Source: Mesostigma viride (lineage: Eukaryota > Streptophyta > Mesostigmatophyceae > Mesostigmatales > Mesostigmataceae). From it: 64,000 nt of DNA. Position 1 is the stretch's first letter. The number at the start of each line of letters is the position of its first letter. The position numbers and the translations under genes were made by a program. Of the stretch, positions 1-64,000 are shown one piece after another. Under the pieces are notes generated by a model that ran no database searches, had not been told where the DNA came from, and was given only the letters and a program-made list of their open reading frames with translations. The DNA lies in the NCBI GenBank assembly GCA_009746045.1, contig RPFO01001933.1, positions 2,501-66,500 of the forward strand, written 5' to 3'.

Positions 1-1345
1 AACCCTTGAAAAACAATTACTAGGAACTGCATTTTTTGTGCAATGTTTGCTAGCATCTGTCAGCTATTGGTCATGCAAACAGTCTGAATTTCTTGTGGGC
101 AGTTAACATACACTACAATACGGTTCGTAGGAGACGCGAAATGAGTGAGAATGTTACCCGAGCGGTAACGAGGATTCGCACCGTTGATTTTAACATATGT
201 TTCTTTTTTTGCGCCATTTGGCGAGCATCGACTGGAGCCTGAACCTAGCGGGGGGGATCGTACGGGGGAATCTTGCGGGGGAATCTTGCGGGGAAAAAAT
301 TCCGAACGTGAATTAGCGAAGTCCTACTACATTTGCTTGGGTACACGGTACTACAGTTTCGTCACTGAAAATTTTCTGTAGTTGCGTTGGTGTTTCGTAC
401 GTTCCGCTGAAATTTTTCGTGTTCAGTGACCAGATCACAATTTGATCCGGGCCAAAATGATTGGCTGTACGGTACGAACCAAAAACGAAATTTTAGTATC
501 TAAGTTCCGCAGCGCTTGCTGAATTTGCCCCGGAAGCCCGGGGGCACTTTCCCCGCTGAAAAAGGTGTCCGCGGAAGCGTATTGTAGTGTAGATGTTTTT
601 ATGAGCTGTGCAAAGTTCTAGGCTTAACTGAGTTCATTGATATAGGCACCCATGTGTTGGAACCCTTGGAAAACCAAGAAAAACTGCCTTTTGGGTTGTT
701 TTTTGCTAGCATCAGTCACCATTTTGTCATCCAACCAGCCTGAAACTTTGTGGGCATGCTGCATGGGATGTGTTTAGAACATGTGCAAAGTTCCAGCTCC
801 AACTGAGTTCATTTGGTGTCATTATGTATGCATATGTGTGATAAAACCCTTGGAAAACCATGAAAAGCTGCATTTTGGGGTATTTATGCTGGCATTTGTC
901 ACCACTGATTTGTCATCCAACCAGCCTGAAACTTTGTAGGCATGCTGCATGGGATGTGTTTAGGACATGTGCAAAGTTCCAGCTCCAACTGAGCTCATTT
1001 GGTATGCATATGTGTGATAAAACCCTTGGAAGAACAATAGAAAGCTGATTTTTCTGTGGTATTTATGCTAGCATCTGTCACCAATTTGTTATCCAACCAG
1101 CCTGAAACTTTGTGGGCATGCTGCATGGGATGTGTTTAAAACATGTGCAAAGTTCCAGCTCCAACTGAGCTCATTTGGTGTCATTACATATGTATGCATA
1201 TGTGTACGTGATAAAACCCTTGGAAAACCATGAAAAGCTGCATTTTTTGGGTATTTATGCTAGCATTTGTCACCAATTTGTCATCCAACCAGCCTGAAAC
1301 TTTGTGGGCATGCATGCTGCATGGGATGTGTTTAGAACATGTGCA
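1..1345. repeat. ~184-bp satellite, block 1
   Basis: About six partial or complete copies of a 174-190 bp unit, recognised by AAACCCTTGGAAAACC, then TATTTATGCTAGCATTTGTC, then CAACCAGCCTGAAACTTTG and CATGCTGCATGGGATGTG. Copies begin near 1, 660, 845, 1020 and 1215; the stretch 120-650 is divergent or unrelated. The last copy is cut off near 1345, where GC-rich DNA begins. The same unit resumes at 3838. No gene is supported here. Confidence 0.85.
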
Positions 1346-2330
1346 AACACATCAGTCCGGCGCCGCGCCTTGCACACCCCGGTAATTCCCCCGCGAAAGT
1401 TGACGAAATTCGGTGCGCGCGTGCAATGTTGACTGGAATTCGGTGTGCACGGCTATGGTGACGCGAAAATTTATTGCGAGCTGATTACGCAACCATTTTG
1501 GACGTTATTTCGCTTGTTCGGACGTTGATTACATAAGGAAAAGTATCGTACATTAAAAAACCTGAAAAACAGTTTCTTTTTTTCTGCAGCGAGGGCACGT
1601 GGGCAGCAGGCGGGCTTTTGCACACCAACCGGCCCGACCCGTGTGTGTGCAAGGTAAAACACAGACAGGAAAAACATGCTCTCGGCTGTCATGAACACAT
1701 TCTACCAGTTCCTAACATCATTTCAAAGAAACCCAGCGATGGATTTCCCTTAATTTTGCGTTTCTTCGATTTTTAGCCCCTTCCGCGAAAAAGTGAGAAT
1801 TATAGGAGCGCTGACAGGTGCAACACTGCATGTCGTGCTTTTAATCGCTTTACGTCTTTTCTTGCAGCTATATGACTTCCCTGGCGCAGCAACATCGCCC
1901 GGTGTTTATCCTGCGGGCGGGGCTTGCTGGCCCCGTCCGGAGTGTGCTCGGGGTGCGGGAAAAACCACAGCTACTGGTTTATAACGTCGACAACCCCCCA
2001 TTTTCTGGTCATTAACCGGCGTATTCTTGTGGTTTAAGCTCCGGCGACGGGCGAAAAGAGCTCTTACCATGACGGCATGCTCTGGGGAGGCGTTCCGAGA
2101 AGGACTGGGGCGGGCAGGCAAATTTACACGCGACAGTGCCCGCACGTCGCCTGCGCACCCCGGCGTACAAGGCAAAGCGCAGTGTTTCCCTCCTGGACGG
2201 CCCATCGCTGCCTTTGCCGGGCGGCCATGTTGGGGAGGCGGCTCCTTCTTCCTTTCTTACCGCCCGTTTCATAGTTCATACCCCGTGAGTTTCCCAACGG
2301 AGGCGTGTTAATGATGAGCGGGCTGCATGC
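1346..2330. other. Intergenic, GC-rich, no supported gene
   Basis: Mixed-composition DNA between the truncated satellite and the GGGA tract. Short open frames exist on both strands, but none shows a recognisable domain, repeated conservation or splice context. No feature is assigned. Confidence 0.5.
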
Positions 2331-2344
2331 ATGAATGAACGGGT

Positions 2345-3112
2345 GTATGAATGAGGGAGGGGGGGAGGGAGGGAGGGAGGGAGGGAGGGGGAGGGAGGGA
2401 GGGAGGGAGGGAGGGAGGAGGAGGGAGGGAGGGAGGGAGGAGGGAGGGAGGGAGGGAGGGAGGGAGGGAGGAGGAGGGAGGGAGGGAGGAGGGAGGGAGG
2501 GAGGGAGGGAGGAGGGAGGAGGGAGGGAGGGAGGGAGGGAGGGAGGAGGGAGGGAGGGAGGGAGGGAGGGAGGGAGGAGGGAGGGAGGGAGGGAGGGAGG
2601 GAGGGAGGAGAGGAGGGGAGGGAGGGAGGGAGGAGGGAGGGAGGGGAGGAGGGAGGGAGGGAGGGAGGGAGGGAGGGAGGGAGGGAGGGAGGGAGGAGGG
2701 AGGGAGGGAGGGAGGGAGGGAGGGAGGGAGGGAGGGAGGGAGGGAGGGAGGAGGGAGGGAGGGAGGGAGGGAGGGAGGGAGGGAGGGAGGGAGGGAGGGG
2801 GGGGGGAGGGAGGAGGGAGGAGGGAGGGAGGGAGGGAGGGAGAGGAGGGAGGGAGGGAGGGAGGGAGGAGGGAGGGAGGGAGGAGGGGAGGGAGGGAGGG
2901 AGGGGAGGGAGGGAGGGAGGGAGGAGGGAGGGAGGGAGGAGGGAGGGAGGGAGGAGGGAGGGAGGGAGGGAGGGAGGAGGGAGGGAGGGAGGGAGGAGGG
3001 AGGAGGGAGGGAGGGAGGGAGGGAGGGAGGGAGGGAGGGACGGAGGGAGGGAGGGAGGGAGGGACGGAGGGAGGGAGGGAGGGAGGGACGGAGGGAGGGA
3101 GGGAGGGAGGGT
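2345..3112. repeat. GGGA/GGGAGG purine microsatellite
   Basis: About 770 bp made almost only of G and A on the plus strand, built from GGGA with frequent GGA slips and a few GGGACGGA variants near the right end. The long open frames across it (poly Gly-Arg-Glu, Pro-Ser-Leu) are artefacts of the repeat. A homopurine-homopyrimidine tract of this length is a candidate for triplex (H-DNA) formation. Confidence 0.97.
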
Positions 3113-3410
<298 letters not shown>

Positions 3411-3458
3411 TGCTTAGGCGTTGGAGCACACGCATGCACTGGAGGAAGGGGGTGATGA

Positions 3459-3677
3459 AAACCCAGACCAACTGTCGCACCCACGGTCCCCTCCACCTTC
3501 ACCAAGCGTAAGGCCAAGCGTGCCATGGGGGTAGGGTAGCTGACGCAAGTCACCAACGTCAGGGTGCTCACCAGGCTGGTGGATGAGAAGATGGGGGGCA
3601 GGCCCCTGTCAGATGCAGAGAAGAAGAAAAGGAAAAGGATGCAGGGCCGTGAGAACGTGCCCCGGGTGTGGCATTAG
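3459..3677 (+). pseudogene. Basic-protein exon relic with internal stop
   Basis: One frame from 3459 to a TAG at 3675-3677 has protein-like composition: a Pro/Thr segment, KRKAKRAMG, then [15 protein letters not shown] and a strongly basic end with KKKRKR. A single in-frame TAG at 3537-3539 breaks it. TGATGA lies directly upstream at 3453-3458. It may be a terminal exon whose acceptor is the AG at 3538-3539, because GTAGGGTAG ends there, or the relic of a lost gene. I do not recognise the family. Confidence 0.3.
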
Positions 3678-3837
3678 CCACTATATAGCTAGCTAGCTGG
3701 CTAGAGCTGTGTTATTAATGCATTGTACTATAGGCATGTGACCCCAAGTATGCCTTCCTGCATTGTAAATATGATGCATAATGTAATGATGTGTTGTTTG
3801 GAACCTTCTGTACACCAAGGTGGAATGATTGCCATGA

Positions 3838-4570
3838 AACCCTTGGAAGAACAATAGAAAGCTGATTTTTCTGTGGTATTTATGCTAGCATCTGTCACCA
3901 ATTTGTTATCCAACCAGCCTGAAGCTTTGTGGGCAGGCTGCATGGGATGTGTTTCGAACATGTGCCAAGTTCCAGGTCCAACTGAGTTCATTTGATGTCA
4001 TTATATATGCACATGTGTGATGAAACCCTTGAAAAACCATGAAAAACTGCATTTTTGTGGTATTTATGCTAGCATTTGTCACCAGTTTGTCATCCAACCA
4101 GCCTGAAGCTTTGTGGGCAGGCTGCATGGGATGTGTTTCGAACATGTGCCAAGTCCCAGGTCCAACTGAGTTCATTTGATGTCATTATATATGCAAATGT
4201 GTGATGAAACCCTTGGAAAACCCTGAAAAACTGCATTTTTGTGGTGTTTATGCTAGCATCTGTCACCAATTTGTCATCCAACCAGCCTGAAACTTTGTGG
4301 GCATGCTGCATGGGATGTGTTTAGAACATATGCAAAGTTCCAGGCCCAACTGAGTTCATTTGATGTCATTATATATGCATATGTGTGATGAAACCCTTGG
4401 AAAACCCTGAAAAACTGCATTTTTGTGGTGTTTATGCTAGCATCTGTCACCATTTTGTGATCCAACCAGCCTGAAACTTTGTGGGCATGCTGCATGGGAT
4501 GTGTTTATAACATGTGCAAAGTTCCAGGCCCAACTGAGTTCATTTGATGTCATTTTATACGCATACATGC
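3838..4570. repeat. ~184-bp satellite, block 2
   Basis: Four head-to-tail copies beginning near 3838, 4022, 4206 and 4390, with a constant 184-bp period and high identity to block 1. The unit contains no TGA/TAA/TAG in one minus frame, so overlapping ~73-89 residue open frames recur every 184 bp. This is a repeat effect, not a gene family. The last copy degrades after about 4560. Confidence 0.9.
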
Positions 4571-5320
4571 CAGAAAGTGCTGAAAATTCGGTATTTTTAT
4601 GCTAGCAAATGTCACCATGTTACCATGCTGCCGACTCCCAAAAAATTATTTGACCACATGCCACCATAAGGTATCTGATTAGGCACCTTGGTGCCAAATT
4701 TGAGGCCAAAATAATCATTAGCCTATCCTAGAATAATTTTCAGGGTGGAAAAATGGCTTTTTGGAATGATGTGAAGTTCCAGGCCCAACTGAGTTCATTT
4801 GGTGTCATTATGTATGCGGGGGGGCCCACAATCAATCTACAATACCCATGCCAAATTTTATTACTTGAGGAGACGCCATTTCAACAAATACATGACAATT
4901 GATGCTCATTGTGAATGCGTTTCCACATGAAATCATTACCATTTCATGCAATTTGGTCACTGGTGCGCTTTCCGCGTGCACTTTTCATTACTAGATTGCT
5001 TAAATTTATTAAAATTTATTAAAATTTATTAACATTTATTAAAATTTATTCAAGTCGGGGTAAAATTGGCTGTTTTTGTCAAAGTGTCATGCACTCGGAG
5101 GGTAAGCAAGTGAGACAAGTTGTAGATTAAATTTACAATTGCACAACCCTCTCCACGACCCCGCTAGTTCTATTTATAGAACGAATTATAATTATTGCCA
5201 AAATTGTGCACAAGCCTGTGCACAACCCAACCAGTAATTCCCACTTGAACTTTGAATATTCAAGTGAATGCTCTGGAGACAGATGTACAGATCGATCTTT
5301 ACAAATGTACACGAGTTCAG
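4571..5320. other. AT-rich intergenic DNA
   Basis: AT-rich sequence with a short run of about five AAAATTTATT-like units at 5005-5051. It also carries a partial echo of the satellite (CCCAACTGAGTTCATTTGGTGTCATTATGTATGC, split by unrelated sequence, near 4782-4815). No gene is visible. Confidence 0.5.
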
Positions 5321-5330
5321 ATCAAGCTAT

Positions 5331-8300
5331 CTAACTACCTACTAACAGGCGTTTCTTTACAGGTGCCCGTCCGCTCGTCTTCTTTACACCCCCCTCCCGC
5401 ACATCTGCGCCAGCCTTCCCTTGAGGTTTTCGTTTGCCCTGCCCTGCGGCTTGGTCTCCCCCCTTCTCTTGGAGTCGTGGGGAAGATCTGGTCGCTGGGG
5501 AAGATCTGGTCGCCAGGTACCCCTTGTCCATCCACCACTCCAAATACGTTCCCTCAGGTGGCTTGAAACAGTTCCGCATCTCGTCTTGTTGTACCTTGAA
5601 AATTATGTTGGGCATCGTCCCCTGCTCCCCATTAATCCAGATTCCCTTTTCGTCACACCCTTCTGCCCAAAATTTAACGTACCACACGCCCGTTTTATCC
5701 ACCTTTCGAACGACTCCATGCACCAGGAACGTGTCGACGTGGAAATCAGGCATGTGTGCCAGCTTCATTGGGTCTGCATTGAGTTTAGCCACCGAATCAG
5801 CAGCCCACGTGGGCTTCCACAACGTATCAAGGCGCTGGGATTGGTTCTTCCGATACTGGCAAAATTCCCCGCCGTGCTTGCACAATACCGAAACCGGACA
5901 TCCAACAGGCGAGCGGGGCACGACCCGTTTCCCCCCCCCCACCTTCCAGATTCTCCATCCACGTCTGCCAACTTGGTGGTGGCACTTTCTTGTCTAGTGG
6001 CTTGGGCTGGGTTGCGGTAACTGTGACACGTCTTTGTGGCGCTTCCTCCTCAGGTTCCGATTCTTCCGATTCTTCCGAATCTTCCTCAAACCCTTTGGGT
6101 GGGCCGCCATGCGCGTCATCCTTTGGCGGCTCCTCTTCAGACTCGTCACCTGTGTGTGGGACAAGCAATGACGAGCGGCGCAATTAGTTATCATTACAAT
6201 CGCAAATCAAACTTGGGAATATGCAAACATCATAATTTAACCGACCATATTCACTCAGATTAACTTACCCTTTGACAGATGACTAGCCGTTGCTCTTGAT
6301 CGAACGTGCCCGCCAGGCGAAAGGAGCTTTTTGCAGTAGTCGACGGCACGCCCCAACATCCCCCCCCCGACGCCCCCGAATTCCCCTCGAGCCTCCCTCC
6401 CCTCCCCCCCCTCCTTCCCCCCTTCCCCCGATGCGCCGGTCGACCCGCCCCCCTCTCCGCCCTTCGACCCGCCCCCCTCTCCGCCCTTTGACCCGCCCCC
6501 CTCTCCACCCTTCTCTCCCCCCCCTCTCCGCCCTTGGACCCGCCCCCCTCTCCGCCCTTTGACCCGCCCCCCTCTCCACCCTTTGACCCGCCCCCCTCTC
6601 CGCCCTTCGACCCGCCCCCCTCTCCGCCCTTCGACCCCCTCCCCTCTCCGCCCTTCTCTCCGCCCCCCTCTCCATCCTTCGACCCCCTCCCCTCTCCGCC
6701 CTTCGACCCGCCCCCCTCTCCGTCCTTCGACCCCCCCCCTCTCCGCCCTTCGACCCCCCCCCTCTCCGCCCTTCGACCCGCCCCCCTCTCCGTCCTTCGA
6801 CCCCCCCCCTCTCCGCCCTTCGACCCGCCCCCCTCTCCGCCCTTCGAACCCCCCCCTCTCCGTCCTTCGACCCGCCCCCCTTATCACCACCCTCATTCCC
6901 GTCCCCCTCATCATCGCCGGCACCATCATCACCAACCTCCTCCCCATCATCACCCCCATGTGACCCGACATCCTCATCATCCCCCATTGAGACGTCTTCG
7001 GCCGCGGGGGTCTCCGAGGCGGCGCGCTTCCGGCGTTTCTTTTTGGTGCCAGCGCCTGCCGTCTCCAGCGGACGCTTCTGGGCTGCACCCGCAATTTCCT
7101 TGCCCGAACGGCCGTTGGGATTGGAAATATCCTCCCCCTCAGGCCGCTTCCCAAGTACCTTCAGAAGGACCTTAAACCCATCCACCTGCTCCTTTGACCC
7201 AATGAAGATCACGGGTGGGTTGAAGAATCCCGTGAAATCGCCTAGGTACGACGACCAGTCGTCCTTCACACCATTGAAATCTCCACAATCCTTCGCCGCC
7301 TTCCAGTCCCTTTTCTCCACCCACGAACCCGTTCGACCCTTCAACAATTCCTCATCATTCCACAGCTTGGCGTGATGTTCCAAATTCAGCAGCACTACCC
7401 CATTCTTGATATCTGGCTGGTTCACCCCCCCTTCCTCTTCACAACAAATTCGAACCCCTCCATTGCATTAAGTACCACTTGAGCCAACCGTGTCGGCCCA
7501 TCGCTTTTCTCCCACGCGAAAGTCTTCATCATGAACTCACAGGTCTCTTCCCCGTCAGACGTGTAAACTCTCTTAGAAATCCACGGGCCCTGCTGCTCGA
7601 TTTCGGATGCCATCTCCTCCGACCCAAACTTCCGCGGGGGTTCCCGCTTCTCCCCCACCTTTTTTTGGCGACCCGACTGGACGTCCTCTGCCTCGGCATG
7701 TTCGGCTTGGCCTTCCTCCGGCACAGCCCCCGTCACCACCACAGCCCCCGCCACAGGCTGTACGGGTTGGGGCACCACAGCCTGTTCGGTTGGGGGTTCG
7801 GGCGCAATCAGGACCCACCATTTCGTTTCCTCCTTGTGGGTCGTCCAAAAATCCGTCCTCTCCAGCAGTGCAAGTGGGAAGGTGGAATCGTCCCTCCCCG
7901 TTGGCCTGATAACCGCCCTTAGTCTCTTGGCAGCTACAGCGACCGTATCGGCCACCCTCTGAAGGGCGCTGTCGGCTTCCGAAGGCTGCATCGGCAACCA
8001 GCCGAGGTCGCGTGGTTCGGGGTATTTCCCCAAATCGCGGTTGTAGATCATGAAAAGCTGGACCATCACCTCGCAGAAGATCTTGGCCATGTATGTCAGG
8101 TCATACAAGCACTGAGGAGGAACGTGTTTGGCCTTCACGGTTGCCATGATAGACGGCCAGAATCGAAAGCGGGCTAGACTCCTCCACCCTTCCTGTTTGA
8201 TCCCCCCCCCTTCCTCATCACCCTTCCCTCCCCGTCCAGCTTGTCCGCTGCCACGATGTCCAGAAACTCTGCAAGCTCCTTGGCCAGCTTGTCCTCAATC

Positions 8301-8746
8301 GGCATTCCACATCTACTGTCGTCGTTCGGAGCGACCGTTTCATCCTTCACAGCCGAGATGAAGTCGTAGACTTGGGTTTTCTCCGATTCGGACAAACCAC
8401 CCTCGTTCAATCGCCCTCCAACCCGCTCCTCACCACCCTCCTCCCCCTCCCCGTCCTTCCTTGCCTTCTCAGTGCTGCTTGAAACCCCATGAATCAAATT
8501 CCATATTTCTTTCTGGTCCTGAAGGGGCACCTCCGGCTTATCCCAGGATTCCTCCATGTGCGTCTTGAAATAGTTGTGCACTTCCAGCAGCGCCGTCCCC
8601 CTCGACTTTTTGGAAACGGCCTCGTCTTCTGCATTCAGCCCCCCTCCGATCAGGGCAACCCTCCGATGCGCCTCTCTCCCCTGCATGCATGAAATGTGAA
8701 TCAGTGTTTGAGACAAAAAACGGTCATACAACACACGACCTGACAT
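5331..8746 (-). CDS. Unknown two-exon protein with acidic low-complexity centre; three G-run frame breaks
   Basis: Proposed start ATG at 8746, 64 nt downstream of the first palindrome of the 8811-9240 array. Exon 1 runs to 6269 and exon 2 from 6149 to a TAG at 5331. The intron (6268-6150) has donor GTAAGT and acceptor CACACAG, and joins SKG to GDESEEE in frame. The frame breaks at coding-strand G runs at 8202-8210, 7425-7431 and 5931-5940. Across each break the protein-like sequence continues in the next frame, so one ~1,100-residue protein is more likely than several genes. The middle holds an acidic stretch (7000-6900) and a Gly/Arg/Glu minisatellite (6885-6360). Exon 2 starts acidic, then has WYVKFWAEGC and a Lys-rich tail. 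I do not recognise a family; the acidic and basic blocks would suit a nuclear protein, which is inference. Confidence 0.55.
6150..6268 (-). other. Intron, 119 nt
   Basis: Read on the minus strand: donor GTAAGTTA follows GTCAAAGG, and acceptor CCACACACAG precedes GTGACGAGTC. Removing it keeps an open frame through the Ser/Glu-rich start of exon 2. This is direct support for spliceosomal introns, hence nuclear eukaryotic DNA. Confidence 0.7.
6360..6885. repeat. ~25-bp C-rich minisatellite inside coding sequence
   Basis: About 21 copies of CGACCCGCCCCCCTCTCCGC plus CCTT or a variant. Each copy has a C run of 5-9, so copy-to-copy run-length changes shift the frame. On the minus strand it reads Gly/Arg/Glu repeats in every frame. 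It lies in the long first exon of the 5331-8746 gene, between the acidic block and the YCKKLLSPGG segment. Confidence 0.85.
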
Positions 8747-8810
8747 TTTGTCCTTACACTTTGGAAGATCGGCCGTTCCCGAACAAAAATCACACCCTAA
8801 TTTCCAGTTT

Positions 8811-8824
8811 CCAACGGCCGTTGG
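8811..8824. promoter_or_regulatory. Palindrome upstream of ATG 8746
   Basis: CCAACGGCCGTTGG, the array unit nearest the gene, 64 nt from the proposed ATG at 8746. A degenerate half copy (CGGCCGTT) sits at 8770-8777. The regulatory role is inferred from recurrent position. Confidence 0.5.
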
Positions 8825-9240
8825 CGCAAGAAAAATCACACCCTAATTTCCAGGTTCCAACGGCCGTTGGCGCAAGAAAAATCACACCCTAATTTCCAGG
8901 TTCCAACGGCCGTTGGCGCAAGAAAAATCACACACTAATTTCCAGGTTCCAACGGCCGTTGGCGCAAGAAAAATCACACCCTAATTTCCAGGCTCCAACG
9001 GCCGTTGGCGCAAGAAAAATGTCGACCGAATTTCCAGGTTCCAACGGCCGTTGGCGCAAGAAAAATATCAACCAAATTTCCAGGTTCCAACGGCCGTTGG
9101 CGCAGGAAAAATGACACCCTAATTTCCAGGTTCCAACGGCCGTTGGCGCAAGAAAAATCACACACTAATTTCCAGGTTCCAACGGCCGTTGGCGCAAGAA
9201 AAATCACACCCTAATTTCCAGGTTCCAACGGCCGTTGGCG
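8811..9240. repeat. 10-copy 46-bp palindrome array
   Basis: Ten copies of a 46-bp unit, each carrying CCAACGGCCGTTGG followed by GCGCAAGAAAAATCACACCC and TAATTTCCAGG. It fills the space between the stop of the 405-aa gene (9256) and the start of the next co-oriented gene (8746). In translation the palindrome reads PTAVG, QRPL or SNGRW on both strands, which explains the spurious repeated peptides here. Confidence 0.95.
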
Positions 9241-9255
9241 CAAGAAAAATAACAT

Positions 9256-10473
9256 CTAGTGCCTAAAACGTTCCCACACCCGATCCGTTATATTTACCTT
9301 TTGCGTCCGCATGTCCTTCATGGGCGGGATCAGTGCTTCCCCCTCCACCTCCCAGCCCTTGAGCACGTCCAGATTGGTGTACTTGAACTTCTCCGCGTCC
9401 CTCACCAACCCCCTCCACAAATCAAACGCCTCGTCGGTTGTCTCCACGAACTTGCCCTTTTGTTTACCCGCAATCTCGCCAGCTATCGCAGTACTCACTT
9501 GCTCGTCAGAGCCCTCGAAAATCACGGACTTCAACATCTGTGTGTAGTGGTTGCCGTCCAGCACGGCAAACTGCACAAACACGCAAGGCGTCTGGTCTCG
9601 AAATTTACCCTTAAGGCCGGCATGGTCCGAGATGTTCAAGCTCCCCAGCGCGGATTTCGTCAGGTCAACTACTGCCTCACGCTCAGATTCATTTGACCAC
9701 TCGGACGGATCCAACTCCATGGTGATCAACTCGTCTGAGCAAGCGGCCGCCATGTCCTTCAGGGAGTCCGTCCGGAGAATGGACATGGCTTCCTCGGCCG
9801 TTGGCGAACGATAGTATCCGAACCTCTGCACGGCACGGTCACTGTCGTCCCCCGTCAGTATTTTAATGTGGTAAGGAACCTTTTCACTCCTCTGCACCCA
9901 TAAATTGTAGAGACCTGGATCACGGTCTGCCAGCACCTGCCACGCAAACCGGAAGATCGGCACGGCACATTTTGCTTTTGTCAGACTTGTGCCGGCCCCC
10001 ACGAACCACGGCGCGAGCCCCCTACAATTCCGCACCGTCACCGTCCGGTGCCGCATGAGTTCCGGGAGTTGGCACAAGTTCTCCGTGGGGGCCCGTACTT
10101 GAGTCGCAATCGCGGACCCCCCCACGATGTCGACATCGTCTGGAACTAGGCGTATCTTCTGCCGCAGATGAAACGCCGCCTGTATGGTGTCAGTTAGATT
10201 CTTGTCGTGCACTTGAGAGGACGGCGCTGGCTCCCAGGAGTCCAAAATGCTGGGCTTCGCATTTCCAGCACGTGTCGTCAGCAGCCCCTTCCTCTCAAAG
10301 GTCTTCACAATAACCGACCATAAGTCGGTGCCCGGTGCTCGTTGGCGCCAGTCCTCAAAAAATGTTGTGAGATGCCTTTCCGAACAGTTATGTTCAATCT
10401 TGTAAGCCCACTTCCTCCGCTCTTCGTCCGTTCTCTGCCTTGACGGACGCCCCTGATCACATGCAAAAAACAT
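9256..10473 (-). CDS. Unknown 405-aa protein
   Basis: Single uninterrupted frame from ATG at 10473 (MFFACDQGRP...) to TAG at 9256, the cleanest long gene in the window. I see no signal peptide or membrane segment. The N-terminal third is basic and rich in Arg/Lys (RQRTDEERRKW). The middle has a Trp/Phe-rich stretch, PWFVGAGTS, and the C-terminal half is acidic and mixed. I do not recognise the family. The start is chosen because the only in-frame ATG upstream of the conserved-looking region lies 29 nt from a CCAACGGCCGTTGG copy, the same arrangement as at other genes. Palindrome arrays flank it on both sides, and the next gene is co-oriented. Codon use looks normal for this window, without G-run breaks. 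Confidence 0.7.
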   Translation of the reverse strand: MFFACDQGRPSRQRTDEERRKWAYKIEHNCSERHLTTFFEDWRQRAPGTDLWSVIVKTFERKGLLTTRAGNAKPSILDSWEPAPSSQVHDKNLTDTIQAAFHLRQKIRLVPDDVDIVGGSAIATQVRAPTENLCQLPELMRHRTVTVRNCRGLAPWFVGAGTSLTKAKCAVPIFRFAWQVLADRDPGLYNLWVQRSEKVPYHIKILTGDDSDRAVQRFGYYRSPTAEEAMSILRTDSLKDMAAACSDELITMELDPSEWSNESEREAVVDLTKSALGSLNISDHAGLKGKFRDQTPCVFVQFAVLDGNHYTQMLKSVIFEGSDEQVSTAIAGEIAGKQKGKFVETTDEAFDLWRGLVRDAEKFKYTNLDVLKGWEVEGEALIPPMKDMRTQKVNITDRVWERFRH

Positions 10474-10502
10474 ACAGATAGCCGGAAGGTCAGTACTATG
10501 TT

Positions 10503-10516
10503 CCAACGGCCGTTGG
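10503..10516. promoter_or_regulatory. Palindrome upstream of ATG 10473
   Basis: CCAACGGCCGTTGG 29 nt from the start codon, the first unit of the 19-copy array that extends away from the gene. Confidence 0.5.
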
Positions 10517-11338
10517 CGACAGAAAAATAACACCCTAATTTCCAGGTTCCAACGGCCGTGGGCGCATGAAAATCACACCCTAATTTACAGGTTCCAACGG
10601 CCGTTGGCGCATGAAAATCACACCCTAATTTCCAGGTTCCAACGGCCGTTGGCGACAGAAAAATAACACCCTAATTTCCAGGTTCCAACGGCCGTTGGCG
10701 CATGAAAATCACACCCTAATTTTAAGGTTCCGACGGCCGTTGGCGCATGAAAATCACACCCTAATTTACAGGTTCCAACGGCCGTTGGCGCATGAAAATC
10801 ACACCCTAATTTACAGGTTCCAACGGCCGTTGGCGCATGAAAATCACACCCTAATTTCCAGGTTCCAACGGCCGTTGGCGACAGAAAAATCACACCCTAA
10901 TTTCCAGGTTCCAACGGCCGTTGGCGCGAGAAAAATGACACCCTATTTTCCAGGTTCCAACGGCCGTTGGCGCGAGAAAAATCACACCCTATTTTCCAGG
11001 TTCCAACGGCCGTTGGCGCATGAAAATCACACCCTAATTTCCAGTTTCCAACGGCCGTTGGCGCGAGAAAAATGACACCTTCATTTCCAGGTTCCAACGG
11101 CCGTTGGCGACAGAAAAATAACACCCTAATTTCCAGGTTCCAACGGCCGTTGGCGCATGAAAATCACACCCTAATTTTAAGGTTCCGACGGCCGTTGGCG
11201 CATGAAAATCACACCCTAATTTACGGGTTCCAACGGCCGTTGGCGCATGAAAATCACACCCTAATTTCAAGGTTCCGACGGCCGTTGGGCAAAAAAAAAA
11301 TAACACCCTAATTTCCAAATTGCAACGGCCGTTGGCGC
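10503..11338. repeat. 19-copy ~45-bp palindrome array
   Basis: About 19 units of 44-48 bp, each with CCAACGGCCGTTGG (a few CGACGGCCGTTGG), then GCGCATGAAAATCACACCC, or GCGACAGAAAAATAACACCC, or GCGCGAGAAAAATGACACCC. The linkers come in at least three types in mixed order, including a repeated multi-unit block, so the array has grown by duplication of groups of units. It ends by running into the hexamer array. Confidence 0.95.
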
Positions 11339-11342
11339 AAGA

Positions 11343-14300
11343 AAATCAAGCAAGAAAAGGACAAGGACAAGGACAAGGACAAGGACAAGGACAAGGACAA
11401 GGACAAGGACAAGGACAAGGACAAGGACGAGGACAAGGACAAGGACAAGGACAAGGACGAGGACAAGGACAAGGACAAGGGCAAGGACAAGGACAAGGAC
11501 AAGGACAAGGACAAGGACAAGGACAAGGACAAGGACAAGGACAAGGACAAGGACAAGGACAAGGACAAGGACAAGGACAAGGACAAGGACAAGGACAAGG
11601 ACAAGGACAAGGACAAGGACAAGGACAAGGACAAGGACAAGGACAAGGACAAGGCAAGGACAAGGACAAGGACAAGGACAAGGACAAGGACAAGGACAAG
11701 GACAAGGACAAGGACAAGGACAAGGACAAGGACAAGGACAAGGACGAGGACGAGGACAAGGACAAGGACAAGGACAAGGACAAGGACGAGGACGAGGACG
11801 AGGACAAGCACAAGGACAAGGACAAGGACAAGGACAAGGACAAGGACAAGGACAAGGACAAGGACAAGGACAAGGACAAGGACAAGGACAAGGACAAGGA
11901 CAAGGACAAGGACAAGGACAAGGACAAGGACAAGGACAAGGACAAGGACAAGGACAAGGACAAGGACAAGGACAAGGACAAGGACAAGGACAAGGACAAG
12001 GACAAGGACAAGGACAAGGACAAGGACAAGGACAAGGACAAGGACAAGGACAAGGACAAGGACAAGGACAAGGACAAGGACAAGGACAAGGACAAGGACA
12101 AGGACAAGGACAAGGACAAGGACAAGGACAAGGACAAGGACAAGGACAAGGACAAGGACAAGGACAAGGACAAGGACAAGGACAAGGACAAGGACAAGGA
12201 CAAGGACAAGGACAAGGACAAGGACAAGGACAAGGACAAGGACAAGGACAAGGACAAGGACAAGGACAAGGACAAGGACAAGGACAAGGACAAGGACAAG
12301 GACAAGGACAAGGACAAGGACAAGGACAAGGACAAGGACAAGGACAAGGACAAGGACAAGGACAAGGACAAGGACAAGGACAAGGACAAGGACAAGGACA
12401 AGGACAAGGACAAGGACAAGGACAAGGACAAGGACAAGGACAAGGACAAGGACAAGGACAAGGACAAGGACAAGGACAAGGACAAGGACAAGGACAAGGA
12501 CAAGGACAAGGACAAGGACAAGGACAAGGACAAGGACAAGGACAAGGACAAGGACAAGGACAAGGACAAGGACAAGGACAAGGACAAGGACAAGGACAAG
12601 GACAAGGACAAGGACAAGGACAAGGACAAGGACAAGGACAAGGACAAGGACAAGGACAAGGACAAGGCTGGACAAGGACAAGGACAAGGACAAGGACAAG
12701 GACAAGGACAAGGACAAGGACAAGGACAAGGACAAGGACAAGGACAAGGACAAGGACAAGGACAAGGACAAGGACAAGGACAAGGACAAGGACAAGGACA
12801 AGGACAAGGACAAGGACAAGGACAAGGACAAGGACAAGGACAAGGACAAGGACAAGGACAAGGACAAGGACAAGGACAAGGACAAGGACAAGGACAAGGA
12901 CAAGGACAAGGACAAGGACAAGGACAAGGACAAGGACAAGGACAAGGACAAGGACAAGGACAAGGACAAGGACAAGGACAAGGACAAGGACAAGGACAAG
13001 GACAAGGACAAGGACAAGGACAAGGACAAGGACAAGGACAAGGACAAGGACAAGGACAAGGACAAGGACAAGGACAAGGACAAGGACAAGGACAAGGACA
13101 AGGACAAGGACAAGGACAAGGACAAGGACAAGGACAAGGACAAGGACAAGGACAAGGACAAGGACAAGGACAAGGACAAGGACAAGGACAAGGACAAGGA
13201 CAAGGACAAGGACAAGGACAAGGCTGGACAAGGACAAGGACAAGGACAAGGACAAGGACAAGGACAAGGACAAGGACAAGGACAAGGACAAGGACAAGGA
13301 CAAGGACAAGGACAAGGACAAGGACAAGGACAAGGACAAGGACAAGGACAAGGACAAGGACAAGGACAAGGACAAGGACAAGGACAAGGACAAGGACAAG
13401 GACAAGGACAAGGACAAGGACAAGGACAAGGACAAGGACAAGGACAAGGACAAGGACAAGGACAAGGACAAGGACAAGGACAAGGACAAGGACAAGGACA
13501 AGGACAAGGACAAGGACAAGGACAAGGACAAGGACAAGGACAAGGACAAGGACAAGGACAAGGACAAGGACAAGGACAAGGACAAGGACAAGGACAAGGA
13601 CAAGGACAAGGACAAGGACAAGGACAAGGACAAGGACAAGGACAAGGACAAGGACAAGGACAAGGACAAGTGCTGGACAAGGACAAGGACAAGGACAAGG
13701 ACAAGGACAAGGACAAGGACAAGGACAAGGACAAGGACAAGGACAAGGACAAGGACAAGGACAAGGACAAGGACAAGGACAAGGACAAGGACAAGGACAA
13801 GGACAAGGACAAGGACAAGGACAAGGACAAGGACAAGGACAAGGACAAGGACAAGGACAAGGACAAGGACAAGGACAAGGACAAGGACAAGGACAAGGAC
13901 AAGGACAAGGACAAGGACAAGGACAAGGACAAGGACAAGGACAAGGACAAGGACAAGGACAAGGACAGGACGAGGACGAGGACAAGGACAAGGACAAGGA
14001 CAAGGACAAGGACAAGGACAAGGACAAGGACAAGGACAAGGACAAGGACAAGGACAAGGACAAGGACAAGGACAAGGACAAGGACAAGGACAAGGACAAG
14101 GACAAGGACAAGGACAAGGACAAGGACAAGGACAAGGACAAGGACAAGGACAAGGACAAGGGCTGGACAAGGACAAGGACAAGGACAAGGGCTGGACAAG
14201 GACAAGGACAAGGACAAGGACAAGGACAAGGACAAGGACAAGGACAAGGACAAGGACAAGGACAAGGACAAGGACAAGGACAAGGACAAGGACAAGGACA

Positions 14301-15088
14301 AGGACAAGGACAAGGACAAGGACAAGGACAAGGACAAGGACAAGGACAAGGACAAGGACAAGGACAAGGACAAGGACAAGGACAAGGACAAGGACAAGGA
14401 CAAGGACAAGGACAAGGACAAGGACAAGGACAAGGACAAGGACAAGGACAAGGACAAGGACAAGGACAAGGACAAGGACAAGGACAAGGACAAGGACAAG
14501 GACAAGGACAAGGACAAGGACAAGGACAAGGACAAGGACAAGGACAAGGACAAGGACAAGGACAAGGACAAGGACAAGGACAAGGACAAGGACAAGGACA
14601 AGGACAAGGACAAGGACAAGGACAAGGACAAGGCTGGACAAGGACAAGGACAAGGACAAGGACAAGGACAAGGACAAGGACAAGGACAAGGACAAGGACA
14701 AGGACAAGGACAAGGACAAGGACAAGGACAAGGACAAGGACAAGGACAAGGACAAGGACAAGGACAAGGACAAGGACAAGGACAAGGACAAGGACAAGGA
14801 CAAGGACAAGGACAAGGACAAGGACAAGGACAAGGACAAGGACAAGGACAAGGACAAGGACAAGGACAAGGACAAGGACAAGGACAAGGACAAGGACAAG
14901 GACAAGGACAAGGACAAGGACAAGGACAAGGACAAGGACAAGGACAAGGACAAGGACAAGGACAAGGACAAGGACAAGGACAAGGACAAGGACAAGGACA
15001 AGGACAAGGACAAGGACAAGGACAAGGACAAGGACAAGGACAAGGACAAGGACAAGGACAAGGACAAGGACAAGGACAAGGACAAGGA
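11343..15088. repeat. 3.7-kb GGACAA hexamer array
   Basis: About 620 copies of GGACAA. Rare variants are GGACGA near 11429-11800 and 13970, a GGGCAA, a GCACAA, and GGCTGGACAA interruptions near 12665, 13222, 13672, 14160, 14190 and 14633. The interruptions shift the phase. All six frames therefore contain very long open stretches (Gly-Gln, Asp-Lys, Thr-Arg; Leu-Ser, Pro-Cys, Val-Leu) that I do not treat as genes. Both edges carry the linker GCGCAAGAAAATCA of the palindrome array. Confidence 0.98.
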
Positions 15089-15938
15089 TGGCGCAAGAAA
15101 ATCACATCCTTGTGCGTAACACCTACCCGGACAGCTGGCAGTGTGTGGTGGGTTGCTTTTCCAGTTGCTGCCGTCGCGGCATCGGAACCCGATGACCCAG
15201 AAGCCGCCGATTTCCTCCGCTCCTTCGCCGCCTTTGCTGCATGAGCGCCGCGCGCCTGTTGCCCCGACGATGGTGCGGGGGAGGGGCATTTGCTGTGCTG
15301 CCGCTGCAGCTTCCGACGGCGCGGAAGGGCCGGCGGCGGGAGGGGGCAACACCGGTGGCGGCGGAGAGCCCGGCGGCGGGGGCGCCGGCGGAGGGGAACG
15401 CGGGTGGTTGTGCGTACAAGCACGCTGTGACACGCAGACGACAAAGAAGAAATCCGCCGAATATGTTAGCAAGCGGTGCGGTGCAGCACACACACCTGAC
15501 AAAGCTAATAGGTCAACCCTTAAAACCGTGTCCAACTGCCCGCTATAAAAACCGGGCAATGGTCACTTTCCATGATAATGTCCACAAACCAACCTAATAG
15601 TTAGTTATGGTCCATTATAGGACACAAGCACACACATATATTCACCACCTTGGGGGTCATGTCATTGGTCATATTGCAATGTCCTATGGGTGCCAAATAT
15701 AGCACCCCCTGACAGAAAGGAAGCTAGTAAAGGGCTCATGAACACCAAGGTTGCATGTGGAGGAGCAGGGACCCAGCTGCAAGCTCTAACAATAAATGCC
15801 CACTACAAATAGCGGACAGTTTGGTTTGTGACACCTGCTAGCATTACAAAGCTCAATTCTCATCCCGTAGCAACAAAAATGTAATGTCCGCTGTAAATAT
15901 CACTCAAAACGGCTAAAGGGTTAAAACGAAGTTGTAGT
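15089..15938. other. GC-rich then mixed intergenic DNA
   Basis: 15089-15410 is GC-rich with a Pro/Ala-rich open frame on the minus strand (ending in the hexamer) and shadow frames on plus. A gene here is possible but unsupported: there is no recognisable domain. A TATAAAAA lies on the plus strand near 15544. 15600-15938 shows nothing I can assign. Confidence 0.4.
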
Positions 15939-17730
15939 TCTATTCCCACTATTACCAATCCACCAACATTTGATTAAAACAATAAGTGGGCAATTACAGA
16001 ACCCATGAGTGAGCCTGCCACGCTGCACCCATTTCATGATTGATTGTAGTTCTCGTTACCCTAGAAACAAACACAAGAAGAGGGAGGGAGGGCGGGACAA
16101 GAAAAAGAGACCTAGAACATCGTGCAAATGGCACTTTAGGGCGGCGTAGCCCGGGCTCGCCTCATGAGCCGTCAGCAACAGTAACTTAATTGCTACTTAA
16201 CTTAACGAACTAGAAATGGCCATACAAAACTGGCCAACTAATTCTAACTCATGGAACCGGTCCAGCCCAAGGCCCACCGTCCCGTAGTACCACTCACATA
16301 GCGGCGTTCATTCTCATCTGTTATAAAGAAACTACGTTCAGAGAACACCGATTCTATTCCCACTATTACCAATCCACCAACATTTGATTAAAACAATAAG
16401 TGGGCAATTACAGAACCCATGAGTGAGCCTGCCACGCTGCACCCATTTCATGATTGATTGTAGTTCTCGTTACCCAACCCCCTTTCCTGGTGCTTTATCT
16501 CCAAAGCTCCGCCAACCACTTTCGCTCAGTGGCTCCCGAGGCTGCCCTGCCGCAACGGTCACGACCATTACAATCGCCGGCGGCTGTAGCGAGCCTCATG
16601 CACGATAACCCTTTGCAGGGCCCCCCCCAGCCTTCCACCCTCGGCCAGTAAAAGAGGGTGTTGAATGTGCACGCAAAGACAAGGAAGAAGACGCCTCGTT
16701 TAACGATCACGGACCTCCCTCAAAGGCCAGTGCCGCCCTAACGAGACGACAACTTGTAGGACGTCACCCGATGCCACCATATCTCGATTACTGTCAACGT
16801 TGTCACCTGGGGGAGTAACTTTCCATATTTCAGGTTTTAGTTGATGAGCAGGCTCTCATCACACACCCCAGCGGCCGATAAAGCGCAAGCGCAACTGGGC
16901 CGGCCAAAATATTTGGTCCTGCCCGGCCCAGGTCCGTCTGTTAAACTGGCCCCTTAAGTCTCGGTCTGAATCGAAATATTGCATAATTCCGGAATTCGTC
17001 CCACCACATTCCCGAGACCTCACGCACCCATAAGAGCGGATGCTGGTAAATATTTTTCTACTTACGCGAGGGCCGACAGACTTGTCGTCCATCACAATGC
17101 CCACTAAAAGTAACCCGACCACCCTTCCTTCGGCAGTCAGCAGTCAGGAACTGCAACCCTGCTGCGACACTCCGCAGCAAAGCGGTAGGCACTGCAGCGT
17201 GGCACGGAAATCTTACTCATGGCTTCAGAGTTCCGTACAGGTGCCACGCGCAGGCAAACGCGAAGTATTTTATAGTCTCTCGTCGGCCAAGAACCCAGCT
17301 GCGGGGAGAAAACCGACGAGGGTAATCAATTTCTTTTTCACAGTCACGTGACTGTTCAAGCTATGTCAGTCACGCGCCATCTCTAATCGGCCACCGCCAG
17401 CCAAAAGGCTGACGCGATTAGGGCAGCATTAAATTTCTTGTAATCCGCCATACCCATACCCCATACATCCGATTACAAGAAAAAGAGACCTAGAACATCG
17501 TGCAAATGGCACTTTAGGGCGGCGTAGCCCGGGCTCGCCTCATGAGCCGTCAGCAACAGTAACTTAATTGCTACTTAACTTAACGAACTAGAAATGGCCA
17601 TACAAAACTGGCCAACTAATTCTAACTCATGGAACCGGTCCAGCCCAAGGCCCACCGTCCCGTAGTACCACTCACATAGCGGCGTTCATTCTCATCTGTT
17701 ATAAAGAAACTACGTTCAGAGAACACCGAT
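15939..17730 (-). mobile_element. Split-direct-repeat (DIRS/PAT-like) non-autonomous retroelement, copy 2
   Basis: On the minus strand the order is A1 (17730-17475, 256 bp), internal (17474-16476, ~1 kb), B1 (16475-16353, 123 bp), A2 (16352-16097), a 35-bp pyrimidine-rich spacer (16096-16062), then B2 (16061-15939). A1 and A2, and B1 and B2, are near identical. A begins ATCGGTGTTCTCTGAACG; B ends GTGGGAATAGA. A1-internal-B1-A2-B2 is the split direct repeat order described for PAT/Kangaroo-type DIRS elements, where B1A2 equals the joined ends of a circular intermediate. No reverse transcriptase or tyrosine recombinase is encoded; the longest internal frame is 87 codons. The flanks (ACTACAAC and TGTTGCGGC-like sequence) show no target duplication. 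Confidence 0.75.
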
Positions 17731-17869
17731 TGTTTTGCGGCATCAAGTTTCAAAGTACGTACTGGGATACCCTTCGCCAGCCTGCTTGGCATCCAGGATA
17801 AGATCTTGGAACCAGTAAGGGGGCTTCGCTTGCTGCGGCAGATGGTGCAATCCATTGTGATCTGCGCGC

Positions 17870-18290
17870 AAAACATACACAAACAACCAAACCCTCATAG
17901 GTTGAGCAATCCACAAAATCATGCCATTACTGTAACAACATGGGCAAAGCATACACAAACGAACAACCATCATAGATTGAGCTAACAATCCAGAAAATCA
18001 TGCCATTACTGTAACAACATGGGCAAAGCATACACAAACGAACAACCATCATAGATTGAGCTAGCAATCCACAACATTATGCCATTACTGTAACAACATG
18101 GGCAAAGCATACACAAACGAACAACCATCATAGATTGAGCTAGCAATCCACAACATCATGCCATTACTGTAACAACATGGGCAAAGCATACACAAACGAA
18201 CAACCATCATAGATAGAGCAATCCACAACATCATGCCATTAATGTAATAACATGGGCAAAACATACACAAACAAATAGCCATGATAGGGC
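17870..18290. repeat. ~78-bp tandem repeat
   Basis: Five to six copies of a ~78-bp unit recognised by CATGCCATTACTGTAACAAC, ATGGGCAAAGCATACACAAA and CGAACAACCATCATAGATTG. Copies degrade toward both ends. A repeated minus frame yields short Cys/Met-rich peptides, with no coding claim. Confidence 0.9.
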
Positions 18291-18449
18291 ATTAAGAGAA
18301 TAGCCATGATTGGGGCAATAAGAGAATTTTTTTGTTCAATTCAATGATCACAATTTATGCACACAGTCGATGCATTCATAAATGAGGCAGGTTCTTCCGA
18401 AAATTGGCTCCGTCGTAGAGTGTCAACGGCCAACTTGCAAACACGCACG

Positions 18450-18873
18450 TTACATGATATACATCCTAGTCATTATGGTCCTATACAAACGCCAGAAGGG
18501 CCGAATACCGGTTTAATTGGATCTTTAGCTACGCATAGTAAAGTAAATGAATATGTTTTCTTGTCCTTTTTATACATTACAAAAAAATCAAGTAATTAAA
18601 AGTGAAATACCTATTTTTATACCTCCACATCAACAAGATCAATTTAAATTCGCCCCAGAATATTTATTACTTTCTTGTTACTCTAGTGTTGAAAATAATT
18701 ATGTTCATGTGCGATATAAACCAGAATTTAGTAGTAAAGCAGAAGAAGTCGATTATTTGGGGATTTCTCCAACGCAAGCTTCAATAGCTACTTCATTTAT
18801 TCCCTTGGTGGAACATGATGATGCAATCCGAGCATTAATGGGTTGTAATATGCAAAGACAAGCAGTTCCATGA
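18450..18873 (+). pseudogene. rpoB: Plastid rpoB fragment in nuclear DNA
   Basis: AT-rich sequence whose translation carries hallmarks of the bacterial/plastid RNA polymerase beta subunit: [23 protein letters not shown] and VNEY, then [20 protein letters not shown] and NMQRQAVP. The fragment covers only a short central piece of a protein that is normally over 1,000 residues. The four residues usually following HPSHYG are missing (PIQTPEGP follows directly). A frame change occurs near 18550-18600, between VNEYVF and the PFY-like segment. The fragment stops at TGA right after AVP. It therefore looks like a nuclear plastid insertion (NUPT) in decay. The flanks are repeat and ordinary nuclear-type DNA, so an intact plastid contig is unlikely. 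Confidence 0.85.
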
Positions 18874-19109
18874 CACCAAGGTTGAGACTTACATGCATGG
18901 GACAAGAAAAACCTCGTTGCAAGGGTTGAAACAATAACGAAATTGTATGACCACAGACACATAAAATGGAAGGCTTGCTCAGTATTATTATTTACCCATC
19001 AATCAATTTTAAAGGCAAGGAAATGTTGAAATACGGACGACCGTCCCAAGTTCGCCAGCATTAACAAAAGCATTTCTGTGACAAGAACAGTGGGCGACCA
19101 TTCCCATTA

Positions 19110-19891
19110 TTATCTTTTCCTCTTTTGTTTCTTCCCCTTCCCGGACTCGCATGCATAAGCGACGTCCGCCATCCCCAAACGATGCAAAATTTTGTTGGAG
19201 CTCTGCATCTTCTCCAACAGTTCTTGATCCGATTCCTCCTTTGCACGACGCGCTTCCTCTGCCTTCGCCTTTGCGGCCTCCACATCTGCATCTATATCCG
19301 CCTTCACCACCATCCTGATCAAACGGTCCCGCTCCTCAGGCCTCTCGGCAGTCCCACCGGCTCTGCGGCAAGAAGAGCCTCCAAAATATCCTTGTGCAGT
19401 CTTTGTGCTTCCACAAATCCATTATTCGTCATCAAGGTGTACGCGCATTCACGCGCCACACCCTGCAAGGAATCCCCCATGGTAACGTTAAGCCCATGAG
19501 CAAACCCGTACGCGCTGTCCCCCTCTGCCAAAATCTCGAGTCCCTGCCTGTCGAGGCGCACCAGCTCAACTTTCCGTTCCCCAGTGTGCGTTGCCGTGAA
19601 GTGGAGGACCGAGCGTGTCATTCCGGTCTTCCCCATCAACATCTGCAAACTTGCTACGTATGCGATCCCACGAGCGCACACGTCCTCCAACTTCTCGGCA
19701 AAAGGTAGATGTGTCTTGCAATACACATCCAATCCCTCCAGTGGTCTATCACATCTAAGAAATCCACACCCCCCGTATGGATCCTTGGCATGTTGGTACT
19801 CGAGGTCGTGCGCTTGTAGGAACTTGTAATGTTCCGCGCACAGTCCCTCGACCCTTACGGGCTCCGTACAGATTTTGCATTTCGTTGCCAT
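19110..19891 (-). CDS. Cys/His-motif protein with coiled-coil tail (frame break)
   Basis: ATG at 19891 (MATKCKICTEP). The N-terminus holds two Cys-Cys-Cys-His clusters: C-x2-C-x9-C-x2-H at residues ~5-20 and C-x4-C-x10-C-x2-H at ~40-60, a likely zinc-binding module. The frame then stays open for about 190 residues to a TGA at 19319. The overlapping frame ending at 19110 encodes a charged helical tail (EERDRLIRM, ADIDADVEAAKAKAEEARRA, then KGKKQKRKR), which looks like a real coiled coil with a nuclear-localisation-like end. The switch needed near 19330-19400 is in the -1 direction, as at most G-run breaks in this window, but there is no long G run here. It could be a sequencing indel, a small intron, or two separate genes. 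Related motifs occur in the three genes upstream. Confidence 0.5.
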
Positions 19892-20117
19892 CTGCGCAAT
19901 TGCCATGAGTCCCATACAGCAGCCATTGTATAACAGGGGCAATGAGCACCGTCAGAACCCCCTCTGGCGTCTTTCTCACACAATTCTCAATCTAGTCTTT
20001 TTGTGCAATAATTGTTGGTTCAAAGAAGGTCCGTTCAAAGAAGTTTTATGAGACAAAATAAATTAGTTTCAATTACACGCATCAGATTAATCAAATCATA
20101 TTTTCTCCCTCTCTTTC

Positions 20118-20690
20118 TTACTGAGCAATTCTGTCCATCCTGCCCCTCTTTGCCGGCTTCTCATCAATCTCCTCATCAAAATCACACACACGTCTAATCT
20201 GCTGTCTAATCTGCTCTACCAACCCCCCCTTGCGCATCAGGTCTTTCACCTCCCCCTTCAAGAGCGCTGTCACGAGTCGCGCGCACTCATACGCGGACTC
20301 CGTGGCCAGGTCCCTTCCCATATCATGCCACACTTTGGCCGTTGGACAGTCGGGATGGTCTCCCATGTAAGCCCACACATGCCTTGGCGGCTTGTCCTCT
20401 CCGCCTATCCCCTCTCCAGGTCGCATCTGTCCCACCTCCTCTATCACCCACTCTGCATCACGCAGCATGAATCGAGGCTTCTTGTCAACATAGTACAAGA
20501 CCAAAACCATGTTGTTGGGCCAAGGCTTCCACTTTTTCGTCACGATGTGACGGTCAATCGTCATCAGCCCGCTCTCGATTTCGGCAAACAACGCCCCCCA
20601 TACGTCAGAATGCTTGGGACAGAACCACTCGCTGTCCGTCGGCATTCCTTCCCATTGACAATCCGGATGTTCGCATCGAATGGGGTCCAT
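20118..20690 (-). CDS. Small Cys/His-motif protein, 190 aa
   Basis: ATG at 20690 (MDPIRCEHPDCQWEG) to TAA at 20118. Residues 5-25 form C-x4-C-x12-C-x2-H, the same arrangement as in the neighbouring genes. The remainder is a mixed alpha/beta-looking domain with LVLYYVDKKPRFMLRD and ends in a Lys/Arg tail (KPAKRGRMDR). I do not recognise a family beyond the presumed zinc cluster. The ATG is preferred to upstream non-ATG codons because it places the palindrome at 20744-20757 in the 5' flank, 53 nt away. It is co-oriented with its neighbours, with about 200 bp on either side. Confidence 0.6.
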   Translation of the reverse strand: MDPIRCEHPDCQWEGMPTDSEWFCPKHSDVWGALFAEIESGLMTIDRHIVTKKWKPWPNNMVLVLYYVDKKPRFMLRDAEWVIEEVGQMRPGEGIGGEDKPPRHVWAYMGDHPDCPTAKVWHDMGRDLATESAYECARLVTALLKGEVKDLMRKGGLVEQIRQQIRRVCDFDEEIDEKPAKRGRMDRIAQ

Positions 20691-20743
20691 CTGTGCACAT
20701 CGATATTTTTTACACCACCCGCAAACGCACGCATTCAGCAGGG

Positions 20744-20757
20744 TCAACGGCCGTTGG
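20744..20757. promoter_or_regulatory. Palindrome upstream of ATG 20690
   Basis: TCAACGGCCGTTGG, one end base changed, 53 nt from the start codon. A second copy, CCAACGGCCGTTGG, lies about 22 bp further upstream near 20779-20792. Confidence 0.5.
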
Positions 20758-20884
20758 CCCTGTTAAATTCCACACATCCCAACGGCCGTTGGCCTTAGAC
20801 GCACAAAACTTGACACCATCAGGCGATTTTTTCCAAATGATTCTTCTTTATTAAATAAATTTACATTCATCCTAAAATCACATT

Positions 20885-21229
20885 CTAGTCAACATCCTCC
20901 CCATCTTTAGTGGGTTGCATTCGACCCCAATTGTCGTTCATAAAACTGACCAAAACATGAGCCGGAGTCCCCACATCCTCCTCACGCCTCAATTTACGCA
21001 ATACACCTTTAGCAATTCCACCATACCCATCAACCTCCGACATCATCATGCCCACGCCATCAAGACGTTCAGCGTGCAATTGCCCGTCCTCTTCGAGAAC
21101 CAGATCGGGCAGGTCTTCCAGTTCGGCCTCCACAATCTCTATCAGGTTTTCCTTTGTAGTCTCCCCCCCTTCCTTTCCTTCTTTTCCGCACTCCATCCTA
21201 CACCCTGCCCCTGCACAACCGACGTCCAT
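20885..21229 (-). CDS. Small acidic protein, 114 aa
   Basis: ATG at 21229 to TAG at 20885. The N-terminus MDVGCAGAGCRMEC begins like the neighbouring zinc modules (C-x4-C) but lacks the final C-x2-H, so the motif is degenerate or truncated. The rest is acidic and helical (IEIVEAELEDLPDLVLEEDG), ending GEDVD. The palindrome sits 44 nt upstream. It could be a shortened paralogue of the adjacent Cys/His genes; that is inference from position and the partial motif. Confidence 0.5.
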   Translation of the reverse strand: MDVGCAGAGCRMECGKEGKEGGETTKENLIEIVEAELEDLPDLVLEEDGQLHAERLDGVGMMMSEVDGYGGIAKGVLRKLRREEDVGTPAHVLVSFMNDNWGRMQPTKDGEDVD

Positions 21230-21273
21230 GGCAAGTTAAGAAACGGACTCAGCTCACAGGACATTTTGCAAGT

Positions 21274-21287
21274 CCAACGGCCGTTGG
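21274..21287. promoter_or_regulatory. Palindrome upstream of ATG 21229
   Basis: CCAACGGCCGTTGG, 44 nt from the start codon and 14 bp beyond the stop (21301) of the gene upstream. It is the only evident motif in a 71-bp intergenic gap. Confidence 0.5.
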
Positions 21288-21300
21288 CGACCAAAAACAC

Positions 21301-22082
21301 CTAGTCGCATGCATTCCTTGCTCTCTCCACCAAAGCAGAGGCCAGGACGACCCTTTCCACGACCTTTTCAATTTCCTCCCCCTCAGCATCAGCAACAACG
21401 GTCATGGCAAATCGGGCTTGGCGCTTAACCCCCGATGCCAGAACGGCAGCCATCTCCACACGAGTTTTTGAGACTTCAACAGGTACAGGCAATTCGCCGA
21501 CCGCAAAAGTAAGCCTTGCGAGGTGCGGGACCCACCAATCACCTTCCAAAAATCCGCAACCCCATCCAATCATGAAATACAACAACAGGTCTGCGCCCAT
21601 GGCGCCTGCGATATCCAAGTCGTCATGCGAAACAATCGCATGCACGTCATCCTCCGAGCACAGCATCCATGTAAAAACGGCGTCCCCGAAACCTTGGCAG
21701 TAGGCATACGAGTCAAAGTCAGGGTGATTCAACATCCATTCCCGCGACCTGACCGCCATTCTTTCCAGACTTCCAGCACTGTCCACCTCAAAACTCAGGA
21801 CAAGAGGTCCTTCACCAGCACTGGACTCGCCATGCACAAACAACAAGCCTCCTTTGATCACCTCTTGCATCTCCCCTGACAACTTGGCGTGTCCATCACA
21901 AAAAGGCATGCAATCCGTCCCGAATGGAAGCTGGCAATCCCGGGCGATACACCCCCCTTTTTTGCAAACAAATCCTTCACCCTCCCTGCCATTCCCGTTC
22001 GCACGCTGACATGACGCACGCACAAGTCATCCCCTCCTGCTCTCGCTTCCTGGCACCACGCAACCGTGCATTTGACCGCCAT
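21301..22082 (-). CDS. Cys/His-motif protein, ~260 aa, one G-run frame break
   Basis: ATG at 22082 (MAVKCTVAWCQ). Residues 5-22 form C-x4-C-x10-C-x2-H. After the coding-strand A6G6 run (21952-21963) the frame shifts. The following frame carries a second cluster, C-x4-C-x11-C-x2-H (CIARDCQ ... CDGH), then a long folded-looking domain, and stops at TAG 21301. The two clusters flank the run and match the two-cluster design of the 19110-19891 gene, so a single protein is the better reading. The G run would need one more G (or two fewer). The central part has Trp/Gly-rich segments (GWGCGFLEGDWW). Function is unknown. The palindrome is 39 nt upstream of the ATG. Confidence 0.6.
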
Positions 22083-22121
22083 CTGCGACCACCAACACCG
22101 TTTGATACACATTTCTCACCG

Positions 22122-22135
22122 TCAACGGCCGTTGG
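22122..22135. promoter_or_regulatory. Palindrome upstream of ATG 22082
   Basis: TCAACGGCCGTTGG, 39 nt from the start codon, within TTTCTCACCGTCAACGG context that is repeated at the next gene (23042). Confidence 0.55.
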
Positions 22136-22264
22136 CTTGAAACAACAAGAATGATTTATTACTCGCACGAAAATCACACCATTTTCCAGCCTCCAACGGC
22201 CGTTGGCGCACGAAAAATGCACGAAAAAAATTTTTATTATGCATTTATTGATTACATCCATAGT

Positions 22265-22274
22265 GCCACGTGGC
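22265..22274. promoter_or_regulatory. G-box-like palindrome GCCACGTGGC
   Basis: Perfect 10-bp palindrome with the CACGTG core recognised by plant-type bZIP and bHLH factors. It recurs at 23181-23190 at the equivalent place in the duplicated intergenic region. Function is not demonstrated. Confidence 0.4.
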
Positions 22275-22383
22275 GAATCACACCCAACTTTCCAGCTGCC
22301 AACGGCCGTTGGCGCAAAGAAAATCAAACCCTAATTTGCAGGTTCCAACGGCCGTTGGCGCAAAGAAAATCACACCCAACACT

Positions 22384-23001
22384 TCAGTCGCATAATCGAT
22401 TCGCGTCAGTCACGCACTCGAACTTGTACTCCTGCCCCAGCGCGGACATCACCTCACGAACCGCTTTCTCAAACTCGTCAACACCGTCGGGTCCCCACTC
22501 ATGCACGTATTCCCTCAACCAGAACATGCAATCTCCAGCAGACACGAACAGCCGGTCGATGATCAGGTCAGTGTGATGCTTGAAGTACTTGCCGTCCTTC
22601 AAGATGACCCATTCGAACCGTCCCACCTCCCCTAAACCCTTAAACCCTTCTCCCCTATCATATGGCCGCGTCATCTGTATCCAACTTTCATTACCATCAG
22701 CATCGATCGACTGAAAACAAATTGGGCTGGGTATTGATGGATCATAGGGCCTTATAGCACCACACCTCACAAGCACCTCCTCAAATGGCTCTACGGTCGG
22801 GTTTGGGAGTCCCCGACCCTCGATATTGAAAACAAGAGCCGCGGCCTTCGCGACATCCGGTTTCAAAAGAGACCTTTCACCCTCCTTGGGCTTAAAATCC
22901 AGCTTAATGTCCGGCAGAAGCCTGAGCGCGCTCTTAACCACTCCCAGAAGCCTGTCTTCCAAGTTGATCCACTCGCCCCCCTCCGTCCTGTAGAACGTCA
23001 T
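22384..23001 (-). CDS. Unknown 205-aa protein
   Basis: ATG at 23001 (MTFYRTEGGEW) to TGA at 22384, uninterrupted. It is globular-looking and acidic with no Cys cluster. Segments such as WINLEDRLLGVVKSALRLL and FEWVILKDGKYFKHHTD suggest a folded alpha/beta protein, but I recognise no family. Its last ~30 codons and the 3' flank recur as a relic at 23283-23380. The palindrome is 40 nt upstream of the ATG, in a 5' flank almost identical to that of the 22082 gene. Confidence 0.6.
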   Translation of the reverse strand: MTFYRTEGGEWINLEDRLLGVVKSALRLLPDIKLDFKPKEGERSLLKPDVAKAAALVFNIEGRGLPNPTVEPFEEVLVRCGAIRPYDPSIPSPICFQSIDADGNESWIQMTRPYDRGEGFKGLGEVGRFEWVILKDGKYFKHHTDLIIDRLFVSAGDCMFWLREYVHEWGPDGVDEFEKAVREVMSALGQEYKFECVTDANRLCD

Positions 23002-23041
23002 CTGCAACCCACCGACACCGTTTGATATACATTTCTCACCG

Positions 23042-23055
23042 TCAACGGCCGTTGG
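23042..23055. promoter_or_regulatory. Palindrome upstream of ATG 23001
   Basis: TCAACGGCCGTTGG, 40 nt from the start codon. The surrounding sequence ACACCGTTTGATA...CATTTCTCACCG matches the 22122 site almost base for base. Confidence 0.55.
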
Positions 23056-23282
23056 CTTGAAAAAACAACAAGAATTTTAAGATTTATTACGCGCACAAAT
23101 CACACACTAGTTTTCAGTCTCCAACGGCCGTTGGCGCACGAAAAATGTTTTATTATGCATTTATTAATTACATCCATGGTGCCACGTGGCAAACCACACC
23201 CTACTTCCGGTTGCAAAGAAAATCAAACCCTAATTTGCAAGTTCCAACGGCCGTTGGCGCAAGAAAATCACACCCAAAATTT

Positions 23283-23380
23283 CTTCAGTCGCAGAATCCA
23301 TTCCCCTCACGCAGTCGAACAGGGGTACTGTTCCCCCAGCGCGGACATCGCCTCACAAATCGCCCTGGGGTACGATTTAG
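23283..23380 (-). pseudogene. Relic of the 3' end of the 205-aa gene
   Basis: CTTCAGTCGCA..., ...CCCCAGCGCGGACATC and CCTCACAAATCG match, with scattered changes, the last ~90 bp of the gene ending at 22384 (22378-22470). Indels break the frame. It forms the far end of a ~910-bp tandem duplication that also copied the palindrome-bearing intergenic region. Confidence 0.6.
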
Positions 23381-23385
23381 TCCCC

Positions 23386-24176
23386 TCAAAAAACCTTGAA
23401 CATTTCACCTTTGAACTTGAAATGCACTTCACCCCCCATCCGAATTACAAGTCCGGCCAAATTGACACCAGACCAGCTGTCTGTAACGTCGCCGTGCATA
23501 GTGCTGAGAGACTTTCTCGCCTCACGATACTTGTTACACCACTTCTTGTGTTCCTCCCAGTCCGCACGCTGGCATTCGGCAGCACAATACCGGACGTCTC
23601 GACAACCCCCGCACTTGCGGTGGACACCCTCCATCACAGAGCACGCCTGATTCGAGCAACACTTTGGAAGCGAGCCCAGCATCGGCCCTCCCACCCCCGG
23701 GAGAACGATCATCCGTGAAAACGTCAATTTCACGGACTCGGAATTCCCGAATGTAAAATGGAAACCTTCAAACCCCCCCCCTCTACTCTCGCCGATACGG
23801 TCAATCTCGGCTGCGCCTCACTCGCGTCTGGAAATTTCCCCCACTGGTCTTTCTCCCACTGGTCCCACCCAACCTTTCCGACATACGACACCAAAAGTCG
23901 AAACTCGACGTCTCGATTGAGTGGAACCCGATCCGCCGGCGTGGGCTTGTAGAATCCGCCAGCCAAGGCGAAGTACATGTCCAGCAACTGGAGATTAATC
24001 TGTCGTCCTACTGAGGCGAACGAGTCATACACGACCAAAACCGCAAACTGGCGACCCAGGCGCTTCTCGTGCTGCCGTACCCATCCGTGGATCTCGCGAG
24101 CCCGGTTAAGTACGTTTGCTGCCACGCAGGCAATCGCAGCGCGGGTCGAAGATTCCAGCTCGCCCGTCTCCGCCAT
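23386..24176 (-). CDS. MYND zinc-finger protein with one G-run frame break
   Basis: ATG at 24176 (MAETGELES). The N-terminal ~110 residues match the MYND protein at 30725-31501: VLVVYDSFASVGRQ, DMYFALAGGFYKP and EFRLLVSYV have direct counterparts there. A coding-strand G9 run (23773-23781) breaks the frame. In the next frame, GFEGFHFTFGNSESVKLTF leads into a canonical MYND finger near the C-terminus (CSNQACSV ... CGGCRDVRYCAAEC ... HKKWC), and TGA is at 23386. MYND fingers bind zinc and usually mediate protein-protein contacts. Restoring one G gives ~263 residues, close to the intact 258-residue paralogue. The palindrome is 54 nt upstream. Confidence 0.65.
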
Positions 24177-24230
24177 CCCTCCCCTGCGCCAATTGGCACG
24201 TGCGTAATACGTAAGTAATGTTTTTCAAGT

Positions 24231-24244
24231 CTAACGGCCGTTGG
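24231..24244. promoter_or_regulatory. Palindrome upstream of ATG 24176
   Basis: CTAACGGCCGTTGG, 54 nt from the start codon. It is the gene-proximal unit of the ~206-bp satellite. Confidence 0.5.
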
Positions 24245-26550
24245 CTCACAACCCCCCTGTGGGAAGGGTGGATGCCTTACGAACCATTCAACCACATCTT
24301 TATGCTCAGCTAGATTTTTGGAGGCCTTTCTTGGAAGGCACATGGTAATAACCATCACTAAGCTGCATAAAAGACACATCCTGCCTTACTGCCACCAAAT
24401 GAAACGAATGAAATGCACATGGTAATGTTTTTCAAGTCTAACGGCCGTTGGCTCACAACCCCCCTGTGGGAAGGGTGGATGCCTTACGAACCATCCAACC
24501 ACATCTTTATGCTCAGCTAGATTTTTGGAGGCCTTTCTTGGAAGGCACATGGTAATAACCATCACTAAGCTGCATGAAAGACACATCCTGCCTTACTGCC
24601 ACCAAATGAAAAGAATGAAATGCACATGATAATGTTTTTCCAATTCCAACGGCCGTTGGCTCACAACCCCCCTGTGGGAAGGGTGGATGCCTTACGAACC
24701 AGTCAAGCCCCATCTTTATGCTCAGCTAGATTTTTTGGAGGCCTTTCTAGGAGAAAAATGGTAAATAGCCACCACTAAGCTGCATAAAAGACACATCCTG
24801 CCTTATTGCCACCCAATTAAACGAATGAAATGCACATGGTAATTTTTTCAAGTCCAACGGCCGTTGGCTCACAACCCCCGTGTGGGAAGGGTGGATGCCT
24901 TACGAACCATTCAACCACATCTTTATGCTCAGCTAGATTTTTGGAGGCCTTTCTTTGAAGGCACATGGTAATAACAATCACTAAGCTGCATGAAAGACAC
25001 ATCCTGCATTATTGCCACCAAATGAAACGAATGAAATGCACATTTTATTGTATTTCCAATTCCAACGGCCGTTTGCTCACAACCCCCCTGTGGGAAGGGT
25101 GGATGCCTTACGAACCATTCAACCACATCTTTATGCTCAGCTAGATTTTTGGAGGCCTTTCTTGGAATAAAAATGGTAATAGCCACCACAAAGCTGAATG
25201 AAAGATACATCCTGGCTGATTGCCAACCCACTCAAAGGAATGAAATGCACATGATAATGTTTTTCAAGTCCAACGGCCGTTGGCTCACAACCCCCCTCTG
25301 GGAAGGGTGGATGCCTTACGAACCATTCAACCACATCTTTATGCTCAGCTAGATTTTTGGAGGCCTTTCTTGGAAGAAAAATGGTAATAGCCACCACTAA
25401 GCTGAATGAAAGATACATCCTGGCTGATTGCCAACCCACTCAAAGGAATGAAATGCACATGATAATGTTTTTCAAGTCCAACGGCCGTTGGCTCACAACC
25501 CCCCACTGGGAAGGGTGGATGCCTTACGAACCAGTCAAGCCCATCTTTATGCTCAGCTAGATTTTTGGAGGCCTTTCTTGGAAGAAAAATGGTAATAGCC
25601 ACCACTAAGCTGAATGAAAGATACATCCTGGCTGATTGCCAACCCACTCAAAGGAATGAAATGCACATGATAATGTTTTTCAAGTCCAACGGCCGTTGGC
25701 TCACAACCCCCCTCTGGGAAGGGTGGATGCCTTACGAACCAGTCAAGCCCATCTTTATGCTCAGCTAGATTTTTGGAGGCCTTTCTTGGAAGAAAAATGG
25801 TAAATAGCCACCACTAAGCTGCATGAAAGACACATCCTGCCTTATTGCCACCAAATGAAACGAATGAAATGCACATGATAATGTTTTTCAAGTCTAACGG
25901 CCGTTGGCTCACAACCCCCCTGTGGGAAGGGTGGATGCCTTACGAACCAGTCAACCACATCTTTATGCTCAGCTAGATTTTTGGAGGCCTTTCTTGGAAG
26001 CACATGGTAATAGCCACACTAAGCTGCATGAAAGACACATCCTGCCTTACTGCCACCCAATGAAACGAATGAAATGCACATGATAATGTTTTTCCAATTC
26101 CAACGGCCGTTGGCTCACAACCCCCCTGTGGGAAGGGTGGATGCCTTACGAACCAGTCAACCCATCTTTATGCTCAGCTCGATTTTTTGGAGGCCTTTCT
26201 AGGAGAAAAATGGTAAATAGCCACCACTAAGCTGCATAAAAGACGCATCCTGCCTTATTGCCACCCAATGAAACGAATGAAATGCACATGATAATGTTTT
26301 TCCAATTCCAACGGCCGTTGGCTCACAACCCCCCTGTGGGAAGGGTGGATGCCTTACGAACCAGTCAAGCCCATCTTTATGCTCAGCTAGTTTTTTTGGA
26401 GGCCTTTCTAGGAGAAAAATGGTAAATAGCCACCACTAAGCTGCATGAAAGACACATCCTGGCTGCTTGCCACCCTATCAAACGAATAAAAAGCACATGA
26501 TAATGTTTTTCCAATTCCAACGGCCGTTGGCTCACAACCCCCTTCGGGTA
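24231..26550. repeat. 12-copy ~206-bp palindrome-bearing satellite
   Basis: Twelve units with palindromes near 24231, 24438, 24647, 24853, 25063 (altered to GGCCGTTTG), 25269, 25477, 25686, 25894, 26100, 26307 and 26518. Each continues GCTCACAACCCCCCTGTGGG and ATTTTTGGAGGCC. The last unit is truncated and diverged. Repeated minus-strand frames of 66-100 codons reflect the ~206-bp unit and are not counted as genes. The array lies directly 5' of the MYND gene at 24176. Confidence 0.95.
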
Positions 26551-26559
26551 GAGGCCTTA

Positions 26560-27452
26560 CGGACCAGTCAGAAATGGTGTCCACCAAGCTATTCCCCCCA
26601 CACCCACAGTTGTCCTTGTCCACATACCTTTCCAGTACAGTTGTCCTCAGCTTCTCAGCAACGGGCGACTCCTCTCCTTCTTGATGCCTTGACAGATATC
26701 ACATAAACAAAACACGATCACGAGAGCATCAGGATTGTTAGAGGTTTCCTCCATCAACGACCGTAAGATACACACACCTCAAAAACCAACTTTCTTGTCC
26801 TCCCAAATAACATATGTTTTTAAATGTAAAATAAATCACATTCATATTCTGTCACTTGATTTAACCACACAATTGTTCAGGTCCAACGCCCGTTGGCATT
26901 ACGCCTCTTCCCGGTAAAATACTATTTATTGCTCCAACCCCACAAGAAACTCGTTCCGGACCTGTTCGAAGCGAAGAGCACTGCCAGGGATCGGAGTCGA
27001 GCCAGATTTGTGTGCGGAACATGATGGCTGGCCTACCTGGTGTGGAGCAATAATGTCGACATTTTCAGTGACTGTTCAGCCTAAAAAAATAACAAGCAGA
27101 TGCGACGGCCCCTCCATTAAACAAATTATCCACCACTGTTGCGCTACACTAGCAATGTTTGTCAAGGTCCAACGGCCGTTGGCATCAAATAAATCACAAC
27201 CATTGGTCACTCCATTTAACCAATACCCACAACTTTTTAACCACACTAGAAATGTTTTTTGAGGTCCAACGGCCGTTGGAATCCAAAAAATGCCGAATTC
27301 ATGTCAAATTTATATAAATGTGACAGTTGACAGAATTAGAGATAATTAAATCATCAAATCCAGCTTTAGCCATCAGCCTTACCCATCAGCAAAAATTGGC
27401 GAATTTCATTCAATATTAGAATTCAAAATTTACTAATGAAATTTATGTTTCA
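26560..27452. other. Intergenic DNA with single palindromes
   Basis: AT-rich sequence holding CCAACGCCCGTTGG (degenerate, ~26883), CCAACGGCCGTTGG (~27172) and another (~27269). The last two are each preceded by GAGGT or AAGGT. No gene seen. Confidence 0.5.
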
Positions 27453-30320
27453 TCATTCAACCTCTTCAGAATCCTCATCCAAACACAACATCATGTCCCC
27501 TTTCCACTTGTACATACTACTCTCGGCCAAATACAGCAAGCGTGCCTTCTTCCCCCCAAAAAACTTGAGATAATCCGGTGTGAAGATTGTTCCGCTGAGG
27601 ACCTGCATAGCTAACTCCACCAAAACGCTTGCCATATCCTCCTCCCTACACCTCCTCTCTAATAAGGCCTTCATGTCTGCGTTCTCATCAAATCCCATGA
27701 TCAGAACTGCACATGCCATTCCTCCCCCCTCCAGAGGCAGCCCCTCCAAAAGCTTCACCCATTCTGCCTCCCTACGCGCTCTCCTCCCCGGAGGAAAAAA
27801 AATGTCCTCATCCGGGTCATAAGGAGTATCGCAGAACCAGAAAATGCTCCTTAACCCCCATAGTTCATAATTATCGTACAAGTCATCCATTTCCTTTCCC
27901 AATTGGCGTAAGCGAGCTGTCCACCCCCTCCAATTCCTCTCCAACACACGTCTCCTCTCAGCACGCTCGGACCTGAACAACCCTCCCATCGTCCTTGCTC
28001 GTGCATGTCCCTCTGGTGCTGGCTGGCGTCCTAACACCTCCTCAACTTCTTCACAATATACCTTAAAATACATTCCCCTTGTGACGAGTGTGTAGGGGGT
28101 GATATCAGCGCTTGCACACTTTACTTGCCCGCCATACAATTCTCGGAAAAGAGACTCAGTTATCAATGTACGAGGACCATCCCCGAATGCGTCCACGAAC
28201 CCAGAAATTAACTTAAAGCTGAATCGGGGTTCTTTGAACGGAGTTTCTTCTATACGTGAATGCGGGAACAAGAGGCCGCTGGATGAGCGGCTTATAGGTC
28301 GCAGTGTTTACTCGTAGCTGTTTGGCTAGAGCTTTTGTGATTAGTAGATGCAATATAGTGCATGGTTGAAAACTGAATTAAATAAAATGTGCGTTCCGCG
28401 CTTGGGTTGATTATACCCGGGCGGAACGGGGCGTGAGGTGCAGTGCCCCTGAAAAGAACAACCTACGCATTATTTAATACTAGCCGTGCAGATTCGGGAT
28501 ATTCTACCCCGGTCTGTACGGTTAGCGTCTTACTAGCATCCACTAAACATAAGGGTTTAATGACGTCAGTTAGCTAGGGATAAGGGAGGTTTTGCGACTA
28601 AAAGCCGCTCTGGCTGGTTTTGTCGGCCTCTTTCTTTGCTCGTTGTCGTTGCGGCGGCAGCCGCAGCTATGGGTGCTGCGGAGCAAAATCCCAAAAGCAC
28701 TGGTTGCACTGGCCACTTGGCCAGTGGTGAGACTTCCAGTTGTTAACCGGCCAGGCGTAGTTCCTCGCCCGGTTAACTAAAAGAAAAGAAAAAGATTACC
28801 TCCGGTCCGCACCTTTTCCCCAGCTTGGGGTCTTTGGTGGGCCGGATGCCGTGACAGGTGCTCAACTGTCGCTTGGTCGGCCCAGTGCGCGAGCTGGTGC
28901 TCCGTACCTGGGGATGCTTGCACCCCGGGTTGGAGCCGGATGGCTGGCACTGGCGACCCGTGTCTCGGTCCGCGGCCTGCGGCTTTTTCTTCGGAAATTG
29001 CTGCTGGCCAGCAAACTTTGCAATTGCCTTCCGCCGAGGGGGGGTGGTTGGGGCTGGGGACGGCGATGGGAAAAGCGTCTAAGCTAGAAATTTTTTCCCC
29101 ACGCATAGAAACCTCGGGGGGGAATGCGGTCTTGGCTGAACGGACTCTCGTTCAGCCAGGTGCCTGGGGCTGTGGCCTCGGGCATCCGGGCTGGCGGGGC
29201 CTGGGCTAGGTCCACGTTTTTTCTCGAAGCACCCCGGGTCTATGGGGAGACGGCCATAGCGGTACCGACTCGGGGCCCCGAGAGGGGTCATGATAGGCTG
29301 GCCGTGCGCAATCGCAGTGCAAATGCGCTGGGCCTTTTTGGGCCTGGCCATGCATCCACAGCCGCCGGGCACACGCCTCCCGATGTGGGGGGGCTCCCGT
29401 TTTGCGGCAGGGCGGTCACTTGTGACAACGAGCAAGGTGGAGTGCGGCTTCAAGGGAAAGCCAGGGCGGGGGTGATTGGGCAACGTACTTCATGAAGGGC
29501 CTTGAACGGCGTGCCTCCGGGCATGTCAATTAGTGTCACATGTATGCTTCCACTTATTGTTTTAATGAAGATGCTGGTTTTTGTGGGAGCTACGTGGGAC
29601 ATGAATCGGGGTTCTTTGAACGGAGTTTCTTCTATACGTGAATGCGGGAACAAGAGGCCGCTGGATGAGCGGCTTATAGGTCGCAGTGTTTACTCGTAGC
29701 TGTTTGGCTAGAGCTTTTGTGATTAGTAGATGCAATATAGTGCATGGTTGAAAAATGAATTAAATAAAATGTGCGTTCCGCGCTTGGGTTGATTATACCC
29801 GGGCGGAACGGGGCGTGAGGTGCAGTGCCCCTGAAAAGAACAACCTACGCATTATTTAATACTAGCCGTGCAGATTCGGGATATTCTACCCCCGGTCTGT
29901 ACGGTTAGCGTCTTACTAGCATCCACTAAACATAAGGGTTTAATGACGTCAGTTAGCTAGGGATAAGGGAGGTTTTGCGACTAAAAGCCGCTCTGGCTGG
30001 TTTTGTCGGCCTCTTTCTTTGCTCCCCACCCACCCACCCTTGTCTTGGTTGCCTCTAGGGCAACGTACTTCATGAAGGGCCTTGAACGGCGTGCCTCCGG
30101 GCATGTCAATTAGTGTCACATGTATGCTTCCACTTATTGTTTTAATGAAGATGCTGGTTTTTGTGGGAGCTACGTGGGACATGAATTGGGGTTCATACCT
30201 CCCCGACACCGCTTCCCTAGCCCCTCTACAAACTGCTTCAAAGCGGGCTACGTCGGGCGCCTCCATAAAAGCTGCGACTTCGGTCCAAATTTCCCACGGC
30301 AGTGAGATATCCCCTTCCAT
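27453..30320 (-). pseudogene. F-box protein gene interrupted by a retroelement
   Basis: ATG at 30320 begins MEGDISLPWEIWTEV, followed by DVARFEAVCRGAREAV. This fits the F-box consensus (Leu-Pro start, hydrophobic helix, late VCR) at residues ~6-40; F-box proteins are usually substrate adaptors of SCF ubiquitin ligases. The frame reaches EPQF at 30183, where a 1.96-kb element begins. On the other side it resumes at 28220 with SFKLISGF and runs to TGA at 27453. The two parts rejoin in frame: 46 + 255 = 301 residues. The C-terminal part is Arg- and Glu-rich with no LRR or Kelch pattern I can see. The element is antisense to the gene. No GT-AG pair at its edges would remove it, so the allele is probably broken. 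A CTAACGGCCGTTGG lies 121 nt upstream. Confidence 0.65.
28223..30184 (+). mobile_element. Split-direct-repeat (DIRS/PAT-like) non-autonomous retroelement, copy 1
   Basis: Order A1 (28223-28641, 419 bp), internal (28642-29477), B1 (29478-29604, 127 bp), A2 (29605-30024, 420 bp), spacer (30025-30057), B2 (30058-30184). A1/A2 differ by little more than one C in a run; B1/B2 are near identical. The ends resemble copies 2 and 3 (ATCGGGGTTCTTTGAACG start; CACTTATTGTTTTAAT in B), but the rest of A and the internal region differ, so this is a second subfamily. A contains an inverted repeat (CGTTCCGC ... GCGGAACG, 28392-28428), and the internal part has GTTAACCGG ... CCGGTTAAC (28743-28776). No reverse transcriptase or recombinase is encoded. 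There is no target duplication beyond the shared GAAT. Confidence 0.78.
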
Positions 30321-30441
30321 TATCGGCCCCGACGTCAAACTTGTCCCCTCTGCACATAACATACATCGACGTCCATCCTTAAAAAAAAATGAGGTTTTGT
30401 CGGAAAGAAAATATGCAAACGTTAGGCGAGGTTTCCAATCC

Positions 30442-30455
30442 CTAACGGCCGTTGG
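30442..30455. promoter_or_regulatory. Palindrome 5' of the F-box gene
   Basis: CTAACGGCCGTTGG, 121 nt upstream of ATG 30320, farther than at the other genes. Confidence 0.35.
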
Positions 30456-30724
30456 GTCACTAATTGTTGTTTAACCCACTACAGTCGCATGAGAGAAAAC
30501 GAAAGTCAATTTTATTCCAATTTCAAAGTGAAAGGAGAATCCACTATTACACCATTTTACAACACAAATCAGGTCAATTTTATTCCAATTTCAAAGTAAA
30601 AAGAGAATTCACCATTACACCATTTTACAACACAAATCAGGACTACATACACAAATTTCAAACCCAAAATGCGTCCAGTTATCCAACCTCAAAAGCAAAT
30701 TATTACTCTACATTTCCAGTTTTT

Positions 30725-31501
30725 CTATGAGGAAGAACCGTAGTAGAAGGTGAAGGAGAAGTCGACCTCAGAGAAGTCGACCTGAGTTCCATCCAGTATG
30801 GTCGTCCTGTTTACCCCCCTTATCACCCCTGCCAGCCCCTCCCTTGCTTGCCTCAGACGTTCGCATCTATCCTTATGCCTACTCCAGTCAGCACGCTGGC
30901 ACTCCTCACTGCAATATCTGGCATCCCTACATCCTCTACACCACTTCTGAGGGCCTGTTTGGCACCCACACCCCTCCTTGGAGCAATTTCGCATACCACG
31001 CATGGGGTCCCCATCCCTCACGATCGGGTCAGAGAGCAAGAAAAGGTTCATGTTGAGGGGTACTTCTGCCCCTACACACGCGTCAGCCCTCACGCGCAGG
31101 GAAGACGTAACATTCGGGTAAAATGCGCGCCCGTAGGTGCACCCAACCTGAGCCCCTTCCTCTTCCCCCAACTCTATCTTTGGCCCCTTTGTAATGAACG
31201 ACACCAAAAGGCGGAACTCCCTCGTTGGGTCTATTGGCGCTCTTAGATCCATCTGTGGTACGAAAAAACCCTGTTGAATACAGAAGTTCATATCAGCTAG
31301 CTGGGCGTACACAACCCTCTCCATTTGGCTGAACGAATCAAACGCCAATAAAACGGCCAAGTGGCGGCCTGTCTTCTCCTGCGCGACACGAACTTCCTCG
31401 AATATGACACGCGACAGGAAGCGAACTTGTTTGTAAACGTTTTGAAGGACGCTTCCGTAGACTTCATTCACGATCTCGGACTCATTCGCGATCTCGGCCA
31501 T
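30725..31501 (-). CDS. MYND zinc-finger protein, 258 aa
   Basis: ATG at 31501 (MAEIANESE) to TAG at 30725, uninterrupted. The N-terminal domain has LAVLLAFDSFSQMERV, DMNFCIQQGFFVP and PTREFRLLVSFI, shared with the 23386-24176 gene and otherwise unrecognised. A complete MYND finger lies at residues ~175-215: C-x4-C, then CRGC, RYCSEEC, and H-x3-C. The family binds zinc and usually docks Pro-rich partner peptides. The C-terminal tail after the finger is short and ends in aromatic/Ser residues. No CCAACGGCCGTTGG occurs within 500 bp upstream, unlike the paralogue. This intact copy supports the single-protein reading of the frameshifted one. Confidence 0.8.
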   Translation of the reverse strand: MAEIANESEIVNEVYGSVLQNVYKQVRFLSRVIFEEVRVAQEKTGRHLAVLLAFDSFSQMERVVYAQLADMNFCIQQGFFVPQMDLRAPIDPTREFRLLVSFITKGPKIELGEEEGAQVGCTYGRAFYPNVTSSLRVRADACVGAEVPLNMNLFLLSDPIVRDGDPMRGMRNCSKEGCGCQTGPQKWCRGCRDARYCSEECQRADWSRHKDRCERLRQAREGLAGVIRGVNRTTILDGTQVDFSEVDFSFTFYYGSSS

Positions 31502-31671
31502 CTTTTTCAGGGAAAAAACGAACAAAAAGATTTACATCGCGGCCAAAAAAACGCGTTTTCCCATTAGTGTGTTTGCCTAATTTATTGTAATCATTCATTT
31601 TTAAAACAGTCAGGTCCTTCACAACCTCAGAAAATGATTTCATTAAATTGGCATATACATTTAAAAACATC

Positions 31672-31926
31672 TTAGGTTTTGCGTTTCAGTTTACGTTTGT
31701 TTCCCGGTTGAATAAAGTTGACACCATCCCCTTCATCGTCGGAAATTAAGGCCGGCATTTCGTCCACTTCAGCTTGTACATCATCTTTTTTCATCACAAC
31801 CATGGCTGGAATTGAATCCCAAAATTTCTCAATCGCTCTAACAACTTCGGCTGGCAGTTTTTTGGCCCCCCGTTCAACTGCCTCTCTCTCCTGGTTCGAC
31901 ACCGAAACGTCCTTGTCTTTCTCCAT
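31672..31926 (-). CDS. Small acidic/basic protein, 84 aa
   Basis: ATG at 31926 (MEKDKDVSVSNQ) to TAA at 31672. A helical first half (EREAVERGAKKLPAEVVRAIEKF) is followed by an acidic segment (ISDDEGDGV) and a basic end NKRKLKRKT that resembles a nuclear localisation signal. I recognise no family. It may be a whole small gene or the last exon of a longer one; no convincing upstream exon is seen. A palindrome (32035-32048) lies 108 nt upstream. Confidence 0.45.
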   Translation of the reverse strand: MEKDKDVSVSNQEREAVERGAKKLPAEVVRAIEKFWDSIPAMVVMKKDDVQAEVDEMPALISDDEGDGVNFIQPGNKRKLKRKT

Positions 31927-32034
31927 TGAAAAAAACTGCACGTGAAGCACAACTGGCACAACCAATGTAAGTAAACCTAGTACCTTCAGGGGCGGATTAA
32001 TTCATCAGCCGGAGTACAATTTTATTTTACAACG

Positions 32035-32420
32035 CCAACGGCCGTTGGCATTACAGCAATGAAGTTAAGATAAAAACGTCGTAATGCAACGGCTGATAAA
32101 ACTGGCGTATAATCAATAACGCAAAAAAAATTGGCAAGAACTTTTTTTTGGAGGTCCAACGGCCGTTGGCATCACGTAAATCACAACAGCAATGATGGAA
32201 ACTGATTTTGCAAGTCCAACGGCCGTTGGCATCAAGAAAATCAGAAGAGGGAGCGACTGCCCAAAAAACGCATAATAATAAAACAAGTACCTTGCAGGTG
32301 GTTGACAGACGCGAATCTTGTGTGGCGACGTGGAATCTGCAAGGAATGCGCAAAAACGTTGCAATCAGAATTACAAGGATTACATATTTTCCACATTTAG
32401 TTTTTCAGGTCCAACGGCCG
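32035..32420. promoter_or_regulatory. Four single palindromes in intergenic DNA
   Basis: CCAACGGCCGTTGG at 32035-32048 and near 32157, 32217 and 32411. Each is followed by GCAT, and the last three are preceded by AGGT or AAGT. Spacing is irregular (about 60-195 bp), so this is not a tandem array. Confidence 0.5.
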
Positions 32421-32504
32421 TTGGCATGAGATTAATAAGAATACCACTACATGCGTGTGAGAAAATTGTGCCGGGTGACAGAATTAAATCCAAGTTGCCC
32501 AGCA

Positions 32505-33008
32505 GGTGGGAGGGAGGGAGGGAGGGAGGGAGGGAGGGAAGGAGGGAAGGAGGGAGGTAGGGAAGGAGGGAAGGAGGGAAGTAGGGAGGGAGGGAGGAGG
32601 GAGGAGGGAGGGAGGGAGGGAGGGAGGGAGGGAGGGAAGGAGGGAAGGAGGGAAGGAGGGAAGAAGGGAAGGAGGAAGGAGGGAAGGAGGGAAGGAGGGA
32701 AAGGAGTAGGGAAAGGAGGAGGGAAGGAGGGAAGGAGGGAAGGAGGGAAGGAGGGAAGGAGGGAAGGAGGGAAGGAGGGAAGGAGGGAAGGAGGGAAGGA
32801 GGGAAGGAGGGAAGGAGGGAAGGAGGGAAGGAGGGAAGGAGGGAAGGAGGGAAGGAGGGAAGGAGGGAAGGAGGGAAGGAGGGAAGGAGGGAAGGAGGGA
32901 AGGAGGGAAGGAGGGAAGGAGGGAAGGAGGGAAGGAGGGAAGGAGGGAAGGAGGGAAGGAGGGAAGGAGGGAAGGAGGGAAGGAGGGAAGGAGGGAAGGA
33001 GGGAAGGA
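32505..33008. repeat. GGAGGGAA purine microsatellite
   Basis: About 500 bp of pure purine on the plus strand apart from a few T in GGTA/GTAG. It is GGGA-like at the left and a regular 8-mer GGAGGGAA from about 32710 to the right edge, where it abuts the 29-bp minisatellite with no spacer. Confidence 0.97.
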
Positions 33009-36000
33009 TAAATACCTAGGGGGGGTGCTGGCATGCATAAATACCTAGGGGGGGTGCTGGCAAGCATAAATACCTAGGGGGGGTGCTGGCATGCATAAAT
33101 ACCTAGGGGGGGTGCTGGCATGCATAAATACCTAGGGGGGTGCTGGCATGCATAAATACCTAGGGGGGGTGCTGGCATGCATAAATACCTAGGGGGGTGC
33201 TGGCATGCATAAATACCTAGGGGGGGTGCTGGCATGCATAAATACCTAGGGGGGGTGCTGGCATGCATAAATACCTAGAGGGGGTGCTGGCATGCATAAA
33301 TACCGAGGGGGGGTGCTGGCAAGCATAAATACCTAGGGGGGGTGCTGGCATGCATAAATACCTAGGGGGGTGCTGGCATGCATAAATACCTAGGGGGGGT
33401 GCTGGCATGCATAAATACCTAGGGGGGGTGCTGGCATGCATAAATACCTAGAAGGGGGTGCTGGCATGCATAAATACCTAGGGGGGGTGCTGGCATGCAT
33501 AAATACCTAGGGGGGGTGCTGGCATGCATAAATACCTAGGGGGGGTGCTGGCATGCATAAATACCTAGGGGGGGTGCTGGCATGCATAAATACCTAGGGG
33601 GGGTGCTGGCATGCATAAATACCTAGGGGGGTGCTGGCATGCATAAATACCTAGGGGGGGTGCTGGCATGCATAAATACCTAGGGGGGGTGCTGGCATGC
33701 ATAAATACCTAGGGGGGGTGCTGGCATGCATAAATACCTAGGGGGGGTGCTGGCATGCATAAATACCTAGGGGGGGTGCTGGCATGCATAAATACCTAGG
33801 GGGGGTGCTGGCATGCATAAATACCTAGGGGGGGTGCTGGCATGCATAAATACCTAGGGGGGGTGCTGGCATGCATAAATACCTAGGGGGGGTGCTGGCA
33901 TGCATAAATACGTAGGGGGGGTGCTGGCATGCATAAATACCTAGGGGGGGTGCTGGCATGCATAAATACCTAGGGGGGGTGCTGGCATGCATAAATACCT
34001 AGGGGGGGTGCTGGCATGCATAAATACCTAGGGGGGGTGCTGGCATGCATAAATACCTAGGGGGGGTGCTGGCATGCATAAATACCTAGGGGGGTGCTGG
34101 CATGCATAAATACCTAGGGGGGGGCTGGCATGCATAAATACCTAGGGGGGGTGCTGGCATGCATAAATACCTAGGGGGGGTGCTGGCATGCATAAATACC
34201 TAGGGGGGGTGCTGGCATGCATAAATACCTAGGGGGGGTGCTGGCATGCATAAATACCTAGGGGGGGTGCTGGCATGCATAAATACCTAGGGGGGGTGCT
34301 GGCATGCATAAATACCTAGGGGGGGTGCTGGCATGCATAAATACCTAGGGGGGGTGCTGGCATGCATAAATACCTAGGGGGGGTGCTGGCATGCATAAAT
34401 ACCTCGGGGGGGTGCTGGCATGCATAAATACCTAGGGGGGGTGCTGGCATGCATAAATACCTAGGGGGGGTGCTGGCATGCATAAATACCTAGGGGGGGT
34501 GCTGGCATGCATAAATACCTAGGGGGGGTGCTGGCATGCATAAATACCTAGGGGGGGTGCTGGCATGCATAAATACCTAGGGGGGGTGCTGGCATGCATA
34601 AATACCTAGGGGGGGTGCTGGCATGCATAAATACCTAGGGGGGGTGCTGGCATGCATAAATACCTAGGGGGGGTGCTGGCATGCATAAATACCTAGGGGG
34701 GTGCTGGCATGCATAAATACCTAGGGGGGGTGCTGGCATGCATAAATACCTAGGGGGGTGCTGGCATGCATAAATACCTAGGGGGGGTGCTGGCATGCAT
34801 AAATACCTAGGGGGGTGCTGGCATGCATAAATACCTAGGGGGGGTGCTGGCATGCATAAATACCTGGCATGCATAAATACCTAGGGGGGTGCTGGCATGC
34901 ATAAATACCTAGGGGGGGTGCTGGCATGCATAAATACCGGGGGGTGCTGGCATGCATAAATACCTAGGGGGGGTGCTGGCATGCATAAATACCTAGGGGG
35001 GGTGCTGGCATGCATAAATACCTAGGGGGGGTGCTGGCATGCATAAATACCTAGGGGGGGTGCTGGCATGCATAAATACCTAGGGGGGGTGCTGGCATGC
35101 ATAAATACCTAGGGGGGGTGCTGGCATGCATAAATACCTAGGGGGGGTGCTGGCATGCATAAATACATGGGGGGGTGCTGGCATGCATAAATACCTAGGG
35201 GGGGTGCTGGCATGCATAAATACCGAGGGGGGGTGCTGGCATGCATAAATACCGAGGGGGGGTGCTGGCATGCATAAATACCTAGGGGGGGTGCTGGCAT
35301 GCATAAATACCTAGGGGGGTGCTGGCATGCATAAATACCTAGGGGGGGTGCTGGCATGCATAAATACCTAGGGGGGGTGCTGGCATGCATAAATACCTAG
35401 GGGGGGTGCTGGCATGCATAAATACCTAGAGGGGGTGCTGGCATGCATAAATACCGAGGGGGGGTGCTGGCATGCATAAATACCGAGGGGGGGTGCTGGC
35501 ATGCATAAATACCGAGGGGGGGTGCTGGCATGCATAAATACCTAGGGGGGGTGCTGGCATGCATAAATACCTAGGGGGGGTGCTGGCATGCATAAATACC
35601 TAGGGGGGTGCTGGCATGCATAAATACCTAGGGGGGGTGCTGGCAAGCATAAATACGTCGGGGGGGTGCTGGCATGCATAAATACCTAGGGGGGGTGCTG
35701 GCATGCATAAATACCTAGGGGGGGTGCTGGCATGCATAAATACCTAGGGGTTCAGCTGCCATTCGTACCTTTTTTTCTGTTTTTATTTTTTAATGGGGGC
35801 CGGCCTGGGGCAGCGGCGGCGGGTGGACGAAAACTGATAGCGTTCCCGTTTGTGCATCCCGTGACCACCGGCCACCAAACGGAGGCACGACACCAAGGCA
35901 GATCAAGCACCAAAGGAAGCAGCAAGGACGTTGACGTTATTAACCAAGAATGGGGGTGCTGGCATGCATAAATACGTCGGGGGGTGCTGGCATGCATAAA

Positions 36001-39000
36001 TACCTAGGGGGGGTGCTGGCATGCATAAATACCTAGGGGGGGTGCTGGCATGCATAAATACCTAGAGGGGGTGCTGGCATGCATAAATACCGAGGGGGGG
36101 TGCTGGCATGCATAAATACCTAGGGGGGGTGCTGGCATGCATAAATACCTAGAGGGGGTGCTGGCATGCATAAATACCGAGGGGGGGTGCTGGCAAGCAT
36201 AAATACCTAGGGGGGGGTGCTGGCATGCATAAATACCTAGGGGGGGTGCTGGCATGCATAAATACCTAGGGGGGGTGCTGGCATGCATAAATACCTAGGG
36301 GGGGTGCTGGCATGCATAAATACCTAGAAGGGGGTGCTGGCATGCATAAATACCTAGGGGGGGTGCTGGCATGCATAAATACCTAGGGGGGTGCTGGCAT
36401 GCATAAATACCTAGGGGGGGTGCTGGCATGCATAAATACCTAGGGGGGGTGCTGGCATGCATAAATACCTAGGGGGGGTGCTGGCATGCATAAATACCGA
36501 GGGGGGGTGCTGGCATGCATAAATACCTAGGGGGGGTGCTGGCATGCATAAATACCTAGGGGGGTGCTGGCAAGCATAAATACGTCGGGTGGGGTGCTGG
36601 CATGCATAAATACCTAGGGGGGGGGCTGGCATGCATAAATACCTAGGGGGGGTGCTGGCATGCATAAATACCTAGGGGGGGTGCTGGCATGCATAAATAC
36701 CTAGGGGGGTGCTGGCATGCATAAATACCTAGGGGGGGTGCTGGCATGCATAAATACCTAGGGGTTCAGCTGCCACTCGTACCTTTTTTTCTGTTTTTAT
36801 TTTTTAATGGGGGCCGGCCTGGGGCAGCGGCGGCGGGTGGACGAAAACTGATAGCGTTCCCGTTTGTGCATCCCGTGACCACCGGCCACCAAACGGAGGC
36901 ACGACACCAAGGCAGATCAAGCACCAAAGGAAGCAGCAAGGACGTTGACGTTATTAACCAAGAATGGGGGTGCTGGCATGCATAAATACGTCGGGGGGGT
37001 GCTGGCATGCATAAATACCTAGGGGGGTGCTGGCATGCATAAATACCTAGGGGGGGTGCTGGCATGCATAAATACCTAGAGGGGGTGCTGGCATGCATAA
37101 ATACCGAGGGGGGGGTGCTGGCAAGCATAAATACCTAGGGGGGGGTGCTGGCATGCATAAATACCGAGGGGGGGTGCTGGCATGCATAAATACCGAGGGG
37201 GGGATGCTGGCATGAATAAATACCTAGGGGGGGTGCTGGCATGCATAAATACCTAGGGGGGGTGCTGGCATGCATAAATACCTAGGGGGGTGCTGGCATG
37301 CATAAATACCTAGGGGGGGTGCTGGCATGCATAAATACCTAGGGGGGGGTGCTGGCATGCATAAATACCTAGGGGGGTGCTGGCATGCATAAATACCTAG
37401 GGGGGGTGCTGGCATGCATAAATACCTAGGGGGGGGTGCTGGCATGCATAAATACCTAGGGGGGTGCTGGCATGCATAAATACCTAGGGGGGGTGCTGGC
37501 ATGCATAAATACCTAGGGGGGGTGCTGGCATGCATAAATACCTAGGGGGGGTGCTGGCATGCATAAATACCTAGGGGGGGTGCTGGCATGCATAAATACC
37601 TAGGGGGGGTGCTGGCATGCATAAATACCTAGGGGGGGTGCTGGCATGCATAAATACCTAGAGGGGGTGCTGGCATGCATAAATACCGAGGGGGGGGTGC
37701 TGGCATGCATAAATACCTAGGGGGGGTGCTGGCATGCATAAATACATGTGGGGGGTGCTGGCATGCATAAATACCTAGGGGGGGTGCTGGCATGCATAAA
37801 TACCGAGGGGGGTGCTGGCATGCATAAATACCGAGGGGGGGATGCTGGCATGAATAAATACCTAGGGGGGGTGCTGGCATGCATAAATACCTAGGGGGGG
37901 TGCTGGCATGCATAAATACCTAGGGGGGGTGCTGGCATGCATAAATACCTAGAGGGGGTGCTGGCATGCATAAATACCGAGGGGGGGGTGCTGGCATGCA
38001 TAAATACCTAGGGGGGGGGCTGGCATGCATAAATACATGTGGGGGGTGCTGGCATGCATAAATACCTAGGGGGGGTGCTGGCATGCATAAATACCTAGGG
38101 GGGTGCTGGCATGCATAAATACCTAGGGGGGGTGCTGGCATGCATAAATACCTAGGGGGGTGCTGGCATGCATAAATACCTAGGGGGGGTGCTGGCATGC
38201 ATAAATACCTAGAGGGGGTGCTGGCATGCATAAATACCGAGGGGGGGTGCTGGCATGCATAAATACCTAGGGGGGTGCTGGCATGCATAAATACCTAGGG
38301 GGGGGCTGGCATGCATAAATACCTAGGGGGGGGGCTGGCATGCATAAATACCTAGGGGGGGTGCTGGCATGCATAAATACCGAGGGGGGGTGCTGGCATG
38401 CATAAATACCTAGGGGGGGGCTGGCATGCATAAATACGTCGGGGGGTCGCTGGCATGCATAAATACCTAGGGGGGTGCTGGCATGCATAAATACCGAGGG
38501 GGGTGCTGGCATGCATAAATACCTAGGGGGGGGGGCTGGCATGCATAAATACCTAGGGGGGGTGCTGGCATGCATAAATACCTAGGGGGGGGCTGGCATG
38601 CATAAATACGTCGGGGGGGTCGCTGGCATGCATAAATACCTAGGGGGGGTGCTGGCATGCATAAATACCTAGAGGGGGTGCTGGCATGCATAAATACCTA
38701 GGGGGGGGGGCTGGCATGCATAAATACCTAGGGGGGGGTGCTGGCATGCATAAATACCTAGGGGGGGTGCTGGCATGCATAAATACCTAGGGGGGGGGGC
38801 TGGCATGCATAAATACCGAGGGGGGGGTGCTGGCATGCATAAATACCTAGGGGGGTGCTGGCATGCATAAATACCTAGGGGGGGTGCAGGCATGCATAAA
38901 TACCGAGGGGGGGTGCTGGCATGCATAAATACCTAGGGGGGTGCTGGCATGCATAAATACCTAGGGGGGGGGCTGGCATGCATAAATACCTAGGGGGGGG

Positions 39001-42000
39001 CTGGCATGCATAAATACCTAGGGGGGGTGCTGGCATGCATAAATACCTAGGGGGGGTGCTGGCATGCATAAATACCTAGGGGGGGGGCTGGCATGCATAA
39101 ATACGTCGGGGGGTCGCTGGCATGCATAAATACCTAGGGGGGGGGGCTGGCATGCATAAATACCTAGGGGGGGTGCTGGCATGCATAAATACCTAGGGGG
39201 GGGGCTGCCATTCGTACCTTTTTTTCTTTTTTTATTTTTAAGCCGGCCTGGGGCAGCGGCGGCGGGTGGACGAAAACTGATAGCATTCCCGTTCGTGCAT
39301 CCCGTGACCACCGGCCACCAAACGGAGGCACGACACCAAGGCAGATCAAGCACCAAAGGAAGCAGCAAGGACGTTGACGTTATTAACCAAGAATGGGGGT
39401 GCTGGCATGCATAAATACGTCGGGGGGGTGCTGGCATGCATAAATACATGTGGGGGGTGCTGGCATGCATAAATACCTAGGGGGGGGGCTGGCATGCATA
39501 AATACCTAGGGGGGTCGCTGGCATGCATAAATACGTCGGGTGGGGTGCTGGCATGCATAAATACCTAGGGGGGTGCTGGCATGCATAAATACCTAGGGGG
39601 GGTGCTGGCATGCATAAATACCGAGGGGGGGTGCTGGCATGCATAAATACCTAGGGGGGTGCTGGCATGCATAAATACCTATGGGGGGGTGCTGGCATGC
39701 ATAAATACCTAGGGGGGTGCTGGCATGCATAAATACCTAGGGGGGGTGCTGGCATGCATAAATACCTAGGGGGTGCTGGCAAGCATAAATACGTCGGGTG
39801 GGGTGCTGGCATGCATAAATACCTAGGGGGGGTGCTGGCAAGCATAAATACGTCGGGTGGGGTGCTGGCATGCATAAATACCTAGGGGGGGTGCTGGCAT
39901 GCATAAATACCTAGGGGGGGTGCTGGCATGCATAAATACCTAGGGGTTCAGCTGCCATTCGTACCTTTTTTTCTGTTTTTATTTTTTAATGGGGGCCGGC
40001 CTGGGGCAGCGGCGGCGGGTGGACGAAAACTGATAGCGTTCCCGTTTGTGCATCCCGTGACCACCGGCCACCAAACGGAGGCACGACACCAAGGCAGATC
40101 AAGCACCAAAGGAAGCAGCAAGGACGTTGACGTTATTAACCAAGAATGGGGGTGCTGGCATGCATAAATACGTCGGGGGGTGCTGGCATGCATAAATACC
40201 TAGGGGGGGTGCTGGCATGCATAAATACCTAGGGGGGGTGCTGGCATGCATAAATACCTAGGGGGGGCTGGCATGCATAAATACCGAGGGGGGTGCTGGC
40301 AAGCATAAATACCTAGGGGGGGGTGCTGGCATGCATAAATACCTAGAGGGGGTGCTGGCATGCATAAATACCGAGGGGGGGTGCTGGCAAGCATAAATAC
40401 CTAGGGGGGGGGTGCTGGCATGCATAAATACCTAGGGGGGTGCTGGCATGCATAAATACCTAGGGGGGGTGCTGGCATGCATAAATACCTAGGGGGGTGC
40501 TGGCATGCATAAATACCTAGAAGGGGGTGCTGGCATGCATAAATACCTAGGGGGGTGCTGGCATGCATAAATACCTAGGGGGGTGCTGGCATGCATAAAT
40601 ACCTAGGGGGGGTGCTGGCATGCATAAATACCTAGGGGGGGGTGCTGGCATGCATAAATACCTACTAGGGGGGGTGCTGGCATGCATAAATACCTATGGG
40701 GGGGTGCTGGCATGCATAAATACCTAGGGGGGGTGCTGGCATGCATAAATACCTAGGGGGGGTGCTGGCAAGCATAAATACGTCGGATGGGTGCTGGCAT
40801 GCATAAATACCTAGGGGGGGGGGCTGGCATGCATAAATACCTAGGGGGGGTGCTGGCATGCATAAATTAACCTAGGGGGGGGTGCTGGCATGCATAAATA
40901 CCTAGGGGGGGTGCTGGCATGCATAAATACCTAGGGGGGGGTGCTGGCATGCATAAATACCTAGGGGTTCAGCTGCCACTCGTACCTTTTTTTCTGTTTT
41001 TATTTTTTAATGGGGCCGGCCTGGGGCAGCGGCGGCGGGTGGACGAAAACTGATAGCGTTCCCGTTTGTGCATCCCGTGACCACCGGCCACCAAACGGAG
41101 GCACGACACCAAGGCAGATCAAGCACCAAAGGAAGCAGCAAGGACGTTGACGTTATTAACCAAGAATGGGGGTGCTGGCATGCATAAATACGTCGGGGGG
41201 GTGCTGGCATGCATAAATACCTAGGGGGGTGCTGGCATGCATAAATACCTAGGGGGGTGCTGGCATGCATAAATACCTAGAGGGGGTGCTGGCATGCATA
41301 AATACCGAGGGGGGGTGCTGGCAAGCATAAATACCTAGGGGGGGGTGCTGGCATGCATAAATACCGAGGGGGGTGCTGGCATGCATAAATACCGAGGGGG
41401 GATGCTGGCATGAATAAATACCTAGGGGGGGTGCTGGCATGCATAAATACCTAGGGGGTGCTGGCATGCATAAATACCTAGGGGGGTGCTGGCATGCATA
41501 AATACCTAGGGGGGTGCTGGCATGCATAAATACCTAGGGGGGGTGCTGGCATGCATAAATACCTAGGGGGGTGCTGGCATGCATAAATACCTAGGGGGGG
41601 GGCTGGCATGCATAAATACCGAGGGGGGGTGCTGGCATGCATAAATACCTAGGGGGGTGCTGGCATGCATAAATACCTAGGGGGGTGCAGGCATGCATAA
41701 ATACCGAGGGGGGGTGCTGGCATGCATAAATACCTAGGGGGGTGCTGGCATGCATAAATACCTAGGGGGGGGGCTGGCATGCATAAATACCTAGGGGGGG
41801 GCTGGCATGCATAAATACCTAGGGGGGGGTGCTGGCATGCATAAATACCTAGGGGGGTGCTGGCATGCATAAATACCTAGGGGGGGGCTGGCATGCATAA
41901 ATACGTCGGGGGGTCGCTGGCATGCATAAATACCTAGGGGGGGGGGCTGGCATGCATAAATACCTAGGGGGGTGCTGGCATGCATAAATACCTAGGGGGG

Positions 42001-45000
42001 GGGCTGCCATTCGTACCTTTTTTTCTTTTTTTATTTTTAAGCCGGCCTGGGGCAGCGGCGGCGGGTGGACGAAAACTGATAGCATTCCCGTTCGTGCATC
42101 CCGTGACCACCGGCCACCAAACGGAGGCACGACACCAAGGCAGATCAAGCACCAAAGGAAGCAGCAAGGACGTTGACGTTATTAACCAAGAATGGGGGTG
42201 CTGGCATGCATAAATACGTCGGGGGGGGTGCTGGCATGCATAAATACATGTGGGGGGTGCTGGCATGCATAAATACCTAGGGGGGGGGCTGGCATGCATA
42301 AATACCTAGGGGGGGTCGCTGGCATGCATAAATACGTCGGGTGGGGTGCTGGCATGCATAAATACCTAGGGGGGGTGCTGGCATGCATAAATACCTAGGG
42401 GGGGTGCTGGCATGCATAAATACCGAGGGGGGGGTGCTGGCATGCATAAATACCTAGGGGGGTGCTGGCATGCATAAATACCTATGGGGGGGTGCTGGCA
42501 TGCATAAATACCTAGGGGGGGCTGGCATGCATAAATACCTAGGGGGGGGTGCTGGCATGCATAAATACCTAGGGGGGTGCTGGCAAGCATAAATACGTCG
42601 GGTGGGGTGCTGGCATGCATAAATACCTAGGGGGGTGCTGGCAAGCATAAATACGTCGGGTGGGGTGCTGGCATGCATAAATACCTAGGGGGGTGCTGGC
42701 ATGCATAAATACCTAGGGGGGGTGCTGGCATGCATAAATACCTAGGGGTTCAGCTGCCATTCGTACCTTTTTTTCTGTTTTTATTTTTTAATGGGGGCCG
42801 GCCTGGGGCAGCGGCGGCGGGTGGACGAAAACTGATAGCGTTCCCGTTTGTGCATCCCGTGACCACCGGCCACCAAACGGAGGCACGACACCAAGGCAGA
42901 TCAAGCACCAAAGGAAGCAGCAAGGACGTTGACGTTATTAACCAAGAATGGGGGTGCTGGCATGCATAAATACGTCGGGGGGGGTGCTGGCATGCATAAA
43001 TACCTAGGGGGGGTGCTGGCATGCATAAATACCTAGGGGGGGGTGCTGGCATGCATAAATACCTAGGGGGGGGCTGGCATGCATAAATACCGAGGGGGGG
43101 GTGCTGGCAAGCATAAATACCTAGGGGGGGTGCTGGCATGCATAAATACCTAGAGGGGGTGCTGGCATGCATAAATACCGAGGGGGGGTGCTGGCAAGCA
43201 TAAATACCTAGGGGGGGTGCTGGCATGCATAAATACCTAGGGGGGTGCTGGCATGCATAAATACCTAGGGGGGGTGCTGGCATGCATAAATACCTAGGGG
43301 GGGTGCTGGCATGCATAAATACCTAGAAGGGGTGCTGGCATGCATAAATACCTAGGGGGGGGTGCTGGCATGCATAAATACCTAGGGGGGTGCTGGCATG
43401 CATAAATACCTAGGGGGGGTGCTGGCATGCATAAATACCTAGGGGGGGGTGCTGGCATGCATAAATACCTACTAGGGGGGGTGCTGGCATGCATAAATAC
43501 CTATGGGGGGGTGCTGGCATGCATAAATACCTAGGGGGGTGCTGGCATGCATAAATACCTAGGGGGGTGCTGGCAAGCATAAATACGTCGGATGGGGTGC
43601 TGGCATGCATAAATACCTAGGGGGGGGGCTGGCATGCATAAATACCTAGGGGGGTGCTGGCATGCATAAATACCTAGGGGGGGGTGCTGGCATGCATAAA
43701 TACCTAGGGGGGGTGCTGGCATGCATAAATACCTAGGGGGGGTGCTGGCATGCATAAATACCTAGGGGTTCAGCTGCCACTCGTACCTTTTTTTCTGTTT
43801 TTATTTTTTAATGGGGGCCGGCCTGGGGCAGCGGCGGCGGGTGGACGAAAACTGATAGCGTTCCCGTTTGTGCATCCCGTGACCACCGGCCACCAAACGG
43901 AGGCACGACACCAAGGCAGATCAAGCACCAAAGGAAGCAGCAAGGACGTTGACGTTATTAACCAAGAATGGGGGTGCTGGCATGCATAAATACGTCGGGG
44001 GGGTGCTGGCATGCATAAATACCTAGGGGGGGTGCTGGCATGCATAAATACCTAGGGGGGGGTGCTGGCATGCATAAATACCTAGAGGGGGTGCTGGCAT
44101 GCATAAATACCGAGGGGGGGTGCTGGCAAGCATAAATACCTAGGGGGGTGCTGGCATGCATAAATACCGAGGGGGGGTGCTGGCATGCATAAATACCGAG
44201 GGGGGATGCTGGCATGAATAAATACCTAGGGGGGGTGCTGGCATGCATAAATACCTAGGGGGGTGCTGGCATGCATAAATACCTAGGGGGGTGCTGGCAT
44301 GCATAAATACCTAGGGGGGTGCTGGCATGCATAAATACCTAGGGGGGGGTGCTGGCATGCATAAATACCTAGGGGGGTGCTGGCATGCATAAATACCTAG
44401 GGGGGGTGCTGGCATGCATAAATACCTAGGGGGGGTGCTGGCATGCATAAATACCTAGGGGGGTGCTGGCATGCATAAATACCTAGGGGGGGTGCTGGCA
44501 TGCATAAATACCTAGGGGGGTGCTGGCATGCATAAATACCTAGGGGGGGTGCTGGCATGCATAAATACCTAGGGGGGGTGCTGGCATGCATAAATACCTA
44601 GGGGGGTGCTGGCATGCATAAATACCTAGGGGGGGTGCTGGCATGCATAAATACCTAGAGGGGGTGCTGGCATGCATAAATACCGAGGGGGGGTGCTGGC
44701 ATGCATAAATACCTAGGGGGGGTGCTGGCATGCATAAATACATGTGGGGGGTGCTGGCATGCATAAATACCTAGGGGGGGGTGCTGGCATGCATAAATAC
44801 CGAGGGGGGTGCTGGCATGCATAAATACCGAGGGGGGGATGCTGGCATGAATAAATACCTAGGGGGGGTGCTGGCATGCATAAATACCTAGGGGGGTGCT
44901 GGCATGCATAAATACCTAGGGGGGGGTGCTGGCATGCATAAATACCTAGAGGGGGTGCTGGCATGCATAAATACCGAGGGGGGGGTGCTGGCATGCATAA

Positions 45001-47800
45001 ATACCTAGGGGGGGGGCTGGCATGCATAAATACATGTGGGGGGTGCTGGCATGCATAAATACCTAGGGGGGGTGCTGGCATGCATAAATACCTAGGGGGG
45101 GTGCTGGCATGCATAAATACCTAGGGGGGGTGCTGGCATGCATAAATACCTAGGGGGGTGCTGGCATGCATAAATACCTAGGGGGGGTGCTGGCATGCAT
45201 AAATACCTAGAGGGGGTGCTGGCATGCATAAATACCGAGGGGGGGTGCTGGCATGCATAAATACCTAGGGGGGTGCTGGCATGCATAAATACCTAGGGGG
45301 GGGGCTGGCATGCATAAATACCTAGGGGGGGGGCTGGCATGCATAAATACCTAGGGGGGGTGCTGGCATGCATAAATACCGAGGGGGGGTGCTGGCATGC
45401 ATAAATACCTAGGGGGGGGCTGGCATGCATAAATACGTGGGGGGTCGCTGGCATGCATAAATACCTAGGGGGGTGCTGGCATGCATAAATACCTAGGGGG
45501 GGTGCTGGCATGCATAAATACCTAGGGGGGGGCTGGCATGCATAAATACCTAGGGGGGGTGCTGGCATGCATAAATACCTAGGGGGGGGCTGGCATGCAT
45601 AAATACGTCGGGGGGGTCGCTGGCATGCATAAATACCTAGGGGGGTGCTGGCATGCATAAATACCTAGGGGGGTGCTGGCATGCATAAATACCTAGGGGG
45701 GGGGCTGGCATGCATAAATACCTAGGGGGGGTGCTGGCATGCATAAATACCTAGGGGGGTGCTGGCATGCATAAATACCTAGGGGGGGGGCTGGCATGCA
45801 TAAATACCGAGGGGGGGTGCTGGCATGCATAAATACCGAGGGGGGGTGCTGGCATGCATAAATACCTAGGGGGGGTGCAGGCATGCATAAATACCGAGGG
45901 GGGGTGCTGGCATGCATAAATACCTAGGGGGGGTGCTGGCATGCATAAATACCTAGGGGGGGGGCTGGCATGCATAAATACCTAGGGGGGGGCTGGCATG
46001 CATAAATACCTAGGGGGGGTGCTGGCATGCATAAATACCTAGGGGGGGTGCTGGCATGCATAAATACCTAGGGGGGGGGGCTGGCATGCATAAATACGTC
46101 GGGGGGTCGCTGGCATGCATAAATACCTAGGGGGGGTGCTGGCATGCATAAATACCTAGGGGGGGTGCTGGCATGCATAAATACCTAGGGGGGGGGCTGC
46201 CATTCGTACCTTTTTTTCTTTTTTTATTTTTAAGCCGGCCTGGGGCAGCGGCGGCGGGTGGACGAAAACTGATAGCATTCCCGTTCGTGCATCCCGTGAC
46301 CACCGGCCACCAAACGGAGGCACGACACCAAGGCAGATCAAGCACCAAAGGAAGCAGCAAGGACGTTGACGTTATTAACCAAGAATGGGGGTGCTGGCAT
46401 GCATCAATACCTAGGGGGGGTGCTGGCATGCATAAATACATGTGGGGGGTGCTGGCATGCATAAATACCTAGGGGGGGGCTGGCATGCATAAATACCTGG
46501 GGGGTCGCTGGCATGCATAAATACGTCGGGTGGGGTGCTGGCATGCATAAATACCTAGGGGGGTGCTGGCATGCATAAATACCTAGGGGGGGTGCTGGCA
46601 TGCATAAATACCGAGGGGGGGGGCTGGCATGCATAAATACCTAGGGGGGGTGCTGGCATGCATAAATACCTAGGGGGGGGGCTGGCATGCATAAATACGT
46701 CGGGGGGTCGCTGGCATGCATAAATACGTCGGGTGGGGTGCTGGCATGCATAAATACCTAGGGGGGTGCTGGCATGCATAAATACCTAGGGGGGGGGCTG
46801 GCATGCATAAATACCTAGGGGGGGTGCTGGCATGCATAAATACCTAGGGGGGTGCTGGCATGCATAAATACCTAGGGGGGGGGCTGGCATGCATAAATAC
46901 CGAGGGGGGGTGCTGGCATGCATAAATACCTAGGGGGGTGCAGGCATGCATAAATACCTAGGGGGGGTGCTGGCATGCATAAATACCTAGGGGGGTGCTG
47001 GCATGCATAAATACCTAGGGGGGGTGCTGGCATGCATAAATACCTAGGGGGGGGGCTGCCATTCGTACCTTTTTTTCTTTTTTTATTTTTAAGCCGGCCT
47101 GGGGCAGCGGCGGCGGGTGGAGGAAAACTGATAGCGTTCCCGTTTGTGCATCCCGTGACCACCGGCCACCAAACGGAGGCACGACACCAAGGCGGATCAA
47201 GCACCAAAGGAAGCAGCAAGGACGTTGACGTTATTAACCAAGAATGGGGGTGCTGGCATGCATAAATACGTCGGGTGGGGTGCTGGCATGCATAAATACC
47301 TAGGGGGGTCGCTGGCATGCATTAATACGTCGGGTGGGGTGCTGGCATGCATAAATACCGAGGGGGGGTGCTGGCATGCATAAATACATGTGGGGGGTGC
47401 TGGCATGCATAAATACCGAGGGGGGGTGCTGGCATGGATTAATACGTCGGGGGGTGCTGGCATGCATAAATACCGAGGGGGGGTGCTGGCATGCATAAAT
47501 ACATGTGGGGGGTGCTGGCATGCATAAATACGTCGGGGGGGTGCTGGCATGCATAAATACCTAGGGGGGGTGCTGGCATGCATAAATACCTAGGGTGGGG
47601 TGCTGGCATGCATAAATACCGAGGGGGGGTGCTGGCATGCATAAATACCGAGGGGGGGTGCTGGCATGCATAAATACCTAGGGGGGGTGCTGGCATGCAT
47701 AAATACCTAGGGTGGGGTGCTGGCATGCATAAATACCGAGGGGGGGTGCTGGCATGCATAAATACCTAGGGGGGGTGCTGGCATGCATGAAAAAAGGTGG
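33009..47800. repeat. ~14.8-kb array of a ~29-bp minisatellite
   Basis: About 430 copies of a 27-31 bp unit: a run of 5-10 G followed by TGCTGGCATGCATAAATACC and TA, CGA, GTC or ATGT variants before the next G run. Unit length varies almost only in the G run. Variant types (CTAG, CGAG, GTCG, CTAGAG, CTATG, ATGTG) recur in the same order at distance, showing block duplications. All minus-strand frames with MHASTPPRYLCMPAPP are repeat artefacts. Ten ~200-bp unrelated units are embedded, listed separately. Confidence 0.98.
35751..47246. repeat. Ten embedded ~200-bp units within the 29-bp array
   Basis: Type A starts TTCAGCTGCCAYTCGTACC and has CTGTTTTTATTTTTTAATGG; copies start near 35751, 36765, 39947, 40968, 42749 and 43769. 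Type B lacks TTCA and has TTTATTTTTAAGCCGGCC; copies start near 39207, 42002, 46196 and 47056. Both share GGCAGCGGCGGCGGGTGGA, CATCCCGTGACCACCGGCC and a GACGTTGACGTTATTAACC end. They are 97-99% alike by eye within type. No coding, tRNA-like or TE-terminal feature is recognised. Confidence 0.9.
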
Positions 47801-48440
47801 TGGGGTGCTGGCATGCATAAATACATGTGGTGTGGTGCCGCCATGCATAAATACATGTGCCAGCAAACCTGAGCTGCAAGGGAGCGAGAAAACCAAGAAA
47901 AAAAGCACGCAACACACCACGCGTCGTACCTTTTTATAGATGTTTCTTTTTTTTTATGGGGCCGGCCGGGGGCGGCGGTGCCGGCAAAAATGAAGCTAGT
48001 GACACCGCGCAGATGACGCCGTGAACATGTCGCGTTGTACCGTAGAAGATACGAACAAAAAACAAAACACGAAAAAAGAGAGGCGGACCGCATATGACAG
48101 GGACGAAAAAAAGTCAGACACACAGCCTGTGTTATCTGGCATGCATAAATACATGTGGTGTGGTGCCGGCATGCATAAATACATGTGCCAGCAAACCTGA
48201 GCTGCAAGGGAGCGAGAAAACCAAGAAAAAAAGCACGCAACACACCACGCGTCGTACCTTTTTATAGATGTTTCTTTTTTTTTATCCTTGTCCTTCGGGG
48301 GCAGCGGCGGCGGGTGGAAGAAAACTGATAGCGTTGTTGTGCATCCCGTGACCACCGGCCACCAAACGGAGGCACGACACCAAGGCAGATCAAGCACCAA
48401 AGGAAGCAGCAAAACATCAACGTTAGTAACCAAGAATGGG
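47801..48440. repeat. Degenerate border of the minisatellite with a 330-bp duplication
   Basis: The segment with CATGTGCCAGCAAACCTGAG, CTGCAAGGGAGCGAGAAAAC and CGCGTCGTACCTTTTTATAG occurs at ~47815-47960 and again at ~48146-48285. Each is followed by a diverged copy of the embedded ~200-bp unit; the second keeps CATCCCGTGACCACCGGCC. This is probably an older edge of the array. Confidence 0.75.
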
Positions 48441-49016
48441 AGCCGGGGGAAAGATCATACGGCGCTGCCATGGCAAGAAAACCCAGCAACCCAGCAACGC
48501 AGCTATGGCGCAACCCAGAAACGAAAACATTTGCGACAGCCTGCTTCAATAATGCTTGGATTCACACAAATGAACAAGTGGGGCTTACCAATCCAATCGA
48601 TGGTCTCGGCTTGCTCGCAAATCCCTGCAACCAAACGAGAACCGACAAAAACACTTACACTCCCCCGTCAGCGACCGGCACCACGACACCAAAAAAGCGA
48701 CGAAATTATCTATCTCACACTCCCCCGTCATCGAGCTGCTTGTGGACAACTATCTGTCAAAAGCATCCATGTACATCCACCGCCATTGCTCACCTCTTTT
48801 CACACTCTTCGGCTGCACACAATGGCGTTGCTCAGTCGAATATGGCTGTCGGGTTGCTAATATCGTTGTCACTTTCGGCCGATGTCGCGAATACCCGCCG
48901 TTGATGCTCGGGTGCAAGGTGCATCCACGGTGTCGGTCTTCCAGGAGGGCTGGAAAGCGCCAACGCAGCACCTGCAATTCAAATTCCCTGGTGCTGGTAT
49001 GCCGACGCGCAAATGG
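48441..49016. other. Unassigned mixed DNA
   Basis: No tandem repeat. Several open frames of 90-190 codons overlap on both strands, none with a recognised domain or splice support. No feature assigned. Confidence 0.4.
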
Positions 49017-49020
49017 AATG

Positions 49021-49213
49021 GCGCGGCGCCTAAAAGGCGCCGCGCGCGGGAAAAAAATTGACGCGCCAAACGATATGGCGCGGCGCCGGGACGGCGCCGC
49101 GCTGAAAAATACTTGCAGTCGCAACTGTGACGTGGCGCTGCAGACCACACGGTAGGGAATTCGCAGCGCCATATATGGCGCCACGCCGACTCCTGACGCC
49201 GTGTGGCGCCACA
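49021..49213. repeat. Cluster of perfect GC-rich hairpins and palindromes
   Basis: Hairpin 1 at 49021-49045 is GCGCGGCGCC, loop TAAAA, GGCGCCGCGC. Hairpin 2 at 49078-49102 has the identical stem with loop GGGAC. Then come the palindromes GCGCCATATATGGCGC (49166-49181) and TGTGGCGCCACA (49202-49213). Two identical stems with different loops imply either duplication or selection on pairing. Confidence 0.85.
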
Positions 49214-49995
49214 TGGACGCGGCGCTGCACACAGCTCGAGCCCATTTTTTCACATTCCTGCTACCTGATTGGACGCCTGGCGGAGGAAGCTTTTCACGGC
49301 GCGACGCCGAGGGGCTTCAAAAACGTATATAAGCAGGCAAAATTTCTCCGAAATTTAATGAACGAGCGCGACGCGGAGACCATGCTAGTGTGCGGAACTG
49401 GTGAACCACACCGGTACGGGACAGATTCTTGGCTGATCCTCGTAGTACCTCGTGAACACGTCTAGTAGGCCCGGGTTCAACTCCCGTCGTAACATTTTTT
49501 TTTGGGTTGGTGTGGCAAGCCTATAAAGCAATCCGCAAACCACTACACGGCTGGTAAGATTTAATATAATAGCAACCTAATAGCTATATCAAAAATGTTT
49601 ATGGGCATGGAAATTTTTAATATGTTGATATTAGACTGCAATGAAACGAATATGCAACCTGCCCCCCTATGTTTAATACAATTATTATTATTATTTGTGG
49701 CATGAATATAATAATTGTGTGAAATACAATGCTATGTGCAATATATTGCTGGTATGCCATGCAATTGTAACCAACAGGTGCAAGACCAAAAGGCGTCTTC
49801 AGGGCCCACCTGCTGCGAACAAGAGCTATGGCGGCAAGAGGTGCGTGCAGGGTTACGGATTTACGGGGTTGTTGACCACCAAATTTGTTGTTACGTGTGT
49901 TATGGAAACATTTCAGTCGAATTTCTGGGTTCCAACGGTCGTTAAGGTTATAAAAAGTGCGTTGGGATTCGGAAATTCACATCCTGGCGTGTAAA
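49214..49995. other. AT-rich intergenic DNA
   Basis: Contains a TATATAAG near 49325, a tRNA T-arm-like GGGTTCAACTCCCG at 49473-49486 followed by a T run at 49495, an ATT run near 49680-49695, and a degenerate palindrome CCAACGGTCGTTAA near 49932. No gene supported. Confidence 0.4.
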
Positions 49996-50035
49996 AAATG
50001 CAGGTGTTGGCGAGTTTTCGGCCCGCTTTCAGGGG

Positions 50036-50547
50036 TCCAACGGCCGTTGGGTGTCTAAAATGCATGCGTTAGCGTGTTTCCGGCCCGCTTTCAGGGGCCC
50101 AACGGCCGTTGGACGTCGAAAATGCATGTGTTGGCGTGTTTTCGGCCCGCTTTCAGGGGTCCAACGGCCGTTGGGTGTCGAAAATGCATGTAAAGGGCGT
50201 GTTTCAGGCCCACTTTCAGGGGTCCAACGGCCGTTGGGTGTAGAAAATGCATGTGTTGGCGTGTTTTCGGCCCGCTTTCAGGGGTCCAACGGCCGTTGGG
50301 TGTCGAAAATGCATGTGTTGGCGTGTTTCAGGCCCACTTTCAGGGGTCCAACGGCCGTTGGGTGTCGAAAATGCATGTGTTGGCGTGTTTTCGGCCCGCT
50401 TTCTGGGGTCCAACGGCCGTTGGGTGTCGAAAATGCATGTGTTGGCGTGTTTCAGGCCCACTTTCGGGGGTCCAACGGCCGTTGGGTGTCGAAAATGCAT
50501 GTGTTGGCGTGTTTCAGGCGTACTTTCAGGGGTCCAACGGCCGTTGG
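50036..50547. repeat. 9-copy ~62-bp palindrome array
   Basis: Nine units with CCAACGGCCGTTGG at about 50036-50049, 50099, 50161, 50224, 50286, 50347, 50409, 50471 and 50534. Linkers are GTGTCGAAAATGCATGTG, TTGGCGTGTTT and CCCRCTTTCAGGGGT. The array lies directly 5' of the transposase-like gene. Confidence 0.95.
50534..50547. promoter_or_regulatory. Palindrome upstream of ATG 50618
   Basis: CCAACGGCCGTTGG, last array unit, 70 nt before the proposed start codon of the transposase-like gene. Confidence 0.45.
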
Positions 50548-50617
50548 GACCTACAAATTGGGTAATTGTTGGAAAGCAATAATTTGATAAAAAGTCAAAA
50601 CTTCGTCTGGATTCTGT

Positions 50618-53600
50618 ATGCGCGCGGATGCAGGTGAAGCGCACAACAAAGACCTAAGTCTCAAGTACGTCGAGATCAAGGGCAACCAACTTGCCCTCGA
50701 CATGGCCAGCGCAATGGAATACTTGCTGAAGGACAACAATCACAAGACTGAAAACACGAAAACTGCAGTAGGCTTGAGGGCGCTTGAGCGGCTGCCAGGT
50801 GCGGTTGTGAAGGTTATGGGGAAACAGTACCGCCCTGCGCTGAAAAGAAAGGCGTCGGAGTCCTTCGCTCAGGAGGTTGTCGCTAATATCGTGCAAGGTT
50901 TCCAGGAATTGGGCAAGTCGGATGAGCACAGGAACGCGAAGTGCGCTGTGCTGTCAATGTGCTTGGGAAAGGACGGCATGAACAATCAAGGGCATTGCAC
51001 TCTCGCGCGGCTGCTTCACGTCACGCCCAAGGATATCCAGACCGCAAGGGGAATGAGGATGGGGGGCGACCTTCCCGCCCTGAAGGCGCCCCCTCGTGCT
51101 TTACGGTCGGACAAGTTTCCGGAGGAGGTCAAAGACATCGTCGGGAGTTACTGGTTGTCAGACCTAAACACGAGGGCGTCTCCCAACCATAAGGACGTGG
51201 TCAATGAGTTCGAAAGGAAGGGAAACGCCAGGATCCTCATTTCCTCCCAGGGCGGAAGGTACTATTTGGACTCGCTTGAAACGATTTACAAGCGGTTCTG
51301 TTCTGACGCGTCGCCGTACAAGGGAGGTATCGTGACGACTGCGGACGGGACAAGGTACAAGGTGGGGTACACGAAGTTCGTGGAGTTCATGCCCAAGTGC
51401 GTAAAGGGCGTGTGGAAGGACCGGGACTTGTGCGCATGCGAAAAGCACGTCGTCTTCGAGTCTCTGCTCTCTGCCTTCGCCAAAGGCGTCAAGGAGTTGA
51501 AGAGCACGCTGGAGATCGAGGAGAGGGAGGGTATCCCTTCCGTGCCTGACAATGCCCATGATTTCGTTCGACGTTTCACCTGCCACAGGGCTGAGAGGGG
51601 GGAGGGGGGGCAAGGAGGGGGGAGGACGGGCGGCCCGTTCGTTAACGTCCCAATGAACTGCTTGGAAGGGACGTGCAACGAGTGTGGGATTTCCGAGTTC
51701 ATCGTGACGGACCAGATGAAGGGGTGGACAAAGAAGTACACGTGGTTCGACTTCATAAAGGAGGGCACAGCGCCCCGTGGGACGGTAAGCATGTATATTT
51801 GCATCGTTGAATATATATATGTAGACTTTCATACTTCCAACGGCCGTTGGCGTTGGGAAATTCCCAGCTGCTGACTTCCATTCTTCGGTCAATCCATGGT
51901 GCGCGGGCATGTATATTTGCATCGTTGAATATATATATGTAGACTTTCATACTTCCAACGGCCGTTGGCGTTGGGAAATTCCCAGCTGCTGACTTCCATT
52001 CTTCGGTCAATCCATGGTGCGCGGGTGTGTTGTGTTGCAGGAGGAGGATGTGGCGCCGCAAATGAACCTGCAGCAAAAACTCATCAAGTCAACCCTCTCG
52101 GAGCTCCATGAACTCATTACGGCGCGCTTCCCGGAATTCGCCATTCACGTCCATACATGGGCCTGGCAGCACCACGCTTACAAGGAGTGCATTGACGTGA
52201 TGCCGCTGGGAACGGTGGTGGTCCTGATGGACTACTCGGAGAACTATTCGGACCACCTGCAGAAACAGTTGCAGGCGCAGTACTGGTACCCAAGTAGTTA
52301 CGTCCTGATGCCGGTGATCGTGATGTACCGTGATCCCGTATCGCTGGAAATCAAAAGGGTGAAGCACGATTACATGGGGAAGGACGTACCGAGGAATGCC
52401 CAGACCCTGGAGTTCGTGATGAAGAATACCCTTAACGTGCTGAGGGAGGAGGGGGTGGAGGTGAGGAACTGGATCAGTTGGTCCGACAACTGTAAGGAGC
52501 AGTTCCAATCCCGGTATGTGTTGGCGATGGCTGCGGACCTGCTCGAGGCCGACCCCGACTTGGAATCATTGGAGTGGAACTACTCGTGTGCAGGACATGG
52601 GAAGGGGGAGTCGGACGGGGAGGGGGGGACGGTCAAAAGCATCCTCAAAAGAGCGCAGATGCAGGAGGACAATCGGAACCTGAATACGGTGGAGGCACTG
52701 GTGGCCTACCTGAACCGGGATTGGAGAACCGGCAAAGACTCGAGTCGACCATCGGCACAATCGGACGTGGTTCGACGGGCATTTCTTCTCGATAACGTAA
52801 GTAAAGACAGTTGCTTTCTGGTGGTCAAGTGCAGTTCTATAATTTGTCTCTGGTTACACTTTACAGAGGACAGCTTCCTTGATGCAGTTTGAAGTTTCAT
52901 AAGGCCAACGGCCGTTGGAGCTGGAAAATCGTATAATTGTTGAGTGCCAACGGCCGTTGGAGTTGAGAAATGTACTTATATAAAGTTTCCAAGGGCCAAC
53001 GGCCGTTGGAGTTGGGAAATCTTATAATTGTTGAGTGCCAACGGCCGTTGGAGTTGGGAAATGTGCTGTGATGTTGTTTCATGGATTTACAATTGCAGAT
53101 TCTCACGTCCGGTAAGGAGCGAGGCCCGATCCGAGATATCTCCACGGCACACCAGTGGCGACTGGACAAAAAGGGCGAGCGGGTCGAGGTGGTAAAGCTC
53201 AGGCGTTTTTCATGCTTCAGTTGTGCGGAGTGCCGAGAGGGCAAGTGGACGACATGCCCAAACGATTGGAGCAGCTCGTCGTGGACTGTAAAACTCCAGG
53301 CGAGTAAGTCGCGGAACCCCACGCGATATCCGGGAACCCGCCTGAACCACGTTCAAACGGCAAGAAACGAGTTGGGGCGTGGTTTGCAGGAGGGGGAGGC
53401 CGTCGCAGTCGCATCTGAGAGGGGGCACAAGGACCATGTGCCCGACCACCCGTACTGGTTGGCGAAAGTTGTTCGAGTCGCCCACCAACTCGACAAGGAT
53501 GAGTGTTTAAACAAACATACAGGGGGGGGGGCGAGGTTTTTAAGAAAGGCAACTGGGTAATGTACGTAAAATACTTCGAGAGGTGCTCCTCCTCCGGATC

Positions 53601-53883
53601 GGACGCCCGACGCTTCTTCTGGAACCCAGACGACCGAGAACCCTTAACTGCAATCGTGTGCTACCTGAGCGTCGCAAAGGTCACGAAGGGCAAGTGGGAA
53701 GGACATCCGGACAACACGCGACAGGGCTGGTTCACAATTGCGAAGAAGGTGGACGCCGAAATTACGGTACGTCATTCCAAACATTACTGTGTAAAATTGG
53801 TGTTTGTATGTCGCATGTGTTTTTTTGTCGACGGTCGTTCACCTTACTAATGTTACATACAGGGCAATCAGCCTATACTTTAG
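50618..53883 (+). CDS. DDE-like transposase-family protein, four exons, ~870 aa
   Basis: Exons 50618-51784, 52041-52796, 53099-53766 and 53863-53883 (TAG). All three introns are GT-AG and in phase 0 (GTAAGC/GCAG, GTAAGT/GCAG, GTACGT/ACAG with CTTACTAAT branch-like sequence before the last). Exon 2 holds an RNase H-like pattern: VVVLMDYSENY (Asp ~453), ISWSDNCKEQF (Asp ~538) and GHGKGESDGEGGTVK (Asp ~581). I know this arrangement from dispersed, transposase-like proteins of animals that carry SHGKG-x2-DG-x-GG. Exon 1 is a helical N-terminus with Cys-rich pieces (CACEKH; CLEGTCNECG), possibly zinc binding. Exon 3 has a Cys pair (CFSCAECREG) and HPYWLAKVVRV. A G10 run (53522-53531) breaks exon 3; 8 or 11 G restores ~223 codons and in-phase splicing. 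The start could lie further 5'. No terminal inverted repeats were found. Confidence 0.65.
51785..52040 (+). other. Intron 1 with a tandem duplication, each half carrying the palindrome
   Basis: Donor GTAAGC, acceptor TTGTGTTGCAG. A ~120-bp segment (GCATGTATATTTGCATCGTT through TCAATCCATGGTGCGCGGG) occurs twice in tandem, each with CCAACGGCCGTTGG (51837-51850 and 51956-51969). Identity is essentially complete, so the duplication is recent. Confidence 0.75.
52797..53098 (+). other. Intron 2 with four palindromes
   Basis: Donor GTAAGT, acceptor TTACAATTGCAG. CCAACGGCCGTTGG occurs at about 52903, 52948, 52998 and 53038, each followed by AGYTGRGAAAT/AGTTGGGAAAT-like linker. Half the intron is therefore a small palindrome array. 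Confidence 0.75.
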
Positions 53884-54115
53884 CTTGGCTGCATGGCGCA
53901 TGTCGCATATCTTAATTTCTCAAAGCCAACGGCCGTTGGACTTACGAAACTGGACAAGTGCCAAGTGCGGATTGGGTACTAAAATGGGCATTCTTGTTGA
54001 GGATGACCAGTTGTGTTTATATATTTTTGCATGGTGGCGGATGACTTGGCGTGTTGTTGCATTTTTACATACGGGTGTATGGTAGGCCTTAAACCCTAAA
54101 CCCCTACACTCCTAA
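53884..54115. other. 3' flank of the transposase-like gene
   Basis: One CCAACGGCCGTTGG at about 53925-53938. Telomere-like TAAACCCTAAACCCC at 54090-54104. No gene. Confidence 0.5.
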
Positions 54116-55925
54116 ACCATATTTACCCTTATATGTTGGGTGTGTTGTGTGAATGTTGGGTATGTGTGTTGGGGCGTGTGTGTTGTGTGTGTGTTGGGTG
54201 CATTCATGAAGGTGCGGGGGCGTGTAGGGTGTGTGCAAAGTGTCTTGTGTGTTGATGTTGGGTGTGGGGGGGGGGAGGTACATGTGTGTTGTGTGTGTGA
54301 CTTAGTAGGTGTGTTGTGTGTGTGACTTAGGTGTGTGTGTTGTTTGTGTTGGATATGTGTTGTGTGTGTGTGTGTTGTGTGTGTGTAGGGTGTCTTGTGT
54401 GTTGGTTTCTTGTTTTTAGTAGGTGTTGGGTGTGTGTATGTCGGGTGCAAACATAGTGTGTGTGTGTGTGTGTGTGTTCGGTATGTGTGTTGGGTGTCTT
54501 GTGTGTGTGTGTTCGGTATGTGTGTTGAGGCGTGTGTGTGTGCTCTGTGTATGTATGTTGTGTGTGTGTGTGTTGGGGCGTGTGCGTGTGTGTGTTGTGT
54601 GCATGTTAATTGTCATGTATTGGTGTTGAGTGTGAGGGGGGGGATGGACGTGTGTGTTGTGTGTGACTTAGGTGTGTTATGTGTGTGTTGTGTGTGACTT
54701 AAGTGTGTAGTGTGTGTGTTGTGTGTGTTGGATGTGTGGTGTGGGTGTGGGTGTGGGTGTGTGGGTGGGTGGGGGGGGGCCAAGTGTCTTGTGTGTTGGT
54801 ATTGGGTTTGTGTGGGGGGGTGTACGTGTGTGTTGTGTGTGACTTAGGTGTGTTTTGTGTGTGTTGTGTGTGATCGACCTAGGTGTGTGTTGCGTGTGTG
54901 TGTTGGGTGTACATGTGTTCATAAAGGGTGTGGGTGTGTGTAGGGTGTGTGCAAAGTGTCTTGTGTGTTGGTGTTGGGTGTGTGGGGGGGGAAAGTACGT
55001 GTGTGTTGTGTGTGTGACTTAGGTGTGTTGTGTGTGTGTTGTTTGCATGTTATTGTTGGTGTTGTGGGGGGGGGGGATGTACGTGTACGTGTGTTGTGTG
55101 TTGGTGTCTTATTTTTAGGTGTTGGTGTGTGTGTCGTGGGTGCAAACATTGTGTGTGTGTGTGTGTTGGGTGTGTGTTGGGTGTCTTGTGTGTTTGGTGT
55201 TTTTGGTAGGTGTTGTGTGTGCGTGTTTTCGGTATGTGTGTTGGGTGTCTTGTGTGTGTGTGGTATGTGTTTGGGTGTTGTTGTGTGTGCAGTGTTGGGG
55301 CATGTGTGTGTGTGTGTTGGGGCATGTGTGTGTGTTGTGGCATGTTAATTGTCATGTGTTGGTGTTGTGTGTGTGGGGGGGGGGATGTACGTGTGTGTTG
55401 TGTGTTACTTAGGTGTGTTATGTGTGTGTTGGGTGTGGGTGTCGTGGGCCGACCGGTGCAAACATGTGTGTGTGTGTGTGTGTGTTGGGTGTGTGTTGGG
55501 TGTCTTGTGTGTTGGTGTCTTGTTTTTAGTAGGTGTTGTGTGTGCGTGTTTTCGGTATGTGTGTTGGGTGTCTTTTGTGTGTGTGGTGTGTGTTTGGGTG
55601 TTGTTGTGTGTGCAGTGTTGGGGCATGTGTGTGTGTGTTGGGGCATGTGTGTGTGTGTGTTGGGGCATGTGTGTCAGTGTGTGTGTTGTGGCCTGTTAAT
55701 TGTCATGTGTTGGTGTTGTGTGTGGGGGGGGCGGGATGTACCTGTGTGTTGTGTGTTATAACAACTATACTTAGGTGTGTTATGTGTGTGTTGCGTGTGT
55801 GTGTTGGGTGTGTGTTGCATGGCTGTCTTGTGTGTTGGTGTCTTGTTTTTAGGTGTTGGTGTGTGTCTTGGGTGCAAACATAGTGTGTGTGTGTGTTGGG
55901 TGTGTTGTTCGTGTGTGTATGAAAA
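54116..55925. repeat. 1.8-kb GT-rich degenerate microsatellite
   Basis: TGTGTGTTG, TGGGTGTG and GGGGGG motifs with longer blocks repeating at a few hundred bp (TTAATTGTCATGTRTTGGTG occurs near 54606, 55346 and 55697). Alternating pyrimidine-purine sequence of this kind can adopt Z-DNA. The open frames rich in Val/Cys or Thr/His are artefacts. Confidence 0.95.
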
Positions 55926-55993
55926 TATAGAAAATTGTTATATTTGACGATAGTCATAGTGTACTACTAAAAACTTGTACATACATATGCTGG

Positions 55994-57788
55994 ATCGGTG
56001 TTCTCTGAACGTAGTTTCTTTATAACAGATGAGAATGAACGCCGCTATGTGAGTGGTACTACGGGACGGTGGGCCTTGGGCTGGACCGGTTCCATGAGTT
56101 AGAATTAGTTGGCCAGTTTTGTATGGCCATTTCTAGTTCGTTAAGTTAAGTAGCAATTAAGTTACTGTTGCTGACGGCTCATGAGGCGAGCCCGGGCTAC
56201 GCCGCCCTAAAGTGCCATTTGCACGATGTTCTAGGTCTCTTTTTCTTGTAATCGGATGTATGGGGTATGGGTATGGCGGATTACAAGAAATTTAATGCTG
56301 CCCTAATCGCGTCAGCCTTTTGGCTGGCGGTGGCCGATTAGAGATGGCGCGTGACTGACATAGCTTGAACAGTCACGTGACTGTGAAAAAGAAATTGAAA
56401 TTACCCTCGTCGGTTTTCTCCCCGCAGCTGGGTTCTTGGCCGACGAGAGACTATAAAATACTTCGCGTTTGCCTGCGCGTGGCACCTGTACGGAACTCTG
56501 AAGCCATGAGTAAGATTTCCGTGCCACGCTGCAGTGCCTACCGCTTTGCTGCGGAATGTCGCAGCAGGGTTGCAGTTCCTGACTGCTGACTGCCGAAGGA
56601 AGGGTGGTCGGGTTACTTTTAGTGGGCATTGTGATGGACGACAAGTCTGTCGGCCCTCGCGTAGGTAGAAAAATATTTACCAGCATCCGCTCTTATGGGT
56701 GCGTGAGGTCTCGGGAATGTGGTGGGGACGAATTCCGGAATTATGCAATATTTCGATTCAGACCGAGACTTAAGGGGCCAGTTTAACAGACGGACCTGGG
56801 CCGGGCAGGACCAAATATTTTGGCCGGCCCAGTTGCGCTTGCGCTTTATCGGCCGCTGGGGTGTGTGATGAGAGCCTGCTCATCAACTAAAACCTGAAAT
56901 ATGGAAAGTTACTCCCCCAGGTGACAACGTTGACAGTAATCGAGATATGGTGGCATCGGGTGACGTCCTACAAGTTGTCGTCACGTTAGGGCGGCACTGG
57001 CCTTTGAGGGAGGTCCGTGATCGTTAAACGAGGCGTCTTCTTCCTTGTCTTTGCGTGCACATTCAACACCCTCTTTTACTGGCCGAGGGTGGAAGGCTGG
57101 GGGGGCCCTGCAAAGGGTTATCGTGCATGAGGCTCGCTACAGCCGCCGGCGATTGTAATGGTCGTGACCGTTGCGGCAGGGCAGCCTCGGGAGCCACTGA
57201 GCGAAAGTGGTTGGCGGAGCTTTGGAGATAAAGCACCAGGAAAGGGGGGTTGGGTAACGAGAACTACAATCAATCATGAAATGGGTGCAGCGTGGCAGGC
57301 TCACTCATGGGTTCTGTAATTGCCCACTTATTGTTTTAATCAAATGTTGGTGGATTGGTAATAGTGGGAATAGAATCGGTGTTCTCTGAACGTAGTTTCT
57401 TTATAACAGATGAGAATGAACGCCGCTATGTGAGTGGTACTACGGGACGGTGGGCCTTGGGCTGGACCGGTTCCATGAGTTAGAATTAATTGGCCAGTTT
57501 TGTATGGCCATTTCTAGTTCGTTAAGTTAAGTAGCAATTAAGTTACTGTTGCTGACGGCTCATGAGGCGAGCCCGGGCTACGCCGCCCTAAAGTGCCATT
57601 TGCACGATGTTCTAGGTCTCTTTTTCTTGTCCCGCCCCCCCTCCCTCTTCTTGTGTTTGTTTCTAGGGTAACGAGAACTACAATCAATCATGAAATGGGT
57701 GCAGCGTGGCAGGCTCACTCATGGGTTCTGTAATTGCCCACTTATTGTTTTAATCAAATGTTGGTGGATTGGTAATAGTGGGAATAGA
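55994..57788 (+). mobile_element. Split-direct-repeat (DIRS/PAT-like) non-autonomous retroelement, copy 3
   Basis: Order A1 (55994-56249), internal (56250-57251), B1 (57252-57374, 123 bp), A2 (57375-57630, 256 bp), pyrimidine spacer (57631-57665), B2 (57666-57788). Nearly identical along its length to copy 2 but in opposite orientation. Left flank CATATGCTGG, right flank AATGATTTTC, no target duplication. The internal region carries TATAAAATA at 56452-56460. The spacer ends TTTGTTTCTAG, a good 3' splice-site likeness. No protein typical of autonomous DIRS elements is encoded. Confidence 0.78.
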
Positions 57789-57825
57789 AATGATTTTCTT
57801 TTTACTATTTCATTCACTATTTCTT

Positions 57826-60800
57826 CACACATGTACATGCACGCAAGGGGCGGCTGCACATACACGTACACACACCGCGCACGCAAGGGGCGGCTGCACA
57901 CACACGTACATCCACCGCGCACGCAAGGGGCAACTGCACACACACGTACATACACCGCGCACGCAAGGGGCGAGTGCGCACACACGTACATACACCGCGC
58001 ACGCAAGGGGCGGCTGCACACACACGTACACACACCATGCACGCAAGGGCCGGCTGCACTCACATGTACATACACCATGCACGCAAGGGGCAACTGCACA
58101 CACACGTACACACACCATGCACGCAAGGGCCGGCTGCACTCACATGTACATCCACCGCGCACGCAAGGGCCGGCTGCACACACACGTACATACACCGCGC
58201 ACGCAAGGGGCAACTGCACACACATGTACATACACCGCGCAACCACGGGGCGGCTGCACACACACGTACATACACCGCGCACGCAAGGGGCGGCTGCACA
58301 CATACGTACCTACACCGCGCACGCAAGGGGCGACTGCACACACATGTACATCCACCGCGCACGCAAGGGCCGGCTGCACACACACGTACACACACCATGC
58401 ACGCAAGGGCCGGCTGCACACACACGTACATACACCGCGCACGCAAGGGGCGGCTGCACACACACGTACCTACACCGCGCACGCAAGGGGCGGCTGCACA
58501 CACACGTACACACACCATGCACGCAAGGAGCGACTTCACGCACAGGTACACACACCATGCACGCAAGGTTCGGCTGCACACACATGTACATCCACCGCGC
58601 ACGCAAGGGGCGAGTGCAAACACATGTACATACACCGCGCACGCAAGGGGCAACTGCCCACACATGTACATCCACCGCGCACGCAAGGGCCGGCTGCACT
58701 CACATGTACACACACCGCGCACGCAAGGGCCGGCTGCACACACACGTACATACACCGCGCACGCAAGGGGCAACTGCACACACACGTACACACCATGCAC
58801 GCAAGGGGCTGCTGCACACACACTTACACTCACCATGCACGCGAGGGGCGGCTGCACACACACGTACACACACCGCGCACGCAAGGGACGGCTGCACACA
58901 CACGTACATACACCGCGCACGCAAGGGGCGGCTGCACTTACATGTACACACACCACGCACGCAAGGGGCGGCTGCACACACACGTACATACACCGCGCAC
59001 GCAAGGACCGGCTCCACTCACATGTACATCCACCGCGCAACCACGGGGCGGCTGCACACACACGTACATACACCGCGCACGCAAGGGGCTGCTGCACACA
59101 CACTTACACACAAAATGCACGCTTGGGGCGACGGCACTCACATGTACATACACCGCGCACGAAAGGGGTGGCTGCACACACACGTACATCCACCGCGCAC
59201 GCAAGGGGCGGCTGCACACACACATACATACATGCACCATGCACGCAAGGGGCGAGTGCACACACATGTACATACACCGCGCACGCAAGGGGCAACTGCC
59301 CACACATGGACATACACCATGCACGCAAGGGGCGGCTGCACACACATGTACATCCACCGCGCACGCAAGGGGCGAGTGCACACACACGTACACACACCGC
59401 GCACGCAAGGGGCTGCTGCACACACACGTACACACACCATGCACGCAATTGCCGGCATGCACACACACGTACATCCACCGCGCACGCAAGGGGCAACTGC
59501 ACACACATGTACACACACCGCGCACGCTTGGGGCGGCTGCACACACACGTACCTACACCGCGCACGCAAGGGGCGAGTGCACACACATGTACACACACCG
59601 CGCACGCAAGGGGCGGCTGCACACACACGTACACACACCATGCACGCAATTGCCGGCATGCACACACACGTACATCCACCGCGCACGCAAGGGGCAACTG
59701 CACACACATGTACACACACCGCGCACGCTTGGGGCAGCTGCACTCACATGTACACACACCGCGCACGCTTGGGGCGGCTGCACACACACGTACATACACC
59801 GCGCACGCAAGGGGCGGCTGCACACACACGTACATACACCGCGCACGCAAGGGGCGGCTGCACACATACGTACACACACCGCGCACGCAAGGGGCGGCTG
59901 CACACACACGTACATACACCATGCACGCAAGGGGCTGCACACACACTTACACACACCATGCACGCAAGGGCCGGCATGCACACACACTGGCATACACCGC
60001 GCACGCAAGGGGCGGCTGCACACACGTACATACACCGCGCACGCAAGGGGCGAGTGCACACACACGTACACACACCGCGCACGAAAGGGGCGGCTGCACA
60101 CACACGTACACACACCATGCACGCAATTGCCGGCATGCACACACACGTACATCCACTGCGCACGCAAGGGGCAACTGCACACACATGTACACACGCTCGG
60201 GGCGGCTGCACACACACTTACACACACCATGCACGCAAGGGCCGGCATGCACACACACTGGCATACACCGCGCACGCAAGGGGCGGCTGCACACACATGT
60301 ACATACACCATGCACGCAAGGACAAGGATTCCGGCACACACACGTACACACACCGCGCACGCAAGGGGCGGCTGCACACAAACGTACACACACCATGCAC
60401 GCAATTGCCGGCATGCACACACACGTACATCCACCGCGCACGCAAGGGGCAACTGCACACACATGTACACACGCTTGGGGCGGCTGCACTCACATGTACA
60501 CACACCGCGCACGCAAGGGCCGGCTGCACACACACGTACATACACCGCGCACGCAAGGGGCAACTGCACACACACGTACACACACCATGCACGCAAGGGG
60601 CGGCTGCACACACACGTACACACACCATGCACGCAAGGAGCGACTTCACGCACAGGTACACACACCATGCACGCAAGGTTCGGCTGCACACACATGTACA
60701 TCCACCGCGCACGCAAGGGGCGAGTGCAAACACATGTACATACACCGCGCACGCAAGGGGCAACTGCCCACACATGTACATCCACCGCGCACGCAAGGGC

Positions 60801-60900
60801 CGGCTGCACTCAATTGTACATACACCGCCCATGCAAGGGGCGGCTGCACACACACGTACACACACCATGCACGCAAGGGCCGGCATGCACACACAGTACA
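57826..60900. repeat. ~77-copy 40-bp minisatellite
   Basis: Unit of 40 bp: CGCAAGGGGCGGCTGCACA, then CACACGTACATACACCG and CGCA, with recurrent variants (CAACTGC, GGCCGG, CATGCACGCAA, TTGGGGC). Because 40 is not a multiple of 3, each frame reads all phases. All three plus frames stay open for over 1,000 codons, and several minus frames for hundreds. A block of about 10 units near 58500-58700 recurs near 60590-60800 with the same variants. Confidence 0.97.
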
Positions 60901-62080
60901 GTACCAACCCGCGGTAACGCAACTAGTTACGCAACAATGGTACTTTCCACGGCGACCGATCGAATGTTTGTTGCGTAACTACCAAGGACCGATACGGCCC
61001 AAAGTGGTGGCGAATTTCGTACTTGAAGTTCCGCACGAGACAGACTGACTGACTTGTTACGAGCTGACCACCGGCCCAACACGTAATGTACCTACAGAAG
61101 TACAGAACGTAAAAGGGGCCTGGCTGTGTAGTGTATACGTGCGAAGGTGGCCATGGCGGTGCGCGTTCCATGAAAACTTGCCTAATTTGTCGGCCGAAAT
61201 GCAAAAAAGTTATGGAGATCGATGCTGTATGAAAGATACTCCAAAAGATGTTTTGTTGACGAAATATGCATTAGGTATGAAAGACCGCTGCCCTTCTTTA
61301 ACCCACGGTTGCGAGGGGGTCTGATTCGCAAATCTGGCCGCGATGAATATATTAGATTGGCTTCTTGCCAGAGTGATAGCCAAGATTCCTGGTATTGAAC
61401 GACGCAGAAGGGAGGGGTTTAAAGTGAGGAAATAGGAATCAAGCGAATTAGCTTTGATTTGTGGCCATTTCCGGTTTCCTTCGGAGGTAAAGTAAGCAGG
61501 CCTGCGCGAAGCGCATTCCAGCCTGCCATGGTTAACTCGCTTTCCTCGCGTGCCAGGCAGGTAATCAGGCCTGCTGCGGAAGGCTCTTTTTCTGCACCTC
61601 ATCTACCAATCTGTTTGCGCTTGAACAGTCCGTTATGGCTTGGTTTTAGCGTCATCTCCGGGATGTTCTTACCGTTTTGTTCGCCGTTTTGTTTCCTCGC
61701 CAAATTTCCCGCAGCTTTTGCTATTTTGACTAACGTTTCCGGTGGCGTGCTTGTAAGATTGTCGAGAACTGGCCAGGAAGACATTGATTTTGCTGCACGT
61801 GCTTCATTTATTTTTTAAAGTTTGTATTAGAGAGTCTATATTGCGTAGTCAGGAAACCGACCTGACCTGCCTGGTGGCGGCGTCCTTGTTCCAAGAAGCG
61901 TGCAAAAGACTGGTCAGTTTCTAGGCGTTATTGCTGTTATTAACGGCATTGCTACATTTTAATCAGATTTTACTTTTCTCAGCATGCCATCTGCAAATTT
62001 TGTGGTCCATGCCTTACATGCATTCAGGCGTGCTGAATGCCTTGTAATCCATAAGCCCCGTGCTTTGTGGATGGTGGTTG
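60901..62080. other. Unassigned intergenic DNA
   Basis: No tandem repeat. Open frames of 60-130 codons occur on both strands around 61140-61820, without a recognisable domain or splice support. Nothing assigned. Confidence 0.4.
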
Positions 62081-62084
62081 GACA

Positions 62085-62650
62085 TTACTGTAGGAGGTGA
62101 TGGCGTATGTGCGTGGATGGTGCTTGAATGGTGGGGGGCTGCAGCAATGCGTGTGTGGATGGTGGTTGGATGGCGAGGGATTGCTGCCATGCATGCACTA
62201 ATGGTTGTTTGATGGTGGTGGGCTGCAGCCATGTGTGCGTGGATGATGGTTGGATGGTGGGGGGTTGCAGCCATGTGTTGTGCGTGGATGGTGGTTGGAT
62301 TGTGGGGGGTTCAGCCATGCATGCGTGGATGGTGGTTGGATGGTGAGGTTTTGCTGCCATGCATGCGTGCCGATGGTGGTTTGATGGTGGGGGGTTGCAG
62401 CCATGTGTGCGTGGATGGTGGTTGGAAGATGGGGGGTTGCAGCCATGTGTGCGTGGATGGTGGTTGGATGGTGGGGGGTGCAGCCATGCATGCGTGGATG
62501 GTGGTTGGATGGTGGGGGGATGCTGCCATGCATGCATTAATGGTTGTTTGATGGTGGTGGGCTGCAGCCATGTGTGCGTGGATGATGGTTTGATAGTGGG
62601 GGGTTGCAGCCATGCGTGCGTGGATGGTAGTTGGATGATGGGGGTGTAGG
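62085..62650. repeat. ~42-bp TGGTTGGATGGTGGGG minisatellite
   Basis: About 13 units, each with TGCAGCCATGTGTGCGTGGA or variant and TGGTGGTTGGATGGTGGGGG. Some units are shortened by 1-3 bp. The same motif recurs in inverse orientation at 63195-63375. Confidence 0.93.
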
Positions 62651-62756
62651 GAGTCCTTGATGGTGGGGATGTAGGGACTTCTTGATACTTCTAAGTCATG
62701 GATTATAATTAATGGATTAAAGTAAGCTTACTGATTAAATGAGACGAAATTTAGTT

Positions 62757-63135
62757 CAATTGACAATTGACAATTGACAATTGAATTGACAATTCAATTG
62801 ACAATTCAATTGACAATTCAATTGACAACTCAATTGACAATTCAATTGACAACTCAATTGACAGTTCAATTGACAATTCAATTCAATCAATTCAATTCAA
62901 TTCAATTCAATTCAATTCAATTCAATTCAATTCAATTCAATTCAATTCAATTCAATTCAATTCAATTCAATTCAATTCAATTCAATTCAATTCAATTCAA
63001 TTCAATTCAATTCAATTCAATTCAATTCAATTCAATTCAATTCAATTCAATTCAATTCAATTCAATTCAATTCAAGTCAATTCAAGTCAATTCAAGTCAG
63101 TTCAGTTCAATTCAATTCTATTCAATTTAAATAAT
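62757..63135. repeat. ATTGACAATTCA then TTCAA pentanucleotide tract
   Basis: The left part is an imperfect ~17-bp unit around CAATTGACAATT; from 62880 there are about 45 units of TTCAA, degrading to CAAGT at 63075-63100. Very AT-rich, flanked by the inverted minisatellites. Confidence 0.97.
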
Positions 63136-63194
63136 TCAATTCAACTTCGCATAGTCTAGCCGTAAATTTCTTGGATCATGAACAATGGGCAGTT

Positions 63195-63377
63195 GCAACC
63201 ACCATCCATGCACGCATGGCTGCACCCCCCCACCATCCCACCACCATCCACGCATGCATGGCTGCAACCCCCCACCATCCCACCACCATCCATGCACACA
63301 TGGCAGCAAATCCTCACCATCCAACCACTATTTATCCACGCACGCTAGCTGCAGCCCCCAACCATCCAACCATCACA
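63195..63377. repeat. Inverted copies of the ~42-bp minisatellite
   Basis: About four units reading CCACCATCCACGCATGCATG, GCTGCAACCCCCCACCATCC on the plus strand, the reverse complement of the 62085-62650 units. Confidence 0.9.
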
Positions 63378-63394
63378 ACCCTAAACCCTAAACA
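63378..63394. repeat. Short telomere-like motif
   Basis: AACCCTAAACCCTAAAC, two units of the plant/green-alga type CCCTAAA repeat, in an internal position. Confidence 0.6.
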
Positions 63395-64000
63395 GTTGTA
63401 AGCCCAGCTCAGCATCTTATAATCCTCCTCCTCCTGGCTAAACTGTTTATTTTGACATGACATGGCCAGCATACTGACTGGCACATTATGCCCATGGTTT
63501 GTCACCAAGATTTTCTATCACCCGTATAAGCTTGAAAGCACCCTTGAAGCAGCCCATGGCCAAACAATCACGCAATATGAACGTAGCAAAAGAATAAATA
63601 ACATCTATGAATGTTATTCAACGCATTTAGCGTTAGAAACATGCACTACCACACCATGGTGTGGCATTTGCATGGTAAAAAAAGAGGGCTTTAGAGAGGG
63701 CCAGGCAACGGTCGAGAAAGATCATCAAGGCTGAAAAGTGACAACGCCTCACAAGATTAAATTCATTTACAAACGTCAGGAAACCATGGGGGAACGATAA
63801 ACCAGCCATACCTTGCATGGCTAACGTTACCTTGGCCCAGGCAGTGCCCGCAAAAGCGGCACTTTGCGGCACACAAGCTGTGATGTGACAGGGTGGTCAA
63901 AATCGTCACATCTTTACTGCCGCTGCCTATATTCAACGACGATGCATGATAACAAGTAATTAAATAAACCTAGACACCCGCCGGGTTGCGCCGTAAAGCA
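63395..64000. other. Unassigned sequence to window end
   Basis: Mixed composition, no repeat, no recognisable coding feature. Confidence 0.4.

Follow-up and report, generated by a model that had tools for sequence, protein, structure and literature searches.

The 14-bp palindrome CCAACGGCCGTTGG, which recurs throughout the window (the whole 64,000-nucleotide stretch of the Mesostigma viride contig RPFO01001933.1 analysed here), is probably the core of an operator or enhancer specific to one family of giant mobile elements, read by a putative dimeric protein that is either encoded by the element or co-evolving with it. Direct support comes from the two-fold symmetry of the site, its fixed internal spacing, the confinement of the examined sites to one element family, an excess close upstream of start codons in one gene cluster, and the use of a different word by a sister family. 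From the sequences we infer that a protein binds the site, that the element encodes this protein, and that the binding controls transcription.

Results

A two-fold symmetric site of about 34 bp

The window contains 76 copies of CCAACGGCCGTTGG (61 exact, 15 with one mismatch and none with two), where dinucleotide shuffles predict 0.46 matches. The conserved unit extends beyond the 14-mer. Reducing 158 half-sites from the window and loci L008 and L012 to 48 that share less than 60% identity outside the core left the following consensus in each half: CCGTTGG; a fixed gap of 6 nt, with a pyrimidine at position 10 (42/48); and an RAAA tract (R14 in 43, A15 in 37, A16 in 42 and A17 in 43 of the 48). 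Beyond the RAAA tracts, T occupies position 19 in 26 of the 48, and past that position the composition is that of the background. The site is thus ~34 bp long, a 14-bp core flanked on both sides by RAAA. At least three of the four RAAA letters are present in 123 of the 142 window half-sites (background 9.5%), and sliding the test by +3 to +6 lowers the count to 7–18 of 142. The A tracts would stand ~16 bp (1.5 helical turns) away from the dyad, and a symmetric site of this length suits binding by a symmetric protein, for which it is a candidate site.

Core letters within arrays differ at 0/100, 0/90, 0/110 and 4/190 positions, against 5, 10, 21 and 14.5% in the flanks; because the last two flank values (21 and 14.5%) are inflated by ungapped columns and the flanks adjoining the core are conserved too in the 208-bp array, we kept this comparison out of the main evidence. 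The exact 14-mer had no match in the parts of the literature that could be searched, where a 10-mer occurred only in papers unrelated by title, and Rfam and tRNA scans of the window gave no matches. A single palindrome pair in each of three other contigs, two from related phages and one from a Bacteroidales MAG, was set aside as coincidental and terminator-like.

Confinement to one family of giant mobile elements

The initial annotation had proposed counting the 14-mer across the genome. In 439,911,974 bp (2,243 contigs) we found 9,685 exact copies and none of the reversed control, and 12,162 copies with at most one mismatch (control 88), which by arithmetic corresponds to ~1.7% change per site. 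The 50 sites listed among these matches form three clusters, all within the first 5.09 Mb of contig C1: 42 lie in stretches aligned to the window (L009–L011), five (2.195–2.198 Mb) were attributed to the element from their spacing and one MYND match only, and three (2.101 Mb) from synteny only. Eight further listed places comprise three in window-like sequence and five in the context typified by L008 and L012. In the places checked, a small fraction of all palindrome copies, the examined sites are, as judged by sequence similarity, confined to one giant mobile-element family. Forty loci around copies of genes A and B hold 614 exact and 91 one-mismatch palindromes.

By the same comparisons, the window is one copy of a previously unrecognised giant mobile element. 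Its left end is sharp, with five copies in different flanks meeting at 4818; L063 has the same letters there, and the flanks differ between copies. The left-end 27-mer occurs 187 times genome-wide at up to two mismatches (control 0). The gene A exon has at least 107 copies at 83–100% identity (107 scored of 952 candidates); since left ends outnumber the scored copies of gene A, many element copies are partial. On at least 14 contigs, genes A and B share one relative orientation and are separated by 21–81 kb; their copies are mostly 97–100% identical. On the right, it is within a 40-bp array that the window, L064 and L065 depart from the element, each at a different point, and the true right end was not found. 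The L008/L012 context, which lies 25–93 kb beyond gene B and is oriented alike on C1, C1679, C1920, C1546 and C2 (gene B being only partial on C1546 and C2), suggests an element unit above ~75 kb. With one end known, the reverse complement of the left 12–30 bases is absent from the window.

Several other features lie within the element. Positions 55995–57788 are an insertion nested in the element and bearing long direct repeats; L064, L065 and L009 lack it and present a clear empty site; similar repeats occur at 15936–17740. A 29-bp array of ~514 units fills 33008–47854, and the palindromes flanking it are 17.6 kb apart in the window vs. 28.8 kb in the C1 copy. By eye, 18460–18880 resembles a plastid rpoB fragment, and both L008 and L012 carry a plastid tRNA-Ser-like piece.

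Positions of the sites relative to genes

Tandem arrays hold most of the copies, with units that differ in length (46, 45, 208, 62, 118 and 42/49 bp) and in sequence, and the initial annotation had covered a small part of the copies (Table 1). Two probable introns of gene A (8683–9300 and 10453–15137, from predicted gene models) hold 29 palindromes and the spacers of a minus-strand gene cluster hold 25 (20691 to 27452); nine lie upstream of gene B and six between its coding parts; and the others are found at 30442 (one), 31927–32508 (four) and 53926 (one). The palindrome at 7105 is the single one inside an open reading frame, the other 75 of the 76 being outside accepted reading frames. Altogether the sites span ~47 kb of introns, spacers and positions before genes.

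Table 1. Features of the element and groups of palindromes in the window
Feature	Positions	Strand	Remarks
Element left end (GGGGGGGCCCACAATC...)	4818..4860	.	Similarity of L061, L062 and L011 begins or ends exactly at 4818
46-bp tandem array	8811..9238	.	10 exact palindromes; probable gene A intron (9300-8683)
Gene A exon	9301..10452	-	384 aa; no Pfam match
45-bp tandem array	10503..11335	.	19 palindromes (14 exact); probable gene A intron also holding an AAGGAC array
Ten palindromes in four spacers	20744..23257	.	Head-to-tail minus-strand cluster (starts 20690, 21229, 22082, 23001)
208-bp tandem array	24231..26530	.	12 palindromes; 54 nt upstream of start 24176
Three single palindromes	26883..27279	.	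26883 with one mismatch
Single palindrome	30442..30455	.	13/14
MYND-finger gene	30725..31501	-	zf-MYND E=8.7e-08; multicopy; sister-family homologue L068:1499-2254
Four single palindromes	32035..32424	.	First is 108 nt upstream of start 31926
62-bp tandem array	50037..50547	.	9 exact palindromes; ends 70 nt before start 50618
Gene B	50618..53560	+	Probable exons 50618-51786, 52041-52796 and further
118-bp tandem duplication	51837..51968	.	Two palindromes; probable first intron of gene B
Four exact palindromes	52905..53051	.	Between gene B coding parts
Last palindrome of the window	53926..53939	.	
40-bp array	57839..60900	.	Junction with unrelated DNA in window, L064 and L065

Eight start codons had been proposed to carry the 14-mer at gaps of 64, 29, 53, 44, 39, 40, 54 and 70 nt. 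The arithmetic is correct; only four of the eight sites are exact, those at 20744, 22122, 23042 and 24231 being 13/14 variants, and the starts at 8746 and 10473 are probably intronic, given the in-phase GT-AG junctions 15137/10453 and 9300/8683 (by eye) that join 15138, 10452–9301 and 8682. Within the cluster (19–32.5 kb), five of nine genes have a site 25–75 nt upstream of the start, where 1.18 are expected (P=0.0015), and with a duplicated spacer removed the figure is four of eight starts (P=0.006); the test covers nine genes of our own predicted set, in one cluster of one element copy. Downstream of the cluster stop codons there is no excess (3/9, P=0.58). Promoter proximity is real for some sites only, about half of the sites being in tandem arrays or introns and not in promoters. 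What stands of the shared control element suggested earlier is that recurrence beyond chance, two-fold symmetry and the start-proximal excess in the cluster make control in cis plausible.

A sister family with a different word

A second family in the same genome combines 46% paralogues of gene B with MYND-gene relatives at 86–90%, and the relative orientation of the two is the same as in the first (for example at 1.343/1.365 Mb of C1 and 5.537/5.565 Mb of C2). Its word was read from one copy, in two stretches (L067 and L068; 6,302 bases). These contain no CCAACGGCCGTTGG palindrome, the best matches having 4 and 5 mismatches, and hold instead 12 copies of AAACGNC-N2-6-GGCGYAAC (in short, AAACGMC-N4-GGCGYAAC), all 12 opposite to the coding strand. 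Conversely, the sister word has no copy in the window or in loci L004–L066.

The two words occupy comparable places. Two sister words lie in a 72-bp tandem duplication between gene B coding blocks, the place matched in the first family by the 118-bp palindrome duplication; one sister word begins 112 nt upstream of the L068:1040 start, and another likewise 112 nt upstream of a start at L068:2561 (by eye, in a broken frame). Genome-wide, one variant of the sister word occurs 2,579 times (control 1) and another 209 times (control 0). Of the 100 places listed for the first variant, a hand count puts 60 no more than 2 kb from a sister MYND match, and the other 40 are not near the MYND matches listed (147 of 952 candidates). 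A host factor would be expected to recognise the same word in both families; that each family has its own, at comparable places, favors a binder linked to the element.

Genes and proteins of the element

Gene models were predicted from sequence, and several frames break at homopolymers; those of gene A seem broken at homopolymer runs (~7428 and ~8205; region 7425–8213), possibly by sequencing errors. The predicted structure of the gene A exon was set aside (pLDDT 34.2). Between the window and L011 (the C1 5.09-Mb copy), up to 50 of 100 positions differ, gaps included, within 9560–9960 of this exon, with 0–10 differences per 250 in its surroundings; differences by codon position (34/31/43) do not indicate purifying selection, and the divergence may reflect diversification or recombination in one domain.

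The gene B exon gave 150 scored matches (of 705 candidates), 132 at 69–100% identity and 18 at 46%. Gene B may encode an RNase H-like enzyme: in Foldseek, the model of its second exon (pLDDT 44.6) had one match at E≤0.001 (UvrC), the others being weaker. Relatives of gene B were not confirmed in viral contigs or found among PDB sequences. Among the element proteins tested against Pfam, MYND fingers were the only domain to pass. Small proteins encoded at 19319–22082 and L068:708-1040 have no Pfam match and show, in most rows, a C-x4-C...C-x2-H pattern; these Cys-rich proteins are candidates for the binding protein.

Discussion

Our analysis suggests that a ~34-bp symmetric site belongs to one giant mobile-element family of an algal nuclear genome, where a dimeric DNA-binding protein, encoded by the element or co-evolving with it, would occupy it. 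Single sites just upstream of element genes would control their transcription, and the further copies and arrays within introns or spacers would serve to increase occupancy or to titrate the protein.

The palindrome had been interpreted as a promoter element built on MYB-type AACGG half-sites and shared by unrelated genes. In its most specific form, this interpretation makes the site a host MYB3R/MSA-type element, with a host R2R3-MYB reading the AACGG halves and the genes placed under cell-cycle control. Each half does contain CCAACGG; AACGG is the core of MSA sites, which in the available part of one source occur in several copies near promoters and, in the promoter of a MYB3R target, run in either direction (PMC8964727); and the promoter-proximal excess in one cluster resembles that arrangement. 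However, a protein reading single halves should leave free ones, and CCAACGG/CCGTTGG outside palindromes occurs 5 times in the window vs. 11.7 expected (first-order Markov model), so enrichment of half-sites as such does not hold; the 14-bp core, obligate and invariant, together with an A tract at a fixed distance on either side, goes beyond the MSA core; and all 50 listed C1 sites lie in mobile-element clusters rather than at many unrelated host genes, with the sister element of the same nucleus carrying another word. A host-wide regulon is not supported by these last observations, and we consider control by a host MYB unlikely.

Also improbable, in our judgement, is a role in movement or upkeep of the element rather than in transcription, in which the site would serve a transposase or a replication or partition protein in the manner of an iteron. 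The arrays, with one palindrome per 45–62 bp unit, resemble iterons; the EBNA1 sites in the family of repeats of EBV oriP, as described in the source text available, are likewise clustered protein-binding sites of a mobile or viral genome; and the second exon of gene B has an RNase H-like, albeit poor, model. The Ac/Ds (hAT) elements offer a further parallel, as the available text of PMC3260210 describes repeated subterminal AAACGG hexamers bound by the transposon's own protein, short AACGG-containing sites like those found here. The hexamers of Ac, however, are described there within the terminal 200 bp, whereas the first site here (7105) is 2.3 kb inside the left end and hence not subterminal, and the site is palindromic and spread over introns and spacers. 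Dispersal over ~47 kb, including positions before genes, likewise differs from oriP.

It is very unlikely that the palindrome spread passively as a satellite or MITE-like sequence, a fragile or self-amplifying palindrome seeding tandem duplications with no bound protein. In nearly all contexts there is tandem amplification, by a unit peculiar to the context, and array copy number varies (10 cores at 8811–9238 in the window vs. 16 in L011). A MITE should nevertheless bring along the 6-nt gaps and the flanks of a uniform short element, whereas the 48 half-sites share core and RAAA only, and the word of the sister family, though analogous, is a different one. A signal in RNA, a hairpin for splicing, 3′ processing or termination, is scarcely credible: CCAAC-GGCC-GUUGG could fold into a 5-bp stem, sites occur in introns and spacers, and the sister word keeps one orientation relative to genes, but the letters stay fixed where covariation would be expected, pairing across the 6-nt gaps follows no rule, and sites show no excess past stop codons.

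We return to an element-specific operator as our preferred reading. The apparent host promoter motif then becomes a marker of an unrecognised giant element with at least ~130 copies of gene B, and a nucleus that houses two sister families, whose comparable positions carry different words, provides a clean test case for element-specific control. More tentatively, it is possible that each giant-element family has a private symmetric operator word, arrayed in its spacers and introns and read by its own protein. Such a private code would liken element families to related phages and plasmids, whose operators do not cross-react; if true, private words would give element families a means of regulating, recognising or excluding one another, and if a cognate protein binds each word, the families would possess a phage-like operator system in eukaryotic giant transposons.

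The element can be set beside the giant eukaryotic transposons reviewed in the available text of PMC6431247 (Polintons, Teratorn, Terminons and Helitrons). Like these, it is very large, multigene and multicopy, with internal tandem repeats, and the same multigene unit recurs in many places with a precise left end and unrelated flanks; by contrast, with its left end located, it has yielded no terminal inverted repeats, no target-site duplication and no known enzyme of transposition. The same genome has at least 150 scored matches to the NCLDV capsid (PF04451; of 507 candidates), many near-identical, which may represent a large population of virus-like elements. On C1 the capsid matches lie at 4.45 Mb, outside the palindrome clusters, with none placed inside the element there; on C1546 they fall between fragments of genes A and B, where nesting is possible.
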